Origin: Falsirhodobacter sp. alg1
GTDB taxonomy: Bacteria; Pseudomonadota; Alphaproteobacteria; Rhodobacterales; Rhodobacteraceae
DNA length: 64,000 nt
Assembly: GCF_000739715.2 (NCBI RefSeq)
Contig: NZ_BBJC02000001.1
Coordinates: forward strand, 226,835 to 290,834
Direction: 5' to 3'
In this document: positions 1 to 64,000 of the stretch, one piece after another
Numbering within the stretch: the first letter of the stretch is position 1
How the letters are laid out: each line of letters opens with the position of its first letter
Made by a program: the position numbers and the translations under genes
Notes under the pieces: generated by a model
What the model was told of the DNA's origin: nothing
The model's input: the letters and a program-made list of their open reading frames with translations, nothing else
Database searches by the model: none

Positions 1-52
1 ATCTACGGAACAGGTCCGCCCGGTGTGCGGGGCCGCATGAAGGGTCATGGCA

Positions 53-3000
53 ATGTCCAAACACGAGATTCTGGCAACTTTGCGCACAGCCTTGGCCCGC
101 CGCAAAGGGCTGGTGGGCCGCGTGGAGCGGGTGGAGGATGGCCGTATCCTGGGATGGGCGATCGACCGTCGCAAACCTGAAGAGCCTGCTGTCCTGCAGT
201 TGGTGATCGATGGTGCCGTCAGAAAGACCTTTACCGCCGAGCTGGAGCGGAGCGACGTGGCCGCGGCCGGTTTTCCGCGCCGGGAGTGCGGCTTTGATCT
301 GCCCCTGCCGTCGGGCGCTGCGGGGCGTGTTGTCATCCGTTTTGCCGATGGTAGCCCCTTGGCCGGAAGCCCCGGTTCGGGTGTAGCCATGGGCGGCGTT
401 CGGCGGGGCAAGGCGCCCTCGAACAGTGGCATGGTCGAACGGCTCGGGCCTTCCGACGTGTCCGGATGGCTTGCGGATCCTGAAAAATCCGGTCGCATCA
501 TGGATGTCTGCCTGCTGGTGGATGGCGAGCCGGTTCTGACCGCTGCCGCGGATATGGAGCGGAAGGATGTGGCCCGTTCGAGGCAGGCGCCGCTGCATTG
601 CGGGTTCCGATTTGCCCTGCCGCGAACCATTTTCGATGGTAAGCCGCATAAGGTGCAGGTCGTGGAAAATGAATCCGGTGCGGTCATTTCAGGTGGCGAG
701 GGTGTTCTGAACAGCCATGCCGAGGGCGTGGCCTTCTTCCTACCCAAGACCAGCGCCATCGGCGGCTGGGTCCGCCCTTCGGACGCATTCAACCTGCAGT
801 TTGATGACGGTGATATCGAAACCCTGACCGCTGCACTGCCCATTCCCGGCCTTGGTGCGCCAAGCGGCGGGTTCGAGGTAGCCATTCCGCCATCCTTGAT
901 GGATGGAAACTGGCACACCGCGCATGTTACGCATCCGTTCTCGGGCATTCCGCTGGATGGTAGCCCCATCTCCTTCCGGACCGAGGCGCAGCCCCATGCC
1001 CTGCTTCGGGATGTGCAGCTGATCGGGCGGCGGTTTCACGCCCGTATGACCGACCATACCGGCGCACCGCTGACCCCTGCCGCGCACATCGAGATCGACG
1101 GAGCGAATTTGCCGTTCCTGTCCTCTCCTGCGCGGGCCAGCGATGATTTGCGGGCATTCAACACACTGTCCTTTCCCGTACCGCGGGGGGCACAGCGCAT
1201 CGTGGTTCGTGCGCCCGATGATGGTACGCTTCTGGGCGAGTGGGCGATAGAGGCGGATGGCCTGCGCCGCATCGACGACAGCGTGGCCGATCCGGGGCGG
1301 GAGATTTCGGCCCGTACATTGGCCGACCCCGCGCTGATCGAAGGGGCGCGCGCCCGTTTTGCCGAATTCTGTGATCCGGCCCTGCCGCCAAACGCCCTGT
1401 TCGATGCACGATGGTATGGCCTGACGTATATGGGCCGCGATGACGTCCCCCATGCCGAGGCTTTGGCAGATTATGCCCGCAGCGGTGCCGCGCTGGGCCA
1501 TTCGCCATCCCCGCTGTTTGATGAGGATGGCGTGCGTCGTGCCTATCCCGCCCTTGCCGATGCGATTGCGGCAGGGCAGGTTCCGACGGCCCTGGCGGTC
1601 CATCTGCATCTGGGTGTTCTCAATACCGTACCGGACATGTCCGGTTTTGATGCGCCCACGGGCTTTGTACCACGGGCTGTGGCGGATGATCCGCCGTTGC
1701 CGCCCCCTACATGGCAACAACGCGCAGTGGACAGCGTCTATCAGGCATGGATGACGCGCCTTGATATCGATGCCGAACAGACCGCACTGCTGCGCGAGGA
1801 TGAAATGGCAGCCCGGCAGTGGCTGGACGGGACGCGCCTTGCCCACCGTCCGAAGGTCAGCATCATCATGCCGACCTTCAACCGCGCGCATACCATCGCG
1901 GATGCCATCCAGAGCGCACTCGATCAGACCTATGACAATTTCGAGCTGTTGATCTGCGATGACGCCAGCGAGGACAAGACGGCGGAGGTTGTCCGCCAGT
2001 TTACCGATCCGCGTATCCGCTATATGCCCTTTGCCAAATCGAACGGCGCCGAAACGCGCAACAAGGGGCTTCGGTTCGCCACCGGCGATATCATCGCCTA
2101 TCTTGACAGCGACAACCTGTGGCACCCGATCTTTCTGGACGTGATGGTGCGGCGGCTGCTGGAAAACCCCGGCCGTGCCATTGCCTACTCTGCGTTTCTG
2201 GATACGGAAACCGTCGGATCGCGGGTGGAGCTTGCCTCTATCACGCGTCCATCCTTCCGCCCGGTGCAATTGTCGGCGCGCAATTTCATGGATCTGAACA
2301 CGATCGTGCATCACCGCCATGTCTATGACTGGCTGGGCGGGTTCGATCCCACGCTGCCACGGCTGCAGGATTGGGACCTGATGCTGCGCTATACCTCGGT
2401 ATTCCAGCCGGTATTCGTGAATCATGCGCTGGTCTATTATCGCCGTAACGTGGCATGGGGGCAGGTGACGCATCTGTTCCTGAATTCGGGCGCGCAGGAT
2501 TTCGTGAACCGCAAGACCATTGCCCGTCTGGATGACGGCCATGTCCGCCTTGCGATCGATTGGGCGGGGCGTGCGTCCCTGACTGTTCTGGCAGCCCCCG
2601 GGGCGGCATCTACGGGTTTGGCGGCTGATTTTGCACGGCATGCAACGCCGGTCGCCTCGGTCACGCTTTGTGCCGACAGCCGGCCCGGGTGGTTGCCCGA
2701 CGATGTGCAGTATGAGCCGACGAAATTGCACACAGTGGAAGAGGTGCATACCTGGGCCTATGCACTGCCGGATGCCGTCACCCAAGGGCCCATGGTCTGT
2801 ATCGGATTCGGGGCGGAAATGCTTGCGGCGCTTCGTGAGGCGCTGCCCGCCACGCAGCTGTTCAGCCCCGATACGGCACGGGACGGCCTGTCCCTGACGG
2901 ATGGTCGGCAGCGCTTTCATATCGGAACATTGGGCTTCGGTCCGGCGCCCGCAGCGCCGGCGGATCCGGCACCGCTGCTGCTGATTCCGGAGGATCCTGA

Positions 3001-3511
3001 CCGGCTTTCGGATATTGCCAAGACGGCAAAGGCATTCGACATGCCGATCCTTGTTCCACCTGTTCAGGGTGGCGCGGCATGGTCGCTGTTCCCCGTCAGC
3101 GGCGCCCGGCCCGAGCGTCTGTCCGAGGCCGAAGGGCTGCGCCTTGCCCAGGCTGCGGCCCGTGCAGTGGCAGTGGCTGTGCCCATCGATACCATCGCCC
3201 CCGAACTCTTTGCATTGGTCTCGGCAGTGCAGGGCCGCAGTGTACCGGTGGCGCTGGTTTCCGGCCCCATGGCCGATGATCTGATCGAGGCGAAGTGTGC
3301 CTTCCGTATCCTCCGGCCCGAACCGGCATGGATTGGCGACAAGATCAGCAAGATCCTGAACGGGGCCGACAAGGACCGCCTTGCGAATGCGGCAGAAAAG
3401 GCGTGGCGCATCGCGCTGCATCCGCAGCTGACACGAGAGCGCGTGGCAGCCTTCGTCTTTGCCCAGACCGAACGTGAATCCTTCCCCGAGGTGCAGCATG
3501 TCGAGGGGTAA
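53..3511 (+). CDS. Large multidomain family 2 glycosyltransferase
   Basis: This is a 1152-residue protein that probably transfers a sugar during surface polysaccharide synthesis. The GT2 nucleotide-sugar domain lies at about residues 600-800. It opens with VSIIMPTFNRAHTIADAI and carries a DDAS motif followed by DSDN. The first ~420 residues hold at least two copies, and perhaps a degenerate third, of a beta-rich module with the pattern GW-x-D...DG...R-x-DV...CGF-x-LP, near residues 25-90 and 130-195. The last ~300 residues have no domain I recognise. An ATG at 47 is also possible, but GAAGGG at 39-44 is spaced better for the ATG at 53. The 3' end overlaps the next glycosyltransferase by 14 bases, so the two are probably translated together. 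The GT2 call is strong; donor and acceptor are unknown. Confidence 0.85.
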   Translation: MSKHEILATLRTALARRKGLVGRVERVEDGRILGWAIDRRKPEEPAVLQLVIDGAVRKTFTAELERSDVAAAGFPRRECGFDLPLPSGAAGRVVIRFADGSPLAGSPGSGVAMGGVRRGKAPSNSGMVERLGPSDVSGWLADPEKSGRIMDVCLLVDGEPVLTAAADMERKDVARSRQAPLHCGFRFALPRTIFDGKPHKVQVVENESGAVISGGEGVLNSHAEGVAFFLPKTSAIGGWVRPSDAFNLQFDDGDIETLTAALPIPGLGAPSGGFEVAIPPSLMDGNWHTAHVTHPFSGIPLDGSPISFRTEAQPHALLRDVQLIGRRFHARMTDHTGAPLTPAAHIEIDGANLPFLSSPARASDDLRAFNTLSFPVPRGAQRIVVRAPDDGTLLGEWAIEADGLRRIDDSVADPGREISARTLADPALIEGARARFAEFCDPALPPNALFDARWYGLTYMGRDDVPHAEALADYARSGAALGHSPSPLFDEDGVRRAYPALADAIAAGQVPTALAVHLHLGVLNTVPDMSGFDAPTGFVPRAVADDPPLPPPTWQQRAVDSVYQAWMTRLDIDAEQTALLREDEMAARQWLDGTRLAHRPKVSIIMPTFNRAHTIADAIQSALDQTYDNFELLICDDASEDKTAEVVRQFTDPRIRYMPFAKSNGAETRNKGLRFATGDIIAYLDSDNLWHPIFLDVMVRRLLENPGRAIAYSAFLDTETVGSRVELASITRPSFRPVQLSARNFMDLNTIVHHRHVYDWLGGFDPTLPRLQDWDLMLRYTSVFQPVFVNHALVYYRRNVAWGQVTHLFLNSGAQDFVNRKTIARLDDGHVRLAIDWAGRASLTVLAAPGAASTGLAADFARHATPVASVTLCADSRPGWLPDDVQYEPTKLHTVEEVHTWAYALPDAVTQGPMVCIGFGAEMLAALREALPATQLFSPDTARDGLSLTDGRQRFHIGTLGFGPAPAAPADPAPLLLIPEDPDRLSDIAKTAKAFDMPILVPPVQGGAAWSLFPVSGARPERLSEAEGLRLAQAAARAVAVAVPIDTIAPELFALVSAVQGRSVPVALVSGPMADDLIEAKCAFRILRPEPAWIGDKISKILNGADKDRLANAAEKAWRIALHPQLTRERVAAFVFAQTERESFPEVQHVEG

Positions 3512-4895
3512 GCAGGCTCCGCGCATCGTTCCCGTCCTGCACAACGGCCTGATCCTGTTCGATGCGGCGGGCACGGATGTACGGCTGACGCTGGACGGTG
3601 CTGTTGTTGCCTCCGCCGGCGGGCGGGCTTCGGTTCAGACGCCGGATAATGAAACCATCACCCTCGGGTTGGATACCGAAAGCCATTCACCGGTCACCAT
3701 TCGGCAGGGGGGATGGTCCGGGCAGATCGGGCATGTGGCGGGTCGCATTGTCACCGGGGTGGCGCAGGACCTGCAGAATCCGGATCGGCCTGTGGCGGTG
3801 GTTGCTTTTTCCGGTCCGAATATCCTGGCCTATGCCTGCGCGGATGACGAAGGCCGTTTTCGCCTGATCCTGCCGCAGATCGAAGATGGGCCGATTGCGG
3901 TCCATATCGGCATTGCGGGTTCCGATTATCTGCTGGCGGGCGGCCCGATTGCTGCGGGCAAGGGGCGCAAGGCCCCCGTCCGTGCCGCACGCAAGGCTGC
4001 GCGGACGCTGCGTATCAAGATTGCGACGCCGAACCTCAAGGAAGCCCCGATGTGGGGGGACTATCACTTTGCCAATTCGTTGCGTGTGGCGATGGAACGA
4101 CTGGGCCAACGGGCCAGCGTGGATACCCATGATGCATGGTATTCCCGCCCCGAGGATCAGGATATCGCATTGGTTCTGCGCGGGCGCATCCGCTATGTCA
4201 CCAACCCTGATGATATCAACCTCATGTGGCTGATCTCCCACCCCGACCGGATCGAGACGGGGGAGTTCGACGATTACGACCACGTGGCGGTGGCGTCCGA
4301 TATCTATGCCGCCCGTTTGCAATCGCAGGGCGTCGCGCATGCCAGCACGTTGCATCAGGCAACCGATGCGGTCCTGTTCGGCAAGCAGCCTGAAATGCCG
4401 CGTATTCCGGCCAGTCTGTTCGTTGGCAATTCCCGCCGTGAATACCGGACGATGGTGCGCTGGTGCATTCAGCGGCGGCTACCGTTGGAGCTGTATGGCG
4501 GTGGTTGGGATGGTGTGGTCGATCCTGCACTGGTGCGGGCCCCCAGCATCGCCAATGCGGATCTGCCGCAGTTCTATGCGTCGCATCTGGTGCTGCTGAA
4601 CGATCATTGGGACAGCATGCGGACCAACGGCTTCTTGTCGAACCGGCTGTTTGACGGCAGCGGAACGGGCACGCCGATCCTGACCGACAGTGTGGCGGGG
4701 CTGGAAAAGGTGTTCGGCGATACCATCAGCACTGCGGATGACATTGATGCCTTTGCCGCCGGGATCGAGGACTGCCTGGCGCATCCGGGCCAATGGCTGG
4801 CCCGCGCGGCAGAGGCGCGCCGTATCGTTCTGGGCGCACATACCTTTGACCATCGTGCCGCGCAGATCATAGAGATGATCGAACGGGCCAGCTGA
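3498..4895 (+). CDS. CgeB-like glycosyltransferase
   Basis: The 465-residue product resembles the CgeB/group 1 (GT-B) glycosyltransferases. The C-terminal half contains SLFVGNSRREYR, LELYGGGW and a segment on failing to show a face in a list (GTGTPILTD), the typical order of a short CgeB domain from about residue 190 to 460. The N-terminal ~150 residues look like beta sandwiches, and one segment (GHVAGRIVTGVAQD...RFRLILP) resembles the accessory modules of the preceding gene. The ATG at 3498 lies inside the end of the upstream gene, which suggests translational coupling. The stop codon abuts the stop of the opposing gene with no space for a terminator. Substrate unknown. Confidence 0.8.
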   Translation: MSRGKQAPRIVPVLHNGLILFDAAGTDVRLTLDGAVVASAGGRASVQTPDNETITLGLDTESHSPVTIRQGGWSGQIGHVAGRIVTGVAQDLQNPDRPVAVVAFSGPNILAYACADDEGRFRLILPQIEDGPIAVHIGIAGSDYLLAGGPIAAGKGRKAPVRAARKAARTLRIKIATPNLKEAPMWGDYHFANSLRVAMERLGQRASVDTHDAWYSRPEDQDIALVLRGRIRYVTNPDDINLMWLISHPDRIETGEFDDYDHVAVASDIYAARLQSQGVAHASTLHQATDAVLFGKQPEMPRIPASLFVGNSRREYRTMVRWCIQRRLPLELYGGGWDGVVDPALVRAPSIANADLPQFYASHLVLLNDHWDSMRTNGFLSNRLFDGSGTGTPILTDSVAGLEKVFGDTISTADDIDAFAAGIEDCLAHPGQWLARAAEARRIVLGAHTFDHRAAQIIEMIERAS

Positions 4896-7319
4896 TCATC
4901 CCTGCAGGGCGGCCTGCAGGCGGGCCGCCATATCGTCATCCGCCGCAAAGGGCACGACATGCCCATTGGGCGCAGCGGCAACCGCTTCGGCCTGTGCGCC
5001 CAAGGCGAAGCAATAGACCGGCAGGCCGGTTACCAAAGCCTCATGCGTGGCAAAGGAGAATGTCTCGGGCCAGATGGAGGGTATCAGCCAGCGGCCAATA
5101 CCGTATCGCTCTACCAAAGCGGGAATTTCCTCATGCCGATAGGTGCCGTGAACCGTCACGGACGGCGGCAGGACGAATGCCGGGTCCACATGCCCCAATA
5201 CCACGATCCGCTGCTGGGGCATGCGCTTTGCCAGATCTACCAGTACCGCTGCCCCTTTTTGCGCGCCGGTGTTGCCCAGTACCGCAATGGTTTGCCCGGC
5301 CGGGGGGCAGGGGCGGGGGACCGAAAGCAGGGCATGCGGTTTCACCGTCAGGTCTGCATCGGGCCAGACCGCGGCCACCAAGGCGCGGCTGTCCTCGGAA
5401 AAGACGGTGATACGGGTCGCCCGGTCGATCAACACCTTCCACGCGGCCTGCCATTCCGACAGGGGAATGAGGGTGCCATCAGCGCGTTTCGCCTGATGGG
5501 CGCGATCGGTGCTGGTTTCCCCATCCGGGGCCCCGCGATAACGCCCGTCCGCATCCAGCAGCGTGTATGAGGGCGAAAGCGGATAGAAATCGTGAAACAG
5601 GACCTCCACTTCATCTGTCGGAGAGGGGGCGAGGGTACAGAGCAACGCGGGCAGGGCCAGAGGGTCCGTATCCCCCACACCGCAGCCGTATACTACGCGG
5701 CGGCGGTCCAGCGGTGCCAGCAGCCTGTGGATCAGGGCGATATCATCTGTCATCCCCTCTACCAGCCCCGAGGCGGTCCGCACCTCGATGCGCCAGCGAA
5801 GGGCACCACCGACCCGCAGGATGACTGCGCCGCCGGTTTCGGCAATCTCGGCCTCTATCCGGCGCTGCAGATACATCTCGGAGCCGCCCCCCAGGGTATG
5901 GGCCAGATGGACAGGCACCGGCGCGCCTGCGGCACGTGCGGCAACAAAGCCGATGGCCAGCGCCAGCCGTGTGGTCAGCATCGGGTCATTCTGGATAAAG
6001 CGTTGCACTTCCAGATCATAACCCGGATAGCGGTCGGCCACGATGGCGTTGTTGGCCAGTACCAATGCGCGCTTGGCATCCGAGCCGAAGCTTTCGCCGC
6101 CGCGATGTTCGACGAACAGGTCGGCAATGCCCACATGCCGCCCGCCTGCCGCGCGGGCTTTCTGGCACCAATCGACCTCTTCACCGTAGCCGCGCCCGAA
6201 GACGGTATCGAAATCCGGAATCCGTTCCAGCATGGCCGGTGCGATGGCCATGCAAAAGCCGACACCTGTCGGGGCCTCGACAGGCTCGGTTGCGCCAAGT
6301 GCCCGGGCGATCCGGTCGATCCGGTCGCCCTCGCCCGCGCGCAGGGGGGTGCGGACACATAGCGCGGGGGTGGAAAAGATTTCGGCATCATTCGACATTG
6401 GCGTAACCGATGCGATCCCTGCATCCCCCAGCGGCCGCAGCAGACGGGAGGCCCAACCCTGTGGCACGAAGGCGTCGGAATTCAGCAGCACCACCGGATC
6501 CCCGAAGCCCCGCGCGATGGCAAACGCGCGATTCACGCTGCCGATAAAGCCGAGATTGGTTTCGTTTTCGATCAGGCTCACAGCCTCGCGCCCCTTGGCC
6601 CAGTCCTGCAGGAAGGGGCGTACAGCGGCATCGGTCGAGCAATCCTCGATCACGATCAGCCGCCACGGCAGATCCGTATTGCGGACCACGCGGTCCAGCA
6701 CCTCGGGGAGCAGATCGAACGCATTGTAGACGGGCAGGATGATGGTCACGCGCGCATCTTCTGCCGGTGCGGGGTGGGGCGGGCACTCCAACGCTTCGGC
6801 CTGCAGGGGCAGGACCGGGGGGTGCGTGTCCAGACCAAGTGCGGTTTTCACCCGCGCCCGCGCTGCTGCGTCGCGGGCAAAGCGCCACCGCAGGATATCG
6901 GGGGTGGCAAGTGCCATCCGCAGGGTAAAGCCGGGCATCATGCGGGCCTGCGCATGACGGCGGCGCAGAACGCCCGGTTCCGGCAAGTCGATAACCGTAT
7001 CGGGTTGACCTGCAAATGCCAGACGAAGTGATCCGGCCAGACGGTAGGCCGGAACCTGCAGGTGGAACCTGGGCCGGGTGCTGTCGGCCCCCGCTGCAGG
7101 CCGCATGGCGGCCCGTGCGCCTTCGGGCGATGACAGGGTTACCGCGCGGGCCGTGCTCCATCCGGATACGTGCAACTGACCGGCACGAAAGGCCAGATGC
7201 TCGACCTCGCCCAGGGCGGTACCCGACGCATCCTGCAGCGCAAAGCCGGGTTGCGAGATATCCAGATGACGCAGCGCGTATCGGCCAAAAACACGGCGAA
7301 ATACGCCCAGATATCTCAC
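4896..7319 (-). CDS. Bifunctional-looking GT2 plus GT-B glycosyltransferase
   Basis: The 807-residue protein has a GT2 domain at about residues 185-430 (VTIILPVYNAFDLLPEVLD, then NSDAFVP and EEVDWCQKA). A group 1-like GT-B segment follows at about 680-807 (VLGNTGAQKG, then SIWPETFSFATHEAL). Residues 1-110 contain one weak copy of the GW-type beta module seen in the two preceding genes. The start is a GTG preceded by GAGGTGA at a good distance. It converges on the CgeB-like gene and diverges from ugd. Two catalytic domains suggest addition of two sugars or polymerisation, but this is inference. Confidence 0.82.
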   Translation of the reverse strand: MRYLGVFRRVFGRYALRHLDISQPGFALQDASGTALGEVEHLAFRAGQLHVSGWSTARAVTLSSPEGARAAMRPAAGADSTRPRFHLQVPAYRLAGSLRLAFAGQPDTVIDLPEPGVLRRRHAQARMMPGFTLRMALATPDILRWRFARDAAARARVKTALGLDTHPPVLPLQAEALECPPHPAPAEDARVTIILPVYNAFDLLPEVLDRVVRNTDLPWRLIVIEDCSTDAAVRPFLQDWAKGREAVSLIENETNLGFIGSVNRAFAIARGFGDPVVLLNSDAFVPQGWASRLLRPLGDAGIASVTPMSNDAEIFSTPALCVRTPLRAGEGDRIDRIARALGATEPVEAPTGVGFCMAIAPAMLERIPDFDTVFGRGYGEEVDWCQKARAAGGRHVGIADLFVEHRGGESFGSDAKRALVLANNAIVADRYPGYDLEVQRFIQNDPMLTTRLALAIGFVAARAAGAPVPVHLAHTLGGGSEMYLQRRIEAEIAETGGAVILRVGGALRWRIEVRTASGLVEGMTDDIALIHRLLAPLDRRRVVYGCGVGDTDPLALPALLCTLAPSPTDEVEVLFHDFYPLSPSYTLLDADGRYRGAPDGETSTDRAHQAKRADGTLIPLSEWQAAWKVLIDRATRITVFSEDSRALVAAVWPDADLTVKPHALLSVPRPCPPAGQTIAVLGNTGAQKGAAVLVDLAKRMPQQRIVVLGHVDPAFVLPPSVTVHGTYRHEEIPALVERYGIGRWLIPSIWPETFSFATHEALVTGLPVYCFALGAQAEAVAAAPNGHVVPFAADDDMAARLQAALQG

Positions 7320-7467
7320 GTCGTCACCTCATCATCACCCTTTGCCGATGTAATGCCCGCAAGGGGCGAAGTCCATCCGGCGGAAGCCGCCGAGGGGGAT
7401 TGGCGCAGGGTTGCAAATACCCCTCTCGTCAGCCAGATACGGCAGACGTAATCGCGAGGGCAGGCGG
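7320..7467. promoter_or_regulatory. Divergent promoter region between glycosyltransferase and ugd
   Basis: This 148-base gap separates two genes transcribed away from each other, so it must hold both promoters or a bidirectional control site. Ribosome binding sites are visible at each end (GAGGTGA for the minus gene, GAGGGCAGGCGG for ugd). I could not place convincing -35/-10 boxes. Confidence 0.45.
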
Positions 7468-8643
7468 ATGGAAAAACGGAAAATTGCAGTTGCCGGTATC
7501 GGATATGTCGGCCTTTCGAACGCCGTTCTTCTGGCGCAGCACAACCACGTTGTGGCAGTGGATCTGGATGCAAAGCGCGTGGCGATGGTGCAGCGCCGCG
7601 AATGCCCGATCGTGGATGCCGATCTGGAATCCTATCTGGCGACACGTGATCTGGATCTGACAGCAACAACGGATGCCGCCGCGGCCTTCAAGGGGGCCGA
7701 ATTCGTCATTGTCGCAACGCCTACCAACTACGATCCGGTCACCAACTTCTTTGACTGCAGTTCGGTCGAAACGGTTGTGCGTGCCGTGATTGCAGCCGAA
7801 CCGAATGCGACGATCGTCATCAAATCGACGATCCCTGTCGGCTACACCCAAGAGCTTTCGGCACTACTGGGCACGAAACAGGTCATCTTCAGCCCAGAAT
7901 TCCTGCGTGAAGGTCGTGCGCTGCACGACAACCTGCACCCCTCGCGGATCATCGTGGGCGAACAATCGGAGCGGGCAAGGATTTTTGCCAACCTGCTGCT
8001 GGAAGGTGCGGTCGAAAAGGATGTGCAGATCCTGTTTACCGACCCGTCGGAAGCCGAGGCCATCAAGCTGTTTGCCAACACCTATCTTGCGATGCGCGTA
8101 GCGTTTTTCAACGAGCTGGACAGTTACGCCATGAGCCGTGATCTGAAGACGCGCCAGATCATCGACGGCATCAGCCTCGACCCCCGGATTGGCGGGCATT
8201 ACAATAACCCGTCCTTCGGATATGGCGGATATTGCCTGCCCAAGGACTCCAAGCAGCTTCTGGCCAATTATTCCGAAGTGCCGCAAAACCTGATCCGCGC
8301 GATCGTGGACGCAAACCGCACCCGTAAGGATTACATCGCGGACACCATTCTGGCCCGGGCGCCTGCCCGCGTCGGGATCTACCGTCTGGTGATGAAGGCC
8401 GGATCGGATAATTTCCGTCAAAGCTCGGTTCAGGGCATCATGAAGCGGATCAAGGCCAAGGGCGTGGAGATCGTGGTCTATGAACCCGCGCTGGAAGAGG
8501 ACGAATTCTTCGGTTCGGCAGTGGAGCGGGATCTGGAGCGGTTCAAGTCCGAGTGCGACGTGATCGTGGCCAATCGTGCCGCGCCGGAGCTGGGCGATGT
8601 GGCCGAAAAGGTATTTACCCGCGATCTGTTCGGCGCGGACTGA
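7468..8643 (+). CDS. ugd: UDP-glucose 6-dehydrogenase
   Basis: The product oxidises UDP-glucose to UDP-glucuronate with two NAD+, supplying uronic acid for capsule or exopolysaccharide. At 391 residues it matches the short bacterial Ugd class (E. coli type). The Rossmann motif GIGYVG is at residues 10-15. The catalytic cysteine in [10 protein letters not shown] is residue 256. The signature SPEFLREG and the C-terminal UDP-binding domain are present. The ATG at 7468 was chosen because it begins directly before the Rossmann strand and follows a purine-rich ribosome site; an upstream in-frame ATG would add a non-homologous leader. It stands alone in its transcription direction. Confidence 0.95.
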
Positions 8644-8659
8644 TTGCCGGAATGAATCA

Positions 8660-8696
8660 GGAATGGCCGGACGCGCAGACTGCACCCGGCCGTTCC
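8660..8696. terminator. Possible bidirectional terminator between ugd and RTX gene
   Basis: An 11-base-pair stem with one G-U pair (GGAATGGCCGG with CCGGCCGTTCC) and a 15-base loop lies between two convergent genes. No T tract follows on either strand, so intrinsic termination is uncertain. Confidence 0.4.
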
Positions 8697-8703
8697 GCAT
8701 GTT

Positions 8704-11700
8704 TCAGAGAAACACCATATCGTCCACCAGCTGCACCGGATCATGCAGCCCGTCGATTATGATGGAGTGTTTCTTGCCGAAGCTGAGCACAAGGTGCCCA
8801 TCCTCTACCTGCGCCTCATTGATGATGGCCTTCAGGCTTCGCCCTCCGGCAACGCTGCGCGCGATATAGAGCGTGTCGATACCATCCTGAAAATCTGTGA
8901 TCCGGTCGTGGCCGGAATTGAAGATAAAGCGGTCCGCCCCCGCGCCGCCGGTCAGCGTATCATTGCCGGCACCACCTTGTAGTTTGTCTGCTCCGTCTGC
9001 ACCGAATAGTTTGTCATTTCCGGTGCCGCCAATGATCGTATTGGCATTCTGGTTGCCGCGCAGCGTATCGTTGAACTTGCTTCCCGTCAGATTTTCAATC
9101 GAGGAATAAGTATCACCGGCTGCAAATCCGGTATTCTTTTTACTGGTCTGGAGATCTGCCGTAAGTCCGTGTGATGCATCGCTGTAATCAGCGGTATCGG
9201 AGCCCAGCCCGCCGTTGAGGACATCACGGCCCGCCCCCCCCGAGAGCGTATCGTTCCCTAGGCCGCCGAACAGGACGTCATTACCGTTCTGGCCTTTCAA
9301 CCAGTCTTTGCCGATGCCGCCGTACAAGGTATCATTGCCGGCCCGACCCTCTATGGTGTCGTTTCCCGTCCCGCCATCAATCCGGTTGCTGCCTGCAGTC
9401 CCCAGTATGAAATCGGTGAATTTTGAGCCGATCAGATCTTCGACTGAGATCAGCTTGTCCCCCTTGGCCAAACCGCTTGACGTTGCCGTATTCAGCATGT
9501 CGATGCGCATGCCGGATCCCGAATGGCTGTAGTCGATGGTATCACGGCCTTTGCCGCCATTCATAAGGTCTGCCCCGCTGCCCCCCATGAACCAGTCGTT
9601 TCCGTTGCCGCCCAGCATCGTATCGTTGCCCTGCCGCCCTTCAAGCGTATCGTTTCCATTTCCGCCATTCAGCATGTTGGCTTCTTTGTTGCCAAAGATC
9701 ATGTCCCCTTTCTTGGAGCCGACAACATTTTCTATGCTGATGTAAACGTCTCCGGCGGCGATGCCGGTATTGGTCCCGGGGCGGGCAAGATCAATCACCA
9801 GCCCAATGGGGGAATCGACGTAATTGACCATGTCCTTGCCATCACCGCCCACCAGAAAGTCTGCTCCGGCCCCGCCGATCAAGGTATCGTTGCCGGCGCC
9901 GCCGTCCAGCGTATCATCACCGCCAAAGCCGCGTAAAAGGTCGTTTCCACCCTGCCCATATATCTGATTGGCAATATCATTGCCGAACACCACATCGCGT
10001 TCTTCGCTGGCCATGATATCCTCGATCGAGATGAACAGATCTCCCTTTGCATCCCCCGTGTTGCGGCTTGGGGTTCGCATGTCGATGATAAGACCAGAGC
10101 TTGAATCGCGGTAATCCACCACATCCCTGCCGTCGCCACCGTCCAGCACATCCGCGCCCGCTCCGCCGATAAGGCGGTCATCGCCATCTTCGCCCATCAG
10201 GGTGTCGTCGCCGTCATCCCCCACAAGAAAGTCATTCCCCGCGCCGCCCAGAATGATGTTGCTGCCGGTATTGCCTTGAATGCGGTCGGCGTAATCCGTG
10301 CCACGTATATTCTCGATGGAGATATAGACATCGCCCGCAGCCTCTCCCGTATTGGATTGGGGATTTCGCAGGTTGACCTCTACGCCGGTTTTCGCCCGTT
10401 CGTAGCTGGCCCAGTCATCACCGTTGCCGCCGTCCAGCGTATCGGCACCCAGCCCGCCATCCAGTGTATCGCTGCCGGTATAGCCCCGCAGATAATCATT
10501 TGCCTGCCCGGCCTGAATCAGATCCCGACCGCTTGTGCCATTTGTCGATTGAAGGGGGATGTGGGACATCGGATCGGACAGGTCCAGATTGCGGATCTGG
10601 GTTGCGGTCAGGGGTTTGCCGTCGGCCGTGCGGATTTCCAGTTCCTCGTCGCCGAACCGTAAGATTGCACCGTTCGTGGTGGTTTTGATCTCCAGCTGCA
10701 GCGCGCTGCGGAACATCGGCCATCGCGAAAGATCCAGTCGATCCGACGCCTTGTCGAAATCGAGGATCACGTCACGCTCGCCGTCCTTGCTCATGATGAA
10801 CACATCGGCCCCTGCGCCGCCGCGCAGCACATCACTGCCGGCCCCGTCGATCAGGATGTCGTTGCCAGCCATTCCCGACAGGCTGTCGTTGCCGGCCCCG
10901 CCATACAGCAGGTCGGCGCCGGTGCCGCCTGTCAGCGTATCTGCGCGGTCGTTGCCGGTCAGGGTGCGGCCGTCGGGCAGGGCATAGCGTAGTTCGGCAA
11001 TTCCGTTTTCCTGTCCGCTTGCTGCAAAGATGCGAAGGCCACTGCCGCTGGATGTGGCCGCCAGTGCCGTGATGCCCGCCAGCGTTCGGCCTGTCGTATC
11101 CTCTATCGTGGCCAGATGCAGCAGTGTGCCATCGGGCAGAAGCGTCATGAGGCTGACGCCGTCATCCGCGCCCCCCGCCATGACATAGACCCGCCCGCCG
11201 ACCGTGACCGTGGTCATTGCCGTCAGGGCGGAAAAGCGTGTCTCCAGGCCGTCGATCACATGGTCAGTGGCACGCAAGGCCCCGCCGCCGCTCAGTGACA
11301 GAACAGAGATGGATGAGGAGCCGGTAGAGCCGACCAGAACATAGCTGGCCCCGCCGATGGATGTCGCGCGGACGATCGACGGATCGCCCAGCCCCAGCCC
11401 CTCGTCGCCCCCGACACTGCCTTTTTCAGTCAATGTTCCGCGACTGCTGATGGCCCATGCCGTGACGCGGTCTTCGGCAAGGCTGGTTGTTATCAGGAAA
11501 TTGGTAGAGCCGGAGCGGGCCATCGTCATGCCGCCGATATCCGATGCCCCTGTCGCCGGTGCATCAAAATCCGTGACCCTTTGGACAGTGGTGCCCAACC
11601 TGCTGTCTGACAGGGTCTGTATGTTGATCGCAGCGGAATTCTTATGGGCCGTATAGGCGAATACCGTTCCACCGACGGTCAGGCTTGTCATGGCGGTCAC

Positions 11701-12054
11701 GCCGGTGGCCGCAGAAAAATCCGTGCCGATCCGGGTATAGCCCCCTATGCCGCCGTCCCCCTCCAGCGCAAAGGATTCGATGGCCCCCCCGGCCAGCCCG
11801 CTGATATAGATCCGGTTACCCACGATTTCGGCCGAAGGGGTGGCACCGGCCGCCGCGTCGAAGCGGTGCAGGGCGTAATCCTTTGTCTGTAGCCCCGTGC
11901 CGGTCAGGGTCATGGCCGTCAGGCCGCCGCCCCCGCGGGTTGTGGCATAAAGCGTACTGGTGCCCCCGCTGGTCCGGATATCCAGGTCGGTAATGCCGGT
12001 CAGGATCGCGCCTTTGCCCCCTGTAAATGTCGTTTGATAGATCAGACCGGACAT
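8704..12054 (-). CDS. RTX (hemolysin-type calcium-binding repeat) secreted protein
   Basis: The 1116-residue protein is probably exported by a type I secretion system and folds on calcium outside the cell. Residues 1-365 have recurring DG/GG strands and no signal peptide, resembling a beta-propeller. From about residue 368 there are many nonapeptides of the GGxGxDxLxG kind. A larger repeat lies within them: five units, each with GG-G-D...Y...NTG-A-GD...SIEN...GN...GG. The first four are spaced about 97 residues apart and the last about 115. The C-terminus (residues 1060-1116) ends in hydrophobic DDMVFL, typical of type I signals. No secretion genes are nearby. It may be an adhesin or matrix protein; no enzyme domain is seen. 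Confidence 0.85.
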
Positions 12055-12098
12055 GTCGCACCCTTCCGCACAGGAAGCCGGAATGTGTCATGCCGAAT

Positions 12099-12131
12099 CT
12101 TAACGGGCGCTTCGCCGTCGCGCCCGTTAAG
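12099..12131. repeat. 12-bp perfect inverted repeat upstream of RTX gene
   Basis: CTTAACGGGCGC and its exact complement flank a 9-base loop, 45 bases before the RTX start codon. There is no T tract, so it could be an operator, a leader hairpin, or a weak terminator of the upstream DUF2793 gene. Confidence 0.6.
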
Positions 12132-12195
12132 AAGGGAAATTATGCAGAATTCATCTTAAATATTAGACAAAGAAATCTGCGTGGAACATGGCGGA

Positions 12196-13677
12196 TCAGA
12201 ACCACCGCCCTATGGCCTGCATCACCACTTTTTCCGAATCCGCGCTTGCATTGGCAGAGGTGCCGCTGCTGACCAACCGCAGGAAAAACGCGGATCCCGC
12301 GCATCCCTGAACAGAGATATTCGCCGTCAACAGCTGGTTATGCGGCGCAGAGGAAACATGGGATACCGATGCCGAAACCACCCCCGATACAAAGGGCATT
12401 GCGGTGGCAAAGCTCTGTACCGCCGTGGTTGCCACATTGACGGAGCAGATGCGTGTGCAGATCTGGGTCCCATCCGCAAACCGGACATAATCGCCATTGG
12501 CGTTGCTGCCGCGCTCCATCGCGCTGCCGGTCGGCACACCGGAGGATTGCGCCACGGTTCCCAGCAGGTTGCGCGATCCATATAGGGTGCTCCACCCGGC
12601 CCAGGTGCCCGTGGCGCCGCGGTGGCGCAGGGCAAGGGCAGGCGCATCGGCATCCGCGCCGTCCCGCAGGCCGATCTGGGCCGCCGATCCACTGGCCGAA
12701 TGGCTCAGATGCACCAGATGCCAATCGGCGCTGTCGGGCCGTGTGCCGCTGGTGGCATGGGCAAAACCTGTGGTGGCGGTGGCATCGGCGCTCCGGCTCT
12801 CGGTCTGTCCGCCCAGCCCGAAATCACCCACACGGGTCACGCGCCCGGCGGTTGCATCACTGGTGGATTGTGTCACCGCGGTACCCGTCAGCGGCAGATC
12901 CAGCTTCAATGTCGTTTTGGACAGAGAGGCGCGCTGCGTCCCCCCTGTCACGAATCCGATCTGGTCCGTACCGGCCCGTAGCAGGCCCGTGTCGTCATCC
13001 GCCGAAAACCGCAGCCCCGGTTTGGCTGTGCTTCCATCGGGAAATGCGGCACCGCCCGGAAAGGTGACAGCCCCCGTATCCGAATCCACTGTCAGCGCCT
13101 GATAGAAGGTATTGCCGTTTGCACTGACCTTGACCGAAAAACGGTCATCCCCTGCCAACCCCATTTCGGCCCGGCCCGAGTAATTGGATTGAAACAGCAG
13201 GCTGGCCGTATTGGCGGTTCCGGCCTTGTTCACCTTTATCTGATGGCCTGCGCCCTCGTGGGTGAAAATGGATGCCGGTGCGGACACGGCCAACCTATTG
13301 ACCGCATCGGCCGAGGTGTTGATTCCAAGCGTGCGGGCTTGCGGGTCGCGCCACGCGGACCCGTCATGGATGACGGTCTGCTGCTCTTCCAGCACCGAAG
13401 CCTGCCATCCGGCCTTCGGCACCACAAAGCTCCATCCCGTGCCGTCGTAGAAGGCCACCTTGCCATCCTGTCCGGCCCATATGCCCGATGCCTTTGCCGC
13501 CACGATATGCCTGTCGCCGGTATCCGGTGCCTCGGGCGCGGTCGTGCGGGTCCGGTCCTTGACCGACAGTTGCACGATCACATCCAGAAGGCGCAGGGCT
13601 TCGTTATGGGTCACATGCTTCTGCGCCTGTGCGGCCTGAATATAAGGCAGATCCAGAATAAGCGAGGTGTCGGACAT
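12196..13677 (-). CDS. DUF2793 domain protein
   Basis: The 493-residue protein begins with the typical DUF2793 start, including LPYIQAAQAQKHVTHNEAL and later WSFVVPKAGW and WRDPQ, over about residues 5-120. The rest is Gly/Ser/Thr/Ala-rich with short strands, like a tail-fibre or collar protein. It ends in a Cys-containing beta domain. DUF2793 proteins are common in Rhodobacterales and often sit in phage-tail or gene-transfer-agent settings; function is not established. Here there are no other phage genes. It lies between a glycosyltransferase and the RTX gene, all on the minus strand, which suggests a role at the cell surface. That role is inference. Confidence 0.75.
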   Translation of the reverse strand: MSDTSLILDLPYIQAAQAQKHVTHNEALRLLDVIVQLSVKDRTRTTAPEAPDTGDRHIVAAKASGIWAGQDGKVAFYDGTGWSFVVPKAGWQASVLEEQQTVIHDGSAWRDPQARTLGINTSADAVNRLAVSAPASIFTHEGAGHQIKVNKAGTANTASLLFQSNYSGRAEMGLAGDDRFSVKVSANGNTFYQALTVDSDTGAVTFPGGAAFPDGSTAKPGLRFSADDDTGLLRAGTDQIGFVTGGTQRASLSKTTLKLDLPLTGTAVTQSTSDATAGRVTRVGDFGLGGQTESRSADATATTGFAHATSGTRPDSADWHLVHLSHSASGSAAQIGLRDGADADAPALALRHRGATGTWAGWSTLYGSRNLLGTVAQSSGVPTGSAMERGSNANGDYVRFADGTQICTRICSVNVATTAVQSFATAMPFVSGVVSASVSHVSSAPHNQLLTANISVQGCAGSAFFLRLVSSGTSANASADSEKVVMQAIGRWF

Positions 13678-13775
13678 CGGGGCAATCCTTGTTGGGCATT
13701 TTCCCGACGCTTATGCCTCAAAGGTTGATCAGCCCCCTCCGGTCCGTGCGCCGTGCGGGCCTTGCGCGCAACGCC

Positions 13776-14696
13776 CTAAATCCGCCCTAATCCTGCAACT
13801 GCATACAGCGCGATTGTTCCTGTCAGCGATTCGCGGTGGATGCCGCTTTTCTTCATCCGCAGAATCCGCGCTGGCCCCGCACGCCCCAGATCACGGCCGA
13901 AGGCTGCCAGCAGCGCACGGTTTTCCGGGGTCAACAGATCCTTGGCCTCTGTCAGTGCTGCGGTGTTCTGCGCCAGCCACTTCCCGTAATCTCCGTCAAA
14001 GGCCTTGTGCAGACGGCTCAGCATCGCCCGCGCGCCGCGCGGATCGCCCAATGTGTTCCGACCATGCTGACGGTAATACAGTCCCGGCTCCGCATCGATA
14101 TGCACGCGCTGTCCGGCGCCGGTGATGATCTGGTAGATCCACCAGTCATGAAAGGGGATATCGCCCTGCGGCATTGCCCGGCGCAGCAGCTGGCAGGCCG
14201 CGACGGACAGGACCATCGTATTGCCGGCAATGACATTCTGGGCCAGCGCCCGCGCGAAGCCCGTAGCAGGGGGGGCAGGACGGGACAGGCGCCCGTTCTC
14301 CAGATGTTCATCGCAGACCATCGTCGCACTGCCATAGAGCATGGGGAAGCCGGGCGCTGACAGGGCGCGGGCAAGACGGTCCGGCATCCAGACATCATCC
14401 TGATCGCTCAGTGCCACTGGGGCGGGGGGCAGGTCGGGTGCTGCGATCATCGACAGGAAATTGCGGGCCACACCGCGTTTCGGGCCCGTGACGATGCGGA
14501 TGTCCCGATCCGCATGTTCGTCGGCAAATGCCGCCAGGATATCCATCGTCCCGTCCGAGGAGCCATCATCGCTGACCCGCAATGCCCAATCGACGCCGCG
14601 TTGCGCTGCGATAGAGTCGAGCTGGGGCCGCAGATGCCGGGCCCCGTCAAAGGTTGCCAGCAGCACCGTGACAGGGGGCAGTCCGTTACCGCGCAA
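13776..14696 (-). CDS. Family 2 glycosyltransferase
   Basis: The protein of about 306 residues is a compact GT2 enzyme. It starts with VTVLLATFDGARHLRPQLD and carries SDDGSSDGTMDI and the acceptor-side motif LSDQDDVW, a pattern typical of rhamnosyl-type polysaccharide transferases. The start is uncertain: no ATG fits near the domain. A TTG at 14696, overlapping the end of kpsM by 11 bases, leaves the normal short leader; an ATG further upstream would add a Cys-rich stretch unlike the family. Overlap with kpsM implies the two are cotranscribed. Confidence 0.82.
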   Translation of the reverse strand: MRGNGLPPVTVLLATFDGARHLRPQLDSIAAQRGVDWALRVSDDGSSDGTMDILAAFADEHADRDIRIVTGPKRGVARNFLSMIAAPDLPPAPVALSDQDDVWMPDRLARALSAPGFPMLYGSATMVCDEHLENGRLSRPAPPATGFARALAQNVIAGNTMVLSVAACQLLRRAMPQGDIPFHDWWIYQIITGAGQRVHIDAEPGLYYRQHGRNTLGDPRGARAMLSRLHKAFDGDYGKWLAQNTAALTEAKDLLTPENRALLAAFGRDLGRAGPARILRMKKSGIHRESLTGTIALYAVAGLGRI

Positions 14697-15504
14697 GAAT
14701 GAACCGGTGCCAACGGCGCAGGAACACGATGCCCAGACACAGGGGCACGATCGCCACGCCATATACATAGAGCGGGCTTACGTAATCCGCGTTGTAATAG
14801 GGGTAGAAGCCGGAACGTACCTGTCCGACCACATGGACCAGCGGATTGTACCAGAGCCATGCCTTCACATGATTGGGCAGGGAATCAAAGGTATAGAACA
14901 CGCCGGACAGCAGCATCTGCGGAACAGTCAGAATGCCCCACAGCCTGTCCCACAGCGGAATGAACGAGACGAGAACGCAGTTCATGGTGCCGATACCCAG
15001 CGCAAGGGCCGCGCCCATCGAATATCCGATTGCCACCGCTTGAAAATCAACGACCGTCCGCGTGTCGAATACGGTGCGTATGCCGGAAAAGACGATGAAT
15101 GCCACAAGCAGCGTCGTCATCAGGGCCAGAAGGAACCGTGCCGCGATTGCATCGACAAAGGTCACGCTGGGGTAGGTGAGAAGGGGACGAGAAAAATTGA
15201 TCGCACCCTGCACCCGACCGACAAGCCCGGTATACATGGTCATCGGCAACATGCCGGTTGCATAGAATATGGCAAAGTTCGATCCCAGCGGCGGGTGCCG
15301 CAGCATGACGCCGAATACGATCGTCAGCATGCTGATTGCGGCAATAGGTTCAAGAATGGCCCATATGTACCCGCCCGGCGAACGCCCGTAGGTCGTCGCC
15401 ATCTCGCGCATGACCAGCGCGGTGATGGAGCGGAGCATCGCAAAACGCCGCTGCTTCTGCACAGGGCGCAGCATGGCCTCTTCCGTCTTGTCGGCCATGG
15501 CCAT
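14686..15504 (-). CDS. kpsM: Capsule polysaccharide ABC exporter permease
   Basis: The product is an ABC-2 type inner-membrane permease (about 272 residues) that with KpsT moves polysaccharide across the inner membrane. About six hydrophobic segments are visible, with the typical entry YGRSPGGYIWAILEPI and late WYNPLVHVVGQVRSGFY. The ATG at 15504 follows GAGAG at a suitable distance; a GTG at 15528 lacks a ribosome site. It faces away from kpsE-kpsT, with about 90 bases between, rather than lying beside kpsT. The neighbouring GT2 overlaps its stop codon. Confidence 0.88.
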   Translation of the reverse strand: MAMADKTEEAMLRPVQKQRRFAMLRSITALVMREMATTYGRSPGGYIWAILEPIAAISMLTIVFGVMLRHPPLGSNFAIFYATGMLPMTMYTGLVGRVQGAINFSRPLLTYPSVTFVDAIAARFLLALMTTLLVAFIVFSGIRTVFDTRTVVDFQAVAIGYSMGAALALGIGTMNCVLVSFIPLWDRLWGILTVPQMLLSGVFYTFDSLPNHVKAWLWYNPLVHVVGQVRSGFYPYYNADYVSPLYVYGVAIVPLCLGIVFLRRWHRFILAR

Positions 15505-15594
15505 CCGGTCTCTCGCTCTCGTCAGCACTGGAAAAGAGATTGTAGGTTATGTAGGAGGGCGAGAGAATATTCAATCCGGTTCTGCGGAGGTCGC

Positions 15595-16881
15595 TTGAGC
15601 AATTCCGACCCATTGTCCACTACGGCGCAAAGCGAAGCGAAGGCCGAGCCTCAGGACGCTGCCGAGAAGCAACGTGCCCGCCGTTTGCGTAAGGTTGCAA
15701 ATGCCGGAAAGGCCGCGCCGAAGGCACCGCAGCATCATTACCACGTCGCCCCTACGGTAAAAGAAAGCCGGTTTCTGCGCCGGCATGTTCTGGCCCTGGT
15801 CAGCTTCGTGTTCATGGTTCTGGCCCCGGTTATCGGCACATCGGTTTATATGTGGGGTGTGGCATCGAACCAGTTTGCCTCCTACGTCTCGTTCGCTGTG
15901 CGCAGTGAAACGCAAAGCTCCACCGACATGCTGGGCGGGTTGGCGGCGCTGACCGGTGTCTCCTCCTCCTCCTCCTCGGACAGCGAGGTTCTCTACGCGT
16001 TTTTCCAGAGCCAGAATCTGGTCGCGCGCATCGATGACGACATCGACCTGCGGGCAATCTGGTCCAAGGCGAAAAATGATCCGGTCTTCAGTTACGATGC
16101 GCCCGGCACGATCGAGGATCTGACGAAATACTGGGGTGACATGGTCCAGATCGTGTTCGACTCCAGCACAGGGATCATTGATATCCGTGCCCTGGCCTTC
16201 GACGCCGACGATGCAAAGAAGATAACGGACGCCATCTTTGCCGAAGGTACGCGGGTCATCAACCAGCTGTCCGACATTGCGCGTGAAGATGCGATCCGCT
16301 ACGCCCGGGAGGATCTGGATGACGCGGTGGAAAGCCTGCGCGAGGCGCGCGCGGCGATCACCGAATTCCGGAACAAGAACCAGATCGTGGATCCGACGCT
16401 TGATACCGCGGGTCAGATGGGCATTGTGGGCAGCCTGCAGTCCCAATTGGCAACCGCCATGGTCGAACTGGACATGCTGCGCCAGACGACCCGCCCCGAT
16501 GATATCCGCATTTCCCAAGGCGAACTCAAGATCAGCGTGATCCAGCAGCGTATCGAAGAAGAGCGCAGCAAGCTTGGCATGGGATCTGCGACGGATGGCA
16601 ACGATGATGCCTTTGCCAACGTCGTTGGGGATTTCGAACGTCTGACGGTAGACCGTGAATTCGCCGAGCAGAGCTATACGGCGGCGCTCGCGGCCTTCAA
16701 CGCAGCCCGCGCCGAGGCGGGGCGGCAAAGCCGCTATCTGGCAGCGCATGTCACCCCCACATTGGCAGAGCAATCGCAGTTTCCCAAGCGGACCTCCACG
16801 GTCATCCTGATTGCCCTGTTCCTGACATTGCTGTGGGCCGTCGCCGTTCTGGTCGGATACAGCCTCAAAGATCGCCGCTAG
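15595..16881 (+). CDS. kpsE: Capsule export inner-membrane co-polymerase protein KpsE-like
   Basis: The 428-residue protein belongs to the polysaccharide co-polymerase/export family that links the inner-membrane ABC exporter to the outer-membrane channel. It has a basic, Ala/Lys-rich cytoplasmic head, a membrane segment near residues 65-85 (LVSFVFMVLAPVIGTSVYMW), a long periplasmic helical region at about 220-370, and a C-terminal membrane segment (VILIALFLTLLWAVAVLVGY). No ATG gives this frame. A TTG at 15595 preceded by CGGAGG four bases away is the best start, leaving the expected hydrophilic N-terminus. kpsT begins 9 bases after the stop. Confidence 0.87.
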   Translation: MSNSDPLSTTAQSEAKAEPQDAAEKQRARRLRKVANAGKAAPKAPQHHYHVAPTVKESRFLRRHVLALVSFVFMVLAPVIGTSVYMWGVASNQFASYVSFAVRSETQSSTDMLGGLAALTGVSSSSSSDSEVLYAFFQSQNLVARIDDDIDLRAIWSKAKNDPVFSYDAPGTIEDLTKYWGDMVQIVFDSSTGIIDIRALAFDADDAKKITDAIFAEGTRVINQLSDIAREDAIRYAREDLDDAVESLREARAAITEFRNKNQIVDPTLDTAGQMGIVGSLQSQLATAMVELDMLRQTTRPDDIRISQGELKISVIQQRIEEERSKLGMGSATDGNDDAFANVVGDFERLTVDREFAEQSYTAALAAFNAARAEAGRQSRYLAAHVTPTLAEQSQFPKRTSTVILIALFLTLLWAVAVLVGYSLKDRR

Positions 16882-16890
16882 GCGGGTACC

Positions 16891-17574
16891 ATGATCAGGT
16901 TAGAAAATCTGACGAAGACGTTCTATCTGTATGGCCAGCGCAAGACGGTGGCCGACAACCTGAATGCGACTTTCCCGTCCCGTACGGCCGTGGCCCTGCT
17001 GGGGCGGAACGGGGCCGGAAAGACCACCCTGTTGAAGATGATTGCCGGCACGGTAGAACCCTCTGCGGGCCGGATCCTTTCCACGGGGACAATCTCCTGG
17101 CCTGTGGGCTTTGCGGGGTCGTTCCACCCGGAGTTGACAGGCGCGCAGAACACACGGTTCGTGGCGCGCATCTATGGTGTGGATACGAATGCGCTGATCG
17201 CCTTTGTGGAAGAGTTCGCCGAACTGGGCAAGCATTTCCACCTGCCGTTCCGCACTTATTCTTCGGGCATGCGGTCCCGTCTGGCCTTTGGCGTTTCTAT
17301 GGGGATACCGTTCGAGACATATCTGATCGACGAGGTCACCTCGGTCGGCGATGCATCCTTCAAGGCCAAAAGCAGTGCCTATCTGACGGCCCGGCTGGAG
17401 CATTCGGCCGCGATCATGGTCAGCCATTCGATGGGTATGGTGCGCCGGATCTGTTCGGCCGCCGCGGTGCTGGAAAACGGGCAGCTTACCTATTACGAGG
17501 ATCTGGACGAGGCGATTGCCCACCACGAACGCAATATGAACGTTCATGGAGAGCCGATCCCGGACGACGATTGA
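16891..17574 (+). CDS. kpsT: Capsule polysaccharide ABC exporter ATPase
   Basis: The 227-residue ATPase powers polysaccharide export with KpsM. The Walker A motif GRNGAGKT is at residues 38-45, the signature region YSSGMRSRLAFGVSM near 120-135, and the Walker B region is YLIDEV. The missing classical LSGGQ and the short length are typical of KpsT. It follows kpsE closely and is probably cotranscribed with it. Its stop codon lies three bases from the stop of the opposing sulfotransferase gene. Confidence 0.92.
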   Translation: MIRLENLTKTFYLYGQRKTVADNLNATFPSRTAVALLGRNGAGKTTLLKMIAGTVEPSAGRILSTGTISWPVGFAGSFHPELTGAQNTRFVARIYGVDTNALIAFVEEFAELGKHFHLPFRTYSSGMRSRLAFGVSMGIPFETYLIDEVTSVGDASFKAKSSAYLTARLEHSAAIMVSHSMGMVRRICSAAAVLENGQLTYYEDLDEAIAHHERNMNVHGEPIPDDD

Positions 17575-17577
17575 GGA

Positions 17578-18357
17578 TCAGCGCAGAAGCGCCTGTTTCG
17601 TATCCTCGATGAACCGGGTACGGAATATATCGTTCAGCCGGTCTGCCTGACGCTGGATCTTGGGCTTGCCGGGGGACCAATCCGTCAGATCGGCATCGGC
17701 GAATTTCCCGATGCGCATCACCACACGGCGGGGGCGTCGTGTCACCTCTTCATACGTCACATGCAGGCGCGGAATATCAAAGACACTGCACAGCGTCTGG
17801 ATCGCATTGGCCGACATCTGGCTGGAGGTGATCAGATGGGCAATCTGGCGCGTATCGTAGACGGGGTCGATCTCCTCGCCTTTCTGCACGCTCGTCCAGC
17901 GTTTGGTCTGGCTGGCGATATGATAGGAAATGGCCTGCCCCAGCAGATCATCCCGCGTGATATGGATCACACGCACCCCCGTGTACATCGCGGGAATGTT
18001 GAACCGGTGCAGCATCACGATCTGGTCCCATGAGGCTTTGTAGCCATGCATGAACCTGCCTTCGTTCAGATGCTCGGTCCCCAGCCGGATCAGGTCCGGA
18101 AAGGTTTCAGCCCCCCAGCGTTCGGCCTGCTTGCAAACGGTCGTATGGTTCAGCTGCTCGTGAAACCCGGAGAACAGCGGGGTGGTACGCAGATATTCCG
18201 CCAGAAGGTTGGATCCGCTGCGGTTGGAAAAGGCCATGAGATACAGCGGATGGTCGAACACGGGGCCGGTGCCCTCGTATTGGACGCGACCACGGAAATG
18301 CCGACGGATCTCTTTTTCGTGCACGCCGCCCTGAGACAGGAATTTGACAATATCCAT
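17578..18357 (-). CDS. Stf0-like sulfotransferase
   Basis: The 259-residue protein resembles Stf0-family sulfotransferases, which transfer sulfate from PAPS to a carbohydrate. A 5'-phosphosulfate loop is visible as FSNRSGSNLLAEYL near residues 39-52. The 3'-phosphate site is likely VIHITRDDLLGQAISYHIA near 125-145, and the Stf0 pattern of W...K...P after it is present. The start has AAGGGG six bases upstream. Its place between kpsT and galE suggests sulfation of the exported polysaccharide, but acceptor and activity are inferred. Confidence 0.78.
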   Translation of the reverse strand: MDIVKFLSQGGVHEKEIRRHFRGRVQYEGTGPVFDHPLYLMAFSNRSGSNLLAEYLRTTPLFSGFHEQLNHTTVCKQAERWGAETFPDLIRLGTEHLNEGRFMHGYKASWDQIVMLHRFNIPAMYTGVRVIHITRDDLLGQAISYHIASQTKRWTSVQKGEEIDPVYDTRQIAHLITSSQMSANAIQTLCSVFDIPRLHVTYEEVTRRPRRVVMRIGKFADADLTDWSPGKPKIQRQADRLNDIFRTRFIEDTKQALLR

Positions 18358-18508
18358 GGCGTGACCCCTTGTTTACAACATCGCGTGTTATGCGTCCGGA
18401 CCGGGCCAAGGTCAATTCTCGATGCTGTCATCAAGCATTCTCCTTTCCCTTGTAGGAAAAGAGAGGCAATGTTGGCGCGCAGCGTTACGCAGGTGGGATA
18501 TTGATATA

Positions 18509-19495
18509 ATGGCGAAAAACGTACTTGTAACGGGTGGCGCGGGCTATATCGGCGCGCATGCCTGCAAGGTTCTGGCAGCGGCAGGATTTACGCCGGTCAC
18601 ATTCGACAATCTGACCACCGGCTGGGCTGAGGCGGTGAAATACGGCCCCCTGGTGCAGGGGGATCTGATGAACCGCGCCGATATCGATGCGGCTCTGGCA
18701 GAATACCAGCCGGTTGCCGTCATGCATTTTGCAGCGCTGTCACTGGTGGGCGAATCCATGAAGGATCCTGGCTATTACTGGCGGGTCAACGTGAATGGTG
18801 CGCTGAATTTGCTGGAGGCCACGGTTGCAGCCGGCATCCGAAATTTCGTGTTTTCGTCTACCTGTGCCACCTATGGCGATCAGGATGGCGTGCTGCTGAA
18901 CGAGGAAACGCCGCAACGCCCGATCAACGCCTATGGCGGGTCGAAGCTGGCGATCGAGGAAATGGTCCGCAACTTCGGGGCCGCTTACGATCTGAACCAT
19001 GTCATTTTCCGCTATTTCAACGTGGCGGGTGCCGATCCGGATGCCGAGGTGGGTGAACAGCACACGCCGGAGACGCATCTTATTCCCTTGATGCTGGATG
19101 CCGTGGCCGGAAAACGTGATGCGCTGACCGTGTTTGGTACCGATTATCCCACGCGTGACGGAACCTGCGTCCGGGATTACGTGCATGTCATGGATCTGGT
19201 CGACGCCCACGTGCTCGGGTTGAAATGGCTGCTCGAGGGTAAGGAAAGCCGCGTATTCTGCCTTGGCACCGGCAACGGATTTTCCGTAACCGAGGTGATA
19301 GAGGCGTCCCGTGCCGTGACCAATCGTGATGTGCCGATCGTCTACGGGGATCGCCGGCCGGGGGATGCCGTCACTCTTGTCTCGGGGTCCGAGGCTGCGA
19401 TCCGGGATCTGGGGTGGCAACCCGACCGGTCCACCCTGCGCGATATGATCGGGGATGCATGGCGGTGGGCACAAAAACCCGCATTCACGAAATGA
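18509..19495 (+). CDS. galE: UDP-glucose 4-epimerase
   Basis: The 328-residue short-chain dehydrogenase-type enzyme interconverts UDP-glucose and UDP-galactose with bound NAD. The motif GGAGYIG is at residues 9-15 and the catalytic pair YGGSK is at Tyr142 and Lys146. FRYFNVAGADP and RDGTCVRDYVHVMDL are the usual GalE sugar-binding signatures. The ATG at 18509 is preceded by AGGTGGGA and starts directly at the first strand. It diverges from the sulfotransferase across about 150 bases and ends before a strong terminator. Confidence 0.95.
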   Translation: MAKNVLVTGGAGYIGAHACKVLAAAGFTPVTFDNLTTGWAEAVKYGPLVQGDLMNRADIDAALAEYQPVAVMHFAALSLVGESMKDPGYYWRVNVNGALNLLEATVAAGIRNFVFSSTCATYGDQDGVLLNEETPQRPINAYGGSKLAIEEMVRNFGAAYDLNHVIFRYFNVAGADPDAEVGEQHTPETHLIPLMLDAVAGKRDALTVFGTDYPTRDGTCVRDYVHVMDLVDAHVLGLKWLLEGKESRVFCLGTGNGFSVTEVIEASRAVTNRDVPIVYGDRRPGDAVTLVSGSEAAIRDLGWQPDRSTLRDMIGDAWRWAQKPAFTK

Positions 19496-19552
19496 TCGAT
19501 CCGCGCATCTGATGGCACAGGCCTGAACGGCCGGTCCCATATACCGCATTTG

Positions 19553-19581
19553 AAAACCGGCCGCCCTGCGGCCGGTTTTTT
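19553..19581 (+). terminator. Rho-independent terminator after galE
   Basis: AAAACCGGCCG pairs with CGGCCGGTTTT around a 5-base loop, and the run of six Ts at 19576-19581 follows the GC-rich stem. This closes the polysaccharide region. Confidence 0.9.
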
Positions 19582-19833
19582 GCATATCGATTAAGCAGTC
19601 AGAAAAATGCGCCCCATTGGCATTTTTTTGTATACTTATAATATATTTATTATAAACATTAAGTTATATCGGCCCTGCAGCAGCATGAAAATTCTGTATG
19701 CCTCAAAAACATGCGCCTTTGTATAACTGGGCTGATTATAACTACAAAAACTATAGTCTGTCTTTATACATAGAATCCCCTCATCACTTAGGGACACCGC
19801 TGATCCATTCCTTCCCCTGATCCGGAGAGTTCC
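19582..19833 (+). promoter_or_regulatory. AT-rich regulatory region upstream of the hydantoin transport operon
   Basis: These 252 bases have no gene and are far richer in A and T than the flanks. A perfect 8-base inverted repeat (TTATAATA with TATTATAA, 4-base spacer) lies at 19636-19655. GGAGAG sits 5 bases before the start codon of the binding protein. The region probably holds the operon promoter and perhaps the LysR operator; I could not fix -35/-10 boxes. Confidence 0.5.
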
Positions 19834-20679
19834 ATGACCAAACGCATACTGGCCGCCGCCCTCGCGCTTGGGTGCTCCTCGCTTCTGTCTACCGCAGCAA
19901 CAGCCCAGGACGGGTTGCGTGTGGCCCTGGACGGAACTTTTGCGCCCCATGCCATGCCCAGCCTGTCGGGCGGGGTAGAAGGGTTCAATGTCGATCTTGC
20001 CAATCTGATTGCCGAACGTCTGGGCACCACCATACAGATTGACGCCGCACAGTTTTCGGGCCTGATCCCCGCGATGCAGGCCGGCACCTATGATTTCCTT
20101 GTTGCCCCTACCACCGTCACGGCCGAGCGGGCGGAGAACATGCTGTTCACCGAAGGGTTCATGGATACCAATTTCACCTTCGTGCAACTAGCAGATTCCC
20201 CCGCCGGCACCTCGATCGAGGATTACCGGGGCAAATCCCTGGCCGTGAACAAGGGGTCGGCCTATGAAAGCTACCTCAATGATCTGGCCGACGAATACGA
20301 TCTGACCGTGACTGCCTACGGCACCTCCACCGATGCAGTGGAGGCGGTGATCACCGGGCGCGCCTATGCCTCGCTTGCCGGATCGACCACCTCCGCTTGG
20401 GCAGTCAAGAAGAATCCGCGCCTCGAACTGGGCGCCGAGATCGATACCGGGCTGGTCTGGGCCTTGCCCTTCCGCAAGGACGATGCCGAAAACCGCAACA
20501 GGATTGATGCCGCCATCGAATGCCTGAAATCGGACGGATCCCTGGCCGAACTCTCGGAAAAATGGTTCGGCGTCACCCCGGCTGCGGGCAGCACGATCGT
20601 CACCCCCACGCCCGGATACGGTGTTCCCGGTTTCCCGGGCTATGAAGACACCGCGCATGACGTGACCTGCGACCTCTGA
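19834..20679 (+). CDS. Polar amino-acid-type ABC transporter substrate-binding protein
   Basis: The 281-residue periplasmic protein captures a small polar ligand for the transporter encoded next. The N-terminus is a standard signal peptide, probably cut after ATA near residue 24. The family 3 solute-binding fold shows [11 protein letters not shown]...[15 protein letters not shown] and later FMDTNFTFV and [14 protein letters not shown]. Position at the head of a transporter-hydantoinase operon suggests that it binds a hydantoin, carbamoyl amino acid or D-amino acid, but the ligand is not visible from sequence. Confidence 0.9.
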
Positions 20680-20693
20680 AAACGGATATCGCC

Positions 20694-21437
20694 ATGACCC
20701 CGATGCTGGAAATTGCAGGACTGGAAAAGAACTTCGGTGATGTTCAGGTGCTGCGCAGCATCGATCTGAAGGTCGCCCGGGGTGAGCTGGTCTTTGTGAT
20801 CGGGCCGTCGGGGTCGGGCAAATCCACGATGCTGCGCTGCTGCAACCGGTTGGAGGAGCCGACGTCAGGCTCCATCTTCATTGACGGGCGCAATATCATG
20901 AACGCGCTGTCGGCGGATCTGAACCGCCTGCGGCTGCAGACGGGAATGGTATTTCAGGGCTTTCATCTTTATCCGCACATGACGGTCCTGAAGAACGTGA
21001 TGCTGGCCCAGACCAAGGCGCTGAAGCGCCCGAAGGCCGAGGCGGAGACGCGCGCCATGGATATGCTGGGCCGCGTCGGGCTGGCCCATAAGGCCAAGGC
21101 AATGCCCACCGAATTGTCGGGTGGCCAGCAGCAACGCGTGGCGATTGCCCGCGCACTGGCATTGGACCCGAAGGTCATGCTTTTTGATGAACCGACCTCG
21201 GCGCTGGATCCGGAACTTGTGGGATCGGTCCTGAAGGTGATGAAGGATCTGAACGCCGAGGGAATGACCATGGTCGTCGTCAGCCATGAAATGGGTTTTG
21301 CCCGCGAGGCTGCGGATCGTGTGGTCTTCATGGATGGTGGCGTGGTGGTCGAACAGGGCACGCCGGACCAAGTGTTCGGAAATCCGCAGCAGGATCGGAC
21401 ACGCGCCTTCCTGTCGCGGGTGACGGGGGCCGAATAA
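20694..21437 (+). CDS. Polar amino-acid-type ABC transporter ATPase
   Basis: The 247-residue ATPase energises uptake. Walker [10 protein letters not shown] is at residues 37-45, the signature [15 protein letters not shown] near 141-155, Walker [13 protein letters not shown] follows, and the H-loop is [10 protein letters not shown]. It is a GlnQ/HisP-type family member. A second ATG three codons on is an alternative start. It is 14 bases from the binding protein and 5 bases from the first permease. Confidence 0.93.
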
Positions 21438-21442
21438 CAGCC

Positions 21443-22114
21443 ATGGAACGGTTTCTGGAGGTTTTCTTCGCGCCACAGGTGTTCGCCCGCTATGCGCCGG
21501 ATGTTCTGTACGCGATGATGACAACACTGTGGCTGGGCCTCGTGATCATTCTGGCGGGGATCGGGCTGGGCCTGGTCCTTGCGTGCCTGCGGACGGCACA
21601 ATGCTGGTGGCTGACGCTGCCGATCGTGATCTTTGCCGACGTCATGCGGGCTTTGCCGCCGCTGGTGCTGATCCTGATTTTCTATTTCGGATTGCCGGGC
21701 CTTGGCCTCACCCTCTCCGGGCCATTGGTGCTGTTCATCGTCCTGACGGCCGTTCTCGCCGCCTTTGCCGAAGAGATCTTCTGGGCCGGGTTGACTGCCC
21801 TGACCCGCGGGCAATGGGAGGCGGGACGCGCCACGGGCCTGTCGTTCTTCCAGACGCTCATTCATGTGGCGCTGCCGCAGGCGGTACGGATGGGCATTCC
21901 GTCATTGGTGAACCGCGCGCTGGCAATCACCAAGATGACAGCGCTCGGCTCGGTCATCGGGGTCAAGGAAATCCTCGCCGTCTCCTCCTCGGCGCAGGCG
22001 ATGTCGGGTTCGGCCACCCCGCTGACGATGGCGGCGCTTGCCTATCTGGCGATCTTTCTGCCGGCGGTGGTATTGGCCCGCTGGCTGGAACGCCGCTTCA
22101 GCTGGAGGGTGTAG
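21443..22114 (+). CDS. Polar amino-acid-type ABC transporter permease 1
   Basis: The 223-residue HisM/GlnP-type permease has about five membrane segments and the cytoplasmic EAA loop WEAGRATGLSFFQTLIHVAL that contacts the ATPase. It starts 5 bases after the ATPase. It pairs with the next permease to form the channel. Confidence 0.92.
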   Translation: MERFLEVFFAPQVFARYAPDVLYAMMTTLWLGLVIILAGIGLGLVLACLRTAQCWWLTLPIVIFADVMRALPPLVLILIFYFGLPGLGLTLSGPLVLFIVLTAVLAAFAEEIFWAGLTALTRGQWEAGRATGLSFFQTLIHVALPQAVRMGIPSLVNRALAITKMTALGSVIGVKEILAVSSSAQAMSGSATPLTMAALAYLAIFLPAVVLARWLERRFSWRV

Positions 22115-22115
22115 C

Positions 22116-22781
22116 ATGTCCAACATCGCCGATATGTTCTTCAACCTCGATATCATGCGTCAGGCACTGCCCCTGCTGATGCAGGGGCTGGTGATGACGT
22201 TGAAGCTCTGTGCCGTCGTCATCGGTCTCGGGCTGATCGGCGGGCTGTTTCTGGCGCTGGCGGCCACCAGTCCGCGGCGCTGGTTGCGCTGGCCGACGAT
22301 GGCGCTGATCGATCTGATGCGGGCTTTGCCGCCCCTTGTGCTGCTTATCTTCATCTATTCCGGCATGCCGTTCGCAGGGGTGCAGATGCCAGCGTTCACC
22401 GCAGTGGCGGTAGCGTTCCTGCTGAACAATTCCGCCTATTACGCCGAGGTCTATCGCGCGGGCCTGCAATCCCTGCCATCCGGCCAATGGGAGGCGGCGC
22501 GGGCCACCGGCCTGTCGATGCCGCAGACGCTGGTGCATGTGATCATTCCGCAGGCCGTGCGGAATGTGCTGCCCGATCTTCTGTCCAATACGATCGAGGT
22601 GGTGAAGCTGACATCCCTCGCCTCGGTCGTATCCTTGGCCGAGCTTCTCTATCAGGCCAACATGGCCCGATCCGTCACCTATAATTCCTCTCCGCTGGTT
22701 CTGGCTGCGGCGATCTATCTGGTGCTTCTGTGGCCCTGTGTTCGCCTTGTCAGCCGCTTCCAGCGCAAACTCAGCATCTAA
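22116..22781 (+). CDS. Polar amino-acid-type ABC transporter permease 2
   Basis: The 221-residue second HisM/GlnP-type permease has an EAA loop WEAARATGLSMPQTLVHVII. It begins one base after the stop of permease 1, so translation is likely coupled. The two permeases share the order of segments but differ clearly in sequence, consistent with a heterodimeric channel. The carbamoylase gene starts 9 bases later. Confidence 0.92.
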   Translation: MSNIADMFFNLDIMRQALPLLMQGLVMTLKLCAVVIGLGLIGGLFLALAATSPRRWLRWPTMALIDLMRALPPLVLLIFIYSGMPFAGVQMPAFTAVAVAFLLNNSAYYAEVYRAGLQSLPSGQWEAARATGLSMPQTLVHVIIPQAVRNVLPDLLSNTIEVVKLTSLASVVSLAELLYQANMARSVTYNSSPLVLAAAIYLVLLWPCVRLVSRFQRKLSI

Positions 22782-22790
22782 GGATATCCC

Positions 22791-23714
22791 ATGAAAATGA
22801 TCGTTGGCGGGGCGCAAATCGGCGGCATCCAAAGGGATGAGCCGCGTGAGGCGGTTGTGGCGCGGATGATGGCCCTGATGGAACAGGCCCATGCGCAGGG
22901 GGTGGAATTTCTGGTCTATCCCGAGATGACGCTGACCACCTTCTTCCCGCGTTTCTATGTCGAGGATCGTGCCGAATTCGATCACTGGTTCGAAACGGAA
23001 ATGCCGAATGCCGCCACGCAGCCGCTATTCGATATGGCGCGCGGGTTCGGCATGGGTTTCACCTTCGGATATTGCGAGCTGACCCCCGAGGGAGAGCATT
23101 TCAATACTTCCATCCTTGTATCCCCCGAGGGGGAGATTGTTTCCACCTACCGTAAGACGCACCTGCCGGGCCATGCCGAATTCGAACCAGAACGCAGCCA
23201 CCAGCATCTGGAAAAGCGCTATTTTCTGGCGGGGGACACCGGGTTCAACGTGGTGCGTAACCAAGGTGTCGTCATGGGGATGGCAATCTGCAATGACCGG
23301 CGCTGGCCCGAAGCGTGGCGTTGTCTGGGGTTGCAGGGCGTGGAGCTGGTGACCATCGGCTATAACACCCCCAGCCAGAACAACCTGTCAAAGAACGAAG
23401 GCATCGAGAAACGCGTTTACCACCACGAACTGTCGGTATGCGCGGGGGCCTACCAGAACTCCACCTTTGCGGTGGCGGTGGCCAAATGCGGAATGGAGGA
23501 TGGAAACCATATGTTCGCAGGCTCCATCATCGTGGACAGTGACGGTTTCGTCATTGCCCGCGCCACGGGTGAGGGGGACGAACTGATCGTGGCCGAATGC
23601 GATTTCGACAAATGCGCGTTCGGTAAGCGAACGGTCTTCAATTTCGAAGCCCATCGCCGTATCGAGCATTACGGGCGCATCACCGCCCAGACCGGCGTCA
23701 AGGTGGAAGTGTAA
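22791..23714 (+). CDS. hyuC: N-carbamoyl-D-amino acid hydrolase
   Basis: The 307-residue nitrilase-superfamily enzyme hydrolyses N-carbamoyl-D-amino acids to D-amino acid, CO2 and ammonia. The catalytic triad is visible as Glu45 (LVYPEMTL), Lys122 (YRKTHLPGH) and Cys167 (AICNDRRWPE). The sequence HLPGHAEFEP and NDRRWPEAWR are characteristic of D-carbamoylases rather than of beta-ureidopropionases. It sits between transporter and hydantoinase genes, three bases before the latter. Confidence 0.92.
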   Translation: MKMIVGGAQIGGIQRDEPREAVVARMMALMEQAHAQGVEFLVYPEMTLTTFFPRFYVEDRAEFDHWFETEMPNAATQPLFDMARGFGMGFTFGYCELTPEGEHFNTSILVSPEGEIVSTYRKTHLPGHAEFEPERSHQHLEKRYFLAGDTGFNVVRNQGVVMGMAICNDRRWPEAWRCLGLQGVELVTIGYNTPSQNNLSKNEGIEKRVYHHELSVCAGAYQNSTFAVAVAKCGMEDGNHMFAGSIIVDSDGFVIARATGEGDELIVAECDFDKCAFGKRTVFNFEAHRRIEHYGRITAQTGVKVEV

Positions 23715-23717
23715 CCC

Positions 23718-25172
23718 ATGTTCGATACCGTTATCCATTCCGGCACCCTTGTAACCGCCAGTGATGTGTTTCGCGGCGATATCGGCATCAAGGACGGGCG
23801 CATCGCGGCCATTGCCGAAACCATTTCCGGTGGAGACAGGCGCATCGATGCCGGTGGGCGCCTTGTGATGCCTGGCGGCATTGAGGCGCATGCCCATATC
23901 GCGCAGGAAAGTTCCTCGGGGGTGATGACGGCCGACGATTACTATACCGGGTCCGTTTCGGCGGCGTTCGGCGGAAATTCCAGCTTCATCCCCTTCGCAG
24001 GCCAGCATCGTGGCCAGTCGGTGGATGATGTGCTGGCCACCTATGATGAACGGTCAAGGCGGTCGGTTATCGATTACAGCTACCATCTGATCATTTCCGA
24101 CCCGACCGAGGCCGTGCTGAACGATGAGCTGCCGCGCGCGTTCAAACGGGGGATCACCTCGTTCAAGGTGTTCATGACCTATGATCTGATGAACCTCGGG
24201 GACGGGGGGATGCTGGATATCCTGACCGTGGCCAAGGCGCATGGCGCGATCACGATGGTACATGCCGAAAACAACGAGATGGTCAAATGGATGAACCGCC
24301 GTCTGGCGGCCAAGGGCCTGACCGCACCCCGGTACCATGCCATCAGCCGCCCCGAGCTGGCCGAGGAGGAGGCGATCAACCGTGCCATATCGCTTGCCAA
24401 ACTGGTCGATGCGCCGCTGTTCATTGTCCATGTGTCCACGGCGGGCGGGGCCGCACTGGTGCAGCGCGCCAAACTGGACGGGGTAAAGCTGTTCGCCGAA
24501 ACCTGCCCGCAATATCTGGCGCTGACCCGCGACGATCTAGACCGACCGGGGATGGAGGGGGCAAAGTTCATGTGTTCTCCACCGCTTCGCGACAGGGAAA
24601 CGCAGCAGGCGCTGTGGCGTCACGTGCAATCGGGCACGTTTGAAAGCGTATCCTCGGACCATGCCCCGTACCGTTACGATGCATCTGGAAAATTCACCGC
24701 AGGACCGGATGCCCCATACCCCAAGATCGCCAACGGGATGCCCGGCATTGCCGCACGCCTGCCGTATTTGTTCTCTGAAGGCGTGGTTGCGGGCCGGATC
24801 AGCCTGAAGCAGTTCGTGGCGCTTTCGGCAACCAATGCGGCGCAGACCTTCGGAATGACAGCCAAAGGCTCTTTGGCGCCGGGAATGGATGCGGATATCG
24901 CGATCTGGAATCCCGATGTGACGCGCAAAGTGACGTTGGCGGACCAGCACGACAATATGGATTTCACCCCGTTCGAGGGGATGGAGCTGACGGGCGTTCC
25001 CGAGATCGTTCTGAACCGCGGCAATATCATCGTGGAACATGGCACCCTGCGTGCGGCCGAAGGGCAGGGGCGTTTCGTGCCCCGTGCCACAGTCGATCTG
25101 ACGGGAAAACCCGGCTATCTGGCCAAGGAACTGGACCCCGCACATAATTTCGGCACAAGGATCGCGCCATGA
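23718..25172 (+). CDS. hyuA: Hydantoinase / dihydropyrimidinase
   Basis: The 484-residue cyclic amidohydrolase opens 5-substituted hydantoins or dihydropyrimidines to N-carbamoyl acids. The binuclear metal site is complete: His58 and His60 (EAHAH), Lys150 to be carboxylated (SFKVFMTYD), His182 (VHAEN), His238 (FIVHVS) and Asp314 (SSDHAPY). Together with the D-specific carbamoylase, this points to a D-hydantoinase role; pure pyrimidine catabolism is an alternative. It overlaps the racemase gene by 4 bases. Symbols for hydantoinase genes vary between organisms. Confidence 0.92.
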   Translation: MFDTVIHSGTLVTASDVFRGDIGIKDGRIAAIAETISGGDRRIDAGGRLVMPGGIEAHAHIAQESSSGVMTADDYYTGSVSAAFGGNSSFIPFAGQHRGQSVDDVLATYDERSRRSVIDYSYHLIISDPTEAVLNDELPRAFKRGITSFKVFMTYDLMNLGDGGMLDILTVAKAHGAITMVHAENNEMVKWMNRRLAAKGLTAPRYHAISRPELAEEEAINRAISLAKLVDAPLFIVHVSTAGGAALVQRAKLDGVKLFAETCPQYLALTRDDLDRPGMEGAKFMCSPPLRDRETQQALWRHVQSGTFESVSSDHAPYRYDASGKFTAGPDAPYPKIANGMPGIAARLPYLFSEGVVAGRISLKQFVALSATNAAQTFGMTAKGSLAPGMDADIAIWNPDVTRKVTLADQHDNMDFTPFEGMELTGVPEIVLNRGNIIVEHGTLRAAEGQGRFVPRATVDLTGKPGYLAKELDPAHNFGTRIAP

Positions 25173-25795
25173 TACTGGTGATCAACCCGAATTCGGATCA
25201 GGCGGTAACGGACGGATTGGCCGCAGCGCTTGTGCCCTACGGCCCGCATTTTCATTGCATCAGCATTCCCGATAGCCCCGCCACGATATCCACGGCCGAG
25301 GATGTGGCAAGATCCGGCCTGCGGGTTCTGGAGGTTGCTGCGGAGTATCCACGGGCGCGCGCGATCATCACCGCCTGTTTCTCCGACCCGGGGCTGGACT
25401 TGCTGCGTGCTGCGGGGCGGACGGCCTTCGGCATTCAGGAGTGCGGTATCCTGACGGCGATGGCACGGGCCGACAGGTTCGGAATCATCGCGCTGTCACC
25501 CCGGTCCGTCCCCCGGCATACGGTGCGGATGCGGCAGATGGGCGTTCTGGACCGGTTGGCGGGCGAAGTTGCGCTGTCGGGTGCATCCGCTCTGGAGGCG
25601 GGCACTTCGCCTGTGGTGTTGGAGGAAACGCTGGAGGCCGGTGCCACGCTGGTTTCCATGGGGGCGGGTGCCATTGTGCTGGGCTGTGCCGGTTTCGCCC
25701 CGCGTCGCCGGCTGCTGGAGGAGCGGCTGGGTGTACCGGTGATCGATCCGGCGCAGGCCGCTGCCGTCATGGCGCTTGGCGCGGTGCTTGCCTGA
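25169..25795 (+). CDS. hyuE: Hydantoin / Asp-Glu family racemase
   Basis: The 208-residue enzyme of the aspartate/glutamate/hydantoin racemase family interconverts the L and D forms of 5-substituted hydantoins, so that a D-specific pathway can use both. The two catalytic cysteines are Cys70 (ITACFSDPG) and Cys173 (VLGCAGF). The N-terminal VINPNSD is typical of the family. ATGA overlap with hydantoinase and TGATG overlap with the regulator gene show a tightly coupled operon. Confidence 0.9.
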   Translation: MILVINPNSDQAVTDGLAAALVPYGPHFHCISIPDSPATISTAEDVARSGLRVLEVAAEYPRARAIITACFSDPGLDLLRAAGRTAFGIQECGILTAMARADRFGIIALSPRSVPRHTVRMRQMGVLDRLAGEVALSGASALEAGTSPVVLEETLEAGATLVSMGAGAIVLGCAGFAPRRRLLEERLGVPVIDPAQAAAVMALGAVLA

Positions 25796-26721
25796 TGCCG
25801 CCGCGCTCCACCACGCTTCCCGATATGTCGCTGCGGATGCTGGAAATATTCGCGACGATGATGCGGTGCGCCACTACGGTCGAAACGGCGGATGTCCTGA
25901 AGATCTCGCAGCCCGCCGTATCTGCCGGATTGCGCCAGCTGGAATCGCAGTTGGGGATACAGCTGTTCGAACGTACGGCGCGCAGGCTGACGCCAACCGC
26001 CGAAGCGCGTGAACTTTATGAGGAAATCCGCCCGATCTTCGGATTGATGCGCGGATTTTCCATGCGTGCGCGCGACATGAAGCTGGGGTTGGCCGGTCGG
26101 CTGCGCATCATCTCTACCCCGCCATTGGGGCAGACGATGGCCCCGATGGCGTTGGAGCGGCTGTTGCGGGACGGTCCCGATGTTTCCATCAATTTCGATA
26201 TCGGCCGTCTGGAAACGGTGATCGAGGCTGTGCAGACCGGAATGGCGGATATCGGCCTTGCGCTGACGCAGGACCGGTTCGATACTGTGAATATGGATAT
26301 CTTGCAGCGCGCCCATATGGTTGCCCTCGTTCCCGCGGATGGCCCGTTGGCAGGTCGTGCCCAGATCACCCCCGAAGATCTGGAGGGGACGCCGCTGGTG
26401 GGCCTGACGCAGGAATCCAATATCGGCCAACTGGTGCGCGCCGCCTTTGACCAGACAGGTTTCCAATATTCCCCGCGGGTCGAGGTGCGGTACTGCGAGA
26501 CGGCAACCGTCCTTGCGGGGCGGCGGTTGGGCGCAACCGTCGTGGACCCGTATTCTGCCTGCATGCATGGGCCAACACTGGTCGAACGCCCCTTCCTGCC
26601 GCTGTGTGAGGTGCGGGCCGTGCTGTTTACCCGCAAGGGTGTGCCGCATACCGGCCTCATGCATCGTTTCATCGCGCAATTACGCGCCTGTTTTGCCGAG
26701 CGTCTGTTGGATGGCGCATAG
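25795..26721 (+). CDS. LysR-family transcriptional regulator
   Basis: The 308-residue regulator has a winged helix-turn-helix at about residues 9-66 (SQPAVSAGLRQLESQLG) and a periplasmic-binding-like effector domain at about 95-300. It probably senses a hydantoin or amino acid and controls this operon. Unusually for LysR genes it is not divergent from its targets but lies within the same strand, starting at the base where the racemase gene ends. That implies that it is transcribed with the pathway. The targets are inferred. Confidence 0.9.
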   Translation: MPPRSTTLPDMSLRMLEIFATMMRCATTVETADVLKISQPAVSAGLRQLESQLGIQLFERTARRLTPTAEARELYEEIRPIFGLMRGFSMRARDMKLGLAGRLRIISTPPLGQTMAPMALERLLRDGPDVSINFDIGRLETVIEAVQTGMADIGLALTQDRFDTVNMDILQRAHMVALVPADGPLAGRAQITPEDLEGTPLVGLTQESNIGQLVRAAFDQTGFQYSPRVEVRYCETATVLAGRRLGATVVDPYSACMHGPTLVERPFLPLCEVRAVLFTRKGVPHTGLMHRFIAQLRACFAERLLDGA

Positions 26722-26733
26722 AAAGAAGTGTTG

Positions 26734-27681
26734 ATGACTGATATTTTGCTCCGCGTTGAAGGCCCCGTTTATCAGGCCGCCCTTGGCCAGTACTTCACGG
26801 TACATGACGGGTCCAAAGGGCTGGATGCGCTGCCGCCCGAGATACTGGCGAAAATCCGTGTGGTGGTCACGAATGGAACGGTCGGTCTGACGGCGGCCGA
26901 GATGGATCTTTTGCCGAACCTCGGTCTGATCAGTACGGTCGGCACGGGATATGAAAAGGTGCAGATCCACGAGGCCTTTGCCCGCGATATCGATGTGACC
27001 CATGCGGCCGGCACCAATGCCGTTGCGGTGGCCGAGCATACGATCGGCATGATCATCGGGCTGATGCGCAAGCTGGCCAGATACGATGAAACGACGCGTG
27101 CCGGTCAATGGCGTGGGGCCATGGGGCCGACGCCGATGGTTTCGGGTAAACGGATCGGCATTTTCGGAATGGGCGGTGTCGGTCGCCGGGTGGCGCAGCT
27201 GGCCGAAGCCTTCGGCATGCCCGTCAGCTATTGCAGCCGGACCGCCAAGGATACGCCGAACTGGGCCTTCGTGTCGGATCTGGAAACCCTTGCCGCGCAG
27301 GTGGATGTGCTGGTTCTGACCGTGCCGGGCGGGCCGGAAACCCATCACGCGGTCAACGAAGCTGTTCTGGCCGCGTTGGGCCCCGATGGTTACGTGGTCA
27401 ATGTGGGTCGCGGTTCCGTGGTGAAAACGGAGGCGCTGATAGAGGCGCTGCATTCCGGGCGCATTGCCGGTGCCGCCCTCGATGTGTTCGAGGATGAGCC
27501 CCATATTCCTGAAGAGCTGCGCCGCAGTCCCGATGTGCTGCTGTCCCCACACGTCGCGGGGCTGGCGCTGGAGGTGCAGGAGCTGAGCGCGGCGCTGCTG
27601 AAGCGCAATATCGATGCCTTTACCGCAAAGGCGCCACTGGTGTCACCCGTTCCCGAAATGGCGCAGCGCACCACGGGGTGA
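26734..27681 (+). CDS. D-isomer-specific 2-hydroxyacid dehydrogenase
   Basis: The 315-residue NAD(P)-dependent enzyme reduces a 2-keto acid to a D-2-hydroxy acid, or the reverse. The nucleotide fold GMGGVG is at residues 145-150 and the catalytic Arg226 (NVGRGSVV), Glu255 (DVFEDEP) and His273 (SPHVAG) are all in place. GTG and TTG codons precede the ATG at 26734; the ATG is preferred with GAAAGAAG upstream. It follows the LysR gene by 12 bases, so it probably handles a keto acid derived from the D-amino acids made by the operon. This is inference. Confidence 0.87.
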   Translation: MTDILLRVEGPVYQAALGQYFTVHDGSKGLDALPPEILAKIRVVVTNGTVGLTAAEMDLLPNLGLISTVGTGYEKVQIHEAFARDIDVTHAAGTNAVAVAEHTIGMIIGLMRKLARYDETTRAGQWRGAMGPTPMVSGKRIGIFGMGGVGRRVAQLAEAFGMPVSYCSRTAKDTPNWAFVSDLETLAAQVDVLVLTVPGGPETHHAVNEAVLAALGPDGYVVNVGRGSVVKTEALIEALHSGRIAGAALDVFEDEPHIPEELRRSPDVLLSPHVAGLALEVQELSAALLKRNIDAFTAKAPLVSPVPEMAQRTTG

Positions 27682-27700
27682 ACCGACCCTTGAACGCATA

Positions 27701-27738
27701 TCATCGCCACGGCCCTTAGGGAGCCGCCATGGCGATGA
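27701..27738. repeat. Stem-loop after the hydantoin operon
   Basis: TCATCGCCA and TGGCGATGA are exact complements, with an inner imperfect stem CGGCCC/GGGaGCCG. It starts 20 bases after the dehydrogenase stop. It lacks a T tract but could end transcription of the operon or act as an operator for the regulator gene that follows. Confidence 0.5.
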
Positions 27739-27866
27739 CACGTATGAATGAAGCGCCTCTTCTGCCCTGTTCTGCGACAATTCCTTCGTGGCCTTGGAAA
27801 ACAAGCAGGCATAAGATGGAACGATCATCCAGCATGATGCGACGCAACAAGACCGGAAGTAATCGA

Positions 27867-28511
27867 ATGGCCCAGACACCTGCCGCCGCGGTGCAATTGA
27901 CGCAGAACCCGCATGCCGTACGGGAGGCACGCGAGAAAAACCTTGAGGTCGCCATCGGGCATGAGGTTCGCAAGCTGCGCCAGCGCCAAAGGATGACGGG
28001 GGCCGATCTGGCGGCACAGACCGGCCTGTCTGTGGGAATGCTGTCAAAGATTGAAAACGGCGTTATTTCCGCCTCGCTGACCACGATCCAGATTCTGGCG
28101 AATGCGCTGCGCGTGCCTTTGGTGCAGCTGTTTTCCGGATATGAGGAGCCGCGCGGGGCCATGCATGTGAAGGCCGGAACCGCGCTGGAAATCGATCGTG
28201 CAGGCACCCGTGCAGGCCATCAGTACCACATGCTGGGCCATATCGGGTCCAACAACTCCGGCGTGGTGGTGGAGCCGTACATGATCGTGCTGACAGAGGA
28301 TAGCGACCGCTTTCCCACGTTCCAGCACGAAGGGATAGAGACGCTGTATATGCTGGAAGGCCGGATAGGATATCGCCACGCCGACCAGATCTATGATCTG
28401 GAGCCGGGGGACAGCCTCGTGTTCGACGCAGACTCACCCCATGGTCCGCAGGTGCTGACCACGCTTCCGGCCCGCTATCTGTCGATCATCTGCTATCCGC
28501 AATCGAAGTGA
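27867..28511 (+). CDS. XRE-family regulator with cupin sensor domain
   Basis: The 214-residue protein has a helix-turn-helix at residues 33-87 (MTGADLAAQTGLSVGMLSKI) and a C-terminal cupin fold at about 135-205 (GIETLYMLEGRIGYRH...LEPGDSLVFDAD...HGPQ). Such regulators often sense small metabolites such as polyamines or amino acids. It lies just upstream of the methylamine operon in the same direction and is the obvious candidate for its control. The ATG at 27867 is preceded by GGAAG; an earlier in-frame ATG would add 46 unrelated residues. Confidence 0.87.
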   Translation: MAQTPAAAVQLTQNPHAVREAREKNLEVAIGHEVRKLRQRQRMTGADLAAQTGLSVGMLSKIENGVISASLTTIQILANALRVPLVQLFSGYEEPRGAMHVKAGTALEIDRAGTRAGHQYHMLGHIGSNNSGVVVEPYMIVLTEDSDRFPTFQHEGIETLYMLEGRIGYRHADQIYDLEPGDSLVFDADSPHGPQVLTTLPARYLSIICYPQSK

Positions 28512-28683
28512 ACGGGCGTTTTCCGTTCGGATTCCGCCCGTAATTATGGCGTGGGTGCCTAAAATACGGGCGAAGCCTTTCTAGGAAAGATTTATTCCCC
28601 ACAGGATCTCATACTTATTGAAGGTCAATTTTTATTCCTGTTAGTAAAGTTCTTAACGCAGAACCAAGCTAACGGAGAATGGA
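28512..28683 (+). promoter_or_regulatory. Promoter region of the N-methylglutamate operon
   Basis: This 172-base AT-rich gap precedes mgsA. It includes the candidate operator listed separately, a near-palindrome CTTTCTAGGAAAG at 28577-28589, and a ribosome site ACGGAG seven bases before the start codon. Confidence 0.5.
28632..28649 (+). promoter_or_regulatory. Candidate shared operator, copy upstream of mgsA
   Basis: TTATTCCTGTTAGTAAAG matches 14 of 18 bases of the site upstream of tmm at 40067. The core is an imperfect palindrome of TTCCT-N3-AGGAA, with one mismatch here. It ends 34 bases before the mgsA start. Confidence 0.45.
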
Positions 28684-29571
28684 ATGTGTGGCATTGTTGG
28701 TCTGTTCCTGAAGAAAGAAGAGCTGCGCCCGCAGTTGGGGGGCCTTCTAGCCGACATGCTGATCACCATGACGGATCGTGGGCCCGATAGCGCGGGTATC
28801 GCAATCTATGGCGACGAAGCTGACGGCCTGAAGATGACGATCCAGTCAGATACGCCCGACAGCGATTTTGCCGGGCTGGAGGCGGCTTTGGGCGACGTTC
28901 TGGGCCAGCCGGTCACCGTGCGGGTTGTCGATACCCATGCCGTCATCACATTGCCCGAAGGGGCCGAACCTGCCGCCCGCGCCTTCATGGACAGCCGTGG
29001 CCTGCGCATCATGGGTTCCGGCACCGCGATGGAGATCTTCAAGGAGATCGGCCTGCCCAAGGATGTTGCGGCCCGTTTCGGGCTGCGCGAGATGGCAGGC
29101 AGCCATGGCATCGGCCACACCCGCATGGCCACCGAAAGCGCCGTCACCACCCTTGGCGCGCATCCGTTCTCAACCGGTGCGGATCAATGCCTGGTGCATA
29201 ACGGCTCTCTCTCGAACCACAATCAGATGCGCCGCGTGCTGACACAGAAGGGTTTTGCCCCCCGCACGCAGAACGATACTGAAATTGCCGCCTGCTATAT
29301 TTCGTCCCGTCTGGCCGAAGGGTCGGGCCTGGGGGAGGCGCTGGAAGGGACATTGGAGGATCTGGACGGATTTTTCACCTTTGTGGTCGGCACCCGTAAC
29401 GGCTTTGGTGTGGTGCGGGACCCGATCGCCTGCAAGCCCGCCGTCATGGCCGAAACCGATGACTACGTCGCCTTTGGCAGCGAATACCGCGCGCTGGCCA
29501 ACCTGCCGGGCATCGAGACGGCCCGCGTCTGGGAGCCCGAGCCTGCAACCGTCTATTTCTGGGAGCGTTGA
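28684..29571 (+). CDS. mgsA: N-methylglutamate synthase subunit A (glutamine amidotransferase-like)
   Basis: The 295-residue class II glutamine amidotransferase-like protein begins MCGIVGLF, so Cys2 becomes the N-terminal nucleophile. In N-methylglutamate synthase it splits methylamine from gamma-glutamylmethylamide. Other family signs are DRGPDSAGI, GHTRMAT and LVHNGSLSNH. The subunit arrangement MgsA-MgsB-MgsC parallels the domains of glutamate synthase. The neighbours gmaS and mgdABCD make an Mgs role much more likely than a general GlxB amidotransferase. The stop is one base before mgsB. Confidence 0.88.
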   Translation: MCGIVGLFLKKEELRPQLGGLLADMLITMTDRGPDSAGIAIYGDEADGLKMTIQSDTPDSDFAGLEAALGDVLGQPVTVRVVDTHAVITLPEGAEPAARAFMDSRGLRIMGSGTAMEIFKEIGLPKDVAARFGLREMAGSHGIGHTRMATESAVTTLGAHPFSTGADQCLVHNGSLSNHNQMRRVLTQKGFAPRTQNDTEIAACYISSRLAEGSGLGEALEGTLEDLDGFFTFVVGTRNGFGVVRDPIACKPAVMAETDDYVAFGSEYRALANLPGIETARVWEPEPATVYFWER

Positions 29572-29572
29572 G

Positions 29573-30256
29573 ATGCAGACCATCGACCTTGCCACCACGC
29601 CGTTGCGCGACATGAATGCCATGCTTCAGTCGCAGGCCGCCCAAACCAACCAGACGGCCTGGAACATCGTGAACCCAAAGGGGGCGCATGCCATCGCGGT
29701 CGGTCTTGATGCACCGATCGAGGTCACCGTCAGCGGCTCCACCGGCTATTATTGCGGTGGAATGAACAAGCAGGCCAGTATCCACATCGCAGGGTCCGCC
29801 GGGCCGGGGGTGGCGGAAAACATGATGTCCGGAACCGTCGTGATCGAGGGGGATGCCAGCCAGTACGCAGGTGCGACAGGGCAGGGCGGGCTGCTGGTGA
29901 TCAAGGGGAACGCCTCTTCCCGCTGCGGCATCTCGATGAAGGGGATCGACATCGTGGTGCATGGCAACATCGGCCATATGTCCGCCTTCATGGCCCAATC
30001 GGGCAATCTTGTGGTGCTTGGCGATGCCGGTGATGCCTTGGGCGACAGTCTGTACGAGGCGCGGCTGTTCGTGCGCGGCAATGTCAAAAGCCTTGGTGCA
30101 GATTGCATCGAGAAAGAGATGCGCCCCGAACATCTGGAAATCCTGCGCGACCTGCTGGACCGCGCCGGCGCGGATGCGAAACCCGAAGAGTTCCGGCGCT
30201 ATGGCTCTGCCCGCACGCTTTATCATTTCCACGTCGACAACGCCTCAGCCTATTAA
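29573..30256 (+). CDS. mgsB: N-methylglutamate synthase subunit B (GXGXG domain)
   Basis: The 227-residue protein is a free-standing version of the C-terminal GXGXG beta-helix domain of glutamate synthase. Repeated G-x-G turns are seen in SGSTGYYCGG, GDASQYAGATGQGG and KGIDIVVHGNIGHM. It has a structural rather than catalytic role in the Mgs complex. It lies one base after mgsA and 11 bases before mgsC. Confidence 0.87.
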   Translation: MQTIDLATTPLRDMNAMLQSQAAQTNQTAWNIVNPKGAHAIAVGLDAPIEVTVSGSTGYYCGGMNKQASIHIAGSAGPGVAENMMSGTVVIEGDASQYAGATGQGGLLVIKGNASSRCGISMKGIDIVVHGNIGHMSAFMAQSGNLVVLGDAGDALGDSLYEARLFVRGNVKSLGADCIEKEMRPEHLEILRDLLDRAGADAKPEEFRRYGSARTLYHFHVDNASAY

Positions 30257-30267
30257 GGACCGGACCC

Positions 30268-31596
30268 ATGGATAAGAAAACGCCCCAGACAGTTCCGCGC
30301 CAGTCCTGGACATTCTCCAACGAGGCGAACTCGGAAATCCGCCGCGCCGCCGCCACCGGCATCTACGACATCCGCGGTGGCGGCGCCAAGCGCAAGGTAC
30401 CGCATTTCGACGACCTTCTGTTCCTTGGCGCCTCGATGAGCCGCTATCCGTTGGAAGGGTACCGCGAGAAATGTTCCACCGAGGTGGTGCTGGGAACGCG
30501 CTTTGCCAAGAAGCCGATCCGTCTGAAGATTCCGGTCACGATTGCCGGAATGTCGTTCGGCGCGCTGTCGGCCAATGCCAAGGAGGCATTGGGCCGGGGG
30601 GCAACGGCAATGGGCACCTCCACCACCACGGGGGATGGGGGCATGACCAACGAGGAACGCAACCATTCCGAAACGCTGGTCTATCAGTACCTGCCTTCGC
30701 GTTACGGTATGAATCCGGATGATCTGCGCCGAGCCGATGCGATCGAGATCGTGGTCGGGCAGGGGGCCAAGCCGGGCGGTGGCGGTATGCTGCTGGGCCA
30801 GAAGATCACCGAACGTGTGGCCGGAATGCGCAATCTGCCGGTGGGGATCGACCAGCGGTCTGCCTGCCGCCACCCCGACTGGACAGGGCCGGATGATCTG
30901 GAGATCAAGATCCTCGAAATCCGCGAGATCACGGGATGGGAAAAGCCGATCTACGTGAAGATCGGAGGCGCACGCCCCTATTACGACACCGCCTTGGCCG
31001 TGAAGGCCGGTGCAGATGTCGTGGTTCTGGACGGCATGCAGGGCGGCACGGCTGCAACGCAGGATGTGTTCATCGAAAACGTCGGCCAGCCCACGCTTGC
31101 CTGTATCCGCCCCGCAGTGCGCGCGTTGCAGGATCTGGGAATGCACCGTCAGGTCCAGCTCATTGTTTCGGGTGGTATCCGGACAGGGGCAGATGTGGCC
31201 AAAGCCCTGGCTTTGGGGGCAGATGCCGTGGCCATCGGCACGGCGGCGCTGGTCGCCCTGGGCGATAACGACCCGCATCTGGAGGAAGAGTACCAGAAGC
31301 TGGGCACCACCGCCGGCGCCTATGACGATTGGCACGAAGGTCGTGACCCTGCCGGTATTACCACGCAGGATCCCGAACTGATGGCCCGTCTGGACCCGGA
31401 AGAGGCGGGGCGCAGGCTGCGCAACTATCTCGCGGTGCTGACCCTGGAATGCCAGACGATCGCGCGGGCCTGCGGCAAAAGCCATGTGCATAATCTGGAG
31501 CCCGAAGATCTTTGCGCCCTGACGATCGAAGCTGCGGCAATGGCGGGTGTGCCATTGGCCGGAACCGACTGGATCCCCGGCAAGTCCGGACTTTGA
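30268..31596 (+). CDS. mgsC: N-methylglutamate synthase subunit C (FMN glutamate synthase domain)
   Basis: The 442-residue protein is the FMN-binding TIM-barrel part of glutamate synthase. It joins the released methylamine to 2-oxoglutarate reductively to yield N-methylglutamate. IAGMSFGALSANAKEALGRG, GQGAKPGGGGML, VKIGGARPYYDTAL and DGMQGGTAAT are the family's FMN- and substrate-site signatures. ATG 30268 follows AAGGACCGGA. Identification as MgsC rather than GlxD rests on the gmaS and mgd neighbours. Confidence 0.88.
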   Translation: MDKKTPQTVPRQSWTFSNEANSEIRRAAATGIYDIRGGGAKRKVPHFDDLLFLGASMSRYPLEGYREKCSTEVVLGTRFAKKPIRLKIPVTIAGMSFGALSANAKEALGRGATAMGTSTTTGDGGMTNEERNHSETLVYQYLPSRYGMNPDDLRRADAIEIVVGQGAKPGGGGMLLGQKITERVAGMRNLPVGIDQRSACRHPDWTGPDDLEIKILEIREITGWEKPIYVKIGGARPYYDTALAVKAGADVVVLDGMQGGTAATQDVFIENVGQPTLACIRPAVRALQDLGMHRQVQLIVSGGIRTGADVAKALALGADAVAIGTAALVALGDNDPHLEEEYQKLGTTAGAYDDWHEGRDPAGITTQDPELMARLDPEEAGRRLRNYLAVLTLECQTIARACGKSHVHNLEPEDLCALTIEAAAMAGVPLAGTDWIPGKSGL

Positions 31597-31643
31597 ACGT
31601 GCCTACCGCCCCTTTCCAATTCCCTGCCTGAGGAAACCGTCCC

Positions 31644-32945
31644 ATGACCGATCTGGCCGCCTTTGCCCAAGCCAAGGGTATCAAGTATTTCATGATTTCC
31701 TATACCGACCTGTTCGGGGGCCAACGGGCCAAGCTGGTTCCGACGCAGGCCATCGCAGACATGCAGGCGGATGGGGCGGGATTCGCCGGTTTTGCGACAT
31801 ATCTGGATCTGACACCGGCACATCCCGATATGCTGGCGGTGCCGGATGCCAGCTCTGTCATCCAGCTGCCGTGGAAAAAGGATGTGGCCTGGGTTGCATC
31901 CAACTGCGTGATGGGCGGCGAACCTCTGGCGCAGGCCCCGCGCAACGTGCTGAACCGTCTGGTGGCCGAAGCGGCCGAGATGGGGCTGGAGATCAAGACA
32001 GGTGTGGAGCCGGAGTTTTTCCTGCTGACCCCCGAAGGCACTGCAATTTCGGACCCCGCCGATACGGCGGCCAAGCCCTGCTATGACCAGCAGGCCATCA
32101 TGCGCCGCTATGACGTGATCGCGGAAATCTGCGATCATATGCTGGATCTGGGCTGGGAGGCCTATCAGAACGATCATGAGGACGCGAACGGCCAGTTCGA
32201 GATGAACTGGAAATACGACAGCGCCCTTGCGACTGCCGACAAGCATTCCTTCTTCAAGTTCATGACCCGGTCCATCGCCGAAAAGCACGGGATGCGGGCG
32301 ACGTTCATGCCCAAACCGATCATGGGGCTGACGGGAAATGGCTGTCACGCGCATATTTCCGTCTGGACCAAGGATGGAAAGAACGCATTCTCCGATCCGG
32401 CAAAGGAATTGAGCTTGTCCGAGGACGGTCGCCATTTCCTGGGCGGGATCATGAAGCATGCTTCGGCTCTGGCGGCGATTACCAACCCAACCGTCAACAG
32501 CTACAAACGCATCAATGCGCCGCGTACCAATTCGGGCGCGACATGGGCGCCCAATAGCGTGACCTGGACGGGCAACAACCGCACCCATATGGTCCGCGTG
32601 CCGGGCCCCGGCCGGTTCGAGCTGCGCCTGCCCGACGGTGCGGTAAACCCCTATCTGCTACAGGCGGTCATCATCGCGGCAGGGTTGTCGGGCCTGAAAT
32701 CAAAGGCCGATCCGGGCAAGCGCTGGGATATCGACATGTATGCCGAGGGGCATAAGGTCGAAGGGGCGCCAAAGCTGCCGCTGAACCTGCTGGATGCCAT
32801 CCGCGCATTTGATGCCGACAAGGAATTCAAGACCGCCCTGGGCGCAGATTTTTCGGCCGCCTTTATCAAGCTGAAGATGCAGGAATGGAATTCCTATACC
32901 GCCCATCTGACCCAGTGGGAGCGTGATACCACGCTTGATGTCTGA
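31644..32945 (+). CDS. gmaS: Gamma-glutamylmethylamide synthetase
   Basis: The 433-residue protein of the type III glutamine synthetase family ligates methylamine to glutamate with ATP to give gamma-glutamylmethylamide. The catalytic barrel shows EPEFFLL, ENANGQFE-type metal ligands (HEDANGQFEMNW), GNGCHAHIS and PGPGRFELRLPDGAVNPYL. By sequence alone it could be called GlnT, but it lies between mgsC and mgdA as in methylotrophic Rhodobacterales, which favours GmaS. Confidence 0.9.
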   Translation: MTDLAAFAQAKGIKYFMISYTDLFGGQRAKLVPTQAIADMQADGAGFAGFATYLDLTPAHPDMLAVPDASSVIQLPWKKDVAWVASNCVMGGEPLAQAPRNVLNRLVAEAAEMGLEIKTGVEPEFFLLTPEGTAISDPADTAAKPCYDQQAIMRRYDVIAEICDHMLDLGWEAYQNDHEDANGQFEMNWKYDSALATADKHSFFKFMTRSIAEKHGMRATFMPKPIMGLTGNGCHAHISVWTKDGKNAFSDPAKELSLSEDGRHFLGGIMKHASALAAITNPTVNSYKRINAPRTNSGATWAPNSVTWTGNNRTHMVRVPGPGRFELRLPDGAVNPYLLQAVIIAAGLSGLKSKADPGKRWDIDMYAEGHKVEGAPKLPLNLLDAIRAFDADKEFKTALGADFSAAFIKLKMQEWNSYTAHLTQWERDTTLDV

Positions 32946-32978
32946 TCGCGTCCCCGAACTTTATATCCCGAGATTCCA

Positions 32979-34229
32979 ATGCGATTTTCCGGCTTTCGTG
33001 TAATCAAAGAGGCGCTGACCGGCCATAAGGGCTGGCAGCCGCTATGGCGCAACCCCGATCCGAAACCTGCCTATGACTATGTGATCGTGGGGGGCGGCGG
33101 GCATGGGCTGGCTACGGCCTATTATCTGGCGAATACCTTTCGCAAGGCGCGCATCGCCGTATTGGAAAAGGGCTGGCTCGGTTCGGGAAATATCGGGCGC
33201 AACACCACGATCATCCGGTCCAATTACGGATTGCCGGGTAACCAGCCCTTCTATGAATTTTCGATGAAGCTGTGGGAGGGGTTGGAGCAGGAATTCAACT
33301 TCAACGCCATGGTCAGCCAGCGCGGCATCCTGAACCTGATCCATACGGATGCACAGCGCGATGCCTATCGCCGGCGCGGCAATGCGATGCTGTTTTCCGG
33401 GGCCGATGCCGAGTTGCTGGACCGCGACCGGGTGCGGGACATGTGCCCCTGGCTGAATTTCGACAATGCCCGTTTTCCGATCAAGGGCGGTCTGATGCAG
33501 CGCCGCGCGGGAACGGCGCGCCATGACGGTGTGGCCTGGGGCTATGCCCGGGGTGCCGACCGCGCCGGGGTCGACCTGATCCAGAACTGCGAGGTTACGG
33601 GCTTCCGGATCGAGGAGGGGCGCATTCGCGGGGTCGAGACGTCCCGCGGGTATATCGCGGCGGCAAAGGTGGGTGTGGCGGTGGCCGGTTCCACCAGCCG
33701 TGTGATGGAAAAGGCCGGTTTGCGTCTGCCGATCGAAAGCCATGTCCTGCAGGCGTTTGTGTCCGAAGGGCTGAAGCCGCTTATACCCGGCGTCATAACT
33801 TTCGGGGCCGGGCATTTCTACGTCAGCCAGTCCGACAAGGGGGGGCTGGTGTTCGGCGGGGATATCGACGGTTACAACTCCTATGCCCAACGCGGCAACA
33901 TGCCGGTGATCGAGGATGTGATCGAAGGGGGAATGGCCCTGATGCCCATGATCGGCCGTGCGCGCCTGCTGCGCGTCTGGGGCGGGATCATGGATATGTC
34001 GATGGATGGCAGCCCCATCATCGACAGAACGCCGGTGGAAGGCCTCTATCTGAATGCAGGCTGGTGTTATGGCGGGTTCAAGGCCACGCCTGCCAGCGGC
34101 TATTCCTTTGCGCATCTTCTGGCCACGGATACCCCGCATGAAACCGCCCGGCATTTCCGGCTGGACCGGTTCGCACGTGGCCATGTCATCGACGAAAAGG
34201 GCATGGGTGCCCAACCGAACCTGCATTGA
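32979..34229 (+). CDS. mgdA: N-methylglutamate dehydrogenase subunit A (sarcosine oxidase beta-like)
   Basis: The 416-residue FAD-dependent amine oxidase subunit is homologous to the beta subunit of heterotetrameric sarcosine oxidase and should hold the catalytic flavin. The dinucleotide fold is VIVGGGGHGLATAYYLAN near residues 27-44. NTTIIRSNYGLPGNQPFYE follows, and the C-terminal lobe has SMDGSPIIDRTPVEGLYL and GWCYGGFKATPASG. It oxidises N-methylglutamate to glutamate and formaldehyde in this gene context; sarcosine is the alternative substrate. Confidence 0.88.
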   Translation: MRFSGFRVIKEALTGHKGWQPLWRNPDPKPAYDYVIVGGGGHGLATAYYLANTFRKARIAVLEKGWLGSGNIGRNTTIIRSNYGLPGNQPFYEFSMKLWEGLEQEFNFNAMVSQRGILNLIHTDAQRDAYRRRGNAMLFSGADAELLDRDRVRDMCPWLNFDNARFPIKGGLMQRRAGTARHDGVAWGYARGADRAGVDLIQNCEVTGFRIEEGRIRGVETSRGYIAAAKVGVAVAGSTSRVMEKAGLRLPIESHVLQAFVSEGLKPLIPGVITFGAGHFYVSQSDKGGLVFGGDIDGYNSYAQRGNMPVIEDVIEGGMALMPMIGRARLLRVWGGIMDMSMDGSPIIDRTPVEGLYLNAGWCYGGFKATPASGYSFAHLLATDTPHETARHFRLDRFARGHVIDEKGMGAQPNLH

Positions 34230-34238
34230 GAGACAGAG

Positions 34239-34529
34239 ATGCTTATTCCCCATCCGCTTCTTGGTCCGCGCGACGCGCAGGAATTCACCTATCTGGGGGA
34301 TGCCGCCCTGCTGGCCCGCCCCGACGGCATGGCCGAAGGGGCGCTGGGCGCATTCATCGACTATGTCTATCTGCGGGATAACCCGGCCGGGGTTCATCGC
34401 GAATTGTGGTTCCATGAACAGGGGGACCGTTCGTGGCTGGTGGTCACACGCAACACGGTCACCCATGAGATCATCGATGCGCAGCTTGCCCGTGATGTGG
34501 CCTTGGCACGAAAAGGGGCGGTGGCATGA
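34239..34529 (+). CDS. mgdB: N-methylglutamate dehydrogenase subunit B (sarcosine oxidase delta-like)
   Basis: The 96-residue protein matches the small delta subunit of sarcosine oxidase over its length, including GPRDAQEFTYLGDA and HRELWFHEQGDRSWL. In true SoxD a zinc ion is held by a CPxCG motif and a later Cys. Here the first motif is HPLLG and the later GC is GD, and the whole protein has no cysteine, so the zinc site is lost. That supports an N-methylglutamate dehydrogenase. The gene overlaps mgdC by 4 bases. Confidence 0.87.
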   Translation: MLIPHPLLGPRDAQEFTYLGDAALLARPDGMAEGALGAFIDYVYLRDNPAGVHRELWFHEQGDRSWLVVTRNTVTHEIIDAQLARDVALARKGAVA

Positions 34530-37459
34530 CACGACTGGCAGGCGGGTTGATCGACAGGACACGGACACTGTCCTTTACCTTTGACGGGCGATCGTATCAG
34601 GGGCATCCCGGAGATACGTTGGCCTCGGCATTGCTGGCAAATGACGTGCGGCTGATGGGCCGCAGCTTCAAATATCACCGTCCCCGCGGCCCCATCGCCG
34701 CCGGCTCCGAAGAGCCGAATGCGATGGTCGAATTGCGTCGCGGCGCACGGCAGGAACCCAACACCCGCGCGACGGTGGCCGAACTGTACGAGGGGCTGGA
34801 AGCCTCAAGCCAGAACCGGCTCGGGTCATTGCGTTTTGATCTGCTGGCAATGAACGATCTGCTGTCGCCTTTCTTTGCGGCGGGGTTCTATTACAAGACA
34901 TTCATGTGGCCGCGTGCCTTCTGGGAAAAACTGTACGAGCCGATTATCCGGAATGCCGCAGGTCTGGGGCGGCTATCGATGCAGGCCGATCCCGATGCCT
35001 ATGACAAAGGATACCTGCACTGCGATCTTCTGGTCATCGGTGCAGGTGCGGCGGGGTTGTCGGCGGCGTTGACGGCGGCGCGGGCGGGGGCACAGGTCAT
35101 TCTGGCCGAAGAGGATTTCCTGCTGGGCGGACGCCTGCTGGCAGAAACGCATCTGCTGGATGAGGCTCCGGCCGGGGGCTGGCTGGCAAAGGTCGAGGCG
35201 GAACTGGCCGCCTTGCCGAATGTGCGGATCATGCGCCGCACCACCGTTTTCGGAACCTTCGACCATGGTATTTTCGGCGCGGTGGAGCGTGTGGCGGATC
35301 ACCTGCCCACCCCCGGTAACGGTGTGCGGCAGACCCTGTGGCGCATCACGGCGCGCCGTTCCATCCTTGCTGCGGGTGCAACCGAACGGCACATTCCTTT
35401 TGCCAATAACGATCGTCCGGGCATCATGCTGGCGGGGGCGCTGCGCAGCTATGCCAACCGCTGGGCGGCCTGTCCGGGGCAGAAGGTTGCAATCTTCACC
35501 AACAATGACGACGGGCATCGTACGGCGCTGGATCTGGCGGCCAAAGGGGTCGAGATTGCCGGTGTGATCGATACGCGGGGATCGGTCAGCGCCCTGGGGA
35601 ATTACCCCGTGTTTGTGGACAGTGTCGTTGAAAATACGCGGGGACGTCTGGGCCTGAAAAGCGTAACGGTTCGCAGCGGGGCCAAGAATTTCGATCTGGA
35701 CTGCGATGTGCTTGGTGTGTCCGGCGGGTGGAACCCGAATTTGCATCTGGCTTCTCACCATCGTGCCCGCCCTGTCTGGAATGACACGTTGCACGCCTTT
35801 GTGCCGGGCGAGAACGGCCCGCCCGGAATGACCGTGGCCGGTGCCGCCATGGGGCAGGGCAGTACGGCTGCAGCCATGACGGCGGGCGCCAGTGCTGCGG
35901 TGGCAGCCATGGAAGGGCTTGGCCTGCGTGCGGCAATGCCGGAGTTGCCCCGTGCCGAAAAGGCTGACGCCAATCTTTATCCGTTGTGGCATGTTCCGGG
36001 GAAGGGCCGGGCATGGGTTGATTTCCAGAATGACGTGACCGTCAAGGATATCCGCCTGGCAAATCAGGAGAACATGCGTCCGGTGGAACACCTGAAGCGT
36101 TGGACAACGCTTGGCATGGCGACCGATCAGGGAAAGACGGCCAATGTCACCGCACTGGCGGTCATGGCCGAACTGACGGGCAAATCGGTGGCGGAAACCG
36201 GCACCACCATGTTCCGCCCACCTTATACCGGGGTGTCACTGGGCGTTCTGGGCGGTGGGGATACCGGTCCGCATTTCCGCCCGCGCCGCCTGACACCCAG
36301 CCATGTATGGGCCGCCGAACGGGGCGCCGTGTTCATCGAGGTCGGCCCCTGGATGCGTGCCCAGTATTTTCCGCAGGCGGGTGAAACCGAATGGCGGCAA
36401 ACGGTGGACCGCGAGGTTCTGGCAACGCGGCAGGGCGTGGGAATTTGCGATGTGACCACGCTGGGCAAGGTGGATGTGCAAGGGCGGGACGCGACCCTGT
36501 TCCTCGACCGGCTCTATGCCAATGCGATGGCCAGCCTGAAGGTGGGCATGGTTCGCTATGGCCTGATGCTGCGCGAGGATGGTCTGGCCTATGACGACGG
36601 CACCTGCGCCCGGCTGGCGGAGGATGAATATGTCGTCACCACCACCACCGCACAGGCGGGGCCGGTTTTCCGCCATATGGAATACGCGCGCCAGTGCCTC
36701 TGGCCCGAACTGGATGTGCAGCTTGTATCCACCACCGAGGCATGGGCCCAGTTTGCGGTTGCAGGACCCAATGCGCGGGCGCTGCTGCAGCGTGTGGTGG
36801 ATAATTTTGATCTGTCGAACGAGGCGTTTCCCTTCATGGCCTGTGCGGGGCTGACGGTATGTGGCGGGTTGCGGGCGCGCTTGTTCCGCATCTCCTTCTC
36901 GGGGGAGCTGGCGTACGAGATTGCGGTCCCCTCCCGTTATGGCAACGCCCTGATGGCGCGGTTGGTGGAGGTGGGCAGCGACCTGGGGGCGACCCCCTAC
37001 GGAACCGAAGCACTTGGTGTGATGCGGATCGAAAAAGGCCATGCGGCAGGAAACGAGCTGAACGGCCAGACCACGGCGCAGATGCTGGGGATGGGCCGGA
37101 TGGTCAGTGCGAAAAAGGATGCGATCGGAAGCGTCATGTCCCGCCGGGAGGGGCTGCTGGCCGAAACGCGTGTTCTGGTGGGCCTGCAGCCGGTGGATCC
37201 TGCGCTGCCCGTTGTCGCGGGCGCGCATCTGTTTACCGAAGGGGATGGGCATAGCACGGCCACCGATCAGGGGTGGATCACCTCGGCCTGCTATTCTCCG
37301 CATGTCGGATCGGCCATCGGCCTCGGGTTTCTGGCGAACGGCGCGATGCGGATGGGAGAGGTCGTGGTGGCGGCCAACCCCCTGCAGGGCGGTGAGGTCC
37401 GCGTGCGCGTGGTAAGCCCCCATTTTGTTGACCCTGACGGAGGGCGGTTGCGTGTCTGA
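34526..37459 (+). CDS. mgdC: N-methylglutamate dehydrogenase subunit C (sarcosine oxidase alpha-like)
   Basis: The 977-residue alpha-type subunit combines a Fer2_4-like N-terminus (residues 1-100), a pyridine-nucleotide-binding fold (LLVIGAGAAGLSAALTAA near 169-186), a SoxA linker, and a C-terminal GcvT tetrahydrofolate-binding domain from about 600. The GcvT part allows formaldehyde to be trapped as methylene-tetrahydrofolate within the complex. ATGA overlap with mgdB and 8-base overlap with mgdD show coupled translation of the four subunits. Confidence 0.9.
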   Translation: MTRLAGGLIDRTRTLSFTFDGRSYQGHPGDTLASALLANDVRLMGRSFKYHRPRGPIAAGSEEPNAMVELRRGARQEPNTRATVAELYEGLEASSQNRLGSLRFDLLAMNDLLSPFFAAGFYYKTFMWPRAFWEKLYEPIIRNAAGLGRLSMQADPDAYDKGYLHCDLLVIGAGAAGLSAALTAARAGAQVILAEEDFLLGGRLLAETHLLDEAPAGGWLAKVEAELAALPNVRIMRRTTVFGTFDHGIFGAVERVADHLPTPGNGVRQTLWRITARRSILAAGATERHIPFANNDRPGIMLAGALRSYANRWAACPGQKVAIFTNNDDGHRTALDLAAKGVEIAGVIDTRGSVSALGNYPVFVDSVVENTRGRLGLKSVTVRSGAKNFDLDCDVLGVSGGWNPNLHLASHHRARPVWNDTLHAFVPGENGPPGMTVAGAAMGQGSTAAAMTAGASAAVAAMEGLGLRAAMPELPRAEKADANLYPLWHVPGKGRAWVDFQNDVTVKDIRLANQENMRPVEHLKRWTTLGMATDQGKTANVTALAVMAELTGKSVAETGTTMFRPPYTGVSLGVLGGGDTGPHFRPRRLTPSHVWAAERGAVFIEVGPWMRAQYFPQAGETEWRQTVDREVLATRQGVGICDVTTLGKVDVQGRDATLFLDRLYANAMASLKVGMVRYGLMLREDGLAYDDGTCARLAEDEYVVTTTTAQAGPVFRHMEYARQCLWPELDVQLVSTTEAWAQFAVAGPNARALLQRVVDNFDLSNEAFPFMACAGLTVCGGLRARLFRISFSGELAYEIAVPSRYGNALMARLVEVGSDLGATPYGTEALGVMRIEKGHAAGNELNGQTTAQMLGMGRMVSAKKDAIGSVMSRREGLLAETRVLVGLQPVDPALPVVAGAHLFTEGDGHSTATDQGWITSACYSPHVGSAIGLGFLANGAMRMGEVVVAANPLQGGEVRVRVVSPHFVDPDGGRLRV

Positions 37460-38018
37460 ACTTATCCCGACCTGTGCACTTGGGGGCACCATGCCCCGAA
37501 CGGAGACTTTTGGAGCCCTGACATTGACCGAGGTTGCCGATCTGGCGCTTGCCTCTCTGGCCCTGCGCCGGAATGGTGTGCGGCCCGCCCCGATGGGCAT
37601 GGCGCTGCCGGACACGGGCCAATGGCATGCAGGCGAGGGCATCGCTGCCTTCTGGACCGGGCCGGACCAGTGGATGGTTGAAGGGCCGGGCCGGGCAGAG
37701 GAGGATTTTGCCCGCCTGATAAAGGCAGAGGCGCCGGATGCCTCGGTCACGGATCAGACCGATGGCTGGGTGGTCTTCGATATTGCGTCCTCGGCCGGGG
37801 GCGGGCGGATCGTGGATTTGCTGGCCAAGCTGGTGAATATTGACCCCAGACGTCTTGCTGCGGGGACGGCCTGCCGGACGGGGCTGGAACATATGGCCGT
37901 ATTCGTGATCCGGCGCGCTGATGACCGTTTGACCATCATGGGCATGCGATCAGCCGCAGCCACAATCTGGCATGCCCTGGCAGGCGCTGCCGCACGTTTG
38001 GAAGGTTCCGCAACATGA
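37452..38018 (+). CDS. mgdD: N-methylglutamate dehydrogenase subunit D (sarcosine oxidase gamma-like)
   Basis: The 188-residue protein matches SoxG gamma subunits, small GcvT-like proteins ([40 protein letters not shown]). It completes the heterotetramer. The GTG at 37452, with GGAGGG seven bases upstream and an 8-base overlap with mgdC, is preferred to an upstream TTG. The stop overlaps the start of folD by 4 bases. Confidence 0.85.
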
Positions 38019-38893
38019 CCGCGACAATTCTGGACGGCAAGGCCTTTGCGGCGGATGTGCGCGCCCGCGTCAAGGCGCATGTATCGCAGATGGTCAACGA
38101 ACACGGGATCACACCCGGCCTTGCCGTGGTGCTTGTGGGCGAAGATCCGGCCAGCCGCGTGTATGTCCGCAACAAGGGTGTGCAGACGCTGGAGGCGGGC
38201 ATGGCCAGCTTCGAGCACAAGCTGGCTGTCGATACCACGGAACAGGCCCTGCTGGCATTGATCGCGCGGCTGAATGCTGATCCGGCGGTACATGGCATTC
38301 TGGTACAGCTGCCCCTGCCTGCGCATCTGAATGCCGAGCTGGTCATAAATTCCATCACACCGGACAAGGATGTGGACGGGTTCCATATTTCGAATGTCGG
38401 GCTGCTGGGAACAGGGCAGAAGGCGATGGTGCCCTGCACGCCGCTTGGATGTCTGATGATGCTGCGCGCGCATCACGGCAGTCTGGCCGGTCTGAATGCG
38501 GTGGTGGTCGGCCGATCAAATATCGTCGGCAAGCCGATGGCCCAGCTTTTGCTGGGAGAGAGTTGTACCGTCACGATCGCCCATTCCCGCACCAGGGATC
38601 TGCCGGATGTCTGCCGCAGCGCCGATATACTGATTGCCGCAGTCGGGCGCCCGCATATGATCCGTGGCGAATGGATAAAGCCGGGGGCCACCGTCATTGA
38701 CGTGGGGATCAACCGGACGGACATGGGGCTGGCTGGCGATGTCGCCTTTGCCGAGGCCGTGACCGTTGCCGGGGCGATTTCCCCTGTTCCGGGGGGTGTT
38801 GGTCCGATGACTATTGCCTGCCTTCTCGCTAATACACTAACTGCCTGCTGCCGCAGTAACGGTTTGCCCGAACCCGAAGGGCTGACTGTCTGA
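38015..38893 (+). CDS. folD: Methylene-tetrahydrofolate dehydrogenase / cyclohydrolase
   Basis: The 292-residue bifunctional enzyme oxidises 5,10-methylene-THF to methenyl-THF with NADP and hydrolyses it to 10-formyl-THF. The catalytic SRVYVRNKG, the GILVQLPLP signature, [17 protein letters not shown] nucleotide site and [11 protein letters not shown] are present. Coupling to mgdD by ATGA indicates that it serves oxidation of methylamine-derived formaldehyde rather than only housekeeping folate metabolism. Another housekeeping copy may exist elsewhere. Confidence 0.95.
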
Positions 38894-38943
38894 CCACCCT
38901 TATTTGCCACAGGCCTGAAACGGCATTCTGACCGGAGATTTCC

Positions 38944-39828
38944 ATGACAAAATTCTGCCTTACCGTCGCCTGCGCCACCAAGCGGGGCGTTGTGGCGGCG
39001 ATCTCGACTTATCTGGCGGATCAGGGCTGCAACATCACCGACAGTTCGCAGTTCGATGATATGGTCACCAACCGCTTTTTCATGCGTGTCAGCTTCGTCT
39101 CCGAGGAAGGGATCGATCTGGACACATTGACCCGCAATTTTGCCGCCATCGCCAAATCGATGGATATGACCGCCAAGTTCCATGATGAAACCGAACGGAT
39201 GAAAGTGATCATCATGGTTTCACGCTTTGGCCACTGCCTGAACGACCTGCTGTATCGCTGGCAGATCGGGGCGCTGCCGATCGATATCGTGGCGGTGATT
39301 TCCAATCATATGGATTACCAGAAGGTGGTCGTGAACCACGACATTCCCTTTCACTGCATCAAGGTGACCAAGGAGAACAAACCCCAGGCCGAGGCGGAGC
39401 AACTGCGGATTGTCCGGGATACGGGGGCGGAACTGATCATTCTGGCGCGCTACATGCAGGTGCTTTCGGATGATATGTGCCGCGAGATGTCGGGGCGGAT
39501 CATCAACATCCACCATTCGTTCCTGCCGTCGTTCAAGGGGGCGAACCCCTACAAGCAGGCATTCGAACGGGGGGTGAAGCTGATAGGGGCCACATCGCAC
39601 TACGTGACCGCCGATCTGGACGAAGGCCCGATCATCGAACAGGATACCATCCGTGTCACCCACGCCCAGAGCGCGGAGGATTACGTCAGTCTGGGGCGCG
39701 ATGTGGAAAGCCAGGTTCTGGCCCGTGCCATCCATGCCCATATTCATCGCCGCGTGTTCCAGAACGGGAACAAGACGGTGGTGTTTCCCGCGTCTCCCGG
39801 GTCCTATGCATCTGAACGCATGGGCTAA
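38944..39828 (+). CDS. purU: Formyltetrahydrofolate deformylase
   Basis: The 294-residue enzyme hydrolyses 10-formyl-THF to formate and THF. It has an ACT domain at residues 1-85 and a formyltransferase fold with the catalytic NIHHSFLPSFKGANPY and GATSHYVTADLDEGPII. After FolD it ends the THF route, giving formate for a dehydrogenase not in this window and regenerating THF. GGAGA precedes the ATG by 6 bases. A terminator follows within 40 bases. Confidence 0.95.
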   Translation: MTKFCLTVACATKRGVVAAISTYLADQGCNITDSSQFDDMVTNRFFMRVSFVSEEGIDLDTLTRNFAAIAKSMDMTAKFHDETERMKVIIMVSRFGHCLNDLLYRWQIGALPIDIVAVISNHMDYQKVVVNHDIPFHCIKVTKENKPQAEAEQLRIVRDTGAELIILARYMQVLSDDMCREMSGRIINIHHSFLPSFKGANPYKQAFERGVKLIGATSHYVTADLDEGPIIEQDTIRVTHAQSAEDYVSLGRDVESQVLARAIHAHIHRRVFQNGNKTVVFPASPGSYASERMG

Positions 39829-39861
39829 TTCTGCAAATTGCCGATATGGCATCACGGGGGG

Positions 39862-39890
39862 GGGCAGCCGCAGCAGCGGTTGCCCTTTTT
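39862..39890 (+). terminator. Rho-independent terminator after purU
   Basis: GGGCAGCCGC pairs with GCGGTTGCCC (one G-U) around AGCA and is followed by TTTTT. It separates the mgs-purU operon from tmm. A run of nine Gs at 39856-39864 precedes it. Confidence 0.88.
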
Positions 39891-40176
39891 CATATGTGCC
39901 CATCCACCTGCGTGGCATCGGCGTTCCCCCTGATTCAAACGAAAGCGGTTAGCAGGGCAGGGGGAAAACCGGGTCTTCAAAGGGGCTAATCCACAGCCGT
40001 TCCGCCCATGTTTTGATCTTTCATACCAGCATATGCGCGGGTTTCGTCCGAATTACGCCCCCTCAATTATTCCTGGCAGGAAAATTAGTTGCCTTGAATC
40101 GGCCATCCGGCCTTTGCTGATTCATGCCGAAACGGCCGGTCCTTGACCGGGGTGCGAACGGAACGGGGAATGTGGA
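39891..40176 (+). promoter_or_regulatory. Promoter region of the tmm-tdm-dmm operon
   Basis: These 286 bases have no gene. They hold the candidate operator at 40067-40084, a small GGCC-rich hairpin near 40109, and the ribosome site GGGGAATGTGGA just before tmm. I could not set firm -35/-10 boxes. Confidence 0.5.
40067..40084. promoter_or_regulatory. Candidate shared operator, copy upstream of tmm
   Basis: TTATTCCTGGCAGGAAAA contains the exact palindrome TTCCT-GGC-AGGAA, 92 bases before the tmm start. Related sites lie upstream of mgsA and amtB. Confidence 0.5.
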
Positions 40177-41520
40177 ATGACCAAGCGTGTGGCGATTATC
40201 GGGGCAGGCCCATCAGGGCTGGCGCAACTGCGTGCATTTCAGGATGCCGCACAAAAGGGTGCGGATATCCCCGAGGTTGTCTGCTTTGAAAAGCAGACCA
40301 ATTGGGGTGGCCTGTGGAATTATACATGGCGCACCGGCGTTGATGAGTATGGAGAGCCGGTCCATGGCTCCATGTATCGCTATTTGTGGACCAATGGCCC
40401 CAAAGAGGGTCTGGAATTTGCCGACTACTCGTTCGAGGAGCATTTCGGCAAGCAGATCGCATCCTATCCGCCCCGCGCAGTCATGTTCGATTATATCGAG
40501 GGCCGGGTAAAGAAGGCGGGTGTGCGCGACTGGATCCGTTTCAGTTCGGTGATCCGCTGGACGGAATTCGATGCCGCGACCAATACCTTCGAGCTGACGG
40601 TCCATGACGTGGAAAACGACCGTGTCTACAAGGAGACCTTTGATCATGTGATCGTGGCCTCGGGCCATTTTTCCAGCCCCAACGTCCCGGAATATCCGGG
40701 GTTCGACCAGTTCTATGGCCGTATCATCCATGCCCATGATTTCCGCGACGCGCGTGAATTCGAAGGGCAGGATGTGCTGGTGGTGGGGTCATCCTATTCC
40801 GCCGAGGATATCGGATCGCAGTGCTGGAAATACGGCGCGAAAACAGTAACCTCCTGCTACCGTTCGGCCCCCATGGGGTTCGCATGGCCCGACAACTGGG
40901 AGGAAAAGCAGGGTCTGGTCCGGGTAGAGGGCAAGACGGCATTTTTCCGGGATGGCAGCAGCAAGAATGTGGATGCCATCATCCTGTGCACAGGGTACCG
41001 CCACTACTTCCCGTTCTTGCCGGATGACCTGCGTCTGAAAACCGCAAACCGCTTGGCCGCGCGGGATCTGTATAAAGGCGTGGTCTATGTGCATAATCCG
41101 CAGATGTTCTATCTGGGCATGCAGGACCAGTGGTTCACCTTCAACATGTTCGATGCCCAGGCATGGTATGTGCGGGACATCATCATCGGCCGGATAGAGG
41201 TGCCTGCCGACAAAGCGGTGCTGCTGGCGGATGTTGCGGACCGCGAGGCCCGTGAAGACGCCTCGGACGATACCAAATATGCCATCAAATATCAGGGTGA
41301 CTACGTCAAGGAACTGATTGCCGACACCGATTATCCCAGCTTCGATGTGGACGGGGCCTGCCATGCGTTTTTTGAATGGAAGAACCACAAGGTCACCGAC
41401 ATCATGGGCTTCCGCAACCACTGCTACAAATCGGTGATCACGGGCACGATGGCCCCCGTGCACCACACGCCGTGGAACCTTGCGATGGATGATTCCATGC
41501 AAACCTATCTGCAAAGCTGA
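40177..41520 (+). CDS. tmm: Trimethylamine monooxygenase
   Basis: The 447-residue flavin monooxygenase oxidises trimethylamine to trimethylamine N-oxide with NADPH and O2. The FAD motif GAGPSG is at residues 9-14, the FMO fingerprint [11 protein letters not shown] near 178-188, and the NADPH fold [12 protein letters not shown] near 203. Long segments such as [19 protein letters not shown] and [17 protein letters not shown] agree with roseobacter Tmm as I remember it. Position directly upstream of tdm confirms the assignment; indole or other amine oxidation as a side activity is possible. Confidence 0.95.
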
Positions 41521-41546
41521 CACCTGTTTCACCAGAAAGGTTCCGG

Positions 41547-43913
41547 ATGCTGTCGCTTCCCCCAGATGCCCTGATGCGGCCCGGCGCTCCGCGTGCCAGC
41601 CGCGCCCGCCGCCCCGAAATTTTCGGCCGTGCGCCCGATCTTGAACGCTACACCGTTCAGGGGGGCGGCGCCATTGTAGTCGAGATCGCGCCGGGTGACC
41701 GGTTGGAAATTCTGAATGACGAAGGTGGACAGCCGTGCGAGGTGCTGGGGGCCCATCCTGACGGGCGGCTGGATGCGGGCCTGCTGGCGGCCCGCGCCGA
41801 TGGCCCTGCCGATGGTTTGCGGGCCTTGGTTGCGGCGGGCACGGCGCCCCGCCTGCGACAGGCCTTCGCGATGCGGAATATCGACCTTGCGGGGGCCCGC
41901 GCCATCCGGTTGTTCGGCCCTGCCGCGCGGGCGGGTGATGCGGTGTCGTTCACATCACAGGGCAAGGGGTGGATCATTATCGCCGCCCCCGCAGCACCCA
42001 TGGATTTCGAGGCGCAGGATACAGCTACCCCGCTGACCCTGCGGCTGACGCGGGCCAAACCGCGCCGCGTGGGGCAGTTTGCGCTGCCGGACCCTCTGGC
42101 CGACATGAAACTGGACTTGCGCATTGCCTCCTCTACCGCCGCCGCCTACCGCGTGAAGGCGGGGGAGTTCATCCAGATCCTGGATGTGGATGGCCGCCAG
42201 TGCACCGATTTCCAATGCTTCGATGCACGCAAGCTGGACAGGGGGATCGCCCATCCGCTGGATGTGACCACGACGCGGACCATCCAGAACCATGCCTATC
42301 CGATGCCGGGCCTGCACGCGAAATACTTCGATCAGGACATGACCCCGCTGGTAGAGGTCATTCAGGATACTTGCGGCCGACATGATGCCTTTGCGATGGC
42401 CTGTGCGTCCAAATACTATGATGACATCGGTTATCCCGGCCATGCCAACTGCTCGGACAATTTCAACGGTGCATTGGCGGATTACGGTGTTCCGGCCCGT
42501 CCCGGATGGATGGCGGCCAATTTCTTTTTCAATACCGGTATCGATGCCCATGGCGTGATGTACGCGGATGAGCCGTGGTCCCGCCCGGGGGATTATGTCC
42601 TGCTGCGGGCCCTGACGGATCTGGTCTGTGTTTCATCGGCCTGTCCGGACGATACCTCTCCGGCCAACGGCTGGACCCTGACCGACATTCACGTGCGCAG
42701 CTATGCCGCCGAGGAACGCTTTCAGCGCGCCTCTGCATGGCGTCCCACCCCCGAAGCGGAGCCTGTCATGACGCGGGAAAGCACCTTTCACCAGAACTTT
42801 GCCGCCTTGACGCGTGATTTTGTCGATTACCGCGGATTCTGGCTGCCCAATACCTTTGCCACCACAGACCCGGTTGAAAGCTATTGGGCCTGTCGTGAGG
42901 GGGTTGTGGTCATGGACCTGAGCGCCCTTCGCAAATTCGAGGTGACCGGTCCGGACGCAGAGCGGTTGATGAACTGGATTCTGACCCGCGACGTGGAAAA
43001 GCTGGGCGTGGGACAGATTGTCTATTCCTCGATGTGCTACCCCCATGGCGGCATGATCGACGATGGAACATTGTTCCGCCTGGGCGCGCAGAATTTCCGC
43101 TGGATTGGTGGCTCCGATGAAGGGGGCGTATGGATGCGCGAAGAGGCCGAACGGCTCGGGCTTAACGTCCTCGTCCGCGCCTCCACGGACCAGATGCACA
43201 ATCTTGCGGTGCAGGGGCCGACATCACGGGATCTGATGAAAGAGATCATCTGGGCTGCCCCGCATCAGCCATCGGTGGAAGAGATCGGCTGGTTCCGGTT
43301 CACCGTTGGCCGCATCGGTGGGCCGACAGGGGCGCCCGTGGTCGTTTCGCGGACGGGGTATACCGGTGAACTGGGGTATGAGGTATTCTGCCATCCCAAG
43401 GACGGTGCCGCCGTTTTCGAGGCGGTGTGGCAGGCAGGACTGCCATTCGGCATGCGCCCGATGGGGCTGGCGGGGCTGGATCTGACGCGCATTGAATCGG
43501 GTCTGGTCTTTGCGGGATATGATTTCAGTGACCAGACGGACCCGTTCGAGGCGGGTGTCGGGTTCACCGTCCCGCTCAAATCGAAAACGGTGGATTTTGT
43601 CGGTCGGGAGGCGTTGATCCGGCGCAAAACCACGCCATCGCGCCGCTTTGTGGGTCTGGAAATCGACGGGCATGAAGAGGTGGCCCATGGCGATTGCATC
43701 CGCATCGGCCGCGCACAGGTGGGTGAGGTGTGTTCGGCCATGCGCTCCCCGCGTACGGGTCAGCTTATCGCGCTGGCGCGGGTGGATATTGCCCATGCCG
43801 AAGCGGGCACCGAAGTGGAGGTGGGCCGGCTGGACGGGCACATCAAGCGCCTGACCGCCCGCATCACACCCTTTCCGCATTATGACCCGAAAAAAGAGCG
43901 TCCGCGGTCCTAA
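41547..43913 (+). CDS. tdm: Trimethylamine N-oxide demethylase
   Basis: The 788-residue protein splits TMAO to dimethylamine and formaldehyde. It is a fusion of an N-terminal DUF1989-type metal-dependent domain (about residues 1-390, with ILDVDGRQCTDFQCFDAR, NCSDNFNGAL and SSACPDDTSPANGW) and a C-terminal GcvT tetrahydrofolate domain (about 405-788, with TGYTGELGYEVF). The two-domain order is that of characterised Tdm enzymes. The GcvT half presumably passes formaldehyde to THF. It lies 26 bases after tmm and 66 bases before dmmD. Confidence 0.93.
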   Translation: MLSLPPDALMRPGAPRASRARRPEIFGRAPDLERYTVQGGGAIVVEIAPGDRLEILNDEGGQPCEVLGAHPDGRLDAGLLAARADGPADGLRALVAAGTAPRLRQAFAMRNIDLAGARAIRLFGPAARAGDAVSFTSQGKGWIIIAAPAAPMDFEAQDTATPLTLRLTRAKPRRVGQFALPDPLADMKLDLRIASSTAAAYRVKAGEFIQILDVDGRQCTDFQCFDARKLDRGIAHPLDVTTTRTIQNHAYPMPGLHAKYFDQDMTPLVEVIQDTCGRHDAFAMACASKYYDDIGYPGHANCSDNFNGALADYGVPARPGWMAANFFFNTGIDAHGVMYADEPWSRPGDYVLLRALTDLVCVSSACPDDTSPANGWTLTDIHVRSYAAEERFQRASAWRPTPEAEPVMTRESTFHQNFAALTRDFVDYRGFWLPNTFATTDPVESYWACREGVVVMDLSALRKFEVTGPDAERLMNWILTRDVEKLGVGQIVYSSMCYPHGGMIDDGTLFRLGAQNFRWIGGSDEGGVWMREEAERLGLNVLVRASTDQMHNLAVQGPTSRDLMKEIIWAAPHQPSVEEIGWFRFTVGRIGGPTGAPVVVSRTGYTGELGYEVFCHPKDGAAVFEAVWQAGLPFGMRPMGLAGLDLTRIESGLVFAGYDFSDQTDPFEAGVGFTVPLKSKTVDFVGREALIRRKTTPSRRFVGLEIDGHEEVAHGDCIRIGRAQVGEVCSAMRSPRTGQLIALARVDIAHAEAGTEVEVGRLDGHIKRLTARITPFPHYDPKKERPRS

Positions 43914-43979
43914 GCGTGCGCGGCGAATCCGGCCGCTGGCGCGATGCCACGGCAAGCAACCAACAATAGGAAAAGACAG

Positions 43980-45116
43980 ATGACCGCATCCTGGAGATTT
44001 TCGACCCTTGCCAGCCGCCACCGCGCCCTTGGCTCCGATCTGGAGGATTGGAGTGGTATGGGAACGGCATGGTCCTATGACGGGGACCCCGAAGCCGAAT
44101 ACATGGCGATCCGCACCAAGGCGGGACTGATGGATGTTTCTGGCCTGAAGAAGGTGCATGTCGTGGGGGCGGGGGCCAGCCATGTCATCGACCGTGCCAC
44201 CACGCGCAATGTGGAAAAGCTGGCACCGGGGCGTTCGGTCTATGCCACGATGTTGAATGACGCGGGCAAACTGATCGATGATTGCGTGATCTACCGGACA
44301 GGGCCGAATGCCTTCATGGTCGTGCATGGATCGGGGCAGGGGTTCGAGCAGTTGACGATGGCCTCCACTGGTCGGGATGTGGCGGTATTGTTTGACGACA
44401 ATCTGCACAACCTGGCCTTGCAGGGTCCGCTGGCCGTCGATTTTCTGGAAAAGCACGTCCCGGGCATCCGCGATCTGGCGTATTTCTCCCATATCCAGAC
44501 AAAGCTGTTTGGCGTTCCGATCATGATCTCCCGCACCGGGTACACCGGGGAACGGGGATACGAGCTGTTCGTCCGCGGGCAGGACGCGCCGCTGGTCTGG
44601 GACACCATTCTGGCCGAAGGGGCGGAGATGGGGATCATCCCCTGCCGCTTTACCACGCTGGATATGCTGCGGGCCGAAAGCTACCTGCTGTTCTTCCCCT
44701 ATGACAATTCGGAGATGTATCCCTTCGAGGATGAGGCCTGCGGTGATACGCTTTGGGAATTGGGGCTCAATTTCACCGTCAGCCCCGGCAAGACAGGGTT
44801 CCGTGGCGCCGAGGAGCATTACCGTCTGAAAGGGCGTGAGCGGTTCAAGATCTGGGGCCTGAAGCTGGAAGGTACCGCCGTGCCGGAGAATGGCGCGCCT
44901 GTATTCCGCGATGGCAAGAAGGTGGGCATCGTGACCCAGGCCATGCACTCCCCCCTGAATGACTGGACCGTGGCGATTGCGCGGCTGGACGTGGATTGCG
45001 CGAATGCGGGAACCGCTGTGACGGTCCGGTGCGAAACTGCGGGCGAGATTGCCGCCGTAACTTCGCCGATGCCCTTCTATGACATCGATAAGGCCCGTCG
45101 CACAGCGAAGGGCTAA
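43980..45116 (+). CDS. dmmD: GcvT-family THF-binding protein of dimethylamine catabolism
   Basis: The 378-residue aminomethyltransferase-family protein (VSGLKKVHVVGAGA, MLNDAGKLIDDCVIYR, SRTGYTGERGYELF) matches the position of dmmD in the dmmDABC clusters of roseobacters. It probably condenses formaldehyde, released when dimethylamine is demethylated, with tetrahydrofolate. It is not the glycine-cleavage T protein: no gcvH or gcvP lies near and it heads the dmm genes. The ATG at 43980 follows AGGAAAAGACAG. Confidence 0.83.
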   Translation: MTASWRFSTLASRHRALGSDLEDWSGMGTAWSYDGDPEAEYMAIRTKAGLMDVSGLKKVHVVGAGASHVIDRATTRNVEKLAPGRSVYATMLNDAGKLIDDCVIYRTGPNAFMVVHGSGQGFEQLTMASTGRDVAVLFDDNLHNLALQGPLAVDFLEKHVPGIRDLAYFSHIQTKLFGVPIMISRTGYTGERGYELFVRGQDAPLVWDTILAEGAEMGIIPCRFTTLDMLRAESYLLFFPYDNSEMYPFEDEACGDTLWELGLNFTVSPGKTGFRGAEEHYRLKGRERFKIWGLKLEGTAVPENGAPVFRDGKKVGIVTQAMHSPLNDWTVAIARLDVDCANAGTAVTVRCETAGEIAAVTSPMPFYDIDKARRTAKG

Positions 45117-45127
45117 GCGCATCCATA

Positions 45128-45153
45128 GACGGTGCAGCCCCCGCCGCACCGTC
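45128..45153 (+). repeat. Hairpin between dmmD and dmmA
   Basis: GACGGTGC and GCACCGTC form a perfect 8-base stem around a 10-base loop inside the operon, with no T tract. It could stabilise or attenuate the message upstream of the monooxygenase genes. Confidence 0.5.
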
Positions 45154-45171
45154 CCGAACAGGAGCATTGCA

Positions 45172-45774
45172 ATGGCAGGAACCGCGTTCACCCCCTCGAT
45201 CCTGAGCCGTCCCGTCTATGCGGGGCTGGTGTCCAGAGGGGCAACCCCCGCAATCATGCTGGCAGAGGGAGAGGGGGCGCTGGCCCTGATGGCCCTTGCC
45301 GATCATGACCCTGCGGTAATGGGGCATGCCCATATCATCCATATTCCCGCAGGGACTGGTCATGGTGCTGCATTGCAGGCGCTGGGCCCCGCGATGTACC
45401 ACGAGGGGCCGACATTGCCCGCGGTTCTGCCGCGCCTGCGCAAGGCGCTGGGCGATGCGCATATGGGCACTGCCCTGTACATTGCAGGCACCGAAGGGGT
45501 CATCGGTCAGGTTACAGCCGAGGCACTGGCCGCAGGTGTGGCTGCCGGTGCCATAAGTACAGAACATCACGGCGGTGCTGCCCGCCGCATGCAGTGCGTC
45601 CACTGCAAGGGCATTACCGAAGATGTCGTGACAGACCCCTTCATTTGCAGCCACTGCGGGCTTTCGCTATTCGTGCGGGACCATTTCTCCCGCAGGCTGG
45701 GCGCCTTTCAGGGTGTGTGCGTCGACGCCGAAACGCCGGGGCAGATTCCCGCTATGCAGGAGATCCGCCCATGA
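45172..45774 (+). CDS. dmmA: Dimethylamine monooxygenase subunit DmmA-like
   Basis: The 200-residue protein carries a C-terminal rubredoxin- or zinc-ribbon-like site with Cys142, Cys145, Cys159 and Cys162 (CVHC and CSHC), followed by LFVRDHFSRRLGAFQGVC, a conserved DmmA tail. The N-terminal ~130 residues look like an alpha/beta domain related to a reductase's partner. It works with the next two genes to oxidise dimethylamine to methylamine and formaldehyde. An iron site for electron transfer is possible. ATG 45172 has ACAGGAG eight bases upstream. Subunit letters vary in the literature. Confidence 0.82.
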   Translation: MAGTAFTPSILSRPVYAGLVSRGATPAIMLAEGEGALALMALADHDPAVMGHAHIIHIPAGTGHGAALQALGPAMYHEGPTLPAVLPRLRKALGDAHMGTALYIAGTEGVIGQVTAEALAAGVAAGAISTEHHGGAARRMQCVHCKGITEDVVTDPFICSHCGLSLFVRDHFSRRLGAFQGVCVDAETPGQIPAMQEIRP

Positions 45775-46709
45775 TGTTGCGTGTCGCTTCGGTCGAGCCA
45801 TTGTCGCCGCTGGTCACGAAATTCCGTTTCGTGCATCCCGACGGTGCGGCGCTCCCGCTGTTTTCCGGCGGGGCGCATGTGGTGGTTGAAATGCCGGACG
45901 GCGAGATGATCCGCCGCAATGCCTATTCGCTGGTATCGGACCCGATGGATGGTTCGGGCTACGAGATTGCCGTCCGCCGCGAGGATCTGGGGCGGGGCGG
46001 ATCGCTTTACATGCATACCCGCGTGGCCGAGGGAGATCTGCTGGGCGTAGGGGCGCCTGCCAACCTGTTCGGGCTGGACCTGCGCGCGCGCAAGCATGTG
46101 CTGGTGGCCGGCGGCATCGGGATCACGCCCTTTATTGCGCAGATCCGTCAACTGACACGGCTGCAGCTTCCGTTCGAACTGCATTATTGCGCCCGTTCGC
46201 GATCCGAGGCGGCAGGGCTGGCGCTGCTGCCGGATTTGCCGCAGGTGCATGTCCATATATCGGATGAAGGAAACCGGATGGATCCTGCCGAGGTGCTGTC
46301 GGGGCAGCCCTTGGGGACGCATGCCTATACATGCGGGCCCGAAGGATTGGTGGCTGCAATGGCCGATGCCGGTGCACGGCTGGGATGGCCCGAGGCGGCG
46401 CTTCATTCCGAAACCTTTTTGGCACCACCCCCGGGCAAGCCGTTCCGCGTAACTCTTGCACGCTCCGCGCTGACGCTGACGGTCGGCCCTGACCAAAGCC
46501 TGCTGGAGGCATTGGAGGCGGCGGGCGTGGATGCGCCTTGGCTTTGCCGGGGCGGTGTGTGCGGGCAATGCGAAACGGCGGTGCTTTCCTGCCATGGGCG
46601 GATCGAGCATCACGACCATTGGCTGGACGACGACGAAAAGGCCGCGCAGACGAAGATCATGCCCTGTGTTTCGCGGTTTCAGGGCCAAGACCTCATTCTG
46701 GACAGGTGA
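45771..46709 (+). CDS. dmmB: Dimethylamine monooxygenase ferredoxin-reductase subunit DmmB-like
   Basis: The 312-residue PDR/VanB-type oxidoreductase passes electrons from NAD(P)H through FMN to a [2Fe-2S] centre. The flavin motif RRNAYSLVS is near residues 48-56, the nucleotide motif GGIGITPF at 114-121, and the C-terminal plant-type ferredoxin cluster uses Cys259, Cys264, Cys267 and Cys299. The start overlaps dmmA by 4 bases; a second ATG follows directly. It should feed the heme subunit encoded next. Confidence 0.9.
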   Translation: MMLRVASVEPLSPLVTKFRFVHPDGAALPLFSGGAHVVVEMPDGEMIRRNAYSLVSDPMDGSGYEIAVRREDLGRGGSLYMHTRVAEGDLLGVGAPANLFGLDLRARKHVLVAGGIGITPFIAQIRQLTRLQLPFELHYCARSRSEAAGLALLPDLPQVHVHISDEGNRMDPAEVLSGQPLGTHAYTCGPEGLVAAMADAGARLGWPEAALHSETFLAPPPGKPFRVTLARSALTLTVGPDQSLLEALEAAGVDAPWLCRGGVCGQCETAVLSCHGRIEHHDHWLDDDEKAAQTKIMPCVSRFQGQDLILDR

Positions 46710-46712
46710 TGC

Positions 46713-47753
46713 ATGACACTCCGCTTCAATGACGAGACGTTCCGCGGCGATTACACCTATCATAATTCGGCCGCGGCTGTGCGCCGCTTTCCGTTTCCGT
46801 TCGATCAGGACAGCTACATGTATTCGGTGAACATCGAACCGCACCGGCCCACGCGGGCCGGATCGGTTTTTGAACACCGCTTCGACGTGGATGAACACTA
46901 CGTGGCGGAGATGCAGGATCGCGCCATAACCCTGGCGGATGATCCTTTGCGCTGCCAGTCCCTGCCGCATATGGAGCTGGCGGGGTGGGATTTCCTGGAA
47001 CTGGTGATGGTGTGCAAATCCGAGGATTATCCGGATATGTTCACCCTGCACCGCGATGGTGACAGGTGGCACTGGATCAACCGGCCACTGGGGATCGACC
47101 AGCGTTTCACCTTCATGGATACCAGCACGCTGCCCTGTGGCCCGCTGGAATATATCGGGCGGCAAACGCAGGGCGACCATGCATTGCTGGACCAGCGCGA
47201 GGGCAATCTCTGGATGGATGCGGGAATCGTGACCTCGCAGGCCGACTGGAGCCTCGATTTCAACATCGGCATGAATTTCTTCGAATGGCATGCCCCTGTA
47301 CCCAAGGCGCATGAACTGGGTATTTTCCAGCGGGCGCTGAAATTCCTGACGAATGTCCAGCAGGGCAAGCCGTCGCGCCGGTTGAACTGGACAATGACGG
47401 TCAATCCCCGGCTGGATACAAGCCCCGAGAACTATCACAAATGGGGGCCTGAAAAACGGACGATCACCCCCGAGAACGTAGGCGCAAAGCAGTACCTGCG
47501 TGTGGAACTGCAGTCTTTCTACCGGTTGCCCCGCTCGAATGCGCTTGTGTTTCCGATCCGCTGCTATCTGATTTCGCTGGAGGATCTGGTCACGGTGCCG
47601 AAATGGGGCCGCCGCTTCCATCGGGTGCTGCGTGATCTGCCGGATGAGCTGGCGGAGTATAAGGGATTTGCCGTGAACCGGTCGATGATCGTCGATTATC
47701 TGGCGCGGTTCGATGACGGGGCCGAAACTTCGGCCGGAATATTTCCCGATTAG
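46713..47753 (+). CDS. dmmC: Heme-dependent oxidative N-demethylase (DUF3445), DmmC-like
   Basis: The 346-residue DUF3445 protein is the likely oxygenase component, which demethylates dimethylamine. Recognisable family segments include YMYSVNIEPHRPTRAGS-like, WHWINRPLGIDQRFTFMD, NFFEWHAPVPK and RSMIVDYLARFD. The family is reported to bind heme; I cannot assign the ligand. It begins 3 bases after dmmB and ends the operon before a strong terminator. Confidence 0.85.
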   Translation: MTLRFNDETFRGDYTYHNSAAAVRRFPFPFDQDSYMYSVNIEPHRPTRAGSVFEHRFDVDEHYVAEMQDRAITLADDPLRCQSLPHMELAGWDFLELVMVCKSEDYPDMFTLHRDGDRWHWINRPLGIDQRFTFMDTSTLPCGPLEYIGRQTQGDHALLDQREGNLWMDAGIVTSQADWSLDFNIGMNFFEWHAPVPKAHELGIFQRALKFLTNVQQGKPSRRLNWTMTVNPRLDTSPENYHKWGPEKRTITPENVGAKQYLRVELQSFYRLPRSNALVFPIRCYLISLEDLVTVPKWGRRFHRVLRDLPDELAEYKGFAVNRSMIVDYLARFDDGAETSAGIFPD

Positions 47754-47780
47754 AACGGGCATCACCGTTCCGGTATCATG

Positions 47781-47815
47781 AAAGACAGGCGGCAGGTTTG
47801 CCGCCTGTCTTTTTT
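47781..47815. terminator. Strong terminator between dmmC and amtB
   Basis: A perfect 14-base stem (AAAGACAGGCGGCA) with the loop GGTT is followed by TTTTTT on the plus strand. On the minus strand only three Ts follow, so it serves dmmC mainly and may also help to end amtB, whose stop is 4 bases away. Confidence 0.93.
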
Positions 47816-47818
47816 GTT

Positions 47819-49213
47819 CTATGCAGGCTTTTTGCTGATCCGTGCCGCAGCCAGCGACGTGACCTGATCATCGGCAGAGGGATGTACGGTTGCCCCTGCC
47901 AGCATGCCATCATTCAACCGGTAGCCGACCTCGCCATGCGAAACGGTGTCCAGCCCCTCGTATTCTTCTTCTTCGTCCACACGCAGGCCGATCAATGCGC
48001 CGACGACTTTCAGGGCAACGAAGGTAGTGACGACAGACACAAGAATACTGAAGGCCATAACCAGAAGCTGCGGACCCATTTGCGAGATCATGGTGCGCCC
48101 TTCGGGAAAGCCCAGACCGCCCAGGGAAGGTGCGGCGAAGATAACGGTCAGGATGCCGCCGACGATTGCGCCCACACCATGCACGCCGAACACGTCGAAC
48201 GAATCGTCATAGCCGACGCGCTGTTTGACAACCTCGACCGCGAACAGGCAAACTGGGGCGGTCAGGAAGCCGACCGCGATTGCCCCTGCCGGGCCGACAA
48301 AGCCGCAGGCGGGCGTAATGGCCACCAACCCCGCAATCGTGCCGGACAGCAGGCCAAAGGTGCTTGCACGCTTGCGGTGAACAGCCTCCGTCACCATCCA
48401 GCCGATCGCGCCACCGGCGCCGCCCAGCATGGTGTTCAGCATGATCAGGGACGAGAAGCCATTGGCGGCCAGCACACAGCCGCCGCAGAACGCCAGCCAG
48501 CCCACCCACAGCATCGCACCACCGGTATAGGTCATGGTCATGTTGTGCGGGGCCATCATCGTGGTGCGATATCCGCGGCGCGGCCCCACCACCAATGCGC
48601 AGACCAGGGCCGCGATTCCGGCGTTCAGGTGGACCACATTGCCGCCGGCAAAGTCCATCACGCCCATGTTGAACACCCAGCCGCCGCCCCATGCCATATG
48701 GGCCATCGGGACGTAGTTGATCAGGAACCAGATCGCGAGGAACATCATCACCGCAGCGAACTTCATCCGTTCGGCAAAGGCGCCGACGATGATGGGCGCG
48801 GTGATTGCCGCGAACAGCATCATGAACAGGACATAGAGGTATTCGGGAATGGTCGCGACCAGAGAATCCTGCGTGACGCCTGCAAGAAAGACAACCGACA
48901 GCCCGCCGATGATGGCATTGAAGGGCGCATCGGTATCAAAGGTCAGCGTATAGCCCACGGCGATCCACAGCACGCAGATCATGGAGATGCCTGCAAAGAT
49001 CTGGGTCAGGAGGGACAATACGTTCTTGCTGCGCGCCATACCCGCATAGAACAGGCCAAGGCCGGGCAGCATCATCAACATGACGATAAGCGCACAGGTT
49101 GCAACGAATGCGGTATCCCCTGCGCTGAGTGTCGGTGCTTCTTCCTGTGCGAAGGCTATGGCGGGCAGAACGGCGAATACGCCTGCCAAACTGATCGGTG
49201 TTTTGAGCCGCAT
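47819..49213 (-). CDS. amtB: Ammonium transporter
   Basis: The 464-residue Amt family channel has an N-terminal signal-like helix and about eleven membrane segments. GDTAFVATCALIVMLMMLPG, GLFYAGMARSKN, GGNVVHLNAGIAAL and DSFDVFGVHGVGAIVGGI carry the pore and twin-histidine positions. No glnK is next to it. Facing the methylamine island, and sharing the candidate operator with it, it may retain ammonia released from amine breakdown or take up methylammonium. The second role is speculation. Confidence 0.93.
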   Translation of the reverse strand: MRLKTPISLAGVFAVLPAIAFAQEEAPTLSAGDTAFVATCALIVMLMMLPGLGLFYAGMARSKNVLSLLTQIFAGISMICVLWIAVGYTLTFDTDAPFNAIIGGLSVVFLAGVTQDSLVATIPEYLYVLFMMLFAAITAPIIVGAFAERMKFAAVMMFLAIWFLINYVPMAHMAWGGGWVFNMGVMDFAGGNVVHLNAGIAALVCALVVGPRRGYRTTMMAPHNMTMTYTGGAMLWVGWLAFCGGCVLAANGFSSLIMLNTMLGGAGGAIGWMVTEAVHRKRASTFGLLSGTIAGLVAITPACGFVGPAGAIAVGFLTAPVCLFAVEVVKQRVGYDDSFDVFGVHGVGAIVGGILTVIFAAPSLGGLGFPEGRTMISQMGPQLLVMAFSILVSVVTTFVALKVVGALIGLRVDEEEEYEGLDTVSHGEVGYRLNDGMLAGATVHPSADDQVTSLAAARISKKPA

Positions 49214-49674
49214 GAATGGTACCCATATGTGATTGGCGTTTGACCCATCATCCGGACATCAAGTGAATCACCCAAAAGATATTTAGTTTCCTTGCAGGCA
49301 ATATCGTATCCGCATGCAAGTGCGCCGCTTTGCATGACGGATGCGTGATATTTCAGCGTATGGGAAACACGTTGCCCCGGTTATGGTCATAACGGGGCGC
49401 GTGATGGGCATAGGGTAATCATGGTCAGGACCGGATTCGGGATCTGATCAATCTATTGGCAGGTATGAACCCCTGGTTGCATATGCCATCGGGAGATATC
49501 TTGGGAAGGCGGTTACAGCCTAACGGATGCCGGGCGAACCGCCGTCGCGGGATCCACTGAAATTGGCGGACATAGCATGCGCTGTTGGCTGTAATGGGGC
49601 CGTGGCTCAAAGGCGGTTGCATCAGGTGTATTGGCGTCTACCCTGTATGATTTATCCGAATGCAGAGAGATCCC
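49214..49674. promoter_or_regulatory. Divergent region between amtB and the secreted protein gene
   Basis: These 461 bases carry no convincing gene. The part next to amtB holds the candidate operator at 49287-49301. The rest shows ordinary base composition and no repeat I recognise. AGAGAGA precedes the secreted-protein start. Confidence 0.45.
49287..49301. promoter_or_regulatory. Candidate shared operator, copy upstream of amtB
   Basis: TTTCCTTGCAGGCAA has the TTCCT-N3-AGGAA core with one mismatch, 74 bases before the amtB start on the minus strand. Confidence 0.4.
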
Positions 49675-50865
49675 ATGTTTGCGCGCTTCTGGATGCTTTC
49701 AGTCATAACGATCCTGCTGTCATCCCCGGTTGCCACGGCTGAACCTGCACGGTCCGATCAGTTCGGCTCTTGCGGGCGGGAGGTGCGCCAATCGGGGGGG
49801 ATCAATGTTCCCGTAGGGCCGACCTATTGGCACGGGCTATCGGAATGTCTGCGCAGTTTACGGAATCTATGGCTTCAATCCCGCAAGGAGCCGGATCTGG
49901 CGAACGAGCTTGGTGCGCCCGTTCCCGATATCATCCGTACGTTCGTCACGGATAAGATGGACGAGGACAGGGTGCGCTTTCGGCTGGAGGATGGATCGGT
50001 CGTTTCCTTTGCCGATGCCGTCAAAGCGGACGGTGGTGCCGGCATCCATTCGGCCATGCAGGTGAATGACCTCGGGCAACCTTATAACGGGATGGGACAA
50101 TCGGGAATGGCCTATTTCCTGTACCAGCTTGCCGGATTGGCCGAGGATGACGGGGATGCGGAAAGCAGTCGCTTTTATCGGATGTTGGGGCGTGCATCGT
50201 TGCAGACCCTGCTGGATGATGTCGATGAAGGGGGCCTTGCAAGCCGCAGCGCCTGCCATACTGCGGCGGGTGAAACCTGTGCATGGTACCATTCCATCAC
50301 CCGACGGGATTGGGCAGCCGACGGCGGCGGTACGCTGAACCAGATGCTGCATGTGGTGCGGGATATGGGAATGATGAAATCCGATTTTTCCCGTCGGGGC
50401 TGGGCAAGCGAACCCGATCTGACCGCACCGATCACGGAAGGATTGAACCAGTTGTTCCTCGGGCAGCCTTATGACGGGGCCGGAACATCGCCGAACCTGT
50501 TCGATTTCATCAGCAATGCAAGGAATCCTGCGGGTGGTATATGGGCATGGTATGGATTCAACACCCGCCAGCCATCCCCCGGGCAGGGGTATTTTCTGGA
50601 TGATCCTGACAAGAACTGCAGTTATCACGCCCATGTACTGGATCTGGTCATTTCAATTCTGGAAAAGCTGGACCCTGTCAGGGATTCCGCCCTCATACAG
50701 GCAGCACAGACTTCACCCGCTCTGGACGGTTTTCGCGCGGCGGCCGAAACTGCCGGTGAGGGGGGCGCGCTACCCGATTCGGTGTCCTGCAGCCCCGATA
50801 TGCGCGCACGTCTGGCCGAGGATGCGCAGATCATGATGGGCTCATATGCGGCCAGCCAGCCATAA
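49675..50865 (+). CDS. Secreted protein of unknown function
   Basis: The 396-residue protein has a clear signal peptide (hydrophobic LSVITILLSSPVATA, cleavage near residue 22) and then a helical body with regularly spaced Trp, Gly and Asn-Gly motifs (YNGMGQSGMAYFLYQLAGL, EGGL, DGAGTSPNLFDFI). This recalls alpha/alpha-toroid carbohydrate enzymes, for example the C5-epimerase fold, but I cannot place it in a family. It has several Cys that could form disulfides in the periplasm. Convergent with a glycosyltransferase gene, it may modify or degrade a polysaccharide. Confidence 0.75.
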   Translation: MFARFWMLSVITILLSSPVATAEPARSDQFGSCGREVRQSGGINVPVGPTYWHGLSECLRSLRNLWLQSRKEPDLANELGAPVPDIIRTFVTDKMDEDRVRFRLEDGSVVSFADAVKADGGAGIHSAMQVNDLGQPYNGMGQSGMAYFLYQLAGLAEDDGDAESSRFYRMLGRASLQTLLDDVDEGGLASRSACHTAAGETCAWYHSITRRDWAADGGGTLNQMLHVVRDMGMMKSDFSRRGWASEPDLTAPITEGLNQLFLGQPYDGAGTSPNLFDFISNARNPAGGIWAWYGFNTRQPSPGQGYFLDDPDKNCSYHAHVLDLVISILEKLDPVRDSALIQAAQTSPALDGFRAAAETAGEGGALPDSVSCSPDMRARLAEDAQIMMGSYAASQP

Positions 50866-50924
50866 GGCACCGAGGCTGCGTGGCCTTACAGGGGGCATGT
50901 GGTGCCCGGGGCGGGGCAATTCCT

Positions 50925-51704
50925 TTACCCCGCCATCGAGAAGTCGAATCGTTTCTGGAAATAGGTATCCAGCGTATCCAGCGCTATGTCGTTTTTTCCG
51001 CCGCGGTTGAACGTCAGATAAAGGCTGTCGTCATAATCCGATTCACTGAAGGTTCCGGCACGGTAATTCGGATGGATCAGATAGGTCTGTATCCCGTTCG
51101 AAGCGAGGTGCCAGCGGAACCAGAGATCGTCCGCAGTCGGTGCGATGCGCATCGCATCTTCGACATTCAGGACATTTATCGGAAAAAATGCGGTGTCATA
51201 CAGGATGCCGTCCTTGCCGGTCGGCAGGATCAGGGTGCCCGGATTTTCCTCGACCGCGCTGCGCATCCACGAGGCGTAGGGCGCGAGCATTCCGTTTCGG
51301 ATCAGGATGCGATGGCCGCGATAGGCAATGACACAGCCATGGCTGTCATAGGCCCGCAGCATGGTCGAAAGCCAGTGCGGGGGGTAAATCGTATCATCAT
51401 CGACCGTCACGACCAGACGGGACAATCCCCAGTGTTCGTGGAGAAAGGGCAGCAGTTTCCGGTATGGCCCGGTATTGGCGCAGAATACGAAACGCAGCCG
51501 TTCGCCCGCCTCACGCTGCACCGCCTCCAGTTCAGGGGTCAGGCCGGGAACGCCCTGATCCAGCAGATAAGGGGTGTGCGAGAGGTACACGTTGATCCGC
51601 AGATCCCCGTAATCCTGCGCAAGCAAGGACCGCAGTGTTGCCGGAAGCACATGGAGCCGCGTGCTGATCGCGGTCAGGGAGATGTCGATAGTGCCGAAGG
51701 TCAT
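50925..51704 (-). CDS. Putative GT-A type glycosyltransferase
   Basis: The 259-residue protein starts with IDISLTAISTRLHVLPATLR and has a DDDT motif within LVVTVDDDTIYPPHW, the expected metal-binding site of GT-A enzymes. APTADDLWFRWHL follows, like the acceptor-side ED motif. The ATG overlaps the stop of the 1189-residue gene upstream by one base, so it is coupled to it. It may be a small galactosyl- or glucosyl-transferase; substrate unknown. Confidence 0.72.
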   Translation of the reverse strand: MTFGTIDISLTAISTRLHVLPATLRSLLAQDYGDLRINVYLSHTPYLLDQGVPGLTPELEAVQREAGERLRFVFCANTGPYRKLLPFLHEHWGLSRLVVTVDDDTIYPPHWLSTMLRAYDSHGCVIAYRGHRILIRNGMLAPYASWMRSAVEENPGTLILPTGKDGILYDTAFFPINVLNVEDAMRIAPTADDLWFRWHLASNGIQTYLIHPNYRAGTFSESDYDDSLYLTFNRGGKNDIALDTLDTYFQKRFDFSMAG

Positions 51705-54700
51705 CAGATATCCTCACCTGTCGGTCGCAGGAACTGCGGGACGACGATCATATGTTCCTCTCCCAGGTCCTGCCCCGCACCGCGCAGACCTGCCAGAGGG
51801 GGGCGGCGCGCGATATTGGCCCGGAAAAGCTGCAGATGCTCTGCCGCTTCGGCCTTGGTGCGTTGGGACAGGGTGGCACTATCGGCAAAGCAGAGCATGA
51901 CGGGTGCGCCAAGTTCCATCATGGATTGGGCGCCGAAGAAGGCGGCAATACGTTCACGCATTTCCACGTCCCCGCGGGACCGGACCTTGGCAAAGGCACC
52001 GACGGTATCGAACACCGACCGGCGGAACATGGATGTCATGGGACCGTCGCCGAATATTGCGAATTGCGCCTCCAGCTGCACACATCCGGCGCGGTCGACA
52101 CGGATATGCGGTGTCGTGACGACCTGCAGTTCGGGCATCGTCCGGAATGCGTTGATTTGTGCGGCAAACCGGCCGGGGTGGGACCAGTCGTCCGCATCCT
52201 GGATCGCGATGAATTCACCCCGCGCTTCGGCAATCGCCAGGTTGCGCCCGACATAGGGCCCGCTGTTGATCGGCACACGCAGGTATCGTGCATTGGCAAA
52301 GCTGGCGACAAGCGAAGCGATCTCGGCGGACACAGCAGGGGTGCTGGCATCGTCAACCACGATGATTTCCACATCCGCATGCGACTGGTCAGCCAGGGAT
52401 TGCAGCGAAAGGCGCATCAGATCGATGTCGGGCTCATAGGCGGATACGATCGCCGTCACAACGGGCCCTTCGGTCGATGGCATGAGATGCTTCAAGGAGC
52501 GTGCAGCATTGACAAAGACATCGCTTGCGCTGGTCCCTTCAATCACCGGGGCGGGCAGGTCGGTGCCTTCGAAGCGTGCCGCGATCAGCCTGTTCAGGGC
52601 GGTATTGTCGCCGAGGATGTTATGGGCGACCACATCAATGTCCGAATGCACCTCCAGCAGTCCTGAATCACGGAATTCGGCAAGCGTGGGTCTGTCGGAC
52701 ATGATGACAGCGGCCAGCTTGCGGTTATAGAGGCCGTCTGCACCCTGAATGGTCACGCCTTCCAGATGCAATGCCCGGAGTTCGTTGCTGAGGCTGCGGA
52801 GGCTGTCCATCCAGCGCGAGAAATCCGCATTTCCGGCATTGGAGGGATTGGCGATCATGGACAGAATCCTGTCACGGTCCTGGGCGATGACCGCGCGTCG
52901 GAACACATCCCGGAAATCGAGGGTGCCACGGACTGTATCAAGCGTTTGGCTGCCGACCGTTTCAAGCAGTACCGGAAGCTGGGGGGCATCCAGAAGGCGC
53001 TGAAAGCACCGTGCCATCCCGCTTTGGGCCAGAAGGTCGGGGTGCTGGCGGGCCAGACGGGTCAGAATAAAGGCCAGTGTCGTATCATCGGCATAACGAC
53101 GGGCGATTTCAGTAATTCGGAACAACAGTCGGGTTTCGAACTTATGGGGTGCGCCATTATCCGGCTTCATCGACAGGGCAAGAAGGCAATGGAATACCTG
53201 CAGCAGTGTTGCCATGAACGCGGGGCGGGGCAGGCAGCAGGCAAGCATTTCGAACAGGGGCACGACAATGCCGGAGCCGCGAGTTGCAAGCTGGTCCGCA
53301 TGAAGCGCCAGATCCGCTGCCACATGGTTCGCAGACGGCAGGAACCGCGCAAGATGGAGGAACTGCAACAGATGCGGATCGGAAAGCTTTGCCATTCTGG
53401 CCGGGGAAGAGCCAAGCAGCATCGCGAAACGGTCAAACTCCTGAACGAGCTCGGCCAGTTGCGACATGTCGCGCTCCAGCGCATCGAAAATGCGGTGATC
53501 ATTCTCCGAGGTGCCCACGCAAAGATCCAGATCGCTGCGCAGAACGAGATAGGTTTCGGTTTCGCGAACGACCAGCTTGGAAATTGCCCAGTTGCGCGGA
53601 GTATTCGCCTGAAGAAGATCGGTATATCCGGGGCGGCCCGTTGCCTGAATGCGGTCACGTTCGCACAGGGTCAGGCGACCATCATTGAGGGCGCGTTTGA
53701 GACGATCGAGATCCTGCAATGCGGGGCCTGATGCCAGCGGTTGCGTGACGGCAAGATCATCCGACAGGATCAGGACGCCTGTTTCCATGGCGCGATCAAG
53801 GCCGCCGAGGGACAGCCACCATTTGGCAGGAAGCGCCGAGGTGTGGGGGGAAAGCAGGCGTGTCAGTGATATCGCCGCCGCAGGACGCGGGTGAAGCACG
53901 CCTTTGTTGGAATCATATTCCAGCGTACTTGTGCTGACTGCATGCGCGCCCGTGCGCGCCCAATAGGCCGGTACCAGTGAGACGATATAATCGGGGGATT
54001 GGGGCGATCGCCGCCCGATGACGAGGACCGGCTTTCGCAAAACATGCGGGCCTGCATTTGCCAGATCGGCCCGCAGGCGGTCGGCCCCTGTGTATACCGC
54101 GCAATTTTCGATGTTTGTGTACGAGGAAAGAGTGACGCCATCTTCTGCCAGTACGATGGCATAGGCATCGTGCAAAGGCATAGCGCGCTGATGGTCCGGT
54201 GCCGGAACCGGCAATGCCGCGATGCGCAGTTCGATGCCGGTTTCTGCGGGCTCTGCCCCATCCCAGAGCAGGGCTGTGGTGTCTGCCGTGCCCACATCAC
54301 GATACCCGCGGATTCGAGATGGCCAGGTTATCTGCCCGTTTTCAATCCGGCAGTCGGTTATGTGCAATGCACTGGCAGGGCCGAGAGCGGCCGTTGTCAG
54401 AAATGCAGCGCCGATATCGGAAATGCGGCGATCCGGAGCAATCCGCAGCCGGCGATCGGCAGTGCCGTTCAACCTGAATTCTGTAGCCTGCCAGGCGCGA
54501 ATATCATCTTCGTTAGGCTGCGCATCAAAGACGAGGGCGATCTCGCGTGGCGGCAGCAATGTCCGCAAATGCCCCTTTGCCTGACAATCCGCGATCGCAT
54601 TCAGAGCGAGTGTATCGAGTGTCGTGAGATCACGGTTATTGCGATGAGAGGCCAGCAGATGGCGTATCAGCACCCCCCGCAGAACCCGCATGTTGCGCGG

Positions 54701-55273
54701 GGCATGGATTGTGGCATCCTCGGGCGTAAACTGGATGTTGTGTCCCAATGCGGCAAACAGGGCGTCCAGATAGCCGGCGGCCCCGCCAGTGGCGGCCAGC
54801 CTGATCTGATTGGCAATCAGCTGGCCAAGCGGCTGCGCCGGATCAAGCCGCAACGTATTGCGCAGATCATCCAGCAGGGTCAGCAGATCCACGAGTGGAT
54901 CATTCGGATCCTGTTTTTGCTGGGCAAGGGCAGCTTCGCGGATCTTGATGTAATAGGGCTGTTCGGTATCGGCGAGGGGCGAGAGCAGGACCCGCATGTT
55001 TCCGGCCGAACCTTCGGTGTCGCCAGCCTCCAGCCGGGCAAAGATCTGCTGGGTCCGCTGGATGAACCGCTGCGAGCGTACGAGCCGGGCCAGCAAGCTG
55101 TCCATCAGCATCGGCTGGCTTGGGGGCGTGCCTTTTACAATGCCCGTGCCATGCATGATGCGCACGGCTTTTTCCATCACGGCAGGGGTAACCTCGGCCT
55201 TCAGCGCCTCTTGGACCACAGCGGGATAGGGGGCAATTCGTTGCAGAAAGCGAGGTGAAATAGGCTGGGTCAT
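51704..55273 (-). CDS. Very large protein with C-terminal GT2 domain
   Basis: The 1189-residue protein has a GT2 domain at about residues 937-1150 (VVTAIVSAYEPDIDLMRLSL, VVDDAST, QDADDWSHPGRF). The preceding ~930 residues are mostly helical, with no domain I recognise; residues 300-560 look beta-rich and perhaps nucleotide- or carbohydrate-binding. No membrane segments are seen. It shares translation with the small GT-A gene below it. Large proteins of this kind occur in cell-surface glycan or protein-glycosylation loci, but this one's role is not visible. Confidence 0.82.
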   Translation of the reverse strand: MTQPISPRFLQRIAPYPAVVQEALKAEVTPAVMEKAVRIMHGTGIVKGTPPSQPMLMDSLLARLVRSQRFIQRTQQIFARLEAGDTEGSAGNMRVLLSPLADTEQPYYIKIREAALAQQKQDPNDPLVDLLTLLDDLRNTLRLDPAQPLGQLIANQIRLAATGGAAGYLDALFAALGHNIQFTPEDATIHAPRNMRVLRGVLIRHLLASHRNNRDLTTLDTLALNAIADCQAKGHLRTLLPPREIALVFDAQPNEDDIRAWQATEFRLNGTADRRLRIAPDRRISDIGAAFLTTAALGPASALHITDCRIENGQITWPSRIRGYRDVGTADTTALLWDGAEPAETGIELRIAALPVPAPDHQRAMPLHDAYAIVLAEDGVTLSSYTNIENCAVYTGADRLRADLANAGPHVLRKPVLVIGRRSPQSPDYIVSLVPAYWARTGAHAVSTSTLEYDSNKGVLHPRPAAAISLTRLLSPHTSALPAKWWLSLGGLDRAMETGVLILSDDLAVTQPLASGPALQDLDRLKRALNDGRLTLCERDRIQATGRPGYTDLLQANTPRNWAISKLVVRETETYLVLRSDLDLCVGTSENDHRIFDALERDMSQLAELVQEFDRFAMLLGSSPARMAKLSDPHLLQFLHLARFLPSANHVAADLALHADQLATRGSGIVVPLFEMLACCLPRPAFMATLLQVFHCLLALSMKPDNGAPHKFETRLLFRITEIARRYADDTTLAFILTRLARQHPDLLAQSGMARCFQRLLDAPQLPVLLETVGSQTLDTVRGTLDFRDVFRRAVIAQDRDRILSMIANPSNAGNADFSRWMDSLRSLSNELRALHLEGVTIQGADGLYNRKLAAVIMSDRPTLAEFRDSGLLEVHSDIDVVAHNILGDNTALNRLIAARFEGTDLPAPVIEGTSASDVFVNAARSLKHLMPSTEGPVVTAIVSAYEPDIDLMRLSLQSLADQSHADVEIIVVDDASTPAVSAEIASLVASFANARYLRVPINSGPYVGRNLAIAEARGEFIAIQDADDWSHPGRFAAQINAFRTMPELQVVTTPHIRVDRAGCVQLEAQFAIFGDGPMTSMFRRSVFDTVGAFAKVRSRGDVEMRERIAAFFGAQSMMELGAPVMLCFADSATLSQRTKAEAAEHLQLFRANIARRPPLAGLRGAGQDLGEEHMIVVPQFLRPTGEDI

Positions 55274-55651
55274 GCATATGCTCCGTTCACCCGCCGTCTA
55301 ACAGGCCGTGGCACATTGCGACAAGCGGCACCGCCCGTCAATCTGGTGCCGCACCGGCCAGGCAGGGAGCCCCGGCCGGTAGATGCATAGAGATGAATGA
55401 TGATGGTATAATTTGCCTTTGCGAAAAGGCCGGAATTATCATGGGGCAAATAGGTCAATTAAGGTTTCGATATATTTGATAATGCAAGCCGGATGTTTCA
55501 GTTAATTACTTGTTAAGTCTGGGCTGTATATAAAGCGACACTCATTCAGTGGAGCTATCACTTATTAAGTAGTAGCCTCGTTTACGCTGCGACGGCGGTT
55601 GACACGCCCTTCTGCCGCCTCGTAGATGCACGAAATATTGAGAGATTTACG
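55274..55651. promoter_or_regulatory. AT-rich divergent promoter region
   Basis: These 378 bases separate two divergent glycosyltransferase units. They are AT-rich near the plus-strand genes. Two near-identical palindromes at 55508 and 55560 are listed separately. I see no small gene. Confidence 0.5.
55508..55570. promoter_or_regulatory. Paired palindromic sites ACTT(G/A)TTAAGT
   Basis: ACTTGTTAAGT at 55508-55518 and ACTTATTAAGT at 55560-55570 differ by one base. The second is a perfect palindrome around its central T. Their start-to-start distance of 52 bases is about five helical turns, so two regulator dimers would lie on the same face. A TATAAA at 55530-55535 lies between them. Confidence 0.45.
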
Positions 55652-56518
55652 TTGCTATCCATTACTGTCGCCATGCCTGCGTATAATGCCCAGGATGATA
55701 TACGCGCCTCAATCGCCTCCGTTCAAAACCAGACCTGGACCGGTGATCTCGAGATCCTCGTCTGTGATGACGGATCCACCGATGGAACTGTGGACGTCGT
55801 GCAGGATATGGCACGAACGGACCCGCGCATTCGCATGATCTCGAACGGTCGCAATCTGGGCCGGCCAGCCACGCGCAACCATCTGGCGCGTGAGGCGCGG
55901 GGCGGGCTGCTGACCTGGTTGGATGCGGATGATGAAAAATATCCCGATATGCTTCGCAACCAGATGGAGACGTTCCTTCTTCAGCGAGAGCGGCGGCAGA
56001 GCGAAAAATTCATCGTCGTCACGAATTACGACTGGCAGTTTGAAGAGCGTAACGAGGACAAGCTGATCAAGGTCGATCCTGGTCGGGATAGCGTGAAATC
56101 GCTGCTGGACGGGTCATTCGGGGCTTATCTATGGCTGACGCTTGCGCGCAAAAGCGTCATTCAGGCAGCCCTGCCTTTTGACGAGAGCCTTCCCCGTTTG
56201 CAGGATCTGGATTTCTTCCTTCGCTGCGCAGGGCGCGGGATCGACTTTGTTCCGATCCGGAACGGGCGGGCGCAATGCGTGTATCGCAAAACGGATATCG
56301 GGCGGAATGCACAGGATGTGGAGCGTTGCTTTGCGCATATCCGTAAAAAGCATTCCTATCTGATTGATCTGTATGGGCGGGAGTACCGCCGGGAGCTTGT
56401 TCTGAAGCATCTTTATGTGGCCCAGAGATTTGCGGCTGCAAATAACGATGATACTCTGGCTGCCCAATATGCCCGTCGCCGCAGCCTTATCCGGCTTGGC
56501 CTGTCCCGCGCGAATTGA
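55652..56518 (+). CDS. Family 2 glycosyltransferase
   Basis: The 288-residue GT2 enzyme begins ITVAMPAYNAQDDIRASIAS and has CDDGSTDGT and DADDEKYPD motifs. RLQDLDFFLRCAGRG is the acceptor-side ED/Q motif. The start codon appears to be TTG at 55652 with GAGAG eight bases upstream. Its stop precedes the next gene by 12 bases. Probably adds a sugar in the locus's glycan. Confidence 0.85.
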   Translation: MLSITVAMPAYNAQDDIRASIASVQNQTWTGDLEILVCDDGSTDGTVDVVQDMARTDPRIRMISNGRNLGRPATRNHLAREARGGLLTWLDADDEKYPDMLRNQMETFLLQRERRQSEKFIVVTNYDWQFEERNEDKLIKVDPGRDSVKSLLDGSFGAYLWLTLARKSVIQAALPFDESLPRLQDLDFFLRCAGRGIDFVPIRNGRAQCVYRKTDIGRNAQDVERCFAHIRKKHSYLIDLYGREYRRELVLKHLYVAQRFAAANNDDTLAAQYARRRSLIRLGLSRAN

Positions 56519-56530
56519 AGGCTTTAAATA

Positions 56531-57454
56531 ATGTCCACATATATTATTGCAAAGCCGCGTATATCCGAAAACGATGCGATTGATTTGGTTGTCGGTAAAT
56601 TGCCTACCCTGAGCACGCTGACAAAAATGTTCTGCATGCGGGCAGAGTTTTGCGGGGCAGGGCGTGGAAGCAATCACGACAGTATCTTCAGGATGATGCT
56701 TTCGGATGGCGCAGAAGATTGCGCGCATCTGGCATCTTTCAAAGAGATCATGGCATCGCATACGGGGGGTGAAATCTTTGCGCCCCTGCTGACGAATCTC
56801 ATTCTGTCTCCTCTATCGTCCAAGGAAATATTGGCGGCAGGTGACGATGTGGTTCAAGCTGCAATGAAGGTTGTAAATGCACTGCTTGACGAGATCGTCA
56901 AAGTGCTGCCCGATGCGAAGCTGGCAGTAATTTTTCCATCACGTGCCGAATTCATCAAGGCGCAACGCACCCAATTAAGTCTGGTTGACGGATATTCGCC
57001 GGCAGACGCCGGGTATCTTGCCGAGACAATGGCGACCATAGGGGAAAATGCGGTTGCCCTGCTTCGGGCGCAAACACGTATTTCCACCTCATTCGTCAAT
57101 CTTCCGTCTTTTAGCGGGCCTGCCGCAATCATGACAGAATTCGGCATGTTGATGGAGGGGTTTCCGGTTGGAAGCTCCATCGATTGGCTTTCAATCAATC
57201 AGGCATCGCAATTGTGGTTGAGCGAGCTTTTGCTGGCAAAACTCGGCCCGAATTACGTTGAACGAAATGCCGGCGCCCGCCTGAGCGGCCAAGTGCAGGT
57301 GAATGCATTGAAAGATGCCATGCTTTATAATTACTTCGATACGCTGAATACTGCCAATGCCCCCTTGTCGCGGCGGCGGAATCCCGATCGGGAGGAGGCG
57401 CGTCGCATAGATATCGCGCACCTTGAGCGTTTCCTTTGGAAAGGGCGGTCCTGA
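56531..57454 (+). CDS. Protein of unknown function in glycosyltransferase operon
   Basis: The 307-residue protein has no family I can name and no membrane segment or signal peptide. The middle (KLAVIFPSRAEFIKAQRTQL) could be one strand-helix of a Rossmann-like or SGNH-like fold, and the end is basic. It is flanked by a GT2 and a GT4 gene and overlaps the latter by one base (TGATG), so it belongs to the same operon and may assist glycan synthesis. Confidence 0.75.
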   Translation: MSTYIIAKPRISENDAIDLVVGKLPTLSTLTKMFCMRAEFCGAGRGSNHDSIFRMMLSDGAEDCAHLASFKEIMASHTGGEIFAPLLTNLILSPLSSKEILAAGDDVVQAAMKVVNALLDEIVKVLPDAKLAVIFPSRAEFIKAQRTQLSLVDGYSPADAGYLAETMATIGENAVALLRAQTRISTSFVNLPSFSGPAAIMTEFGMLMEGFPVGSSIDWLSINQASQLWLSELLLAKLGPNYVERNAGARLSGQVQVNALKDAMLYNYFDTLNTANAPLSRRRNPDREEARRIDIAHLERFLWKGRS

Positions 57455-58674
57455 TGGATATCTGTCTGTGCATTCAGAAGATCGTCGGTATCAGCGGTGG
57501 TGCTGAAAAGGTGCTGGTCGATGTGGCCAATCATCTGGCGGAAACCGGACATGATGTTTCCATCGTTTGTTTCGAGGATACGGGAGGCGCGCCCTTCTAC
57601 CGGCTGAACCCGAAGATCGATTTCCATAACATGAAGCCGTTCAACGATCGCCGCAGTGATCGTGCGTGGCGCAATGCGGTGCGGGAACAAGGCTCGCTGG
57701 AGCGGTTGATCGACAGGGCGGGGCAGGTTGCCGGGCGCATACCGCTGCTGGCCCGCCTGGTGTGGAACAAGCAGAACAATGTCTTTGTGAAACGCCTTGC
57801 GCAGTTCATTGACTGGCGCAAACCTGATCTGATGATTTCCTTCATGCCCGGCATTACGCCACAGGTGATCAAGGCGCGTCGCAAGGCGACCTTCAAGCCG
57901 CGCGTGATCTTCTCGTGCCACAACCTGCCGAATGCCGATTTCAACGATCTGACGAAATGGAGCACGAACCGCCACGATATCGCGCTGCGTCGGCGGGCCG
58001 TTTCCGACAGCGATGCAACAACGGTTCTGCTGCCGGAATATCGGGAGTGGTTCCGGGCGTCCGAGCAGAAGAACATTGAAGTTCTGCCCAATTTCATTCC
58101 GGATGCACAGCGGCATAGGGTGCAGTACCGCAAGCCGATCCTGATTTCCGTGGGGCGTTTGACGGCAACCAAAAACCACGAAATGCTGATCCGGGCGTTC
58201 CATCTGCTAAAGGATGAACTGCCGGACTGGCAGATCAGGATCTTCGGCAAAGGGCCACTGGAGCAGCATCTGACAGACCTGATCCAAGAGCTTGGGTTGG
58301 CGGGACAAGTGCAGCTGATGGGTCATACATCAGACATTGCCGCTGAATATCTGTCAGCGGCCTGCATGGTGCTGCCCTCCGTACATGAAGGGTTTCCGCT
58401 GGTGGTGGGGGAGGCCTTTGCGCACGGCTTGCCAGTTGTCGGCTTTGCGGATTGCAGCGGGGTCAATTACCTTGTCCGTGACAAGAAGAACGGCATTCTG
58501 ATCGAGGAACGTTCCATCGCGGCACTCTCCGAAACGATCCGGACCGTTGCCAAGGACAATACCATGCGCCGGCGGCTGTCCAAGGGGGCGTTCGCATTCG
58601 TGGATAACGGAGAGTACAGTCATCAGACAGTGATGGCAAAATGGGACGATCTGATTGCCCGCGTTATGCGGTGA
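57454..58674 (+). CDS. Family 4 glycosyltransferase
   Basis: The 406-residue GT-B enzyme has the family 4 donor site from about residue 225: PILISVGRLTATKNHEMLI, IFGKGPLEQHL, VQLMGHTSDIAAEYL and VLPSVHEGFPLVVGEA, where the two Glu residues are the E-x7-E motif. The N-terminal half begins ICLCIQKIVGISGGAEKVL, the acceptor lobe. The start at 57454 overlaps the preceding gene by one base. Donor unknown. Confidence 0.9.
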   Translation: MDICLCIQKIVGISGGAEKVLVDVANHLAETGHDVSIVCFEDTGGAPFYRLNPKIDFHNMKPFNDRRSDRAWRNAVREQGSLERLIDRAGQVAGRIPLLARLVWNKQNNVFVKRLAQFIDWRKPDLMISFMPGITPQVIKARRKATFKPRVIFSCHNLPNADFNDLTKWSTNRHDIALRRRAVSDSDATTVLLPEYREWFRASEQKNIEVLPNFIPDAQRHRVQYRKPILISVGRLTATKNHEMLIRAFHLLKDELPDWQIRIFGKGPLEQHLTDLIQELGLAGQVQLMGHTSDIAAEYLSAACMVLPSVHEGFPLVVGEAFAHGLPVVGFADCSGVNYLVRDKKNGILIEERSIAALSETIRTVAKDNTMRRRLSKGAFAFVDNGEYSHQTVMAKWDDLIARVMR

Positions 58675-58680
58675 TACCCT

Positions 58681-58716
58681 TCATAAGGGAGCTTTGAAGG
58701 CAAATCTCCCTTATGA
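58681..58716. repeat. Stem-loop after the GT4 gene
   Basis: TCATAAGGGAG and CTCCCTTATGA form a perfect 11-base stem with a 14-base loop, 6 bases after the GT4 stop. Only a loose T-rich stretch follows, so it may be a weak terminator or RNA-stability element. Confidence 0.55.
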
Positions 58717-58781
58717 TGTACAGGTGTTTTGCGCCAGGGATCAAGCTGTCGAGCCTTTGTAGGGCGCCGGGTTAAAGGGTC

Positions 58782-58814
58782 ATTTGCAATACTAACAAAG
58801 GTGATGTTGCAAAT
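58782..58814. promoter_or_regulatory. Inverted repeat upstream of GT61 gene
   Basis: ATTTGCAA and TTGCAAAT are exact complements 17 bases apart, ending 53 bases before the GT61 start. This is a possible operator. Confidence 0.4.
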
Positions 58815-58867
58815 ACGGGCACTTATGTGAAAGCTTCCATGCAGATACCGCACATGGAACTTGCATA

Positions 58868-60100
58868 GTGTTTAATGGACCCGAATGGACCCGAACGGTA
58901 AAAAATCTTCTGTTCAAAGGAGATTTTGCTGCCGTCGAAGAGATGATTTATCAAGATGTTCGCAATTTTCCAACAGGGGAGCATAACCGCATACGCCAAA
59001 TGCGGGGTTTGTATACGAGCATTAAGAATATTGATCAGCGATCGGTGCCTGCGGAGTTCGAACCTGTAAAGCTTCGTGCCGCAGAGAATGAAGCAATATT
59101 TTTAGATAAATACCCTGACAGTTTTAATGACCTGCCTGCTGGCTTCTACCGAATAGGTGAACAGGTTGAGCGTGAATCAACATTTGAAGCAGATTTAAGC
59201 GGTCTTTCCAGATCGGAATTACGTCGTCTTAGAGAGGCACGTTTCGGTCTGGGTATGCAGGGTGGCACGAGTGACAGTTTTCGTGTTGTAGAGAATGCAT
59301 TTGTTTGCGGTTGTGATCTTATGATGCACGCATATGCATTTTCCGAAAATCTTTACGTCAATGAGGAATCAGGCAGGATTGCAAAATCCTATCCCATGAA
59401 TTTCCGCGTTCCGGCTAAACGTACTATCCCTCACGCGCTTTTACTTCCCATTCCGCATCACTCAGGTAATTATTACCATGTTTTGGGAGAAATGGTATAT
59501 GGCCTGCGGTATGCGAAACTTGTGGGTGATGCGCCTATCTTGTATCAGGAAGATAAATACAGAATTCTTCCAGTAGTATGCGACAGGTTGGGCATAGATA
59601 AAAACCGACTGATCAGTATTGATGAGGCGAGCGATCTAAATATCCAAAAAGCGCTTTTGCCTTCGCACCCGCCATATTACTGGAATAAAAGTGTATTCAG
59701 TTTCTTCCAGAAAATATCCACGCGAACCGTGAAGGATGGATTGAAGGTTTTCATATCCCGCCGACGTAGTAATCGGGGGCCTTCAAACGAAGATGAATTG
59801 GAAACCTTCTTGGCGGAGCGTGGATTTCTTGTCGTGTACGCTGAACTCCTGTCTTTTGAACAACAGGTGCTGATCGCATCAAACACAGATGTTCTCGTCT
59901 CTGTCCACGGCGCGGGGCTTGCAAACATGGCCTTCATGAAGGCGGGGGCGGCAATGTTCGAACTTTTTCCTTCAGAAATGCTGACGCGGGATTTCTATAT
60001 GCGCTCCCGTCATAACGATATGGCGTATTCTGCCATGATATTCGACAAATCTGTAGATATGGATGTATTCGCTACCAGATTGGCAAAGATCGTTCAGTGA
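58868..60100 (+). CDS. Family 61 glycosyltransferase
   Basis: The 410-residue protein has the GT61/DUF563 features: LLLPIPHHSGNYYHVLGEMV, KVFISRRRSNRGPSNE and, near residue 345, SVHGAGLANMAFM. Such enzymes transfer xylose or related sugars in bacterial and plant glycans. The best start is GTG at 58868; no good ATG fits. Codon use is visibly richer in A and T than in all neighbours. A tandem decamer AATGGACCCG occurs at 58873-58892 at its 5' end. These suggest recent acquisition. It is convergent with the regulator gene. Confidence 0.83.
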   Translation: MFNGPEWTRTVKNLLFKGDFAAVEEMIYQDVRNFPTGEHNRIRQMRGLYTSIKNIDQRSVPAEFEPVKLRAAENEAIFLDKYPDSFNDLPAGFYRIGEQVERESTFEADLSGLSRSELRRLREARFGLGMQGGTSDSFRVVENAFVCGCDLMMHAYAFSENLYVNEESGRIAKSYPMNFRVPAKRTIPHALLLPIPHHSGNYYHVLGEMVYGLRYAKLVGDAPILYQEDKYRILPVVCDRLGIDKNRLISIDEASDLNIQKALLPSHPPYYWNKSVFSFFQKISTRTVKDGLKVFISRRRSNRGPSNEDELETFLAERGFLVVYAELLSFEQQVLIASNTDVLVSVHGAGLANMAFMKAGAAMFELFPSEMLTRDFYMRSRHNDMAYSAMIFDKSVDMDVFATRLAKIVQ

Positions 60101-60107
60101 GGCCATT

Positions 60108-60812
60108 TCATGATCGTCCTGAGTCAATACTATCAAAAAGCTCAGGGCGGTTCTGCTGGATGATCGGCAGGTCATTCAGGATCTTCCGCAGATGTTTGCG
60201 CATTGCGGCCTCGGCGTTATCTGCATCTCCAACCCGGATCGCCTCTACGATCTGGGTGTGATGTTTGATCAGCTTTCCCATGGAAAACTGTTCGGTGGAT
60301 AGCTGGCGGACACGGTCCATCTGGGTCTTCAACCCATCCAGCACTTTCCATACATAGGGAAGGCCCGCCCCCTCGGCTAGGGTGCGGTGGAACAGGTCGT
60401 CCAATGCCCGAAACTCCTTTGCATTGGTCAGCGGCAGGGCGCGTTGGGCGGCCAGTTGCCGGTCCAGTTCACGGACCAGCGCCGTATCCGCAGATCGTGC
60501 CAGTGCGCGGACTACATCCGCCTCTACCGCCTCGCGGATAAAGCGTGCATCCATGACGTCGGGAATAAAAATTTTGCGGACGAAGGTACCGCGCTGCGGC
60601 CGCACCTCGACCAATCCTTCTTCGGCCAGCTTTATGAATGCCTCACGAACGGGCTGTCGGCTGGTCCTGTAATGTTGCGCAATCTCGGATTCCGAAATGC
60701 GCGCTCCGGGGGCAAGCTCATTGCATATGATCCGTTCGCGCAAGATCCGTACAAGCTGCGGCCCCACGGCCAATCCGGAATCGAGGCAAAGGGCGTCGGG
60801 GTGGTCCGCCAT
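60108..60812 (-). CDS. GntR-family regulator with FCD domain
   Basis: The 234-residue regulator has a GntR winged helix at about residues 18-80 (LAPGARISESEIAQHY...RQPVREAFIKLAEEGLVEV) and an FCD ligand domain at about 90-215. FCD regulators often bind uronates or other carboxylates. It is divergent from uxuAB by about 100 bases and so is likely to repress those genes in the absence of fructuronate or mannonate. The regulated genes are inferred. Confidence 0.9.
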   Translation of the reverse strand: MADHPDALCLDSGLAVGPQLVRILRERIICNELAPGARISESEIAQHYRTSRQPVREAFIKLAEEGLVEVRPQRGTFVRKIFIPDVMDARFIREAVEADVVRALARSADTALVRELDRQLAAQRALPLTNAKEFRALDDLFHRTLAEGAGLPYVWKVLDGLKTQMDRVRQLSTEQFSMGKLIKHHTQIVEAIRVGDADNAEAAMRKHLRKILNDLPIIQQNRPELFDSIDSGRS

Positions 60813-60910
60813 GCTTATATCCTACAACCTCATGCCACATTCATACTTCCATACTAGTCAGCATTATGCATGCTTGGCAATTGGACGGCAGCACTGCGGG
60901 AGGATGGGTG
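60813..60910. promoter_or_regulatory. Divergent promoter between gntR-type gene and uxuA
   Basis: The gap contains the palindrome ACTAGT at 60853-60858 and AT-rich sequence around it, a possible GntR half-site pair, and the strong ribosome site GGGAGG seven bases before uxuA. Confidence 0.4.
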
Positions 60911-62134
60911 ATGCGGCAGACATGGCGATGGTTCGGCCCCACGGATCTGGTTTCAACCAGCGATATGCGGCAGGCGGGGGTTCAGGGCGTCGTTTCTGCT
61001 TTGCACCATGTGCCGGCCGGGGCGGTCTGGACACCGCAGGATATCGTGGATCGTCGCAATCTGATCACCCAGCGGGCAGACGGACCCTCTTCGGGGCTGA
61101 CATGGGACGTTGTTGAAAGCTTGCCCGTATCCGAAGATATCAAGAAGCAGCAGGGCAATTGGCGCGATCATATCGCCAATTGGAAAACAAGCCTGCATAA
61201 TCTTCGCGATGCGGGGCTGGAGGTGGTCTGTTACAATTTCATGCCCGTGCTCGATTGGACACGAACGGATCTGTCATGGCCGCGCCCGTCCGGGGCCACG
61301 TGCATGCGGTTCGATTTCACGGATTTTGCAGCTTTTGACATACACATCCTGAAGCGTGACGGGGCGACCGAGGATTTTCCGGATGATATTGTCGAACTGG
61401 CTGCCGAGCGCTTTGCCGAAATGTCGGATGCGCAGCGGGCGAAGTTATCCGGCAATGTGGTCTTCGGGTTGCCGGGCGCTGCCGGAACCCTGACGTTGGA
61501 TGATGTCCGCCACCATCTGGCCGAATACGATCCGATCCGGGAGGATCAGCTGCGCAGCAATCTGGTCGATTTCCTGTCCGAGGTGGCACCCCTTGCCGAA
61601 CGTCTGGGCATGCGGCTGTGCTGCCATCCGGATGATCCGCCATTTCCGTTGCTGGGATTGCCGCGCATCATGTCCACCGAGGCGGATTATGCGCGGGTCA
61701 TGCAGGCGGTGGATGTGCCTGCGAACGGGATCACCCTTTGCACGGGCAGCCTCGGTGCGCGTGCTGATAACGACCCGGTCGGAATGATGCGCCGCCTGGG
61801 TGATCGGGTGCATTTCCTGCACCTGCGCAACGTCACGCTGGATACACCCGAGGTGCCGCGTGGATCATTCTATGAGGATGAGCATCTGTCAGGGCAAACC
61901 GACATGGTGGCAATGATCGCAGCCATTCTGGCAGAGGAACACCGTCGCCGGTCCAGGGGCCGCCTCGACTGCCATATCCCGTTCCGCCCCGATCATGGGC
62001 AGGATATTCTGGAGGATCAGAACCGCAAGGTGCAACCCGGCTATCCGGCCATCGGTCGGCTGAAAGGGTTGGCCGAGTTGCGTGGTATCATGACGGCATT
62101 GGAGCATCCCGCAGTCACGGTCTCCAGCCGATGA
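60911..62134 (+). CDS. uxuA: Mannonate dehydratase
   Basis: The 407-residue enzyme dehydrates D-mannonate to 2-keto-3-deoxygluconate. It matches UxuA from the first residues (MRQTWRWFGPTD) through NFMPVLDWTRTDL, HPDDPPFPLLGLPRI, CTGSLGARADND and IPFRPDHGQDI, with the metal-binding His and Cys positions retained. An ATG at 60866 would add 15 unrelated residues; 60911 has the better ribosome site. It overlaps uxuB by 4 bases. Confidence 0.95.
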   Translation: MRQTWRWFGPTDLVSTSDMRQAGVQGVVSALHHVPAGAVWTPQDIVDRRNLITQRADGPSSGLTWDVVESLPVSEDIKKQQGNWRDHIANWKTSLHNLRDAGLEVVCYNFMPVLDWTRTDLSWPRPSGATCMRFDFTDFAAFDIHILKRDGATEDFPDDIVELAAERFAEMSDAQRAKLSGNVVFGLPGAAGTLTLDDVRHHLAEYDPIREDQLRSNLVDFLSEVAPLAERLGMRLCCHPDDPPFPLLGLPRIMSTEADYARVMQAVDVPANGITLCTGSLGARADNDPVGMMRRLGDRVHFLHLRNVTLDTPEVPRGSFYEDEHLSGQTDMVAMIAAILAEEHRRRSRGRLDCHIPFRPDHGQDILEDQNRKVQPGYPAIGRLKGLAELRGIMTALEHPAVTVSSR

Positions 62135-63594
62135 CCCGGCTTTCTGCCAGGGTCAAGCTTCGCGCAGGGTTGGGCCCGCATTATGATCCTGCATCGCATG
62201 GCGTGGGGATCGTACATCTGGGCCTTGGTGCATTCCACAAGGCCCATCAGGCCGCCTATACCGATACGGCATTGGCAAAGGCAGGCGGCGATTGGCGGAT
62301 CGTGGCGGTATCATTGCGCAGCCGTGATGCGGTGGAGGCACTTTCGGCACAGGATGGCCGTTATACGTTGATTGAGCGGGGTACGGATGCACCCGCCGCG
62401 CGTGTAATCGGCTCTGTCGCGCGGGCACTGACGGGCGCAGACGGAACAGGTCCTGTCCTTGCCGCGATGGCGGATCGATCGTGCCGCATTGTCACCCTGA
62501 CGGTTACGGAAAAGGCCTATGGTCTGGATCGGGCGGGGAAGGGATGTGATCCCCTCCATCCGGCCGTTGCCGCCGATCTGGCCATGCCCGATCAGCCAAA
62601 GGGTGTTCTGGGCCTGCTGGTGCGGGCATTGGGTCAGCGCTTTGCCGCGGGGCTCGAACCATTCACGGTGCTTTGTTGCGATAACCTGCCGCAGAACGGC
62701 CATCTGCTGCGCAATGCCGCAATTGATTTTGCCCGCCGCATTGATCCGGGCCTTGCCGGAATGATCGAGGCGCGGGTGGCGTTTCCGTGCAGCATGGTGG
62801 ACCGGATCACCCCGACGACGACATCGCTTACCCTGTCTGATGCCCGTAATCTGATCGGGTTCGAAGATCATGCCGCGGTGGAAACCGAACCCTTCCATCA
62901 ATGGGTGATCGAGGATGATTTTCCCACAGGCCGCCCGGCATGGGATCTGGCCGGCGCGGTGTTCGTCTCGGACGTTATGGCCTATGAGGATCTGAAGCTG
63001 CGAATGCTCAACGGTACACATTCCATGCTGGCCTACGCGGGATTTCATGCAGGGTATGAATACGTGCGCGAGGTCATGGCAGATCCGGCTCTCACGACCC
63101 TTGTCCAGCGTCATCTGCGGGCGGCTGCGGCTACGCTTGGCCCTTTGCCGGATATCGATACCGATCATTATGCCGATGCGTTGATGACGCGCTTCGCCAA
63201 TCCGGCAATCGCGCATGAGACATTGCAGATCGCGATGGACGGGACACAGAAGCTACCGCAGCGCATTTTTGCGCCCGCTCTATGTGCACAAAAATCCGGT
63301 CAGAACCTGCGCCCCTTCGCTTTTGCCACGGCGCTGTGGCTGCGCCATATCAGCGGTGCCACGCATGACCGGGAGGGATACAAGGTGCAGGATCCGCGGG
63401 CCGATGAACTGGCTCTTGTCGCAAACGCCGGCTGTGCCGCAAAAATGGTCGAAGCCGCCGCTGCCATGGAAGGGTTCATGCCACATATGCTTAGGGCGGA
63501 CAGCGGTTGGCTGGCACAGATAACTGGCATACTTTCGGACTGTCTGACCCGCCCGATGTCCGAGGTTCTGGCAGAGGAAGCTCGGAACGCATAA
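62131..63594 (+). CDS. uxuB: Fructuronate reductase (mannitol dehydrogenase family)
   Basis: The 487-residue enzyme of the long-chain mannitol dehydrogenase family reduces D-fructuronate to D-mannonate with NADH, when paired with UxuA. GIVHLGLGAFHKAHQAAYTD starts the nucleotide fold, VTVTEKAY follows, and KLRMLNGTHSMLAYAG holds the catalytic Lys region. ATGA coupling with uxuA supports uronate catabolism over mannitol. The isomerase uxaC is not in this window. Confidence 0.9.
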   Translation: MTRLSARVKLRAGLGPHYDPASHGVGIVHLGLGAFHKAHQAAYTDTALAKAGGDWRIVAVSLRSRDAVEALSAQDGRYTLIERGTDAPAARVIGSVARALTGADGTGPVLAAMADRSCRIVTLTVTEKAYGLDRAGKGCDPLHPAVAADLAMPDQPKGVLGLLVRALGQRFAAGLEPFTVLCCDNLPQNGHLLRNAAIDFARRIDPGLAGMIEARVAFPCSMVDRITPTTTSLTLSDARNLIGFEDHAAVETEPFHQWVIEDDFPTGRPAWDLAGAVFVSDVMAYEDLKLRMLNGTHSMLAYAGFHAGYEYVREVMADPALTTLVQRHLRAAAATLGPLPDIDTDHYADALMTRFANPAIAHETLQIAMDGTQKLPQRIFAPALCAQKSGQNLRPFAFATALWLRHISGATHDREGYKVQDPRADELALVANAGCAAKMVEAAAAMEGFMPHMLRADSGWLAQITGILSDCLTRPMSEVLAEEARNA

Positions 63595-63634
63595 TGGCCC
63601 CGGTCTGCTTTACCGCGGTCTTTACCGGTCAAAG

Positions 63635-63656
63635 CGTGGCGCATTCCTGCGCCACG
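63635..63656. terminator. Possible terminator between uxuB and DUF3597 gene
   Basis: CGTGGCGCA-TTCC-TGCGCCACG is a perfect 9-base stem between convergent genes. On the minus strand only CTTT follows; on the plus strand no T tract is seen. Confidence 0.55.
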
Positions 63657-63674
63657 ATATTATCTCAAGGATGA

Positions 63675-64000
63675 TCAATCGGTCAGTTCCGAAGGCACCT
63701 TCCCGCCATTTTTTGCAAGTTCGCGCATGACTGCCTTGTGCAGCCAGATGTTCATTTCCGCGCTGCCATCCGTCTCTCCGGTATAACCCAGTTCCTTGGC
63801 CAGCTCCTTGCGGTTCGACAGGCTGGAGTCGATGCCAAGAAGCTTCATCAGATCAACGATCGATGTGCGCCAGTTCAGATCGGATCCTTTTTCCTTGGCC
63901 GTTTCCTCCAGGGTGGCGGCCACGTCAACCGGTGCGGATGACGCCTGTGGCGCAGCCGGTGCCGGCTCAGGGGCAGGTGCCGGAACTGCAGCATCAACGC
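63675..64000 (-). CDS. DUF3597 protein, 5' end outside window
   Basis: The visible 108 residues are the C-terminal part of a DUF3597 protein. LNWRTSIVDLMKLLGIDSSL, RKELAKELGYTG and MNIWLHKAVM are the family's conserved helices, and the upstream part is a Pro/Ala-rich linker (VPAPAPEPAPAAPQASSAPV) that continues past the window edge. The start is therefore missing. The family is of unknown function, sometimes beside LysM-like or stress proteins. Confidence 0.85.
   Translation of the reverse strand, partial: VDAAVPAPAPEPAPAAPQASSAPVDVAATLEETAKEKGSDLNWRTSIVDLMKLLGIDSSLSNRKELAKELGYTGETDGSAEMNIWLHKAVMRELAKNGGKVPSELTD

Follow-up and report, generated by a model that had tools for sequence, protein, structure and literature searches.

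Methylated amines are an important fraction of marine dissolved organic nitrogen (PMC13390433). In Ruegeria pomeroyi, the same pathway genes as those considered here are controlled by TmaR (AraC family, SPO1584) and TmoR (GntR family, SPO1553), two proteins of families other than XRE-cupin whose genes adjoin mgd and tmm (PMC13390433). The available text of that paper does not give the TmaR binding site, and its main text contains no XRE, cupin, motif or palindrome. In Pseudomonas, XRE-cupin proteins are reported to inhibit transcription locally, and their palindromic sites lie mostly within core promoters (PMC7901475). According to the same source, the P. aeruginosa members act for the most part on adjacent genes that serve in the uptake or processing of small molecules, and the three consensus sequences given there differ from one another. 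In the Rhodobacteraceae strain KarMa, the legend of a cluster figure marks a co-located XRE gene with amt, fadR and glxA; unlike here, neither target nor site is proposed for it in the parts available (PMC7574528). The accessible text on P. aminophilus does not mention XRE, repressor or promoter (PMC4543880), and in Methyloversatilis an unnamed regulator is induced along with the N-methylglutamate genes (PMC5023235).

We analysed a 64,000-nucleotide stretch of Falsirhodobacter sp. alg1 DNA, called the window below, which carries a methylated-amine locus (Table 1). The gene names XRE/cupin, mgsA, tmm and amtB given in an earlier note on this DNA were upheld by domain and family profile matches. 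The open reading frame of the XRE-cupin gene begins at 27729, and alignments favour the start listed in the table. Its product has an N-terminal XRE-type helix-turn-helix domain (47.7 bits, cut-off 23) and a C-terminal cupin domain (43.3 bits, cut-off 27.2), as do ErfA, PsdR, PauR and other P. aeruginosa proteins (PMC7901475). Cupin residues H154, E158 and H192 are invariant among 25 aligned sequences; the closest solved chain by sequence is 1y9q. The best NCBIfam match of the protein is PuuR, another XRE-cupin protein, which regulates the putrescine pathway of E. coli; equivalence to PuuR was rejected (NF007408 scored 48.3 bits, below the cut-off of 211). The PuuR pathway passes through a gamma-glutamyl-amine synthetase resembling glutamine synthetase, and the PuuR operator differs from the array described below. 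In the window, mgsA heads the run mgs - gmaS - mgd - purU - folD. At least one methylamine gene (at least 40% identity) lies beside the XRE-cupin gene in 78 of the 80 named loci of relatives.

Table 1. Genes, putative operators and 13-mers of the methylated-amine locus (window coordinates; scores in bits)
Feature	Position	Strand	Centre	41-mer / 21-mer score	Remarks
XRE-cupin regulator gene	27867..28511	+			PF01381 and PF07883; predicted reader of the operators
mgsA, MgsA-type amidotransferase	28684..29571	+			PF13522/PF13537; predicted target
gmaS, type III GS (gamma-glutamylmethylamide synthetase)	31644..32945	+			TIGR03105 above cut-off
tmm, trimethylamine monooxygenase	40177..41520	+			NF058570 above cut-off; predicted target
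tdm, TMAO demethylase, downstream of tmm	41547..43913	+			NF053776 above cut-off
GcvT-like, DmmA-like/reductase and HODM-like genes (dimethylamine monooxygenase group)	43944..47753	+			PF01571, PF22290, PF11927
amtB, ammonium transporter	47819..49213	-			PF00909, TIGR00836 above cut-off; predicted target
Putative operator 1 of mgsA	28571..28611		28591	15.6 / 16.9	
Putative operator 2 of mgsA	28611..28651		28631	26.1 / 15.4	
Putative operator of tmm	40066..40106		40086	18.7 / 18.3	
Putative operator of amtB	49264..49304		49284	24.1 / 12.4	
13-mer before mgsA	28635-28647				TTCCTGTTAGTAA; 1 mismatch to TTCCT-N3-AGGAA
13-mer before tmm	40070-40082				TTCCTGGCAGGAA; 0 mismatches
13-mer before amtB	49288-49300				TTCCTTGCAGGCA; 1 mismatch

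The earlier note had proposed that an inverted repeat, TTCCT-N3-AGGAA, is shared by the regions upstream of mgsA, tmm and amtB. The three 13-mers were found as described, and the distances given, 34 bases to mgsA, 92 to tmm and 74 to amtB, are correct. As a genome-wide signal, the bare 13-mer was rejected: with at most one mismatch it occurs at 52 places in the 2.92-Mb genome, as compared to 47 for the pattern read backwards, which is no enrichment. Within the window, 156 matches with up to three mismatches were counted versus 144 expected. The four other perfect copies fall within open reading frames of 123, 194, 543 and 676 amino acids. Conservation at orthologous promoters was nevertheless above shuffles. 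With at most one mismatch in the 300 bp upstream, the 13-mer was found before mgsA in 17/71 sequences (shuffles 1.3%), before gcvT in 7/24 (0.8%), before xre in 13/90 (0.6%) and before tmm in 3/25 (0.8%).

TTCCT-N3-AGGAA makes up half of the full element, a 41-bp array composed of four half-sites (TTnCCTgncAGGAAAAAaTTTTTCCTgncAGGnAA). The shared element is real and common to the three promoters, with the 13-mer being part of something larger. The 13-mer forms the right palindrome of mgsA operator 2 and the left palindrome of the tmm operator, and falls inside the amtB operator. In addition, mgsA has a second, initially overlooked array (operator 1), 40 bp from operator 2. Scoring matrices trained without the window genome favour a common operator at mgsA, tmm and amtB. 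Using a 21-mer matrix derived from the mgsA upstream regions of other genera, the four sites of the window rank first to fourth in the 64 kb, the best being that of tmm (18.3, 16.9, 15.4 and 12.4; next 9.0). With the 41-mer the values were 26.1, 24.1, 18.7 and 15.6, the next being 10.2. No array was found at the xre start in the window.

Could such palindrome-like words have arisen by chance from AT-rich intergenic DNA? The 13-mer result agrees with this, and 15 of 100 block-shuffled windows contained one 41-mer match of at least 13 bits. None contained two, however, as compared to four in the real window, and these four top-ranked matches lie at three promoters named beforehand. The array set in the window is well above chance. 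In the genome's own sequence, a 41-mer scan of 42 stretches (100 kb) picked by pattern matches returned, at 13 bits or more, the four cluster sites and two stretches beyond the cluster (L236, 16.2; L237, 16.0), which again could be read as chance. A 17-letter pattern fitted to the window sites returned 26 rows, 10 on one strand and 16 on the other (control 5 and 5), at 20 places, three of which are the promoters of mgsA, tmm and amtB; because it was built to fit these sites it is circular for them, and it was used solely to find further candidates.

The array recurs in relatives. A de novo motif search in the 250 bp before mgsA, run without the window on 52 sequences of other genera, two of them from one genome, recovered AGGAAAAAwTTTTTCCT in 50 of them. 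Five-fold cross-validation placed 48/51 at 11 bits or more, and the motif was present in 51/53 real sequences as compared to 0/53 reversed ones. We then counted arrays of at least 13 bits in the 300 bp upstream of each gene at non-redundant loci, shuffles giving 0 to 0.5%. The array precedes mgsA at 75/76 loci, window and training genomes included (shuffles 0.3%), gcvT, the dmm operon, at 19/21, tmm at 36/52 and tdm at 2/11. In the 80 named loci, 147 sites were found in the 54 kb before mgsA, tmm, gcvT, xre and amtB versus 27 in the remaining 1384 kb, a 139-fold difference in density. With these figures, a chance origin becomes very hard to credit, and it is largely refuted for the array set; individual sites, above all that of amtB, could be chance matches. 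Overall, the array recurs upstream of mgsA and of the dmm operon, and with less regularity upstream of tmm. The latter is a patchy member of the regulon: in Rhodobacteraceae, a tmm site was present in 18/34 genomes with the XRE gene and 2/11 without it (P = 0.08; 45 of 46 tmm genomes evaluated). Several other candidate members were rejected, the array being upstream of gmaS in 0/41, hodm in 0/22, purU in 0/7 and folD in 0/9. Autoregulation of xre in the window was rejected likewise; its own start has no array, and in relatives the array precedes xre at 21/108, partly where tmm is divergent from xre.

The XRE-cupin protein encoded at 27867, which the earlier note had named as a possible common regulator, is favoured as candidate reader by the co-occurrence of site and gene. 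Presence was scored in 198 genomes with cut-offs of our own choice (XRE 180 bits, mgsA 315 bits): both genes were found in 51, XRE alone in 4, mgsA alone in 7 and neither in 136. The mgsA array was present in 50/51 genomes with the XRE gene, a count that is in-sample because 49 of these sites trained the 41-mer, versus 1/7 genomes with a true mgsA and without the XRE gene (P = 1.2e-6). Genomes without the XRE gene are mostly more distant in mgsA. Divergent mgsA paralogues in genomes lacking the XRE gene have the array in 0/7 evaluable cases. Genome G017 has the XRE gene and no mgsA site; G193, AT-rich and without the XRE gene, has an mgsA-site match of 15.3 (shuffle P 0.045). G020, counted as lacking the gene, encodes an XRE relative of 38% identity, and a site (20.4) adjoins the gene for it.

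The arrays might instead be read by TmaR, TmoR or an unlinked nitrogen regulator, with the XRE gene merely travelling along. In Ruegeria pomeroyi, TmaR binds to the promoters of tmm, tdm, dmm, gmaS-mgs and mgd (PMC13390433); some clusters contain both a GlxA/AraC gene and XRE, and P. aminovorans has an array (19.1) in the interval between mgdA and the GlxA gene. However, mgdA, the gene adjoining tmaR, has the array in just 2/39 cases and was rejected as a regulon member. Moreover, the window genome has four arrays, yet a TmaR-like protein gave 0 matches in it at E <= 1e-50, the query being a proxy for SPO1584 (the AraC protein encoded next to mgdA in Celeribacter neptunius, L046). For TmoR the proxy was the FCD protein encoded near tmm in P. 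yeei; the best GntR/FCD match to it in the window genome is 33% identical and lies outside the window. As array presence tracks the XRE gene, we regard another reader as quite unlikely, and the XRE-cupin protein is retained as the candidate.

The same pairing of site and gene in four distant bacteria, together with a shared recognition helix, also favours the XRE-cupin protein as predicted reader. Arrays adjoin XRE genes of 40-47% identity in Sphingobium, Acinetobacter, Aquabacterium and Paraburkholderia; in alignment A3 the identity of the encoded proteins is 41-44%. An array of 32.8 precedes mgsA in Sphingobium. In Acinetobacter, arrays lie between gmaS and xre (27.3 and 21.6) and between xre and amtB (21.9 and 14.8). 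Aquabacterium has one between gmaS and xre (14.0) and one before glnK-amtB (13.6; next best -3.8), and two flank xre in Paraburkholderia (22.6 and 17.4). Outside the Alphaproteobacteria the 21-mer is weaker, with local shuffle P values of 0.002 and 0.032 in Acinetobacter and 0.042 and 0.136 in Aquabacterium; for the 41-mer the shuffle fraction was 0 to 0.010 (500 shuffles). The XRE proteins of the window and of these four genera have the recognition-helix sequence GMLSKIEN in common. This helix differs in five more distant relatives (L011-L015). Against this, L010 has a strong array yet GMLSKVEN, and on P. mendocina pMET-2 GMLSKIEN is present and the array absent in 14.6 kb.

Sites before amtB were also found outside the window. 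A search of the 198 family genomes for amtB (E <= 1e-150) returned the window's copy alone; therefore, plasmid records and P. versutus served to judge the site. It is present in P. versutus, Methylobacterium sp. DM1, Acinetobacter and Aquabacterium, was weak in P. yeei (10.2) and was absent in P. aminovorans and Paracoccus sp. MA. In Methylobacterium sp. DM1, the XRE gene was absent from the 13.3 kb examined.

Judging from these sequence comparisons, we consider it likely that the conserved array is bound by the adjoining XRE-cupin protein, a predicted local repressor that would be released by a metabolite of the methylamine pathway. XRE-cupin dimers would occupy two palindromes 20 bp apart and shut the mgsA, tmm and amtB promoters, and the cupin domain may sense a glutamylated or methylated amine. 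One signal would link trimethylamine oxidation, methylamine assimilation and ammonium uptake in the window genome. As compared to the P. aeruginosa XRE-cupin systems, the array is longer, comprising four half-sites, three units in the window make up the predicted regulon, and the targets concern methylated amines. In many relatives, TTGA (+14 from the array centre) and a TAGCGT-like hexamer (+37) are spaced 17 bp apart; therefore the array would abut the -35 element. A simple -10 search in relatives gave mixed offsets with peaks at 29-30 and 36-37, and a clear sigma-70 promoter was not found in the window.

The promoter geometry bears on the direction of control. The protein could bind the arrays and activate, sitting beside or over the -35 element and, once a methylamine metabolite has bound to it, aiding RNA polymerase. 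About 49 bp separate the array centre from the inferred start downstream of it in relatives, a spacing that also fits activators; in Ruegeria, an induced pathway answers to TmaR, a master regulator that works chiefly by activation (PMC13390433). The P. aeruginosa XRE-cupin proteins examined, however, are reported to be inhibitors (PMC7901475). Furthermore, in some promoters (8/16 site pairs) the array recurs at a spacing of 20 or 40 bp, in the window with one copy near the mgsA start, and such repeats fit occlusion. Activation appears improbable, though less so than the other alternatives, and predicted repression by the XRE-cupin protein remains our preferred reading.

In the literature surveyed, judged partly by title and with subscription journals mostly uncovered, no naming of the array or assignment of a target to this XRE protein was found. 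On a broader scale, we lean slightly towards the XRE-cupin protein and its 41-bp array forming a transferable methylated-amine switch across Alpha-, Beta- and Gammaproteobacteria. Such a switch would join trimethylamine and dimethylamine oxidation, the N-methylglutamate pathway, ammonium transport and, in P. aminovorans, serine-cycle genes, and may serve as master regulator where TmaR is absent. The window genome has the aerobic trimethylamine pathway yet no close match to TmaR or TmoR in the proxy searches; a defined operator and a candidate protein make this missing control directly testable. In other genomes, the matrix can be used for predicting methylamine regulons and the place of amtB in them. 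If the proposal is true, a single switch would govern both the uptake and the breakdown of methylated amines and ammonium.

The three palindromic sequences of the form TTCCT-N3-AGGAA (the 13-mer) that the earlier note had placed upstream of mgsA, tmm and amtB were found at their positions in the window, and the gene identities named with them hold. By itself, the density of the 13-mer is unremarkable and the motif alone fails this check, with 156 matches in the window at up to three mismatches versus 144 expected and, at up to one mismatch, 52 across the whole genome (2.92 Mb) versus 47 for the control; four further perfect copies occur genome-wide, all within ORFs. Conservation supported the motif. 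With at most one mismatch, the 13-mer was present before mgsA in 17/71, gcvT in 7/24, xre (the XRE-cupin regulator gene beside mgsA) in 13/90 and tmm in 3/25 of the relatives' loci, and in 0.6 to 1.3% of shuffled upstream regions of these genes.

XRE orthologues were collected from 41 relatives, from 80 named contigs (best 80 of 503) and from 198 genomes of the family, in which mgsA was also searched. A palindromic ZOOPS search was run on 52 mgsA upstream regions of 250 bp, all from genera other than that of the window, which was excluded; a single genome contributed two copies. The motif AGGAAAAAwTTTTTCCT was recovered in 50 of the 52, the misses being G017 and G046, the latter without an XRE orthologue. 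Cross-validation with a new search per fold detected 48/51 mgsA regions at 11 bits or more. In the alignment, conservation extends beyond this core, leftwards into TTnCC and rightwards into AGttGa. The symmetrised unit has four half-sites, TTnCCTgncAGGAAAAAaTTTTTCCTgncAGGnAA, forming two 13-bp palindromes 20 bp apart, centre to centre. Each of the three 13-mers is one palindrome of a four-half-site array. Overall, the shared palindrome stands, more strongly than first thought, with its unit redefined as a 41-bp array.

The window was scored with 21-bp and 41-bp matrices built without it. With the 21-bp matrix, the top four sites in 64 kb were at 40076 (18.3 bits), 28581 (16.9), 28621 (15.4) and 49274 (12.4), the fifth scoring 9.0. 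With the 41-bp matrix, the best score after the four arrays was 10.2.

Array sites in the window, scored with the 41-bp matrix
Feature	Window position	Downstream gene	Score (bits)
array	28571-28611	mgsA	15.6
array	28611-28651	mgsA	26.1
array	40066-40106	tmm	18.7
array	49264-49304	amtB	24.1

Among 100 block-shuffled windows, none contained two matches of 13 bits and 15 contained one. The two mgsA arrays are 40 bp apart. More than one site was found in 12/53 mgsA regions; of the 16 site pairs, 8 are spaced by either 20 (5 pairs) or 40 (3 pairs). Elsewhere in the same genome, an array-like site (16.2; contig 2, about 349434, L236) directly precedes an ORF resembling, by eye, catalase at its N-terminus. 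Beside the methylamine cluster, positions 19834-26721 of the window encode a LysR regulator, ABC transporter components, an Asp/Glu/hydantoin racemase, a carbon-nitrogen hydrolase and an amidohydrolase, perhaps as a second nitrogen-salvage unit.

Arrays were then counted per gene (300 bp upstream, non-redundant, at least 13 bits). They were present before mgsA in 75/76 cases, a count including the window and training genomes, before gcvT, the first gene of the dmm operon in those loci, in 19/21 and before tmm in 36/52; the latter two upstream regions lay outside the training set. Lower counts were obtained for xre (21/108), tdm (2/11) and mgdA (2/39), and no array was found before gmaS (0/41), hodm (0/22), purU (0/7) or folD (0/9). 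Per-gene shuffles gave 0 to 0.5%. Across the 80 named loci (best 80 of 503), the 54 kb before mgsA, tmm, gcvT, xre and amtB held 147 sites and the remaining 1384 kb held 27, a few of them directly 3′ of xre (for example L036, L100 and L102).

Some loci showed further features. On contig 9 of G008, mgsA occurs twice (116423-117313 and 196130-197020) with identical scores, through duplication or an assembly repeat. On Paracoccus aminovorans plasmid II (L280), arrays precede a CoA ester lyase gene (29.4, centre 4597) and an aminotransferase gene heading a serine-cycle-type run (16.5, centre 5444); the regulon in this species may therefore extend to C1 assimilation. In Paracoccus sp. MA (L282), an array (18.5, centre 14802) lies between xre and a truncated haemoglobin gene.

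Using cut-offs that we chose (mgsA, 315 bits; XRE, 180 bits), true mgsA was counted in 58/198 family genomes (64 within the E-value limit, 6 of them with a divergent paralogue only) and a strong XRE orthologue in 55/198 (60 within the limit, including 5 represented by weak relatives alone). Both genes occurred in 51 genomes, mgsA alone in 7 and XRE alone in 4. An array preceded mgsA in 50/51 genomes with XRE (in-sample) versus 1/7 without (P = 1.2e-6). The one genome with an array but without XRE, G193, is AT-rich (shuffle P 0.045). The cleanest control is G046, with an array score of -17, an mgsA 75% identical to that of the window and a best XRE relative of 36%. Divergent mgsA paralogues in genomes lacking XRE had an array in 0/7 cases, an eighth copy having no upstream DNA. 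The contrast is weaker for tmm, with 18/34 versus 2/11 (P = 0.08; 45/46 tmm genomes evaluated). G020, tallied as lacking XRE, has a 38% relative with a strong array match (20.4; L011, centre 2106) directly after that gene, adjoining a desaturase-like ORF (fatty-acid, by eye); the site may therefore serve other pathways than methylamine as well.

Outside the order, five plasmid records, P. mendocina among them, were selected from one listing. The XRE proteins of the Sphingobium, Acinetobacter, Aquabacterium and Paraburkholderia records were 41-44% identical (alignment A3) and share the recognition helix GMLSKIEN with that of the window. Arrays were found before Sphingobium mgsA (32.8), in the gmaS/xre gap of the AT-rich Acinetobacter locus (27.3 and 21.6) and of Aquabacterium (14.0; best after its two arrays, -3.8), and flanking xre in the unannotated Paraburkholderia record (22.6 and 17.4). 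With the 21-bp matrix, the local evidence is weak to moderate for Acinetobacter (shuffle P 0.002 and 0.032) and Aquabacterium (0.042 and 0.136). L010 combines a strong array with the helix GMLSKVEN, and the helix diverges further in five more distant relatives (L011-L015). Retention of the array with the XRE protein across three classes suggests a putative working protein-site pair. The 14.6 kb of P. mendocina pMET-2 (L286) encode an XRE protein with the window's helix (7001-7621) near transposases and agmatinase/arginase-family genes; no array was found there (best score 6.6), nor annotated mgs genes.

Arrays lie close to amtB in Paracoccus versutus (19.0), in Methylobacterium sp. DM1 (21.8; no XRE gene within the 13.3 kb fetched), in the Acinetobacter xre-amtB gap (21.9 and 14.8) and before Aquabacterium glnK-amtB (13.6). 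None is near amtB of P. aminovorans or Paracoccus sp. MA, and in P. yeei, with mgsA and amtB divergent, a strong array (22.3) lies towards mgsA and a weak one (10.2) towards amtB. amtB is therefore a probable, though irregular, member of the regulon.

The array centre in relatives has a median position of -74 relative to the mgsA start. As read from their alignment, many relatives show TTGA at +14 of this centre and, at +37, a hexamer resembling TAGCGT, the two being 17 bp apart; the right half-site would therefore overlap a -35 element. An automatic -10 search gave mixed offsets. The main rival is that the XRE-cupin protein acts as an activator. Given this predicted overlap, and as PMC7901475 reports P. 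aeruginosa XRE-cupin proteins to be inhibitors binding as dimers to palindromes mostly at core promoters, we adopted local repression. A metabolite of the pathway, perhaps gamma-glutamylmethylamide or N-methylglutamate, would release the predicted repressor; array binding, repression and effector are all inferred. In Ruegeria pomeroyi, according to PMC13390433, a methylamine catabolite induces the pathway via TmaR and tmm is repressed by TmoR. In proxy searches of the window's genome, a Celeribacter query found no TmaR-like protein at E ≤ 1e-50, and a P. yeei query gave a best TmoR-like match of just 33%. The candidate regulator is a further XRE-cupin protein of known type with a long composite predicted operator, and the predicted pair of protein and array is open to direct experimental test.
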